Below are positions 1 through 29,529 of a DNA stretch of 29,529 nucleotides, piece after piece; the stretch's first letter is position 1; each line of letters opens with the position of its first letter. Source of the stretch: a virus. The notes beneath the pieces were generated by a model. That model worked only from the letters and a program-made list of their open reading frames with translations, did not search any database and was not told where the DNA came from. The stretch covers positions 1-29,529 of IMG/VR virus record IMGVR_UViG_3300017818_000072; one strand, given 5' to 3'. Made by a program: the position numbers and the translations under genes.

Positions 1-2
1 GC

Positions 3-2432
3 TTGGAAGTATTGGAAGATGTAAATGTAGATGCTACGACATTTAGAACACCAAATCTAATTCTAAAAACAACCGCAGCAGGTATATGCGAATTTGTAGA
101 GCCTATTGAGACTGTAAGAGGACTATTAGATGTTGTACAAACACCAACTGCACTAGATCCTATTACTACACAAGGACTAGTTCTTACAAGTTTAGGAATG
201 GGTTCAGATCAATATGAATTCCAACTTCCTAACATACTTACAGATTATATTGTAGGCTGGAACCCAGTCAATGATAATGCTATAGGAGCAGTATTAACTG
301 TCACAGGCGCAGGTAACTTCCAATTTGAAATGCCATCTGTAGCTAGACTAGACGATGTAAATGTAGGCAATGCTGTAACACCAAACACTGTATTAATGAG
401 TGATACAGCGGGTAATTATACATTTGAAAATATAAACTTCAATCATTTATTGAATATTGATTATGCTAACAGCACACAAAATAATTGGAGTTTGGCAAGC
501 GACGGAGACGGAACTTATAGCTTTAAACAGCCACTTCTAAAAACTACAGAAGATGTTGATACACTAACTAATGATCCACGTAACGTAGATGATTTAGTTA
601 TGACATCACGTGGCGATGGCACATTTGGATTCAAAAGACTAGACTTTGATTCATTTGCTTCAGTAACAACTACAGGCGCTGGTGCTGGCTATATAATGAT
701 TACAGACGGTAGTGATAACTTCTCATTTATACAACCTTTGATGAGAACATTACAGGATGTTACAAATGGAACAACTGCTGGCAGCGAGATAAATTGGGTA
801 CTAGCAAGTAACGGTAATGGCACTTTTAGCTTTAAAGATATTGCTAACAACTTGTTCAACAGACGATGGGAAGACTTTGATTATGACACTACAGTTCATC
901 CTGTAACAGGCACAACTTATGCCCCAACTACTACACCTAATCTAGTATTTGTAACAGACGGAGATGAAACATATAGCTTCAAGTTTCCTACTTTAGACTT
1001 TTTAGTTGATATAGATGACACAACTAATAATCCTAAAACAACAGAGAACCTTGTGCTAACAAGCACTGGAACAAATGGAACTTATATGTTCAAAGAGGCT
1101 GAGCCACGCATTCAAAACCTGCGTAACTTAGACGCTTCAACAAATAATCCAGACATTGTTCCTAATTTGGTATTGACAAGTAAGGGTGACGGAACATATC
1201 ATTTTAGCACATTCAACGAGTTCAATAACTTACCAGACGTAGATACAATTACTAATGATCCAAAGACTACTGCTAATAAGATTATGATATCTACAGGCAC
1301 TGGTAACGCAACAGATCCTTATTATAAATTTGTAGATCAAGAACTTGAATACGCAACTGATGTAGATTTTACAGACGCAACCAACGCTGACTATGTTCTA
1401 ACAAGCCGAGGCGGAGGTGCGTATAATTTTGTAGAACCAAACACTCTTATTACAAAAACACTTGTTGGGCTAACTGATATTGACTTTACACCTGATGGTA
1501 TTGATGACTATCAAACTGTAATGGGTCTTGTATTAACTACTGATGGAATGGGTGGATTCAACTTTAGAAATCCATCAGATTGGATGACTAGACTTGATAA
1601 TATGTATGATGTCAATACTACTGTAACACAATCCGTTGGAACTACTGTCAAAGCAGATAGGACATACGCAGACCCAATCAATCCATTACTACCGCCTTCA
1701 TCGACAGCCATACCAGGATTAATGTTAGTGTCAAATGGCGATGCAACTTATGATTTTATCTATCCTGAGTTGAGACTAATGGTAGATTTAGATACTGTAA
1801 CAAATGATCCTTTGACTACTGAAGGACTGTTTTTATTGAGCGATGGAAATGGTGAATTTAACTTTGGGTCATCTATTCCAGGATCACTTACAGTAGGAGA
1901 TTTGCAAATAGCGGTAACAGCAAATAATGAAATAGATACACTTAGCATGGATCTCATACTTGACTCAGCTACAGGGCAAACTATTGTAGATGATGACTTG
2001 AGTGTGTCTGGTAGTGTAGTAGTTGGTGGAGATTTAACAGTACAAGGCACAACTACAACAGTCAATTCAACTACTGTTACTATTGACGATCCAATATTTA
2101 CATTGGGCGGAGACGAGCCACAAACAGTGGCGGATACAATGGATCGCGGTATTGAATATCAATGGCACGATGGCACAGATCCAAAGCTAGGATTTTTTGG
2201 TTGGGACAAATCAGCACAAGCATTTACCTTTATCCCAGATGCCACCAATATAGCTGAAGAATTTAGTGGATTACCAGGTGATATTATAGTAAATGATATT
2301 GATGCTACAAATATTGACGCTACAGAAATGATTACAACAAAAGACATTCAAATAGCTGAAACAGGAACGCTAAGAGAATTACCTATAGCGACAGAAGAAT
2401 TTGCCCTAGTGATGGCGATTGCACTTGGTTGA
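3..2432 (+). CDS. Large repeat-containing tail fibre/structural protein (5'-truncated)
   Basis: The frame is open from the left edge, so the true start lies outside; the first TTG codon at base 3 is not a convincing start. Residues 1 to about 620 are some 16 degenerate units of 30-55 residues, each of the form D-V/I-D...TNDP.TT..LVLTS.GDGTY.F. This 'value/rendered output' repeat is common in long phage tail fibres. From about residue 629 the protein switches to the shared QIAVTANNEIDT module and then, at about 683-760, to a TTTVNSTTVTIDDP..TLGGD module also found in the genes at 4420 and 15618. The C-terminus is hydrophobic and short. The function as a fibre or baseplate-attached structural protein is inferred from repeats and context; no enzyme signature is visible. 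A late promoter overlaps its stop codon. Confidence 0.75.
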   Translation: MEVLEDVNVDATTFRTPNLILKTTAAGICEFVEPIETVRGLLDVVQTPTALDPITTQGLVLTSLGMGSDQYEFQLPNILTDYIVGWNPVNDNAIGAVLTVTGAGNFQFEMPSVARLDDVNVGNAVTPNTVLMSDTAGNYTFENINFNHLLNIDYANSTQNNWSLASDGDGTYSFKQPLLKTTEDVDTLTNDPRNVDDLVMTSRGDGTFGFKRLDFDSFASVTTTGAGAGYIMITDGSDNFSFIQPLMRTLQDVTNGTTAGSEINWVLASNGNGTFSFKDIANNLFNRRWEDFDYDTTVHPVTGTTYAPTTTPNLVFVTDGDETYSFKFPTLDFLVDIDDTTNNPKTTENLVLTSTGTNGTYMFKEAEPRIQNLRNLDASTNNPDIVPNLVLTSKGDGTYHFSTFNEFNNLPDVDTITNDPKTTANKIMISTGTGNATDPYYKFVDQELEYATDVDFTDATNADYVLTSRGGGAYNFVEPNTLITKTLVGLTDIDFTPDGIDDYQTVMGLVLTTDGMGGFNFRNPSDWMTRLDNMYDVNTTVTQSVGTTVKADRTYADPINPLLPPSSTAIPGLMLVSNGDATYDFIYPELRLMVDLDTVTNDPLTTEGLFLLSDGNGEFNFGSSIPGSLTVGDLQIAVTANNEIDTLSMDLILDSATGQTIVDDDLSVSGSVVVGGDLTVQGTTTTVNSTTVTIDDPIFTLGGDEPQTVADTMDRGIEYQWHDGTDPKLGFFGWDKSAQAFTFIPDATNIAEEFSGLPGDIIVNDIDATNIDATEMITTKDIQIAETGTLRELPIATEEFALVMAIALG

Positions 2433-2438
2433 TAAATA
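2431..2438 (+). promoter_or_regulatory. T4-type late promoter GATAAATA
   Basis: GATAAATA begins inside the TGA stop of the preceding gene and lies 22 bases before the ATG at 2461. In T4 the TATAAATA box spans about -13 to -6, which would place the start of transcription near 2444 and leave a short leader with the AAGGA ribosome-binding site at 2450-2454. Confidence 0.65.
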
Positions 2439-2460
2439 ATAGTAGAGATAAGGATTATAA

Positions 2461-2805
2461 ATGGCAAATAATTTCAAGAATGCAGGCACAAACGGAATAT
2501 CAACTGATCCATCTAACCCAACAGTATTATATACTGCCAATAACGGAACGCCTGTAAATTCAATCTTATTAGAATTAGATATTGCTAACGTAGGTACAAA
2601 CATTGCGAATGTTACTGTATTGCTAAATGATGTTAGCGCAGGTACCCAATATCATATTGTAAAAGATGCAGAAGTTCCAGTAAAAGGAACCCTAAAGATT
2701 ATTTCAGGACAAAAAATAGTATTGAATCTTGGAGATGAAATACATCTATACTCAAACTTTGCAACATTAGATGCACTAGCATCTATACTTGAGGATGTAG
2801 CATGA
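2461..2805 (+). CDS. Small virion-associated protein, marine T4-like type
   Basis: 114 residues starting MANNFKNAG, with an AAGGA ribosome-binding site 6 bases upstream and its own late promoter. The layout resembles small structural proteins that, from memory, sit beside fibre genes in marine T4-like phages: an N-terminal NNFKNA, a 'TVLYTANNGT' strand, a central beta-rich 'VTVLLND.S....YHIVKDAEVP' segment and a 'SGQKIVLNLGDEIHLYSN' C-terminal half. It is predicted to be an all-beta jelly-roll-like protein without signal peptide or membrane segment. It overlaps the next gene by ATGA, suggesting translational coupling. The role (fibre connector or decoration) is inference. Confidence 0.65.
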   Translation: MANNFKNAGTNGISTDPSNPTVLYTANNGTPVNSILLELDIANVGTNIANVTVLLNDVSAGTQYHIVKDAEVPVKGTLKIISGQKIVLNLGDEIHLYSNFATLDALASILEDVA

Positions 2806-3017
2806 TCCGAGAAGAAACTAATCTAGAGTATATTGGAACTTTTGGTAACGATGATATAGATTATATAGATTTAGCTAACAACAATTGGCTTATATCATTG
2901 ACAGTATTTCCATTTTATAGAACTGACGGAGCATTTAGCCCAATATGTTTAAATAGAGCTGGTAACGTACCATTTACAAACTGGGATGGCAGCGAAACAG
3001 AAGTTAAGGTGAATTAA
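2802..3017 (+). CDS. Small hypothetical protein coupled to 2461 gene
   Basis: 71 residues, acidic and aromatic (M-I-R-E-E-T at the start, several W/Y/F), starting at the ATGA overlap with the previous stop. I do not recognise a family. The next fibre-like gene starts 2 bases after its stop, so it sits inside a tight operon. The opening IREET resembles the R-E-E near the C-termini of the proteins at 7165 and 20399 (SREETATQV, VREESGTDV), but the match is too short to be evidence of homology. It may be a small connector or chaperone for the adjoining fibre. Confidence 0.6.
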   Translation: MIREETNLEYIGTFGNDDIDYIDLANNNWLISLTVFPFYRTDGAFSPICLNRAGNVPFTNWDGSETEVKVN

Positions 3018-3019
3018 AT

Positions 3020-4405
3020 ATGGCACAAGTTGAATTAGTAAAAGCAATTAAAACGTCTGGAATAGTAACTGCCTTAGGCGAACTAGCACCAGGTGATTTT
3101 TTCTTATTGCGAGGAGATGCAGGAGAAGGAGGCGGTTTTTATGTCAATAACTCAGCTAACTCATTCTCAACACAAATAGTTGGAGCAGAAGTAGCATCAA
3201 ATATTAAGCTAACGCTACCACCTACAGTAGGTAATCCAGGAGAAGTATTACAAACAGACGGAGCAGGTGTATTAACATTTACATCAAGCCCATCTATTTC
3301 TTCTCTTACTATTAGTGGAGACTTAGCAGTAGGCGGCAATTTTGATTTGACAGGAAATATTACTATTGGCGGAAATTCCAATGCTGGTGATGCTGCTACA
3401 GATACATTGACTATTGCTGCTGACATTACATCAAATATTATTCCAGATGTAGATGATACATATGATCTTGGAAGCACAACACAACAATGGAAAGATCTCT
3501 ACATCAACGGAAAAGCAACTATTGATACTTTACAGATTGATGAAAATTCTACTTTGCTAGGAACACTATCAGTTGCAGGAGCTACTACACTAAGCTCAAC
3601 ATTAGGTGTTACTTCAAACACTACTGTAGGCGGAACTTTGGGAGTTTCTGGAGCTACTACACTAAGCTCAACATTAGGTGTTACGGGAGCTACTACATTA
3701 GGAAATACTCTTAGTGTTACAGGAGCTACTAATATAAACAACAATTTGTCTGTTTCTGGAACTGCTGGTATTACAGGCGCTACGCAAATAGACGGTGCTT
3801 TGACAGTCTTAAGTGCTAGTAATTTAGTCACTACTACAGTGACAGGCGGTTTTAATGTAGTAGGTAATAGTGGTTTAGACGGAACGCTTACTGTAACCGG
3901 AGATACTACATTAGGAGCTCAACTAGCGGTAGTAGGACAATCAACATTCCTTGGAACATTTATAGCAGCAGGAGCAGAAAACTATCTTGGCAATAATTCA
4001 GATGATAGAGTAGCAATATATGGTCTCGTAAACTCTGATATTGTGCCAGACACAGATTTAGCTCGATCTTTAGGATCTCCATCTACTTATTGGCAGTATG
4101 CTTATATTGGTGGATTACTTTCTCAAAATACAGCAGTTGGCAATATCCAAACTGCTGTAACAACTAGCAACACTATTGATACTGACGCTGGCAATTTAAT
4201 AATAGATTCAGCTGGGGGAACAGTACAAATAAATGACAATATCGAAATACAAGGTTCAGCTAAAATTACTGACACAGTATATTTGGGCAACTGGACTATT
4301 CAAACAAACGCCAGTAATGATATATTATTCTCTATTGGCGGAACTGTAATGTTTAAAATGGATTCTACTGGTGTCTTCCAGAGCGGAACCGATGTAACTA
4401 TATAA
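3020..4405 (+). CDS. Collagen-like/triplet-repeat tail fibre protein
   Basis: 461 residues. The N-terminus (AQVELVKAIKTSGIVTALGELAPGDFFLLRGDAGEGGG region) is followed by a 'GEVLQTDGAGVLTF' unit. About residues 140-175 carry the DVDDTYDLGSTTQQWKDLYI motif common in phage fibres. Residues 175-300 are a shaft of short beta repeats of the type L.VTGATTLSSTLGVTGATTL. A second DLARSLG...YW motif and one QIAVT-like copy (VGNIQTAVTTSNTIDT) follow. The end (GNWTIQTNASNDILF..GG) resembles the protein at 5631. The repeats suggest a trimeric beta-helical fibre shaft. Within the shaft a 35-base stretch is exactly repeated in the DNA. Function is inferred from architecture. Confidence 0.75.
   Translation: MAQVELVKAIKTSGIVTALGELAPGDFFLLRGDAGEGGGFYVNNSANSFSTQIVGAEVASNIKLTLPPTVGNPGEVLQTDGAGVLTFTSSPSISSLTISGDLAVGGNFDLTGNITIGGNSNAGDAATDTLTIAADITSNIIPDVDDTYDLGSTTQQWKDLYINGKATIDTLQIDENSTLLGTLSVAGATTLSSTLGVTSNTTVGGTLGVSGATTLSSTLGVTGATTLGNTLSVTGATNINNNLSVSGTAGITGATQIDGALTVLSASNLVTTTVTGGFNVVGNSGLDGTLTVTGDTTLGAQLAVVGQSTFLGTFIAAGAENYLGNNSDDRVAIYGLVNSDIVPDTDLARSLGSPSTYWQYAYIGGLLSQNTAVGNIQTAVTTSNTIDTDAGNLIIDSAGGTVQINDNIEIQGSAKITDTVYLGNWTIQTNASNDILFSIGGTVMFKMDSTGVFQSGTDVTI
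3578..3684 (+). repeat. 35-base direct repeat within fibre gene
   Basis: Bases 3578-3612 and 3650-3684 are identical (35 of 35, period 72 bases), encoding two GATTLSSTLGVT units. A close relative of the same DNA occurs at about 16757-16785 in the gene at 15618, so the repeat is shared between genes as well as within this one. Confidence 0.85.
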
Positions 4406-4419
4406 TAAGGAGTATATAA

Positions 4420-5619
4420 ATGGCAGTTTCATTAAATCAATTAAATACCGACTATGAAAAAAGCCTAGCCGCTTTTGGAATGGAAACAACAGGCGCCAAC
4501 AGAGGAACTTTTGCTGGCGGATCATCAACAGTAACAGGCACACATCTTGGAACAAATGTTCCTTTGATGACGGGTCTTTCCAACATGGATACAAGTGTTG
4601 AAAATATTAAAGTTGATTCAGTATCACAAACCAGAGCTACTGGACAAACTATTGCTTCACCACTAACATTAAGCAATACTTTGACTGTGGCTCAACCTTC
4701 AACCTTCAGCAGTAATCTAACGGTTATTGGTAATTTGATTGTAGGCGGTACAACTACAACTGTCAATTCACAACAAGTTACAATTGACGACCCAGTTATG
4801 ACACTAGGTGGTGATATAGCTCCTACTACAAACGACGGATTAGATCGCGGTATTGAATACCGATGGCATGATGGAGCTGGTGCAAAAATTGGTTATTTTG
4901 GCTTTAGCCGAGCCGATAATGCTTTTACATTTATTCCTGACGCTACGAACACTAGCGAATCATTTAGCGGAATGAAAGGCAACATTGTAGTAAATGATGG
5001 AACATTCAATACTGTAACAGCAAATTCTTTTGTTGGACCAGTTGGTGGCAATGCTGATACTGCTACTCAACTAGAAAATTCTTTGACTGTAAATTTTATT
5101 GGCACATATGCTACAGGTTCAACAGGTGCTTTTACTGGTAACGAAGGAAGCATTGATGTAACACTAACAGCTCTGCAAGCTGACAAATGGACTAATCCTA
5201 TTACTGTTACATATATTGACGACGAAGCTAATTTAGGTGATGTTGTTGGATCAGTAGGATTCGATGGCACAGCCAATAAGCCAGATATCAAACTAAATGT
5301 CAAAAGAGCAGAGAAATGGAAAACTGCTAGAACTATTACATTAGGTGGAGATACTACAGGTAGCGTAACATTGGACGGTACTGCTGATGTAAATCTTGCA
5401 GTAACTGTAACAGAACTTCCTAACAAGGCTAACATCAGTGGAGATAATACGCAAGATTTTGCAACTAAAACTTTGTCAGTTGGTGCTGGCGGTTGGGCTA
5501 TGGAACAAGATGTTGATGGGAATGTAGTTATTAAGCATGGAACTTCTACGCTTTTCAAGATTACAACAGCAGGTAATGTTCTAGCAGCTGGCGACATTTC
5601 TGCACAGGAAACTTTATAA
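4420..5619 (+). CDS. Modular tail fibre-like structural protein
   Basis: 399 residues, with an AAGGAG ribosome-binding site at 4407-4412. An N-terminal part without recognised motifs (residues 1-75) leads into a short beta repeat (LSNTLTVAQPSTF). Residues 110-185 are the TTTVNSQQVTIDDPVMTLGGD module with GLDRGIEYRWHDG, near-identical to those in the genes at 3 and 15618. Residues 195-355 contain beta-rich text (LTVNFIGTYATGSTGAFTG, then ITLGGDTTGSVTLDGTADVN), typical of long phage tail fibres. The C-terminus (GGWAMEQDVDGNVVIKHGTS) parallels the C-terminal motif of the 3020 protein. Probably a virion fibre component. Confidence 0.7.
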   Translation: MAVSLNQLNTDYEKSLAAFGMETTGANRGTFAGGSSTVTGTHLGTNVPLMTGLSNMDTSVENIKVDSVSQTRATGQTIASPLTLSNTLTVAQPSTFSSNLTVIGNLIVGGTTTTVNSQQVTIDDPVMTLGGDIAPTTNDGLDRGIEYRWHDGAGAKIGYFGFSRADNAFTFIPDATNTSESFSGMKGNIVVNDGTFNTVTANSFVGPVGGNADTATQLENSLTVNFIGTYATGSTGAFTGNEGSIDVTLTALQADKWTNPITVTYIDDEANLGDVVGSVGFDGTANKPDIKLNVKRAEKWKTARTITLGGDTTGSVTLDGTADVNLAVTVTELPNKANISGDNTQDFATKTLSVGAGGWAMEQDVDGNVVIKHGTSTLFKITTAGNVLAAGDISAQETL

Positions 5620-5630
5620 AAGGATTATAA

Positions 5631-6293
5631 ATGGCAATTTCACTAAGTTCAGTCAGTAACCAGCTGGCCCTTACTAATTCAAGTATAGGAATTGATCCAA
5701 GCTCAGGCTCAATTAATGTATCTGGATCACCTGGGACAATTTCTAGCGGAGATTCAGTAGTTCAAAGTTTGGAGAAACTAGATACTGCTATACAAAATTT
5801 AAATTCAGTTGATGCCGGCTTGTCTATGAATAAAGCTGACAAATCAGGAAGTGATTTTTATGGACCAATTGGTATTCAAGCATCTTTTATAAGCTCAACC
5901 AAATGGACATTTTCAGTAAATGCCAGTAATCAACTGATTTTTAACTATAATGGAACTGATGTAGCAACTGTTAATACAGACGGAACCTCATCGTTTGGTG
6001 GATCTACAGCAGTAGTATTACAAACTACTGGAACATTTGATATGTCTGCAGGAACTAATTTCAAATGCACTCCTGCAGGAGCTATAACTATAGGCTTTTC
6101 AAATTTAGTAAATGGACAATCTGGATCTATATATTTTGATAACAGTGGAGGGCACGGAGTTACACAAGGAACTAATGTAAAAATATCAGCCAACGATTTA
6201 TCAGCAATCAATGGAAACGCTGGTATTTATTGGTTAGCATATTTTACTGATGGAACTGATGTGCTTGTAGCCTCTTCAGGATCCTTAACATGA
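5631..6293 (+). CDS. Tail fibre-like protein with C-terminal beta domain
   Basis: 220 residues, preceded by AAAGGA at 5619-5624. Residues 1-65 (ISLSSVSNQLALTNSSIGID...GDSVVQSLEKLDTAI) look like a fibre attachment segment with a short helix. Residues 80-115 carry STKWTFSVNASNQLIFNYNGT, the same motif that ends the 3020 protein and opens the 11569 protein. The remainder (CTPAGAITIGFSNLVNGQSGSIYF...GTNVKISANDLSAINGNAG) is a compact beta domain reminiscent of receptor-binding tips, followed by a YWLAYFTDGTDVLVASSGSL ending. The role is inferred. It overlaps the LamG-like gene by ATGA, so both are likely made together. Confidence 0.65.
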   Translation: MAISLSSVSNQLALTNSSIGIDPSSGSINVSGSPGTISSGDSVVQSLEKLDTAIQNLNSVDAGLSMNKADKSGSDFYGPIGIQASFISSTKWTFSVNASNQLIFNYNGTDVATVNTDGTSSFGGSTAVVLQTTGTFDMSAGTNFKCTPAGAITIGFSNLVNGQSGSIYFDNSGGHGVTQGTNVKISANDLSAINGNAGIYWLAYFTDGTDVLVASSGSLT

Positions 6294-7093
6294 GCTTTCC
6301 GCTGATAAGCCAAACAAATAAAACACCACCTGTTGCAATAACTATGCCAACAGGTAGTTCTCTTGGGACTAATCAGTTTTTAAAATTTCCAAGATCAACA
6401 GGCGGTTCATTTGCTAATAATTTAGGAAGCTCTTTTGTTTTATCAATGTGGGTCAATATACCTGACTTTACAGAAAATAGAGCAATTGCAGGAGCAGCAT
6501 ATCAAGGCAGTGCTGCTCGATCATCTGCTCTTATGATAAGAAGCGATGGCTCTCTACATTATTGGCAACACAATAATGATTCAGGATATAATATAGACCT
6601 ATCTACTGCGTCAGGTATGGTAGCAGGGCAATGGTATCATATACAAGTTAATCATTATAGAAATTCAGCTGATATAACAGATCAAACAGTCACTATCTAT
6701 CGAGACGGTGTAGCAATAATTGGACCTGTAACCGCTTGGACTTCCTTATTCTCAAATCAGCACACTTATCAAGCATTTAATGCAAATACTTCATCAACAG
6801 GCGAACAAATTACGCATACTATTGGAGCTTATATAGGAAATAATGCTGGCTCAATGACACCATACAGTGGAGGAATGAATTTTTGGCGCTGCTATATGAT
6901 TGATGGCGATCAAGGCGATTTCCCAAATCCAAGTAGCTTTATAAGCACAGACTCAAATGGAAATATTGGCGCAATACCATACACGGGTGGATTTGGCACT
7001 AACGGTTACTTTTTAGAAATAGATGGCCCAGTATCAGTCACAGAATTTGATTTATCTGGGAATGGGATAGTTTGGGAGGCGGCTAGTTTCTAA
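6290..7093 (+). CDS. LamG/concanavalin-like adhesin
   Basis: 267 residues. The pattern fits the laminin-G/ConA-like lectin fold (LamG-type, as in PF13385): residues 49-55 (FVLSMWV), 85-91 (SDGSLHY), 110-119 (MVAGQWYHIQ), 133-142 (TVTIYRDGVA) and 194-206 (GGMNFWRCYMIDG) correspond to the usual strands, W-x-H and 'YvDG' elements. No signal peptide or membrane helix is seen, consistent with a virion protein. Such domains typically bind sugars, and here it probably acts as a receptor-binding or decoration lectin. Its start codon is in the ATGA overlap with the upstream gene's stop. Confidence 0.72.
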   Translation: MSFPLISQTNKTPPVAITMPTGSSLGTNQFLKFPRSTGGSFANNLGSSFVLSMWVNIPDFTENRAIAGAAYQGSAARSSALMIRSDGSLHYWQHNNDSGYNIDLSTASGMVAGQWYHIQVNHYRNSADITDQTVTIYRDGVAIIGPVTAWTSLFSNQHTYQAFNANTSSTGEQITHTIGAYIGNNAGSMTPYSGGMNFWRCYMIDGDQGDFPNPSSFISTDSNGNIGAIPYTGGFGTNGYFLEIDGPVSVTEFDLSGNGIVWEAASF

Positions 7094-7095
7094 TA

Positions 7096-7158
7096 ATATC
7101 CTTCGATACGATTTCTATATAAAGATAAATACTTTTATAGAATTATGACGAAGGATAT
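7096..7158 (+). promoter_or_regulatory. Hairpin enclosing late promoter and RBS of 7165 gene
   Basis: A perfect 10-bp inverted repeat (ATATCCTTCG at 7096-7105 with CGAAGGATAT at 7149-7158) encloses a second one (TTCTATA at 7113-7119 with TATAGAA at 7136-7142) that is extended by AAAG/CTTT. The 7-base apical loop 7125-7131 is ATAAATA, the core of the late promoter. The AAGGA ribosome-binding site of the gene at 7165 lies in the 3' arm (7151-7155). RNA reading through from upstream would hide the ribosome-binding site; RNA started at the internal promoter (about 7137) lacks the 5' arms. Confidence 0.7.
7124..7131 (+). promoter_or_regulatory. T4-type late promoter GATAAATA
   Basis: GATAAATA 34 bases before the ATG at 7165, in the loop and loop-closing base of the hairpin described at 7096-7158. 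Predicted transcription start is near 7137. Confidence 0.7.
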
Positions 7159-7164
7159 ACCATA

Positions 7165-9435
7165 ATGGCAACCGTAATAAAACTAAAATCTTCTTCAACT
7201 CCTGGAGCAGTCCCTGCTCCATCTTCGTTACAAACAGGCGAAGTAGCCTTAAACTTAGCCGATGGCAAAATTTTTGTAAAAGATACATTAAATAATATCA
7301 AGACAGTAGCATCCGGAACCATCGAAGGTTTGGCTGATGTAGATTTTTCTACTGCGCCTACTAATAATCAACTTTTAAGTTTTGATGGCGCAACTAGCAA
7401 ATGGGTTCCTATCACTTCAGGCTCTGCTATAGGATCAACAGATGATCTAGCAGAAGGAACAACAAATCTTTATTATACAACAGCTAGAGCTAACACAGAT
7501 TTTGACGCAAGGCTTACCACTAAAACAACTGACAATGTATCCGAAGGTTCAACAAATCTGTATTATACTACAGCAAGGACCAATACAGATTTTGATACAA
7601 GACTCGCTACTAAATCAACTGACGATGTAGCTGAAGGCTCATCAAATCTTTATTATACAGATGCTAGAGCTGATGGACGAATTAGCGCAGCAATCCTTAC
7701 AGATATTGGCAATGTAAATGTTCCTGGATCAACTACCGCTGGAAATATGATGGTAGTAAATGGAACAGGAGATGGATATACTTGGGTCCCACAAAAGAAA
7801 GTATTAGATGATCTTAATAACGTAAATGCAGGATCACCAACAGATGGACAATTTTTACAATGGGATAACTCTACTAATAAATGGATACCAGGATCAAAAG
7901 AACCAACAGCACTTTCATACACTGCAGGCACAACTACTTTATCATATAGTGATGAAAACGGAAATACTACTAACATAGATTTGTCAGGATTATTAGATGA
8001 AGATTCTCGCTCAATAGCCTCAGGAACATTAGACTCAGGCACAGGCATTGTTACATTTACTAGAGACGATGGAACTACTTTTACAATGGATTTGTCAGCT
8101 TTATTAGATGATACTAATTTAGTTACATCCGTTGCTGGAAAAACAGGCGTTGTCACATTAGATACTTCAAATGTAACTGAACATACTTCTAATTTATATT
8201 ACACTAACGGAAGGTTTGATTCTAGATTCAATACCAAAACAACAGATAATCTAACTGAAGGATCTACAAATCTTTATTATACAGATGCTAGAGTTGATGC
8301 TCGCATTCCTACAAATGTTAGCACCTTTACAAATGACTCTAATTATTTGACTAGCGTAGCGTCTCTTACAGATATTGGCGATGTAGCTATTGCAGGATCA
8401 ACTAATGCTGGAAATCAACTAGTAGTACACTCTTCAGGAACAGGTTATGTTTGGGTTCCACAAAAGAAACTATTAGTCGATCTTAATGACATAGATGCAG
8501 GATCACCAAGTGACGGACAAGCACTAGTATATGATTCTGGTACTTCAAAATGGATACCAGGCAACGGAGGTATTGCACTAACTAATTTATCTGTAACCCA
8601 AAATAGCGCATCTGGTACAGGAACATTGGCATATGACAATTCAACAGGTGTCTTTACCTATACTCCTCCTGTCATTCCTACTGTATTGACTGATTTATCT
8701 ATTATAGACGGTGCTGCTGGACAAGTATTAACAACTGATGGCGCAGGTACTTTTTCATTTACAACTGTATCTAGTGGTGGTGGTACCACCGTAGCACTTC
8801 TTACAGATATTGGTAATGTAAATGCACCAGGTTCACTTACTGCTGGAAATCAGATGATTGTAAATGGTGCAGGAACAGGATATACTTGGGTTCCACAAAA
8901 GAAAGTATTGGATGATCTTAACAATGTAGATGCAGGATCACCGAATACTGGCGATGTTCTTACATGGGATGGTTCTTCTAATAAATGGATTCCAGCTACT
9001 GTTTCAAGCGGAGGTGGTGGATCAACTACTTTAGCAGACTTAACAGATACAACCATAGGAACTCCAAGTGATGGACAAGCACTAGTATATGATTCTGGAA
9101 CTTCAGCATGGGTACCAGGCACAGCAACAGGATATACAGATGCTCAAGCTGATGCTAGAATAGCTGCCGCTAGTATTGCTGATTTAAATGATGTATCTGG
9201 AACTACAACCGATGGAGATATCCTAACTTATAATGCTGCTACTAGCTCTTATGAATTTCAAGCAGGATTTAGTTTGACAGTACCAAGTGAATCTTCAGAA
9301 GCAATCAATGGAGAGATATTACAATGGGACTTTGCTAATAATGAATTTGTTATAAAAGATATGTATGATTTAGCAACATCACAAAGAATATCTAGAGAAG
9401 AAACGGCTACTCAGGTTATTTATAGGTTTAACTAA
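7165..9435 (+). CDS. Long tail fibre-like protein with Mtd_N-like N-terminus
   Basis: 756 residues. Residues 1-40 (VIKLKSSSTPG...LQTGEVALNLADGKIFVKD) fit the small N-terminal domain common on phage fibres and related to the Mtd N-terminal domain (PF18454-like), used for attachment to the virion. Residues 90-175 and 345-385 hold several 'TDDVAEGSSNLYYTDAR.D.R' units widespread in phage fibres. Three units of about 68 residues begin at about 179, 402 and 546 (LTDIGNV...G.GYTWVPQKK.L.DLN...GSP..GQ.L.W....NKWIPG), and a fourth partial one lies near residue 630. The C-terminus RISREETATQVIYRFN matches that of the protein at 20399. The frame ends by TAATG coupling into a kelch-like gene. Probably a major fibre or its shaft. 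Confidence 0.75.
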   Translation: MATVIKLKSSSTPGAVPAPSSLQTGEVALNLADGKIFVKDTLNNIKTVASGTIEGLADVDFSTAPTNNQLLSFDGATSKWVPITSGSAIGSTDDLAEGTTNLYYTTARANTDFDARLTTKTTDNVSEGSTNLYYTTARTNTDFDTRLATKSTDDVAEGSSNLYYTDARADGRISAAILTDIGNVNVPGSTTAGNMMVVNGTGDGYTWVPQKKVLDDLNNVNAGSPTDGQFLQWDNSTNKWIPGSKEPTALSYTAGTTTLSYSDENGNTTNIDLSGLLDEDSRSIASGTLDSGTGIVTFTRDDGTTFTMDLSALLDDTNLVTSVAGKTGVVTLDTSNVTEHTSNLYYTNGRFDSRFNTKTTDNLTEGSTNLYYTDARVDARIPTNVSTFTNDSNYLTSVASLTDIGDVAIAGSTNAGNQLVVHSSGTGYVWVPQKKLLVDLNDIDAGSPSDGQALVYDSGTSKWIPGNGGIALTNLSVTQNSASGTGTLAYDNSTGVFTYTPPVIPTVLTDLSIIDGAAGQVLTTDGAGTFSFTTVSSGGGTTVALLTDIGNVNAPGSLTAGNQMIVNGAGTGYTWVPQKKVLDDLNNVDAGSPNTGDVLTWDGSSNKWIPATVSSGGGGSTTLADLTDTTIGTPSDGQALVYDSGTSAWVPGTATGYTDAQADARIAAASIADLNDVSGTTTDGDILTYNAATSSYEFQAGFSLTVPSESSEAINGEILQWDFANNEFVIKDMYDLATSQRISREETATQVIYRFN
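7697..9115 (+). repeat. Dispersed in-gene DNA repeats of the fibre gene
   Basis: Near-identical DNA segments recur: the CTTACAGATATTGG start of the 68-residue unit at about 7697, 8367 and 8799, and a roughly 40-base GATGGACAAGCACTAGTATA segment at about 8513 and 9071 that differs at only a few bases. The similarity extends to silent positions, pointing to recent duplication or gene conversion. Confidence 0.7.
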
Positions 9436-10544
9436 TGACAGTAAAGTTGCATTTAGAAAAAACAAAAAACCCAACGAATGAATTTGCAATCGAAGACGAT
9501 TATGCAATGGACTTGGGACTAGTTGTTGGAGTTCCATCGGGTGATTCAATTACAGGAAAGGATCGTGTTGTAATTGCTGACGCATACATGACTTCGGATA
9601 TGACAAAGAAAGTTTATTTAAAAGATTTATTTTTTTCAGGACACCCAGCTATTGTAAAAAGATCCTACACAGAAATTGTGTTTGGTGGCGGATTTGGCGG
9701 AGGTGGTACTGGACGTCGTAGCACAGTTGAGCGATTAAGGTATGATGATATTATACCAACTATTGTTCATACAAACGATTTGAATAATGGAAAACACTAT
9801 CTAGCAGGCACATCAGATGGAAGACAGGCTGTATTTGGGGGAGGAAGTGGTGCTGCTGATTTAATTCAAAAGCTAAAATTTGATGATAGCATACCTGCAG
9901 TTCAATTTACCAATAGATTATCAACAAATAAAAGAGGATTAGCAGGCGCTGCAAGTTTTGGAGAAGCACTATTTGGTGGCGGTGTAACAGATGTATCAGC
10001 AATTGATAAAGTTAAATTTGATGATTCTGCTATGGTAGTTATGACTAACGGACTTTCTGTAGGTAGACATTATTGTGCTGCAGGATCAGATAGGAATCAA
10101 ATTTGTTTTGCTGGCGGTGTTAACTCTTCTGCAGGGCAATTATCAAGCATAGAAAGATTTAGATATGACGATGTTGTACCCTCTTATACACTATCTAATT
10201 CCTTAACTGTTCCTAGAAATAGATTATCTGGAGGATCAACAGAATTTGAAATGATATTTACTGGTGATAGTGATAGTGCAACTAATTCTCCACTATTTGA
10301 GAAAACAAGATTTGATGATTCTGTTTTTACATCAGTATTTGTAAATACCTATTCCCAAGCAGTTCATAGTGCTACTGCACAATCAAATGGTTTTGATGGA
10401 TTATTGATAGCAGGAGGAAATTTACATTCAGGGGATACAACAGATACAGTTGAATCTGTAAAATTTGATGATAGTGCTCACGCAATACATACAAATTTAC
10501 TATCAGAATCAAAATATGGATTAGCGAGCGCCCAAGGTTATTGA
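9435..10544 (+). CDS. Kelch-like six-repeat beta-propeller adhesin (pair 1, first)
   Basis: 369 residues, starting in a TAATG overlap with the fibre gene. After an N-terminal segment of about 75 residues (with DRVVIADAYMTSD) there are six repeats of about 45-50 residues. Each has an F-G-G-G or equivalent strand followed by K/R-x-K/R-F/Y-D-D-S, then T-N-x-L and R-x-x-L-A-G: RLRYDD, KLKFDDS, KVKFDDS, RFRYDD, KTRFDDS, SVKFDDS. The pattern resembles kelch/galactose-oxidase blades and, from memory, the 'FGGG...TTGNATDFGDL' proteins common in marine phages. Six repeats suggest a six-bladed propeller. No catalytic residues are evident, so a binding role is more likely. It is followed after one base by a paralogue. 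Confidence 0.68.
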   Translation: MTVKLHLEKTKNPTNEFAIEDDYAMDLGLVVGVPSGDSITGKDRVVIADAYMTSDMTKKVYLKDLFFSGHPAIVKRSYTEIVFGGGFGGGGTGRRSTVERLRYDDIIPTIVHTNDLNNGKHYLAGTSDGRQAVFGGGSGAADLIQKLKFDDSIPAVQFTNRLSTNKRGLAGAASFGEALFGGGVTDVSAIDKVKFDDSAMVVMTNGLSVGRHYCAAGSDRNQICFAGGVNSSAGQLSSIERFRYDDVVPSYTLSNSLTVPRNRLSGGSTEFEMIFTGDSDSATNSPLFEKTRFDDSVFTSVFVNTYSQAVHSATAQSNGFDGLLIAGGNLHSGDTTDTVESVKFDDSAHAIHTNLLSESKYGLASAQGY

Positions 10545-10545
10545 T

Positions 10546-11550
10546 ATGCCAAAAGATATTATTATAGTTGCCGATTCATTGGATGGAATAAGTGTTGGAG
10601 AACTAGCAGATTATGTATTCTGTTTAGATGGGCATGGTGCTGGCAATCAAGCAATTATGGTTGGAGGTTCTCTTACTAGCACTGATACTCCTACCGCTGA
10701 CATAGAAAGAGCTAGATTTAACGATGATATGGCAACAGTTATTCACACCAATTCGTTAAACACTAGTAGAAAAGCACACGGCGGAACATCAAATAACTAT
10801 GATGCTGTAATGGGTGGCGGAGAAAATACAACATCTACCCATTTAAGTAGTGCTGAAAAAATGAGAATCGATGACTCTACGGTTGTAACAACAATGTCAA
10901 CCAATATAGGATTAGGAATTAGACATCATCATGCAACAGGAAACAAATCTAATATATGGTTTATAGCTGGAGAAGGCACAACAGGATTATTAGCAACATC
11001 AAGAAGAATAGCATATGATGATACTGGATCAGTAGTAGTAGCATCAAATAGCCTAAACACTAATAGAAATCATGCTGCAGTTGCAGGAAATGGAGAATCA
11101 GCCATTATATTTGAAGGTGAGAATGCTTCAGGCAATGCAATCCCAAATAACGAAAAGGTTCTATTAGCAGACACTATTGCTGTAATGGTTATGGATAAAA
11201 CACTTCCTACTAGAAGATCAAAAGGTGATGCTTGCTCAAACGGAAAAGAAGCAATTATTGTTGGCGGACAGAATCCTGGAACTGCTGCTGAATATGATAC
11301 TGTAGAAAAACTTAGATTTGATGATCTTGTAGATACAATAACATTGACTACAACTGTTACAAATCCAGGATATTGGATGACAATGTCAACCAACAGTACA
11401 GAAGGATTGATTGCTGGAGGATTATCTAGTTTAAGAACTATAGGCACAGTAGTATTACAAAGAATTAAATTTGATGATTATGCTAATACTATACATAGTA
11501 ATGATCTATCAAATTCAGTATATGATGCAGTGTCGGTTTCGGGATATTAA
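10546..11550 (+). CDS. Kelch-like six-repeat beta-propeller adhesin (pair 1, second)
   Basis: 334 residues. The N-terminus (IIIVADSLDGISVGELADYV, then LDGHGAGNQAIMVGG) matches that of the gene at 18591 (IIFADGFFDITTSDLADAV, then IDGHG). This shows that the second members of the two kelch pairs are related over the N-terminal segment as well. Six repeats carry RARFNDD, KMRIDDS, RIAYDDT, KVLLADT, KLRFDDL and RIKFDDY, with degenerate blades 3 and 4. Each blade has a G-G-x or G-E-G strand. It ends S-G-Y, like the first member's Q-G-Y. Probably an adhesive propeller on the fibre or baseplate. Confidence 0.68.
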   Translation: MPKDIIIVADSLDGISVGELADYVFCLDGHGAGNQAIMVGGSLTSTDTPTADIERARFNDDMATVIHTNSLNTSRKAHGGTSNNYDAVMGGGENTTSTHLSSAEKMRIDDSTVVTTMSTNIGLGIRHHHATGNKSNIWFIAGEGTTGLLATSRRIAYDDTGSVVVASNSLNTNRNHAAVAGNGESAIIFEGENASGNAIPNNEKVLLADTIAVMVMDKTLPTRRSKGDACSNGKEAIIVGGQNPGTAAEYDTVEKLRFDDLVDTITLTTTVTNPGYWMTMSTNSTEGLIAGGLSSLRTIGTVVLQRIKFDDYANTIHSNDLSNSVYDAVSVSGY

Positions 11551-11568
11551 AATGAGGACTTTGAAATA

Positions 11569-12597
11569 ATGTTAAAGGTAGCAGGTGAAAATTTAAAAAG
11601 TAACCTTACAAGAAGTAATGGTGAAGACTTAGCATTTGAGTATAATCTTTTATACTTTGATGTCTCAGAACAAAGAATTGGTGTAAAAACTGGAACTCCT
11701 CAAACTGACTTTGACGTTTTAGGCGAAGCGCAATCGTATGTCCAAAGTATCACCGAATCAACATATGCACACAAATGGAGCTTTCAACTAGATGCTAACG
11801 GAACAGTAAATGGAAAATTAGCTCTACACTATAACGGAACAAGACAATACTTGTTTGGTGATAACGGAACTTTTAACGCAGGTTATGTTTCTGTAGCACA
11901 AGATATCACAGCAATGAATAATGCTTACATAAACGGAAATGCTTTTGTAAGTAAAGGTGTTATTGGCGGCGATGTACAATTAGGGGTTACAAATCCAAAC
12001 CAATTAGATACAGCCGTAGGAGATTTAACTGTTACAAGTGCTACAGGCAATGTAAATATAAAAGGCAACTTGTATGTCAATGGAGTTCAAATTGACAATA
12101 ACGCAACTCATGTAGGCAACACACCTCCAGCTACAATGGTTGAAGGTGATATGTGGTTTAGCACAAACAATGCTAGACTCTATATTTACGCAGGCGGATC
12201 TTGGATCCAGCCAGGCTATTCTATGTCACATGGATTAGCTACTTCAATGGTCCCCCCAACAACCTCAGACGACAGATTGAAAACAAGAACAGGCAATTTA
12301 GGCAAAGTATTAGATAAAATATCAAAACTAACCACATTCAAATATACGCCTAACGCACTAGCTGAATCGCTAGGTGTAAAAAATAGAGGCGAAGAATATG
12401 GTATGAGTGCCCAACAAGTGCAAAAACAATTTCCTGAACTTGTAAGATTATCTGAAATGGATGAAGGCGCACATGGCGAGAGTCTTTCTGGACAAGATTA
12501 TTTGACTGTAGATTATGCTAGAATGACTACAATACTTCTTCAAGCCGTAAAAGAATTAACCAAAAGAGTCGAAGAATTAGAAAAAGCTACAACTTAA
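11569..12597 (+). CDS. Tail fibre protein with C-terminal S74 intramolecular chaperone
   Basis: 342 residues. Residues 65-95 carry the YAHKWSFQLDANG..NGKLALHYNGT motif. A QIAVT-like module is at 134-160 (GDVQLGVTNPNQLDT) and the W/G-rich motif at 190-216 (VEGDMWFSTNNARLYIYAGG). Residues 233-342 match the peptidase S74 intramolecular chaperone (PF13884): S233-D-D-R-L-K238, with the conserved Ser/Lys spacing of five; Y-G-M-S-A-Q-Q-V; F-P-E-L-V; YLTVDYARM; and a final coiled coil (LLQAVKELTKRVEELEKA). In this family the domain helps trimerise a beta-helical fibre and then cuts itself off, so cleavage is predicted just before S233. A fibre or tailspike role is therefore well supported. Confidence 0.85.
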   Translation: MLKVAGENLKSNLTRSNGEDLAFEYNLLYFDVSEQRIGVKTGTPQTDFDVLGEAQSYVQSITESTYAHKWSFQLDANGTVNGKLALHYNGTRQYLFGDNGTFNAGYVSVAQDITAMNNAYINGNAFVSKGVIGGDVQLGVTNPNQLDTAVGDLTVTSATGNVNIKGNLYVNGVQIDNNATHVGNTPPATMVEGDMWFSTNNARLYIYAGGSWIQPGYSMSHGLATSMVPPTTSDDRLKTRTGNLGKVLDKISKLTTFKYTPNALAESLGVKNRGEEYGMSAQQVQKQFPELVRLSEMDEGAHGESLSGQDYLTVDYARMTTILLQAVKELTKRVEELEKATT

Positions 12598-12614
12598 TAC
12601 AATAGGTTGAATGC

Positions 12615-12622
12615 TATAAATA
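12615..12622 (+). promoter_or_regulatory. T4-type late promoter TATAAATA
   Basis: A perfect TATAAATA, 17 bases before the ATG at 12640. Transcription would start near 12628, on the AAGGA ribosome-binding site itself. This excludes the in-frame ATG at 12607 as the start for transcripts from this promoter. Confidence 0.75.
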
Positions 12623-12639
12623 ACATAAAGGAAACATTT

Positions 12640-12876
12640 ATGCCAATATCATTTCCACAAGGTACAACAGTTGGTGAACTTTATACTGAAGGAGGAACTA
12701 CTTGGAAGTGGAATGGAACTGGTTGGGCAACGGTAAGTGCGGATCAATTATTTGCCTCTGCTACAGCACCTGCAAATCCAATCGACGGCAATACTTGGTA
12801 TGATATGAATACAGGCAAATTGTATTTTTATATGGGCGGAGCTTGGATACAAGCAAAAACGGCTGTTTCAATATAA
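12640..12876 (+). CDS. Stand-alone Trp-rich mini-protein (FP-W unit)
   Basis: 78 residues from the ATG at 12640, chosen over the in-frame ATG at 12607 because AAAGGA (12627-12632) is well placed and the late promoter lies between the two ATGs. It consists of one complete unit. The first half is FPQGTTVGELYTEGG, TWKWNGTGW; the second half is NPIDGNTWYDMNTGKLYFY, GGAWIQ. The same unit occurs alone at 15083 and 15342 and at the N-terminus of the 12887 protein. The alternating W/Y pattern suggests a small beta-hairpin module that may bind sugar or act as an adaptor; this is inference. Confidence 0.72.
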   Translation: MPISFPQGTTVGELYTEGGTTWKWNGTGWATVSADQLFASATAPANPIDGNTWYDMNTGKLYFYMGGAWIQAKTAVSI

Positions 12877-12886
12877 GGAGAAATAA

Positions 12887-15061
12887 ATGGCAATAGCATT
12901 CCCAGAAGCAACCACTGTAGGGCAAACATATACAGATGGAACTTCAACCTGGGTGTATAACGGAACTGGATGGGAATATTTAGACCCGTCAAAAACTTAC
13001 TTTCAAGCTGATGCTCCAACAGTAGCAGTTGAGGGCCAACATTGGACTGATACTGATAATGGCAGGCTTTATACATATTTAGATGGGCAATGGATTAACG
13101 AAGGGTCAGTATTTACGACTGCATCAGCTGAAACTGATAAAGCTGTCGCAAAAAATGCTTGGGGAGTCAATCCTATTGGGCGACCAATGACATGGAGAGA
13201 ATCAATAAGCCTGCACCTAAAATACTCAAAAGAAAATCCTAATGTTTATGGTGATGCACTTAGTGATCGATTTGGCTGGGGTGTTGGTATCACTGATTCA
13301 TACTTTATAGTTGGAGCATATTGGGAAGAGGATGCTGGCGGAAATAAATCTGGTAAAGCATATATTTACGACACATCAACAGGAAATTTACTTTATACAC
13401 TAGACAACCCTAATGTTGATGGCACATCAGCAGATGATTTTTTTGGTTATTGTGTTGATATATCTGAATCTTATGCCGTAATTGGTGCATATGGAGAAAG
13501 TGATACTGGCGGAACTGCTTCTGGCAAGGTATATATTTACGACACATCAACCGGAAATTTACTTCGTACATTAAATAACCCAAATCCAGAAACCACTGCT
13601 AGATTTGGCTGGGGTCTTGCTATTTCTGATTCATATACTATAGTTGGTGCTCCTCATGCAGATGAAGGAGCAGTAGCCGACTCTGGTAAAGTATATATTT
13701 ACAACACATCAACAGGAAATTTACTTTATACACTAGACAATCCAACCTCTGGTGGTACTACCCCTAGGTTTGGATACCGGGTTGATATATGTGAATCGTA
13801 TGCTATAGTTGGCGCACCATATGAAGATCAAGGAGGAGCCAACTCTGGTAGAGCATATATTTACGACACATCAACAGGAAATTTACTTTATACACTAGAC
13901 AATCCAAATGTATTTGACGTAGCTGATAATGATCTATTTGGTTATGCTGTTGCTATATGTGAATCGTATGCTATAGTTGGTGCACATGGAGAAGATGATG
14001 GATCAAGTAACCCAGGTGGTGGTACAGGATTATGGTCTGGTAAAGCATACATTTACAACCCAGCAACAGGTGCTCTACTTCATACACTAGACAATCCAAA
14101 TGCTCTTACTACAACAGCAAGTGATCAGTTTGGTTATGGTGTTGATATATGTGAATCGTATGCTATAGTTGGTGCTCCTAATGAGAATCATACTTCGTCG
14201 GATCTCTACTCTGGCAAAGCATACGTCTTTGATCCAGCAACAGGAAAGTTACTTGATACAGTAGACAATCCTAATTTACAAAGCACAGGAAGAACAGATA
14301 GATTTGCGGAGCAAGTAGCTATATGTGAATCATATGCTATCGCCGGGGCATACGGTGAAGAATCTAGTGATGCCCAAACTGACTCAGGAGCTGCTTATGT
14401 TTTTGAACCCAATATTATAGCAGGAATAGATTCGTTTTATAGTACAGTCTCAACAGATAATATGACTACCCTCAATGTAGAAAATACGACAGAGCAGACA
14501 TTCCCATTTGTTGGATATTCAACAGGATCAGATGCTAATACAACAACAATAGCAAGACTCATGCGGGTAAGACTAAACAATCTAGGGGCTGTTAATATAG
14601 GAGCTTCCCAAAATATTCCTCGAACAATAACTACAAGTTGGGATTCGGATACTAATCAATTTGTTAATGAGAATGGATCAACAACTGTACCTAATTTAAG
14701 AGCAGGCATATCCTATTATGGTATGTTGATTTATGCAAGATCCTTCCCTGATAATTCATTTGTATATCCTTGTTGGGCTATAATGGGTATGAATCCAGAT
14801 ACTAATGAAGTACAAATACCAGGATTTCCAGGATATCTTGGACAGTATGAATCAATAGCTGCTGCTAATTCAAGACTGTTTTTTGTTGGCGTAGCTGATG
14901 ATGGAGAACATATATCCTTATTGTCAAATCCAGCCACTATAATCCAACCAACACACATAGGCACTAATCCTGCTGGATTTAATGCTGAATGGCTGGGATC
15001 ATCTAGTCCTGGTGCATTACCACCAGCGGAAGCTATGGCTAAACCTTGGACAACTGTATAA
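12887..15061 (+). CDS. FG-GAP-like seven-repeat beta-propeller with FP-W N-terminus
   Basis: 724 residues. Residues 1-80 are the FP-W unit (FPEATTVGQTYTDG, then GQHWTDTDNGRLYTYLDGQW). Residues 125-505 contain seven units of about 50 residues of the form FG.GV.I.ESYAIVGA...D...SGKAYIYDTSTGNLLYTLDNPN. The FGxxV, IVGA and AYIYD elements match integrin-alpha-like FG-GAP repeats, and seven units fit a closed seven-bladed propeller. No clear D-x-D-x-D calcium loop is seen. Residues 510-724 form an unrecognised beta-rich C-terminal domain. The repeats are unusually alike at the DNA level. Probably an adhesive virion protein. The TAA stop lies inside the next late promoter. Confidence 0.72.
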   Translation: MAIAFPEATTVGQTYTDGTSTWVYNGTGWEYLDPSKTYFQADAPTVAVEGQHWTDTDNGRLYTYLDGQWINEGSVFTTASAETDKAVAKNAWGVNPIGRPMTWRESISLHLKYSKENPNVYGDALSDRFGWGVGITDSYFIVGAYWEEDAGGNKSGKAYIYDTSTGNLLYTLDNPNVDGTSADDFFGYCVDISESYAVIGAYGESDTGGTASGKVYIYDTSTGNLLRTLNNPNPETTARFGWGLAISDSYTIVGAPHADEGAVADSGKVYIYNTSTGNLLYTLDNPTSGGTTPRFGYRVDICESYAIVGAPYEDQGGANSGRAYIYDTSTGNLLYTLDNPNVFDVADNDLFGYAVAICESYAIVGAHGEDDGSSNPGGGTGLWSGKAYIYNPATGALLHTLDNPNALTTTASDQFGYGVDICESYAIVGAPNENHTSSDLYSGKAYVFDPATGKLLDTVDNPNLQSTGRTDRFAEQVAICESYAIAGAYGEESSDAQTDSGAAYVFEPNIIAGIDSFYSTVSTDNMTTLNVENTTEQTFPFVGYSTGSDANTTTIARLMRVRLNNLGAVNIGASQNIPRTITTSWDSDTNQFVNENGSTTVPNLRAGISYYGMLIYARSFPDNSFVYPCWAIMGMNPDTNEVQIPGFPGYLGQYESIAAANSRLFFVGVADDGEHISLLSNPATIIQPTHIGTNPAGFNAEWLGSSSPGALPPAEAMAKPWTTV
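13361..14345 (+). repeat. Near-identical propeller-blade DNA repeats
   Basis: A 47-base segment is identical at 13361-13407 and 13856-13902, differs at one base at 13694-13740, and is more diverged at 13532-13578 and about 14046-14093. A second segment (CTATATGTGAATCGTATGCT-like) recurs at about 13784, 13953, 14144 and 14319. The identity includes silent positions. Confidence 0.85.
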
Positions 15062-15064
15062 ATA
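15057..15064 (+). promoter_or_regulatory. T4-type late promoter TATAAATA
   Basis: A perfect TATAAATA that contains the TAA stop (15059-15061) of the propeller gene. The AAAGGAG ribosome-binding site at 15069-15075 follows directly, and the ATG is at 15083. Confidence 0.75.
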
Positions 15065-15082
15065 TTATAAAGGAGAATATGA

Positions 15083-15328
15083 ATGGCACTTACATTTCCT
15101 GCAGGCTCTGCAGGCAACTTATATACTGAAGGAGATAACACTTGGGAGTATAATGGAACTGCTTGGGACCGATTATACAGTGACGAAGTGTATGTACAAG
15201 ATACTCTCCCAACAACTCCAACACCAATAACAGGTAACTATTGGTTTAACACAGAAAACGGCAGAATGTATTTCTATGACACTTCAGGGGCATGGGTACA
15301 AATGGGCTCTGCCTATCAGCCAACATAA
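15083..15328 (+). CDS. Stand-alone Trp-rich mini-protein (FP-W unit)
   Basis: 81 residues with the ribosome-binding site AAAGGAG 8 bases upstream. It is a complete FP-W unit: TFPAGSAGNLYTEGDNTWEY, NGTAWDRL, then ITGNYWFNTENGRMYFYDTS, GAWVQ. Close to the proteins at 12640 and 15342, but the TTVG element reads SAGN. Transcribed from the late promoter at 15057, with the 15342 gene next. The function is unknown; it is likely a small virion component or fibre adaptor. Confidence 0.72.
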   Translation: MALTFPAGSAGNLYTEGDNTWEYNGTAWDRLYSDEVYVQDTLPTTPTPITGNYWFNTENGRMYFYDTSGAWVQMGSAYQPT

Positions 15329-15341
15329 TAAGGAGACTTAA

Positions 15342-15572
15342 ATGGCAGCATTTGCTTTTCCCACTGGAACTACTGTAGGAGAACTATTTGAGCACGAAGG
15401 ACGAACTTGGGCTTGGAATGGTGGACAGTGGGTTACAAAAAATAAAAAGACTATTTTTGCTCAAGATACTGAACCTGAGGATGTAATTGAAGCGAATAGG
15501 TGGTTGAATACAGAAAATGGCAAACTGTATTTTAGAACACAAGATACTTGGGTGCAACCAAGAATAATGTAA
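15342..15572 (+). CDS. Stand-alone Trp-rich mini-protein (FP-W unit)
   Basis: 76 residues with AAGGAG 7 bases before the ATG. One FP-W unit: FAFPTGTTVGELFEHEGRTW, AWNGGQW, then ANRWLNTENGKLYFRTQDTW. It shares W-L/F-N-T-E-N-G with the preceding gene, suggesting tandem duplication. The middle is more charged (KNKKTIFAQDTEPEDVIE). The function is unknown; the context points to a fibre-associated role. Confidence 0.7.
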   Translation: MAAFAFPTGTTVGELFEHEGRTWAWNGGQWVTKNKKTIFAQDTEPEDVIEANRWLNTENGKLYFRTQDTWVQPRIM

Positions 15573-15576
15573 TATT

Positions 15577-15584
15577 GCTAAATA
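15577..15584 (+). promoter_or_regulatory. Possible variant late promoter GCTAAATA
   Basis: GCTAAATA, 33 bases before the ATG at 15618, differs from TATAAATA at the first two positions. The same octamer lies upstream of the sheath gene (26364-26371). It is the only promoter-like sequence in this gap. Confidence 0.4.
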
Positions 15585-15617
15585 TATAAAGCTACTGATT
15601 TTTAAAGGAGATAAGAT

Positions 15618-17309
15618 ATGGCTTTTGCTTTTCCGAGCGCAACTACTGTAGGACAGTTATATACCTACGGCGCGACTACTTGGGAATGGGACGGTACTGT
15701 ATGGAATGTTCAACCATCCTTCGGTGATGTTCAACTCTCAATTACAGCAGACAACGAGATTGACACTAAGACTTTAGACTTGATCTTAGACTCTGCAACT
15801 GGTAATACACAAGTTGATGACAACTTGGCTGTAACTGGCACATTAGATGTTACAGGTATTTCAACATTTACAACTGACGCTTCTGTTGGTGGAACATTCA
15901 CTGTAACTGGCGCTACAGCACTTGGTAATTCTTTGGCTGTTACAGACGCTACTACATTGAATGGCGTTGTTTCCTCAAACACTATTACTCCATTGGCTAC
16001 TGCTACATACGATTTAGGTACTGCTTCTAATGTTTGGAATAACATTTATGGTAGCAAAGTAGTTCTTGGTGATTTGACAATTGATGGCTCAAACAACACT
16101 ATTAGTTCAGCAACCAATGCTATTGTTATTGATCCTTCCCCAAGTGGTGATGGCGGTGATGTAACTATTGCTGGTAACATTTTGATTACAGGCTCCACAA
16201 CTGGTGGAACAAGCACACTTGGTAATGTAACTATTACAGGTGACTTGACTGTAAATGGAACTACAACTACAGTAAATTCAACTACTGTAACACTTGATGA
16301 TCCCGTTATGACACTGGGTGGCGACACTGCTCCTACTACAAACGACGGATTGGATCGCGGTATTGAGTACCAATGGCACGACGGCACAGCAGCAAAGGTT
16401 GGTTTCTTTGGCTTTGATCGCTCAGTTCAGAAATTTACCTTTATGCCAGACGCAACTAACACAGGCGAAGTTTTCTCAGGAACACTGGGCAACGTAGCAT
16501 TTGGTGGCGCTGACTTTTCAGGTCATGTTATGCCATCAGCAGACAAAACATACGACTTGGGCCATGAATTGACGATGTGGAACCATGGTTATTTTGACTC
16601 CATTACAGTTAACAACTTGACAGTTCCAAGCACTAACTTTGGTAATATCCAAATTGCTGTAACAGATGATCAAACTATTGACACAATTACTGGTGATTTG
16701 GTTTTAAGTTCAAATAGTGGCAACGTTAGTATCAACGGAGCTACCACTGTATCTGGAGCAACTACACTAAGCTCAACTTTGGGCGTAACTGGCGCAGCTA
16801 CAATGTCATCAACTTTGGACGTAACTGGAGTGGCTACACTTAGTGATGCATTGAATGTAACAGGCGCAGCAACATTGAGTTCAACTTTGGCTGTAACTGG
16901 TGCGGTAACTGCTGGTGATACATTGGCTGTGACAAACGGCGCAACAGTTGGCGGAACACTTGGTGTAATTGGCGCAAGCTCACTTGCTGGTGTAGCTGCC
17001 GATACTATCAACCCAAACGCTGATTTGACATGGGACTTGGGCGGAGCAGCTCTTCGCTGGACTAACATTTATGCTCAAACCATTCACATGGTTGATCCTG
17101 CAACTCCAGCAGTAAATATTCCATTGACAGTACAAGGAAACGACTTGTATGTTGATGGCGTAAAAGTTGGCGGAGCTTGTACAGTTGATACCGCAGCACC
17201 TGCCTCTCCAGATGAGGGCATGATGTGGTTGGATCGCAACTCAGGTATTCTTTATATTTGGGTCGTAGATTCCGGCACAGGCGTAGGAAACTGGATCCAG
17301 CCTCTATAA
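15618..17309 (+). CDS. Large modular tail fibre-like protein, own transcription unit
   Basis: 563 residues with AAAGGAG at 15603-15609. The first half of the FP-W unit is at the N-terminus (FAFPSATTVGQLYTYGATTW) and the second half at the C-terminus (EGMMWLDRNSGILYIW...NWIQ), so the fibre body appears inserted between them. In between are two QIAVT-type modules, three YDLG..W..Y motifs (ITPLATATYDLG, VMPSADKTYDLG, INPNADLTWDLG), the TTTVNSTTVTLDDPVMTLGGD module at about 214-290, and a V/T-rich shaft (LSSTLGVTGAATMSSTLDVTG). Leucine is mostly TTG here, while the neighbours mainly use TTA and CTA. A terminator follows directly. Likely an abundant structural fibre protein. Confidence 0.75.
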   Translation: MAFAFPSATTVGQLYTYGATTWEWDGTVWNVQPSFGDVQLSITADNEIDTKTLDLILDSATGNTQVDDNLAVTGTLDVTGISTFTTDASVGGTFTVTGATALGNSLAVTDATTLNGVVSSNTITPLATATYDLGTASNVWNNIYGSKVVLGDLTIDGSNNTISSATNAIVIDPSPSGDGGDVTIAGNILITGSTTGGTSTLGNVTITGDLTVNGTTTTVNSTTVTLDDPVMTLGGDTAPTTNDGLDRGIEYQWHDGTAAKVGFFGFDRSVQKFTFMPDATNTGEVFSGTLGNVAFGGADFSGHVMPSADKTYDLGHELTMWNHGYFDSITVNNLTVPSTNFGNIQIAVTDDQTIDTITGDLVLSSNSGNVSINGATTVSGATTLSSTLGVTGAATMSSTLDVTGVATLSDALNVTGAATLSSTLAVTGAVTAGDTLAVTNGATVGGTLGVIGASSLAGVAADTINPNADLTWDLGGAALRWTNIYAQTIHMVDPATPAVNIPLTVQGNDLYVDGVKVGGACTVDTAAPASPDEGMMWLDRNSGILYIWVVDSGTGVGNWIQPL

Positions 17310-17319
17310 TAATCCATAT

Positions 17320-17345
17320 ATGTCAAGCTCTTTGGAGCTTGACAT
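17320..17345 (+). terminator. Rho-independent-like terminator hairpin
   Basis: An 11-bp perfect stem (ATGTCAAGCTC at 17320-17330 with GAGCTTGACAT at 17335-17345), a 4-base TTTG loop and a short T-run (TT) right after. It begins 10 bases after the stop of the fibre gene and lies before the next promoter. The T-run is short, but the stem is strong. Confidence 0.75.
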
Positions 17346-17350
17346 TTCTG

Positions 17351-17358
17351 CATAAATA
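17351..17358 (+). promoter_or_regulatory. T4-type late promoter CATAAATA
   Basis: CATAAATA six bases after the terminator stem, 24 bases before the ATG at 17383. Confidence 0.6.
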
Positions 17359-17382
17359 CACTATAATATTTAAAGAGAGCTA

Positions 17383-18591
17383 ATGGCAACGACATTTAGA
17401 TTTTTTAGTGTAAAATCAAAAGAAACTTACCCAACAACAATACAATTATCAAGAATCGCAAACTCGTCTGACTTTACGACATATATGAATCGAGGACCTG
17501 TTCAAGTTGCAGGACAAGACATTACCCAAGGCAAACCAGTTAATGCAGTATTAGACGCAGTAAAATGCCCAACTACAAATAAATTAGTTTATATAAGCGC
17601 CTTAAAATATCTCAATCTTCCTTATATCCACCAGCTATATCCAAGAAATATTTCTATAATAGTAATGGGAGGAAGAGGAGAACCCTTGGGCTTTGATGAA
17701 GATGGAACTCCAATCCCAAATTATCTTGATCATATAGATCAAGTCAAATTCGATGATTTGGCTCATAAAGTTGGTACTATTCCTGCTGAAGATAATGCAT
17801 TTACTACTACCGCCTCAGTTACAAGAAATTATGATGTTGCTGCTTTTCGTACAAACGGAACCGCAAATTGGTCTGGATCATTTAATAGAACCAATTGGAA
17901 AGTTGGATATGGTGCTACGACTACCAGCGGCATCGAAAGCTCTGCAACAGGAAATTTAGTATCTAATTATACTGATATTCATAATGTAGCAATGGAAAAA
18001 TTTGATTTTATTGGTGGCAGTGGAGGATATCTCTATCAAACTGATATAGACAAATATCGATGGGATGACCCTAATGTTGTTGCAGTTGCAGCAAACCCAA
18101 TGTCACAAACATATTATAGAGCTAGCACCGTAGGACAGGAATATGATTACTTAAGAGTAGGTGGTAGAGTTCCAGGAATGAGTAATTCCATAACTGGAAT
18201 ATCTGGAGAGAAACACAGATATGCGGATGATGCTGCTGCAGTAACAACAGCCAATTATAATGCTATCACTAATGGAACTATGCTAGAATATAATGGCGAT
18301 GTTGTGAGTTATTCTACATGGTCCTTTTGGAAATTCAAATATGATGATCCAACTACTTCCACAGTTCTAACATATAGAACCTCTACTAGAGCAGCCGGCC
18401 ATGTAAGCGCAGGAGATTATGCTGACGGAAGTGCGTATGTATCTAATGGTTGGACTTCTGCTGGTTCTCAGAGCGGAATAGGAAACGATGTTATACAAAA
18501 AATGAAATTTGATGATAGCGCCGCCTGTCAAATACTTTCTACAAGACTACAAGAAGCAAAACAAGCCGCTTGTGGTGGAGGAATAAGCTAA
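17383..18591 (+). CDS. Kelch-like beta-propeller adhesin (pair 2, first)
   Basis: 402 residues. An N-terminal segment of about 85 residues (including LVYISALKYLNLPYIHQLYP) is followed by kelch-like units with V/G-G-G strands and K-x-K-F-D-D type motifs: QVKFDDL, DKYRWDDP, KHRYADD, FKYDDP, KMKFDDS. The third to fourth blades are less regular than in the 9435 protein and contain longer insertions. It corresponds to the first member of the other pair by position, although the N-termini differ. A GGAGG ribosome-binding site for the next gene lies within its last codons, and its TAA overlaps the next ATG. Inferred to be adhesive. Confidence 0.65.
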   Translation: MATTFRFFSVKSKETYPTTIQLSRIANSSDFTTYMNRGPVQVAGQDITQGKPVNAVLDAVKCPTTNKLVYISALKYLNLPYIHQLYPRNISIIVMGGRGEPLGFDEDGTPIPNYLDHIDQVKFDDLAHKVGTIPAEDNAFTTTASVTRNYDVAAFRTNGTANWSGSFNRTNWKVGYGATTTSGIESSATGNLVSNYTDIHNVAMEKFDFIGGSGGYLYQTDIDKYRWDDPNVVAVAANPMSQTYYRASTVGQEYDYLRVGGRVPGMSNSITGISGEKHRYADDAAAVTTANYNAITNGTMLEYNGDVVSYSTWSFWKFKYDDPTTSTVLTYRTSTRAAGHVSAGDYADGSAYVSNGWTSAGSQSGIGNDVIQKMKFDDSAACQILSTRLQEAKQAACGGGIS

Positions 18592-19622
18592 TGGCAGCCA
18601 TTATATTTGCCGATGGATTTTTTGATATTACAACATCTGATTTAGCTGATGCAGTTATAATTGACGGGCACGGGTGTGCTGATGTTGCTATATACAATGG
18701 CGGGCGTCCGTCAATACCAGGCTCTCAAACAGATTCATTACAAAAAATAAGATTTGATGATAGTGTGGTAGTTACAACATCAACAACTACTATGGTTGAA
18801 GATAGAAGACATCACTGCTCAACATCTGATGGAACAAATATATATGTAGCACAGGGTAGAGGATCTGGTGGATACAGACAAGCAGTAGAAAAGTTTCAAA
18901 TCTCATCAGAAGCATCAGTAACTATTACAAATAATAATCTAACCTCAGCACGAACTGGACTGATGGGAACTGGAACCGCTACAGAACAATATTTCTTTGG
19001 TGGTAGAAATGCGGGATCGGGAATGTTCACCGTAATAAACGCTCCAGACAGACTAAGAAATGATGACTCGGCAGCAGCAACAACTTATCCAAGTTTTACA
19101 GTAGCACGATGGCATCATACTGTAGCAGGCAATGGAGAAGATGCTTTTGTTTGCCAAGGTTGGAGTGACGAAGCAAGAGATGGAATTATAGCAGGAGCTG
19201 CCACAGCATCATATGAAAAATATCGTATGGCAGGATCATCCTCTACTTCTATATTTGTATCCTCTATGGATTCATATTTAACAGCACGAAACGATGTTAA
19301 CGGAGCATCTGGAGGAAATTGTATTGTGCTAGTTGGCGGGGAAGAACCAGATTATAGTGCTAATTGGAATCAAATTAGAAAATTAAGATATGACGATTAT
19401 GTTCTTACTTTATCAATAACACTAGCAACAGCCACAAAGGAAGTTCAAACCTGCTCCAATGGCGATGTTATTATGGGCGCTGGCGGACATGATTTGATAG
19501 GTGACGGTGACGCTATAAGCAGAATAAACCATATTCGTCACGAGGATATGATAGAAATAATAACTACAAGTAACAGTCTAGCGAGCAACTCAACTGAAGG
19601 AGCTGTGAGCTCTGGCATATAA
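18591..19622 (+). CDS. Kelch-like beta-propeller adhesin (pair 2, second)
   Basis: 343 residues from the ATG at 18591. This start is preferred over the in-frame ATG at 18570 because it forms a TAATG overlap with the upstream stop, has GGAGG 10 bases upstream, and aligns with the N-terminus of the 10546 protein (IIFADGFFDI...LADAVIIDGHG). Six repeats carry KIRFDDS, KFQISSE, RLRNDDS, KYRMAGS, KLRYDDY and HIRHEDM, with blades 2 and 4 degenerate. G-G-R/G-G-E strands are present. It is probably co-translated with the preceding propeller gene. Confidence 0.65.
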   Translation: MAAIIFADGFFDITTSDLADAVIIDGHGCADVAIYNGGRPSIPGSQTDSLQKIRFDDSVVVTTSTTTMVEDRRHHCSTSDGTNIYVAQGRGSGGYRQAVEKFQISSEASVTITNNNLTSARTGLMGTGTATEQYFFGGRNAGSGMFTVINAPDRLRNDDSAAATTYPSFTVARWHHTVAGNGEDAFVCQGWSDEARDGIIAGAATASYEKYRMAGSSSTSIFVSSMDSYLTARNDVNGASGGNCIVLVGGEEPDYSANWNQIRKLRYDDYVLTLSITLATATKEVQTCSNGDVIMGAGGHDLIGDGDAISRINHIRHEDMIEIITTSNSLASNSTEGAVSSGI

Positions 19623-19633
19623 TATAGAGGATT

Positions 19634-20371
19634 ATGACAACAGAAATTGATATTAGACAAGTACCAAATGATATCGCTGTAAAACTTGAAGCAACCCTGC
19701 CTATAGTACAAAAACAAATTGATGAACTTATTGTTTCTAAAAACGCAGAAACAACTATTGCTGATTTACAATATTCAGGACAAACACCTCTTGTATGGTT
19801 ACAACAATGCGCCATGCAACAACAAAACCGTTTGAACGCTTTACGAGAAACTTGGTTTAGACATAAGAAAAATGAATTACGAATAGAACAATATCGTATG
19901 AAAATCAATGATCCTATGGCACAACTAAAAGCAGAGGAACTTGAAGCAGGACTTGAAAGTTCTAGAACTGCTATTCGTAACGCAATGGAAGAATTACAAA
20001 GCTATCAAGATCAAATTGATGCACTACGAAAAAACTTTAATCTTCCAGATGAAATTCCACCCGAGATGGTTCGTGAGAATGATAAGCGTGAAAAAATCCG
20101 CGGAGCATTTAGGAGAGCTATTGAGGAATTCCAAGCCACAGGAACTATTCCTAGAGGAATCCAAGAGAGTTTAGAATGGAGCGGAATCCATCCACTAGTA
20201 GCAAGACGGCACTGTTTAGAATATATTCAAACTGTTGAGGAATTATTTGAGGCAGGAAAAGCACCTACTATTAGACACTTACTCAATTGGCTAGATGAGA
20301 TGGAAGCCTTATACATCAACTGTCCTAACGAAGTAGTAGAACATCACCTCAAAAATAAAATCCTAGACTGA
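19634..20371 (+). CDS. Coiled-coil protein of unknown function
   Basis: 245 residues with AGAGGA directly upstream. Unlike its neighbours it is highly charged and mostly helical: residues 60-150 (NRLNALRETWFRHKKNELRI through SRTAIRNAMEELQSYQDQID) have coiled-coil character, and the C-terminal third (HPLVARRHCLEYIQTVEELF) is helical. No domain, motif, signal peptide or membrane segment is recognised. Lying between adhesin genes, it may be a fibre-assembly chaperone or a scaffold connecting the small modules to the virion; this is only context-based. Confidence 0.7.
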   Translation: MTTEIDIRQVPNDIAVKLEATLPIVQKQIDELIVSKNAETTIADLQYSGQTPLVWLQQCAMQQQNRLNALRETWFRHKKNELRIEQYRMKINDPMAQLKAEELEAGLESSRTAIRNAMEELQSYQDQIDALRKNFNLPDEIPPEMVRENDKREKIRGAFRRAIEEFQATGTIPRGIQESLEWSGIHPLVARRHCLEYIQTVEELFEAGKAPTIRHLLNWLDEMEALYINCPNEVVEHHLKNKILD

Positions 20372-20377
20372 TAAATA
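20370..20377 (+). promoter_or_regulatory. T4-type late promoter GATAAATA
   Basis: GATAAATA starts at the G of the TGA stop of the coiled-coil gene, just as at 2431. The AAGGAAGGAG ribosome-binding region follows, and the ATG is at 20399. Confidence 0.65.
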
Positions 20378-20398
20378 TTGTAAAGGAAGGAGCAAACT

Positions 20399-21466
20399 AT
20401 GATTAGTTTTCCCGCATCGCCCTCAAGTGGGCAACAATATTCAGAAGGCGGAACTACTTGGGAATATAATGGCACTGTATGGAATGTTATTGCTGAAACT
20501 ACAGGCGAACAAACTGTAGATAATATTCAAGTAGGCGTAACAACTGACAACACTATTGATACCTCCTCAGGAGATTTAGTATTAGGAGCTACTGGGAATG
20601 TTGTATTAGCAGCCGATCTCATCACAACAGGATATAAAATCAACAGTTCCTATGAACTTCCTGGAGCTGATGGAACTGCTGGGCAGATATTAAAAACAGA
20701 TGGCTCAGGCACCGTGTCCTTTGCAGATCCAACACGAACCTTTGGTAATATTAGAATTGGTGTTGATTCCGACCTAAAGATTGACACAACTTCGGGTACT
20801 TTGATTCTCGACTCTGCATCTGGTAATATAACTGCATCAGGAAATGTAAATATTACAGGCTCAATTGCACCTATTATTAGTGCTGTTTACAGTTTAGGAG
20901 CAACAACTAATACCTGGGGAAATGTATATAGTCTTGCAACCACAACAAATAACATAAACACACTCTCAGGAAACTTAACAGTAAGTTCAGTAGGCGGTAC
21001 TGTAACAGTTATGGGCAGTGTTAATTTTAATGGTAACTATACATTCCCAACTACAGACGGAACTACTGGACAAGTGCTAACAACTAATGGCAGCGGTACA
21101 GTATCATTTGTAACACCACCACAAACACTAGCAGATTTTAATATTATGGAAGGAACTTCTGGACAACTGTTACACACTGATGGAGCAGGAATGCATACTT
21201 GGAGTAGTAGTTCAGCGGCAGGTTTTACATTTGGTAATCTTCAAATTGGTATAGTTGATGGCAATACTATTGACACAACTACTGGAAACCTAGAGTTAGA
21301 CTCAGCTAGTGGTATGACATATGTTGTAGATGATTTATATGTAACAGGAAGTATTGACTTTTTAGGTACACTAACACAAAACGGAAATATGGTTGATACT
21401 GGAAATCCAGATCCACGTATTGTTAGAGAAGAATCTGGTACTGATGTAACTTACACCTTCAACTAA
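20399..21466 (+). CDS. Modular tail fibre-like protein
   Basis: 355 residues. Residues 1-30 are the first half of the FP-W unit (FPASPSSGQQYSEGGTTWEY, NGTVW). Three QIAVT-type modules follow (DNIQVGVTTDNTIDT, FGNIRIGVDSDLKIDT, FGNLQIGIVDGNTIDT), separated by G-Q-I-L-K-T-D-G-S-G repeats and one YSLG..TNTWGNVY motif. The C-terminus PRIVREESGTDVTYTFN matches the end of the 7165 protein, perhaps a shared partner-binding tail. The gene ends convergently, overlapping the Nudix gene by 8 bases. No clear terminator is visible between them. Confidence 0.72.
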   Translation: MISFPASPSSGQQYSEGGTTWEYNGTVWNVIAETTGEQTVDNIQVGVTTDNTIDTSSGDLVLGATGNVVLAADLITTGYKINSSYELPGADGTAGQILKTDGSGTVSFADPTRTFGNIRIGVDSDLKIDTTSGTLILDSASGNITASGNVNITGSIAPIISAVYSLGATTNTWGNVYSLATTTNNINTLSGNLTVSSVGGTVTVMGSVNFNGNYTFPTTDGTTGQVLTTNGSGTVSFVTPPQTLADFNIMEGTSGQLLHTDGAGMHTWSSSSAAGFTFGNLQIGIVDGNTIDTTTGNLELDSASGMTYVVDDLYVTGSIDFLGTLTQNGNMVDTGNPDPRIVREESGTDVTYTFN

Positions 21467-21890
21467 TAAGATTGATTAGATTCATCACAGTATCTAATTT
21501 AACTTGATTGATACGATTATTTAGAGTATTTTTTAGGCCTTGATGTAATGGTCGAGGCCACTTCTTATAACTTACCCAAGCATATCCATCATGTTCTTCA
21601 TTTAGCACAGGAATAAATTCTTTTTCAACTAAACAAAGATATGTATGAAAAGTAAAAAAGTTATCATTACTTACATAAGTTTCTAAAGGAATAGTTTTTT
21701 TGATTTCAGTAGGTGATATTTCTTCTACAATTTCTCGCTCAAGAGCATTCCAAGGAGTTTCTTTTTCCTCATTTACACCTCCCACAAGCCCCCATGTATC
21801 AGAATGCTTACTGCGAGCTCGATGTAAAAATAAGAATCTATTAGATGATAGAGCATAAAATAATGCCCCGCTACAGATAACTTTTTTCAT
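21459..21890 (-). CDS. Nudix hydrolase
   Basis: 143 residues. The Nudix box is clear: G38, E44, R52-E53-I54, E56-E57, with S59 in place of the usual Gly. G37-G38 precedes it and W33-G34-L35 lies in the preceding strand. The family removes a nucleoside diphosphate tail from small molecules such as NTPs, sugar nucleotides or capped RNA; the substrate cannot be told here. T4-like phages carry such enzymes (T4 NudE), but this protein was not matched to a specific one. It starts 13 bases downstream of the gp15-like gene, with a weak ribosome-binding site, and is last in that operon. Confidence 0.85.
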   Translation of the reverse strand: MKKVICSGALFYALSSNRFLFLHRARSKHSDTWGLVGGVNEEKETPWNALEREIVEEISPTEIKKTIPLETYVSNDNFFTFHTYLCLVEKEFIPVLNEEHDGYAWVSYKKWPRPLHQGLKNTLNNRINQVKLDTVMNLINLIS

Positions 21891-21903
21891 ACAAATAGTT
21901 ATC

Positions 21904-23385
21904 TTAATACACTAGTGCCCAAGTTCCATTTGAGTATTCTCCCTCATAGCTCAATAGCCATTCAGCTCCATCATATTTGTATTGAATGCCAGTGTTTAGA
22001 TTTGTAGTATATACAGTCTGATCATTATAATGTAAATCAGCATCAAATACTATCCACCATCGCTGTCCGTCCCACTCAATAATGTCATTAGCACTAGCAA
22101 CAAAATCTGATCCATCATAATTTTTCCAAGCATCTGGACCATCTTCATTATCTTTATTGCCAATATCCTCATTTAGAATTAGAATCCGCATCCCAACTCT
22201 ATTCAATTTAGTAACATCTACTTTGAATGGATCTATAATATAATCTATTTTAGTATTGTCGCCTAACGGTCCTGTAAGAACTGTATCGCTTGGTAATGTA
22301 TCCATATCCCAATCTACAAGCATCTCATATTCATTGTCAGGATTGATATGAACATAACCTGCTAGTGGAGATTCAAAATCACTGCGATATAATTTTACTT
22401 GTGTTAGATGCGGCTCATAACAATCACCTTTAGGGTGTGCTTTAATATAATCTCGCCAAGGAAGTATGCCTTCATCTCTGTTATCAATAAATGTTAGTTT
22501 ATCATTTAGGACTAACAAATCATAATTTTTATATGTAGTGGACCAAGCTACTGTATTTGGCTCTGGGCGCGATGCTCTCATACCTTCACTTGCCATACCT
22601 AATGTTCCATCCTCATTTATAACTGGACGAGTTTTTGTATCAGACAAATATGCTCTGTTAGAAGCATATGCTAACATCTCAGGCATAGTCTCACCACGCT
22701 CAACAGATCCGTGTTGCTCATTGAATATAGATGTAATAATATTATGAATTACATTTAATCGTTTTACTTTAGCTGGGGGTGATATGAATATTGGTGTTGA
22801 AAACCCTAATGTAGCAATATCAATTTCTGTTTCTGTGCTACCACCACCTACTGATCGGCTACTAAATGTAATAGAGTCTAGCTCTACGACAGTAAGTGAT
22901 GTCCAATCAACAAAATTGTCTGTTGTTTGTATTTCTAAACTTGGATTGAACAGCATTAGAATCTGTTCCATTAGTTGTAACTTTTGATCTGTATTAGTTG
23001 TCCATATATCAGCATTGACTGATAATTTATATGGCGTAGGCATAAGACGCTCTACAGTATAGTTACGTCCTTCCTTGTGCAAATATTGTTGATTATCTTT
23101 ATCAAAAGCTCGCTCTCTAATTTGGACTTTGCTAACAAATGTACTATCTGATGATCTCTCACGATCCATCTCTAAATTTGTAATATACAAAGCAATCTTT
23201 GGGGCAGACTGCGCCATATTTTCACTACCGTCTTTGATTATAAAAGCAGCGGATCTTGATGGATCACCATACATTACAGGAACTTGTATAAGCTCTCCAT
23301 CGCCATCTTTATATGTAAGATAGCTCAACATTCTTATTAGTTGTAAAATATAACGCCGTATCTGTGCATCATAAAACCATTGCAT
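21904..23385 (-). CDS. 15: gp15-like tail sheath stabiliser/completion protein
   Basis: 493 residues against 272 for T4 gp15. The N-terminal 230 residues match the gp15 pattern: WFYDAQIRRYILQLIRML (FYNSSFRRYATLMGDLF in T4), IQVPVMYGDP, PKIALYITNLEMDRERSSD, then PTPYKLSVNADIWTTNTDQK with LMEQILMLFNPSL. In T4 gp15 caps the tail tube and sheath and joins it to the gp13/gp14 neck. The C-terminal extension (residues 260-493) includes a W/G-rich segment near the end (IIEWDGQRWWIV, TTGIQYKYDGAEW-like), also known to me from marine T4-like gp15s. It starts by TAATG coupling behind the gp14-like gene, with GGGAGG upstream. Confidence 0.85.
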   Translation of the reverse strand: MQWFYDAQIRRYILQLIRMLSYLTYKDGDGELIQVPVMYGDPSRSAAFIIKDGSENMAQSAPKIALYITNLEMDRERSSDSTFVSKVQIRERAFDKDNQQYLHKEGRNYTVERLMPTPYKLSVNADIWTTNTDQKLQLMEQILMLFNPSLEIQTTDNFVDWTSLTVVELDSITFSSRSVGGGSTETEIDIATLGFSTPIFISPPAKVKRLNVIHNIITSIFNEQHGSVERGETMPEMLAYASNRAYLSDTKTRPVINEDGTLGMASEGMRASRPEPNTVAWSTTYKNYDLLVLNDKLTFIDNRDEGILPWRDYIKAHPKGDCYEPHLTQVKLYRSDFESPLAGYVHINPDNEYEMLVDWDMDTLPSDTVLTGPLGDNTKIDYIIDPFKVDVTKLNRVGMRILILNEDIGNKDNEDGPDAWKNYDGSDFVASANDIIEWDGQRWWIVFDADLHYNDQTVYTTNLNTGIQYKYDGAEWLLSYEGEYSNGTWALVY

Positions 23386-24560
23386 TATTTGCGCCTCCCT
23401 GGTGTATTACTATCGCATTCCTCAGGGTTATCTAAATGTGGCATATCTATTTTAGGGCGTAATGCCTTACTCAAACTTTGCCGTTCTGGAATATCCTCGC
23501 CACAAATTTCTGTAGAATTTGTGTTATTGATAAATGTACCTTTTTGTGTATATCTATCTTCACGTGGTGTCAATGTCATTCTCACATTATCCTCAAATTT
23601 CATCCAACGTTTTCCATCATATCTAAACAGTCTATTAGGAATCATATCTGTTCGTAACCAATAATCACCGTCAATACCTGTAGGTGGAAATGATATACCA
23701 CACCCAAAAGGCAATCCATTTGGTGGGATTCCGTCTCCTAACAAGTAACCCATGTATCCTTCTTTTACTGGATTTCTCATAACATGATCAATAGATCCAC
23801 TTAATTTGTGTGTACTGGCATCAATCATCGTTGTATCAGCTCTAACGAGTTCAGGCTCTCCGTTAGCATTAACTTGTAATGTAAAGAAATGTTGAGTCTC
23901 ATAACCACTCAGTAATGCATTTGCTTCAGCATCTTGTACAATAGCTTCGTTGATAGCAAGTTCTTTTTCTCTAGTAGAGTCAGCATCAATATCTTTAAAT
24001 TCTTGCCCTGCTGCTATTTGTTTCAGCTTTAGTCTATATAAATGCGGAAACCAAGTTGGCGAATATCCTTCTGCTGGGCGTGTAATATCCTCAACTACAT
24101 AAAAGTTTTTAAGAGCATATTGAAAATCATTTAGCGCATACTCATCTCGCAAATGTGGAAGTTCTACAACATCACCTATAACAATTTTTCTACCCAATGT
24201 TTTTACTGTACTATTCATATGAATAGTTAGAAACAGCATGTCGTTACTTAGGAACATACCAAACTGGGATAAGTTGAATTCTAAATCTTGTAAATTATAA
24301 ATCCCACGAATGGTATAAATATTTTCTTCATACTTTCTATCTCTATTTTCTAAAAATAATAAGTCTTGAATATTTGTTACACTCATTTCATCATATTGAG
24401 GTGTTGTAGCAGTAGCATCCTCATCTGTTGGATTAGTTGTTCCTAACAGTAAATGTAAATTTACATCAGTCCCACCAACAGTAAACATCTCAAAGATTCT
24501 ATCGTCAATAAACTGATAATCTTTCCCACGTTCGGGTTTGTATAAACTTAGTCTGGGCAA
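23385..24560 (-). CDS. 14: gp14-like neck protein (TTG start)
   Basis: 391 residues against 256 for T4 gp14. The start is TTG (reverse complement of 24558-24560), supported by AAAGGA at 24570-24575 and by the N-terminal sequence LYKPERGKDYQFIDDRIFEM, which is needed for the match to marine gp14; the first ATG would be at residue 25. Residues 65-180 hold the core (NIQDLLFLENRDRKYEENIY, FNLSQFGMFLSNDMLFLTIH, VVELPHLRDE). The C-terminal region has GDGIPPNGLPFG, the GDYWLRTDMIPNRLFRYDGK motif (298-317) and RQSLSKALRPK. In T4 gp14 forms the neck with gp13 and gp15 and seals the head. The orientation is opposite to gp13 here. Confidence 0.82.
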   Translation of the reverse strand: MPRLSLYKPERGKDYQFIDDRIFEMFTVGGTDVNLHLLLGTTNPTDEDATATTPQYDEMSVTNIQDLLFLENRDRKYEENIYTIRGIYNLQDLEFNLSQFGMFLSNDMLFLTIHMNSTVKTLGRKIVIGDVVELPHLRDEYALNDFQYALKNFYVVEDITRPAEGYSPTWFPHLYRLKLKQIAAGQEFKDIDADSTREKELAINEAIVQDAEANALLSGYETQHFFTLQVNANGEPELVRADTTMIDASTHKLSGSIDHVMRNPVKEGYMGYLLGDGIPPNGLPFGCGISFPPTGIDGDYWLRTDMIPNRLFRYDGKRWMKFEDNVRMTLTPREDRYTQKGTFINNTNSTEICGEDIPERQSLSKALRPKIDMPHLDNPEECDSNTPGRRK

Positions 24561-24585
24561 AACGATTCCTTTTAAAGATTTATTG

Positions 24586-24593
24586 TATTTATC
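24586..24593 (-). promoter_or_regulatory. T4-type late promoter GATAAATA (for gp14-gp15-Nudix)
   Basis: The reverse complement reads GATAAATACAA, 25 bases before the TTG start. It forms one arm of a 9-bp palindrome with the + strand promoter at 24602. Confidence 0.7.
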
Positions 24594-24601
24594 GCTATAG
24601 A

Positions 24602-24609
24602 AATAAATA
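24602..24609 (+). promoter_or_regulatory. T4-type late promoter AATAAATA (for gp13-dNMP kinase)
   Basis: AATAAATACAA, 17 bases before the ATG at 24627, with TAGGAGA at 24614-24620 as the ribosome-binding site. Confidence 0.65.
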
Positions 24610-24626
24610 CAAGTAGGAGAATATTT

Positions 24627-25385
24627 ATGAAGGACCTACGAGCAGCAAGACAAGATATATTTGATTACATTTATAATATGCTTGGCGGTGGCATGGTTGA
24701 TGTTGAACTAGACCCATCGCATTACGAAATATCTTTAAATAACGCATTAGATAGATATCGACAACGCTCTGATAATAGTGTTGAAGAATCTTATTTCTTT
24801 TTACAACTAATACGAGATCAAAACAACTACACACTTCCACGAGAGATTATGGAAGTAGAACGCATATTTCGCAGAGGGCTAACCTCACGCTCAGGATCTT
24901 CTACAGGCGGATTTGATCCATTCCAAGTAGGACAGACAAATACATACTTGTTGAACACGCAAGGAACCTCAGGCAATTTAGCTACATTTGAATTATACTC
25001 AGGCTTCCAAGAGCTTGCTGGTAGAATGTTTGGAGGATTTATCGAGTTTAATTGGAACCGGACCACAAAACTGCTAACTATATTACAACGTCCATCGGCG
25101 GACGACGAAACACTACTGTTGAAATGTTATAACTATCGTCCCACAGAACAACTGCTAGACGACTACCAATCCGGCTATTGGATCAAAAGTTACGCACTTG
25201 CACAAGCCAAATATATGATTGGCGAAGCGAGGAGTAAGTTTGCTAGTATCGCAGGACCACAAGGAGGTGGTACACTAAATGGCGATGCACTCAAAGCTGA
25301 AGCACAACAAGAAATGGAAAAACTTGAGAAAGAGGTTGGAGACGCAACAGCAGGAGGAACTGGGTACGGCTTCTTAATAGGATAA
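24627..25385 (+). CDS. 13: gp13-like neck/head-completion protein
   Basis: 252 residues against 309 for T4 gp13. It starts MKDLRAARQDIFDYIYNMLG and has the pattern of marine T4-like gp13: VDVELDPSHYEISLNNALDR, NNYTLPREIMEVERIFRRG, a central GxLATFELYSGF-like strand, LLKCYNYRPTEQLLDDY, WIKSYALAQAKYMIGEARSK, then AGPQGGGTLNGDALKAEAQQ and a C-terminal helix. gp13 binds the portal side of the filled head and, with gp14, forms the neck to which the tail attaches. It ends 1 base before the dNMP kinase start, so both share the promoter at 24602. Confidence 0.82.
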   Translation: MKDLRAARQDIFDYIYNMLGGGMVDVELDPSHYEISLNNALDRYRQRSDNSVEESYFFLQLIRDQNNYTLPREIMEVERIFRRGLTSRSGSSTGGFDPFQVGQTNTYLLNTQGTSGNLATFELYSGFQELAGRMFGGFIEFNWNRTTKLLTILQRPSADDETLLLKCYNYRPTEQLLDDYQSGYWIKSYALAQAKYMIGEARSKFASIAGPQGGGTLNGDALKAEAQQEMEKLEKEVGDATAGGTGYGFLIG

Positions 25386-25386
25386 A

Positions 25387-25983
25387 ATGATAATAGGCCT
25401 ATGTGGTTTAATTGGTTCCGGCAAAGGAACTGTAGCAGACATTCTAGTCAAAGAACACAACTTTACAAAAATTTCATTCGCGGATAAACTAAAAGATGGT
25501 GTCTCAGCTATGTTTGGCTGGGACAGACAAATGCTTGAGGGTGATACACCTGAGTCACGTGCGTGGCGTGAGGAAGTAGATTTCTTTTGGACTAGGGAAC
25601 TAGGAAGAGAAGTAACACCTAGACTCGTATTACAACTGTATGGAACAGAGTGTATGCGAGAAGGATTCTATGATGGTATTTGGGTAAGCCTAGTCAAACA
25701 GCAATTACTATCTAATAGAGATACAAATTTTGTTATACCTGATGTAAGATTTGTAAATGAAATTAATATGATTAAAGGACTAGGAGGAAATATTTGGCGT
25801 ATAAAGCGTGGGAACGATCCTGTTTGGTTTACGCACTATACAAAGCTAAACATTATACCTGATAATATTCATCCTTCAGAATGGAACTGGGCTACAAGTA
25901 AAATGGATTCTATTGTGAATAACAATGGAGATCTCAATATGCTCAAATCATATCTGGAATCAAATCTCCTTGTTTCCACCTAA
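25387..25983 (+). CDS. 1: Deoxynucleoside monophosphate kinase (T4 gp1-like)
   Basis: 198 residues against 241 in T4 gp1. The P-loop is G7-LIGSGKGT15. Following SFADKLKDGVSAMFGWDRQM and RLVLQLYGTECMREGFYDGI are typical of the family, as is VIPDVRFVNEIN (Walker-B-like, D119-R121) and the late HPSEWNW. It converts dNMPs to dNDPs with ATP, feeding phage DNA synthesis. Its place in a late structural operon right after gp13 is unusual for its role but common for T4-like mosaicism. The 3' end overlaps the opposite-strand HNH gene by 41 bases. Confidence 0.85.
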   Translation: MIIGLCGLIGSGKGTVADILVKEHNFTKISFADKLKDGVSAMFGWDRQMLEGDTPESRAWREEVDFFWTRELGREVTPRLVLQLYGTECMREGFYDGIWVSLVKQQLLSNRDTNFVIPDVRFVNEINMIKGLGGNIWRIKRGNDPVWFTHYTKLNIIPDNIHPSEWNWATSKMDSIVNNNGDLNMLKSYLESNLLVST

Positions 25984-26296
25984 TATTTTCTTTGTGCAAT
26001 ATCCTCTGACAATTAGCGCAGACAGTTTTTAGATTTTTTATTTTACAATTTGTAAGATCTCCGTCGATGTGAAATACATTGAACTGCTCTGCGTGATTGC
26101 TTTTGTAGCTACACTTCTCACAATAATTCTTCATCTCATAGCCAGCTCGCTTCCAAAAAGGAGCCCTAGTCTTATTTGTTTGTCGCAAACACTTGTCGCA
26201 TTTCCTGCGATAGTATGCTTTTCCTTCTTTATAATAATTGATTCCTGCCGGCTGAGAGTTACAACTCTCACATAAGGGCCGTGTTTTGCGTTCCAT
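25943..26296 (-). CDS. HNH/zinc-ribbon protein, possibly degenerate endonuclease
   Basis: 117 residues, basic, with four CxxC pairs (C9/C12, C33/C36, C59/C62, C93/C96), probably two zinc sites. The HNH-like core is F-H76-I-D-G-D, N88-L-K and C93-A-N-C96. The usual HH before the D-G is FH, and the CxxCH final His is Gln97 (a His stands at 101), so catalysis is uncertain. The family includes free-standing HNH endonucleases of T4-like phages. No intron or target gene break is seen nearby. It overlaps the kinase 3' end on the opposite strand. Confidence 0.72.
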   Translation of the reverse strand: MERKTRPLCESCNSQPAGINYYKEGKAYYRRKCDKCLRQTNKTRAPFWKRAGYEMKNYCEKCSYKSNHAEQFNVFHIDGDLTNCKIKNLKTVCANCQRILHKENIRWKQGDLIPDMI

Positions 26297-26301
26297 GCAA
26301 A

Positions 26302-26309
26302 TATTTATA
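26302..26309 (-). promoter_or_regulatory. T4-type late promoter TATAAATA (HNH gene)
   Basis: The reverse complement reads TATAAATA, ending 5 bases before the ATG. With T4 spacing the transcript would begin on the ATG itself, giving a leaderless mRNA. An AAGGA lies just upstream of the box. Confidence 0.55.
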
Positions 26310-26330
26310 TCCTTTTCGTTGTCCTTTTCG
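26310..26330. repeat. 9-base direct repeat in intergenic region
   Basis: TCCTTTTCG occurs at 26310-26318 and 26322-26330. It lies directly upstream of the HNH gene's late promoter and within the 116-base gap before the sheath gene. Too short to assign a function. Confidence 0.4.
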
Positions 26331-26363
26331 ATGGTTTGTAACAGCCTAGATTTACGGGTATAT

Positions 26364-26371
26364 GCTAAATA
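26364..26371 (+). promoter_or_regulatory. Possible variant late promoter GCTAAATA (sheath gene)
   Basis: GCTAAATA, 41 bases before the sheath ATG, forms part of a small hairpin (GCTAA 26364-26368 with TTAGC 26375-26379), followed by an AT-rich stretch. The same octamer lies before the gene at 15618. The strong ribosome-binding site AGGAGA at 26401-26406 is downstream. Confidence 0.45.
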
Positions 26372-26412
26372 CAGTTAGCGATTTATTTTTTAAGCCTATG
26401 AGGAGATAAAAT

Positions 26413-29400
26413 ATGGCATTAGTATCCCCAGGTGTACAGGTTACTGTCGTTGACGAAAGTTTTTATACGCCGGCTGAACCAGGTACCTTACCTATGATTT
26501 TTGTTGTTTCCGCTGGAAACAAACCTAATGGATCAGGAACAGGTGTTGCTCCAGGAACACTGAGCAAGAACGCAGGTATTCCATACTTGCTAACTTCGCA
26601 ACGTGACTTGGTTGATACATTTGGCGACCCGATCTTCAAAACAGATATTAACAACAATCCAATTCATGCTAGCGAGCTAAACGAATACGGACTACAAGCA
26701 GCCTACTCATATTTAGGAGTAGCTAACCGAGCATGGATTACAAGAGCAGACATTGATTTGAATGAGCTCGAGCCACAAGCAGATGCTCCAGGTGGTGATC
26801 CGTCAGATGGATCATATTGGTTTGATACTAGCATTAGCCTTTGGGGTATTCAAGAATGGAAAGGAACTTCCGTTATTGATGGTGGACAAGTTTTCCAAAA
26901 TAAAAAAGTAATCACAATTGATGAAGTTGGTGATACTGAAAATACTGGTAGCTATTTTATAAATGGTTACGCAGGGTATATTCCTAAAAAATCTATTGGA
27001 ACTGTAGGCGATTATGCTGCTGTAGCAACCTCTACACTAAACAGAATTTTTTATCGAAATATTGAGGGCAATTGGGTATTAGTTGGAAGCCCAGCATGGG
27101 TTAAGAGCCATCCAGTAATCAAAGGAACTACAGCCAATCCAATCTTCAATCAATCTAATCCAGGATCATTCAATATTGTAGTAAACGGAACACCAACTCC
27201 AATTACTATCAATACAGGTGACTCTATTGCTCAAATTGTAACAAAAATTGAAAATGCATTTGTAGCAACAGGACATATCCGTGCTAAAGAAGTTTATGGA
27301 CGACTTGAGATTTACTCTGATGGAACTGACGGAGCTGGAAACTTAATTGAAACTATTGAGCTTATCAATATCCCAGGAACAGACAATCCATTAGGACCTA
27401 TGTCCGATGAAGGGCTTGGTATTGACTTCAACGAAGCAACTAACCAAGGATTTTATAATATTCCAAAATTCCAAATCTCACGACATACAAATATTCCAGA
27501 GTATAAAATGAACGACGAGTTTCCACGCCCAACTGGATCTGTATGGATGAAGACAACTACTCCAAATTTAGGAGCAAAATACGTTGTTCGAAAATGGAAT
27601 GACTCTACAAAACTTTGGGATAATGTTGATATCAATTTATATGACTCTCACGAAGAAGCATTATATTCCATGGATAAAGCAGGTGGCGGCGCTAACTTGC
27701 TAACTGGCAATTTGTATGCTGCTACTAACGTAGCAAACGATGAGCGCCCATTGGCAACAGTGAAGTTTTATCGACGTGACTCAGTAGCACCTACTTCCAT
27801 CTCTGGCGCAAAGATTAATAAAGATGTATTATCAGTAGGAACGCACTCATTTAAGATTGCATCAACTGATGCTGCTATGCTTGAGTTCAGCCCTTGGGTA
27901 TTAGTTACTGCAAATTATGATGGAGAATTTACTGATGCTAACTTATTGGCTGCGGCTATTAATGACTCCAATGTTCCAAATGTCAGCGCTCGTGTAAACA
28001 TTCATAACAAAGTAGTAATTGAGCATTCATTAGGTGGTGAAATTAAATTCCAATATGATTCAAATACAATGGGCGACAATATTTTAGCTCAAGCTGGGTT
28101 TGTTCCATATAACGGAAGCACAGGCGCTCTAAACTTGTATTGGGAACAAGGAACAGACGACACATCATCCGTTAAAGAAATGCGCGGAAGCCTTTGGAAT
28201 GTATTGAAGTATCAAGCTGAAAATAGAGAAATTAAAAATGCTACACTTCATGGAGCACTTTGGTATAACTCTATTGTAGATGAAGTAGATATTTTAGTAC
28301 ATAACGGACACGAGTTTGTAGGTTATTTATATGATGGAAAATCAGGAATGAGCCCACGTCCATCACCATACTATAATGTTGATGATCACTTACAACCAGA
28401 TCCAATGGGTCCTCTTGTAATGGCGTCAGCGCCAGAAACACAAGAAGATGGAACTCCTCTTGTAACAGGTGATTTATGGATTGACACTTCCGATTTAGAA
28501 AACTATCCGTTGTTATACAAATATAACGGAGAAAGAACTGACTTGCCAGTAAAGAATCGATGGTTCCAAGTTGATACATCAGATCAAACAACTGAGGAAG
28601 GTATTTTATTTGCTGATGCAAGATACAATACACGCGGCGACAATAGCGATGAGCCCGGTGAAATTTCTGAAATGATTACAACAGACTATGTTGATCCAGA
28701 CTCACCAGATCCAGCACTATACCCAAAAGGAATGCTGCTGTTTAATCTTCGACGAAGTGGCTTCAATGTAAAACGATATGAGAAAAATTATATTGATTAT
28801 GTTGATAAGAATACACGATACAACGATCAACCAATGGGCGATGAAAGTATTGGTGCTTACTTCCGAGACAGATGGGTAACTGAATCAGGTAACCAAGTAG
28901 ATGGTTCAGGATCATTTGGACGAAAAGCTCAGAGAAAAGTAGTAGTTCAAAAACTACAAGCATTGGTTAACTCAAACGAAGAGATCCGTGATGACGAATC
29001 AAAACTGTTTAACCTAATGGCATGTCCAGGTTATTCAGAACTTATTGGTGAGATGAACTCACTAAACTATGACAGAGGACTAACAGCATTTATTATTGGT
29101 GACTCGCCTTTCAGACTTCCGGCGAACGCTACGGTACTACAACAATGGGCAACAAATCAAAATCTTGCAGTAGAAGATAATGATAACGGTTTAGTATCAA
29201 CTGATCCATATATGGCAGTGTATTATCCTTCAGGATTTACAAGCGATAACTTTGGTAACAATGTAGTAGTTCCAGCAAGTCATATGATGATGCGAACTAT
29301 TGCTTTATCTGATCAAGTTAGTTATCCATGGTTTGCTCCAGCTGGAACAAGACGTGGTAACATTACAAACGCAACAAGCTCAGGTTATATTACAGAGGAA

Positions 29401-29529
29401 GGCGAATTCCGTAGTGTAGCATTGAACGAAGGTATGCGTGATACATTGTATAGCAACAATGTTAACCCAATTACATTTGTAACTGGTGCTGGACTTGTAT
29501 GTTTTGGACAAAAGACTCGACAACTTGTA
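26413..29529 (+). CDS. 18: Tail sheath protein gp18-like, enlarged (3'-truncated)
   Basis: An open frame of 1039 codons runs past the right edge; T4 gp18 has 659 residues. The start ATG has AGGAGA 6 bases upstream, and MALVSPGVQVTVVDES matches the T4 start MTLLSPGIELKE. Residues 1-120 are the N-terminal sheath part (LTSQRDLVDTFGDP, NEYGLQAAYSYLGVANRAWI). Residues 770-1039 are the conserved C-terminal core (YPWFAPAGTRRGNITNA, NPITFVTGAGLVCFGQKTRQ). Between lies about 650 residues with two similar beta/alpha domains (about 250-325 and 472-555) and W/G motifs at 131-142, 374-390 and 686-720. In contractile phages this protein forms the sheath that shortens to drive the tube into the host. Confidence 0.9.
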   Translation, partial: MALVSPGVQVTVVDESFYTPAEPGTLPMIFVVSAGNKPNGSGTGVAPGTLSKNAGIPYLLTSQRDLVDTFGDPIFKTDINNNPIHASELNEYGLQAAYSYLGVANRAWITRADIDLNELEPQADAPGGDPSDGSYWFDTSISLWGIQEWKGTSVIDGGQVFQNKKVITIDEVGDTENTGSYFINGYAGYIPKKSIGTVGDYAAVATSTLNRIFYRNIEGNWVLVGSPAWVKSHPVIKGTTANPIFNQSNPGSFNIVVNGTPTPITINTGDSIAQIVTKIENAFVATGHIRAKEVYGRLEIYSDGTDGAGNLIETIELINIPGTDNPLGPMSDEGLGIDFNEATNQGFYNIPKFQISRHTNIPEYKMNDEFPRPTGSVWMKTTTPNLGAKYVVRKWNDSTKLWDNVDINLYDSHEEALYSMDKAGGGANLLTGNLYAATNVANDERPLATVKFYRRDSVAPTSISGAKINKDVLSVGTHSFKIASTDAAMLEFSPWVLVTANYDGEFTDANLLAAAINDSNVPNVSARVNIHNKVVIEHSLGGEIKFQYDSNTMGDNILAQAGFVPYNGSTGALNLYWEQGTDDTSSVKEMRGSLWNVLKYQAENREIKNATLHGALWYNSIVDEVDILVHNGHEFVGYLYDGKSGMSPRPSPYYNVDDHLQPDPMGPLVMASAPETQEDGTPLVTGDLWIDTSDLENYPLLYKYNGERTDLPVKNRWFQVDTSDQTTEEGILFADARYNTRGDNSDEPGEISEMITTDYVDPDSPDPALYPKGMLLFNLRRSGFNVKRYEKNYIDYVDKNTRYNDQPMGDESIGAYFRDRWVTESGNQVDGSGSFGRKAQRKVVVQKLQALVNSNEEIRDDESKLFNLMACPGYSELIGEMNSLNYDRGLTAFIIGDSPFRLPANATVLQQWATNQNLAVEDNDNGLVSTDPYMAVYYPSGFTSDNFGNNVVVPASHMMMRTIALSDQVSYPWFAPAGTRRGNITNATSSGYITEEGEFRSVALNEGMRDTLYSNNVNPITFVTGAGLVCFGQKTRQLV

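Follow-up and report, generated by a model that had tools for sequence, protein, structure and literature searches.

Introduction

Most of what is known in detail about multi-fibre jumbo phages comes from a small number of Klebsiella phages. In RaK2 and K64-1 (Alcyoneusvirus), as described in PMC10253068, about ten fibre proteins, nine of them encoded in a 19-kb cluster, were found in virions by MS/MS; they have conserved N-terminal parts, many of them are depolymerases, and the cluster lies ~20 kb from other structural genes. PMC9700779 likewise describes many fibres on the jumbo phage phiKp24, with an N-terminal anchor, branching parts with T4 gp10-like domains and beta-helix enzymes, and 14 putative depolymerases. 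In PA5oct (Arenbergviridae), the tail fibre H locus contains a single fibre gene (1008 aa) together with three small genes and one for a homing endonuclease. The capsid gene is followed by small genes and the fibre gene, and these by NUDIX and gp15 on the opposite strand; additional tail and fibre genes (gp316-gp318) lie beyond gp14.

Here, we analysed a stretch of 29,529 nucleotides from an uncultured virus (IMG/VR record IMGVR_UViG_3300017818_000072; called the window for simplicity), whose fibre locus has the place and neighbours of the PA5oct locus but holds most of an island of 23 fibre-island genes. RaK2 and K64-1, which are jumbo myoviruses, are distant relatives (their gp15 matches at 38% over 45% of the query) and share the clustering of many fibre genes. 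In contrast to theirs, the present cluster is located between the capsid gene and gp15, and no polysaccharide depolymerase family of Pfam matched any of its 20 proteins in the window at E up to 1. From phiKp24 it differs in the predicted tips, which are propellers and lectin-like domains, and in the candidate joint, a paired three-stranded module; a T4 gp10-like branching domain found no match in Pfam or PHROG scans of the same 20 proteins. Judged from its gene content, the island may be a variant of the RaK2/phiKp24-type multi-fibre apparatus, having the cluster of many fibre genes and no matched depolymerases. We are fairly confident that the block represents the larger part of the locus with which an uncultured myovirus, probably a jumbo phage, recognises its host, and that it comprises a fixed part, trimeric fibres and exchangeable tips.

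Results

Organisation of the island

A first-pass annotation had described a 21-kb array of some 20 consecutive plus-strand genes, all fibre- or adhesin-like, the first at base 3. The run is indeed unbroken, with 20 open reading frames (g01-g20) at 3-21466 separated by gaps of at most 73 bases, most of them with a purine-rich stretch upstream of the start (judged by eye). One of the genes, g19, is helical-looking by eye and unlike a fibre. Base 3 lies inside g01 (1280 aa), whose start is 471 codons upstream. The array is also longer than 21 kb: its left end lies ~4.75 kb beyond the left edge of the window, giving a full island of ~26 kb, which on contig G001 holds 23 genes from x16364 through g20. 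The features of the window are:

g01, 3..2432, plus strand: fibre-like protein of 1280 aa, represented here by its 3' two thirds, with DGxGxYxF-type repeats; near the C-terminus QIAVT 1887-2039 and TVNS 2004-2303 (profile)
g02, 2461..2805, plus strand: 114 aa, paralogue of x17402, the island's second gene
g03, 2802..3017, plus strand: 71 aa, unmatched in Pfam and PHROG within the limits used
g04, 3020..4405, plus strand: fibre-like; YDLG-W 3425-3559 and 4028-4165, QIAVT 4127-4279
g05, 4420..5619, plus strand: fibre-like; TVNS 4705-5001
g06, 5631..6293, plus strand: 220 aa, fibre-like on the basis of weak matches to g04 and g20 only
g07, 6290..7093, plus strand: LamG/concanavalin-like lectin domain (marginal Pfam match)
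g08, 7165..9435, plus strand: 756-aa fibre shaft with repeats; C-terminal R-x-EE..T.V.Y.FN motif in common with g20
g09, 9435..10544, plus strand: kelch-like, six FDD repeats (regex)
g10, 10546..11550, plus strand: kelch-like, five repeats by regex and a sixth by eye
g11, 11569..12597, plus strand: fibre tip with S74 intramolecular chaperone; QIAVT 11959-12111, GxW 12109-12225
g12, 12607..12876, plus strand: free-standing FP-W and GxW mini protein (FP-W 12643-12738, GxW 12751-12867); by eye, the ATG at 12640 is a likelier start than the TTG at 12607
g13, 12887..15061, plus strand: FP-W and GxW head 12890-13114, seven FG-GAP repeats 13220-14401, C-terminal domain
g14, 15083..15328, plus strand: free-standing FP-W and GxW mini protein, 81 aa, modelled
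g15, 15342..15572, plus strand: free-standing FP-W and GxW mini protein, 76 aa
g16, 15618..17309, plus strand: mosaic fibre, in the order FP-W, QIAVT, YDLG-W, TVNS (16218-16514), YDLG-W, QIAVT, repeats, YDLG-W, GxW
g17, 17383..18591, plus strand: divergent kelch-like, three repeats by regex and the rest by eye
g18, 18570..19622, plus strand: kelch-like, five repeats by regex and one by eye
g19, 19634..20371, plus strand: 245 aa, conserved (88%), possible assembly factor
g20, 20399..21466, plus strand: 355 aa; FP-W head 20399-20494, four QIAVT, one YSLG-W
g21, 21459..21890, minus strand: NUDIX hydrolase, right border of the island
g22, 21904..23385, minus strand: tail sheath stabiliser, gp15-like
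g23, 23385..24560, minus strand: virion structural protein adjoining gp15, gp14-like to judge by its position

In some relatives, genes of ~110 aa resembling g02 come after fibre genes.

Shared modules and domain matches

The modules read from the sequence by the first-pass annotation were recovered. QIAVT..IDT has eight clear copies in exactly the five genes it had named (one each in g01, g04 and g11, two in g16, three in g20), plus a ninth, divergent and weaker copy in g20 (E 5.9e-7); TVNS..DDP..TLGGD is present in three genes (g01, g05, g16); and YDLG..W (g04, g16, g20) and FP-W (g12-g16, g20) are reused six times each. In a leave-one-out test, in which each training copy was sought with a profile built from the remaining copies, all were recovered: 8/8 QIAVT (E <=2.5e-13), 3/3 TVNS (E <=2.3e-46), 6/6 YDLG-W (E <=7.6e-6), 6/6 FP-W (E <=5.5e-12) and 6/6 GxW (E <=3e-8). 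The best scores among 400 shuffled array proteins were 0.013, 0.0029, 0.00086, 0.0029 and 0.00079, respectively, and the margin is therefore narrowest for YDLG-W.

LamG, FG-GAP, S74 and kelch domains had also been proposed. The first three pass their Pfam cut-offs, LamG in g07 marginally (PF13385, 28.5 vs 27.6 bits), S74 in residues 233-293 of the 342 of g11 (PF13884, 34.4 vs 22 bits) and FG-GAP_2 in g13 (193.9 vs 23 bits). Kelch stands on weaker ground: no Pfam kelch cut-off was passed and the one sub-threshold match was in g18 (E 3.7e-4, 20.3 vs 50 bits).

Propeller proteins

A family profile built from four window proteins and two from contig L038 matched the solved structure of KLHL12 at ~1e-5, suggesting, with weaker support than for the other domains, that g09, g10, g17 and g18 are kelch-like. 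Six repeats were found by regex in g09 only, and the propeller model of g10 was poor (pLDDT 41.6) and had no Foldseek match at E <=0.001. With a local profile, seven FG-GAP repeats each were found in g13, x17779 and a protein of contig G009. Domain joining is indicated by x17779, which carries seven FG-GAP repeats, and by g13, with a second seven-repeat copy on an FP-W/GxW head. None of the 32 x17779-like proteins of capsid loci among the matches listed, some clipped by contig ends, matched the FG-GAP profile. Since FG-GAP repeats are also present in Phosso, a relative by its core genes, a cyanophage origin of these repeats is not required.

Beta-propellers occur in phage receptor-binding or baseplate proteins such as phi11 Gp45, PRD1 P2 and phiKZ gp131, as set out in PMC4901313. 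Those propellers are five- and seven-bladed and of other families, whereas four kelch-like and two FG-GAP proteins are found here in one island.

The FP-W/GxW module

FP-W pairs with GxW in a small, predicted paired-sheet module, newly recognised here, that is also encoded as free-standing conserved proteins. In 63 of 64 hits, some of which come from near-identical records, FP-W starts no later than residue 15; the exception starts at residue 21, in an ORF that has another possible start further on. Compared within the window only, FP-W and GxW were weakly similar (probability 10), and a sequence search of the PDB gave no match for the module (best E 0.31).

The monomer model of g14 (pLDDT 88.5) had no PDB match at E <=0.001 in Foldseek. 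In VIA-align its second half aligned with the trimerisation domains of collagen XV/XVIII (Z 5.2-5.0), with CBA120 TSP3 in its C-terminal part (Z 4.2, 1.7 A over 38), and with TSP4 residues 40-78 (Z 2.4, 2.7 A over 39), Mtd residues 6-49 and P22 tailspike; all Z values were <=5.2, a range that according to the tool may reflect only a common arrangement. The TSP4 baseplate anchor domain, as PMC8825819 describes it, is N-terminal and contains a beta-prism II, and the likeness to this and Mtd-type beta-prisms would be one three-stranded sheet per chain; the module differs from them in its want of a PDB sequence match, and the fold similarity of the monomer model is modest. FP-W/GxW is possibly a trimeric docking joint. 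Tentatively, and with more doubt than confidence, we suggest that the two units are one repeating three-stranded beta-prism 'plug', a universal connector of many environmental phages that heads many unrelated fibres and caps the C-termini of others, and that free-standing g12, g14 and g15 might provide a joint or branch point through which any plug-bearing adhesin slots into one fibre tree. If they are joints, these small proteins would explain very different adhesins on one virion.

The mini proteins of 76-89 aa repeat the first ~75 residues of g13, as would be expected of functionless remnants of fibre genes that lost their bodies. This explanation is improbable: g14 and g15 are intact in the related contig L008 (which ends short of g12), with 70/81 and 72/76 residues identical and 10/29 and 9/29 of their 4-fold sites changed, and they therefore seem to be held by selection, being better preserved than g17, g18 or g20.

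Genomic position and virus lineage

The island is flanked by the capsid gene on one side and the gp15-gp14 tail genes on the other. The capsid protein is 67-70% identical to those of PA5oct, Phosso, CBB and Vibrio phage 2.275.O, the sheath protein matches the PA5oct group (41% over 68%) and SCTP-2 (30% over 88%), and gp15 matches Phosso, PA5oct and Atu_ph07 (~32% over 100%). By these protein similarities the virus is a myovirus related to the jumbo phages PA5oct, Atu_ph07 and Phosso. It is probably a jumbo phage itself, a size suggested by its relatives (285-288 kb in the PA5oct group; 209,836 bases for contig G006, with a capsid match of 79%), the present contig being a fragment.

Out of at least 600 capsid matches, 80 loci were kept, and 41 with at least 3 kb downstream were usable. 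Among the matches listed, x16364 and then x17402 follow the capsid gene in the same order in 41/41 usable loci, and x17779 is also present in 35/41, by profiles trained on hits from the same loci; single-sequence BLAST hits exist too. In these 41 loci x16364 starts 492-2307 bases past the capsid gene, and the capsid-to-gp15 interval spans 25.5-47.8 kb in the six records found with both borders. Residues 95-187 of the PA5oct fibre match positions 26-104 of the x16364 profile (E 2.2e-13), and the PA5oct gene at the equivalent place carries an ESI-MS/MS tag. With its place kept in the relatives examined, its modules common across genes and its sequence variable between close relatives (see below), the proposed large fibre apparatus is supported as a multi-gene fibre island.

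The proximity to the capsid gene would also suit head fibres or decoration proteins that coat the capsid or collar and make the virion stick to surfaces or particles, with no role in host choice. phrog_697, which matches g01, g04, g05, g08 and g16, is filed under head and packaging, and the weak Foldseek matches of the mini-protein model include small capsid proteins, one of phiKZ (E 0.91) and one of phicrAss001 (E 0.32). We nevertheless regard a capsid or collar location as unlikely, because a tail gene, that of the sheath stabiliser, borders the other side, island proteins match S74, LamG and several tail-fibre PHROGs, and the corresponding PA5oct gene has been annotated as a tail fibre.

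Divergence among related contigs

Three contigs covering window positions 1-19900 and a fourth covering 15668-24482 were ~99.9% identical to the window, showed no exchange and look like the same virus population. In the sister contigs L008, L009 and L011, the proteins of g21-g24 were 94-97% identical to those of the window and the divergence was concentrated in the tips (g16 81%, g17 32%, g18 51%); since these contigs are 4-8 kb long, the comparison of the array covers its right-hand part, from the end of g13 to g20. In L008, L009, L010 and L013, g20 encodes 130 aa instead of 355 aa, with both ends kept and 225 aa less. Against the counter-indication named by the first-pass annotation, an identical block in related phages with no module exchange, the result is mixed: the near-identical contigs carry an unchanged block, but at 94-97% core identity the array differs.

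Could ordinary fast divergence by point mutation and selection, with little exchange and with the modules as ancient paralogues, produce this pattern? Copies within the window share only 60-89% DNA identity and look old, so no recent shuffling is visible inside this genome. The four near-identical contigs agree with this explanation, as does g16, where amino-acid identity falls mid-protein and synonymous divergence has no clear step along the length. Synonymous divergence is unequal between blocks, however: 158/299 4-fold sites had changed in g17-g21 compared with 126/405 in g22-g24 (p 8e-9 in Fisher's test, which treats the sites as independent), and conserved g19 and g21 alone had 61/117 changed (p 5e-5). 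With this step, the two blocks behave as if of different histories. Neither the length change in g20 nor the disagreement between TVNS and capsid identities for the same cyanophage records (see below) fits point mutation well, and we consider this explanation possible but doubtful. Module exchange in the island is supported, partly indirectly, by these comparisons; the sharpest junctions of recombination that were observed flank gp15-gp14 rather than an adhesin, with one contig behind each.

Mtd, which was among the weak fold matches, is the textbook target of a diversity-generating retroelement. Such an element is a most improbable source of the variation, as the 13 differences between the window and G001 are spread over five array genes and two core genes, some of them clustered in small groups (14-44, 25001-25016), and the sequence of this genome fragment contained no long near-identical repeat that might serve as a template.

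Under the reading preferred here, of a fixed part bearing exchangeable tips, the conserved genes after the capsid gene (x16364, x17402 and the N-terminal domain of x17779) would be the fixed part and later island genes would supply trimeric fibres and tips. FP-W and GxW at protein ends would serve as trimer-forming docking joints, QIAVT, YDLG-W, TVNS and short repeats in the middle as shafts, and the kelch-like and FG-GAP propellers, LamG and the S74-matured tip as binding domains at the ends. Because ends are conserved and middles and tips divergent, homologous recombination and in-frame insertion or deletion could exchange tips with assembly unbroken. We infer that these proteins sit in the virion, form trimers, dock and bind receptors, which might be glycans of a host with varied surface glycans as the first-pass annotation proposed; the exchangeable tips probably recognise host cells. 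A fixed address at which metagenomic relatives keep 25-48 kb of fibre genes open to exchange would make host-range evolution readable from sequence.

The TVNS module in cyanophages

TVNS matched 293 of 50,697 phage records. Every one bears the name of a cyanophage or of a Synechococcus/Prochlorococcus phage, and identity is 60-80% in 175 and below 60% in 118. Isolate collections are rich in cyanophages. The matching proteins are annotated as structural, 'YadA domain' or tail fibre proteins and share the module at 60-67% identity in the best 25 of the 293 records, yet their phages have another capsid lineage (30-33% identity among the matches listed). Strong constraint, rather than transfer, could account for the likeness of TVNS. 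In P-SSM4, TVNS is 65.5% and the capsid protein 31.9% identical to the present virus; in S-RIM12_RW_25_0210, the values are 60.9% and 31.9%.

Organisation of the fibre array

Twenty plus-strand ORFs (g01-g20) fill positions 3-21466 of the 29,529-base virus record. The modules that the first-pass annotation had named in them (QIAVT, TVNS, YDLG-W and FP-W) were all present in the numbers it had claimed, and every copy was recovered with a profile built without that copy, using 400 shuffled proteins as control. GxW, an additional module that had not been named, follows FP-W in g12-g15, forms the end of g16 and also occurs in g11. All-against-all comparison, which had been proposed as a check, showed links between most fibre-like genes and several of the others, and gave the families g09, g10, g17 and g18 (kelch-like), g13 and x17779 (FG-GAP, x17779 lying left of the window), and g12-g16 with g20. 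The earlier structural reading of the block as an adhesin array built from a few reused parts was largely right; its further proposal, a host with varied surface glycans, is a hypothesis. Positions 1-19900 were found again in three of the five records queried (identity rounding to 100%) and 15668-24482 in a fourth contig; because these stretches recur in four other contigs at 99.9%, an assembly artefact was excluded, and the array is real, well bounded and beyond chance. Over the full overlap with the window, the near-identical contigs G001 and G002 differ at 13/29,529 bases and G003 at 10/24,694. To the right of the array the following genes lie in order on the opposite strand:

Minus strand, NUDIX (g21)
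Minus strand, gp15-like (g22)
23385-24560, minus strand, gp14-like (g23)
Minus strand, neck protein
Minus strand, kinase
25943-26296, minus strand, HNH endonuclease
26413-29529, minus strand, long tail sheath

The HNH endonuclease gene overlaps the kinase gene and is probably a homing element; similar genes stand at nearly the same place in the related contigs G008 and G009. Within the array, g08 and g20 both end in the motif R-x-EE..T.V.Y.FN (at 9385-9435 and 21416-21466), which may be a tag for capping or assembly.

The longest near-identical contig, G001 (76.6 kb), gives g01 a length of 1280 residues and places six genes between the capsid gene and g01: x14084 (lipoprotein-like, by eye), x15214 (IscU-like), x15818, x16364, x17402 and x17779. 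The fibre genes proper begin with the last three, some 4.75 kb to the left of the window, so that x16364 to g20 spans 26.2 kb and 23 genes. The IscU-like gene between capsid and island, for an iron-sulphur scaffold protein, is complete (L022:993-1388, minus strand), and one other capsid locus (L049) has it, at 80%. Among the best 80 of 552 matches, the closest to x15214 (about 74-83%) were mostly Planctomycetota and Acidobacteriota genomes or MAGs, with some SAR324 and Bdellovibrio-like genomes. The TVNS module, by contrast, points to cyanophages, and since the two signals disagree no host was drawn.

The island across relatives

The nearest kin of the capsid, gp15 and sheath proteins are PA5oct-type jumbo phages. 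Among 80 capsid loci kept (at least 600 matched), 41 were usable, with at least 3 kb downstream, and the other 39 were excluded. All 41 have x16364 followed by x17402, and 35 also have x17779, in order; 6/41 are without the complete set. One stretch of PA5oct fibre H, a protein tagged ESI-MS/MS, matches the x16364 profile (residues 95-187, E 2.2e-13). A gp15 gene was found in 5 of 20 capsid records searched (from the 80 kept), which together with G001 makes six records with both borders.

Distance from capsid to gp15 in the records with both borders
G006, 25.5 kb
G007, 31.1 kb
G008, 44.4 kb
G009, 47.8 kb
G014, 27.2 kb
G001, 29.0 kb

A few opposite-strand genes also stand at the right end of this interval in G007, G008 and G009. 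In each of the five records other than G001, and in the distant G005, two or more ORFs are 1859 to 3768 residues long. The largest island ORF of the window virus has 1280 residues, and since none exceeds this its island is divided into more, smaller genes; gene counts in the relatives are lower bounds, because the greedy ORF picker can mask short genes under longer opposite-strand ORFs (g14 and g15 of the sister contig L008 were masked and located by hand). A Pfam scan of 10 island ORFs of G009 returned S74, LamG, a glycine-rich domain, FG-GAP, a tryptophan-halogenase-like protein and subtilase, and a local profile gave seven FG-GAP repeats there. In this island the tryptophan-halogenase-like flavoprotein and the subtilase lie at L175:16237-17745 and L175:9170-10738. 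Halogenase- and 2-oxoglutarate oxygenase-like genes (by eye) stand beside glycine-rich fibre proteins in G005 (27661-36774, window orientation). The halogenase-like, subtilase and oxygenase-like genes are possible fibre-modifying enzymes.

A putative docking module

In ORFs of 43 loci, FP-W begins within residue 15 in 63 of 64 matches; these loci (39 retrieved through the alignment of mini proteins, 4 through g16, several being near-identical records) have FP-W by selection, but its position in the ORF is not selected. By eye, the sequence after FP-W includes collagen-like and collar-like bodies. Small window-only alignments of FP-W and GxW matched at probability 10 and larger ones (62 and 73 rows) at probability 85 (E 5.7e-6); because the larger alignments match each other, the FP-W/GxW mini protein probably repeats a single fold in tandem.

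The model of g14, a free-standing mini protein, has a pLDDT of 88.5; its seven short strands can be taken as two units of three strands each plus a single strand. Foldseek against the PDB gave nothing at or below E 0.001. VIA-align placed the second half of g14 onto collagen XV/XVIII trimerisation domains and several phage fibre domains at Z 5.2 or less, which it flags as possibly a common arrangement only. In BFVD, 15 predicted viral proteins matched the model at E ≤ 0.001, and 11 of these carry collagen, C1q, YadA, glycine-rich or tail-fibre names. L008 has intact, well-conserved copies of g14 and g15, which argues against their decay. In CBA120 TSP4 a beta-prism II lies within the baseplate anchor, according to PMC8825819. 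From the position of FP-W, the g14 model, the fold matches, the conservation in L008 and the TSP4 beta-prism II we infer that FP-W/GxW is a putative trimeric docking joint. Our literature search returned nothing linking collagen XVIII trimerization to phage tail fibers, though such reports may exist. Weak GxW-like motifs were seen in the gp14-like protein (E 0.019) and in the long tail sheath (E 0.011; its length in G001 is 1148 aa), and the module may also be present on the tail itself.

Kelch-like proteins and distant sharing

Among 50,697 phage records, g10 and g19 were unmatched at 1e-5 and g09 at 1e-3. Outside the group formed by the window, its near-identical contigs and the L008-type sisters, the scanned ORF sets gave a single kelch-profile match, L129 (E 1e-4). 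Autocorrelation of g17 gave no clear repeat period. An AlphaFold propeller model of g10 (six rows) was set aside at pLDDT 41.6, and nothing rests on it; its best Foldseek row, KLHDC2, reached E 0.014, short of the 0.001 limit. Propellers are already known in phage receptor-binding proteins (PMC4901313); a search for reports joining kelch beta-propellers and phage tail fibers returned none, though such reports may exist, and ten papers do name kelch alongside bacteriophage receptor-binding proteins and tails.

The TVNS module occurred in 293 records, all named as cyanophages (175 at 60-80%, 118 at <60%) and none with a PA5oct-type name; two of them, P-SSM4 and S-RIM12_RW_25_0210, have capsid proteins with 31.9% identity to that of the window virus. 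FG-GAP repeats of the g13 type matched 14/50,697 phage records, of which 12 are from cyanophages and the other two are Phosso and Phage C48C1.

According to PMC10253068 and PMC9700779, RaK2 and phiKp24 carry several fibres with common, conserved docking ends and variable tips. By analogy the array would work like these multi-fibre systems, as at most a putative member of them. Unlike in RaK2 and phiKp24, no depolymerase family was matched in the array, and searches of limited sensitivity found no gp10-like domains in it. The accessible part of PMC12619734, on moraphages, mentions neither PA5oct nor Atu_ph07 and gives no sign of the window-virus lineage.

Divergence and probable exchange in the island and at its border

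Five sister contigs (L008, L009, L010, L011 and L013) are close relatives of the window virus. Protein identity to the window is 94-97% in g21-g24, with gp15 of L012 and L013 at only 83%, and falls to 32% in g17 and 51% in g18. In g16 it is 81% overall, 90-100% in the first 120 and last ~80 residues and 55-60% in residues 321-480. The sister g20 has 130 residues, compared with 355 in the window, both ends being retained. At 4-fold synonymous sites (g16-g22 from L008, g23 from L009, g24 from L011), 158/299 were changed in g17-g21 versus 126/405 in g22-g24 (p 8e-9); the conserved g19 and g21 alone gave 61/117 (p 5e-5), and g16 was core-like (86/258). We read this as blocks that would have different histories, to which codon-use selection could contribute. 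Variation via a diversity-generating retroelement, which is unlikely, was not supported by the spread of the differences between window and G001 or by a search for long near-identical repeats.

For large vibrio phages, PMC12028318 reports recombination hotspots in genes for receptor binding. Identity between L008 and L013 is 98-100% over the stretch that runs from the last third of g16 to the end of g21, and drops to mostly 74-88% across gp15-gp14, the switch falling between L008 positions 5815 and 6213; between L011 and L012 near identity resumes after gp14, with an edge at about 2582-2938 of L011 (both in window orientation). Sharp edges thus bound a ~3-kb gp15-gp14 segment that differs among otherwise near-identical contigs. 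These are read as recombination edges at the island border but could be chimaeric junctions, each being seen in one contig (L013 and L012); because the switched segment is gp15-gp14, the piece swapped would be core, not adhesin.
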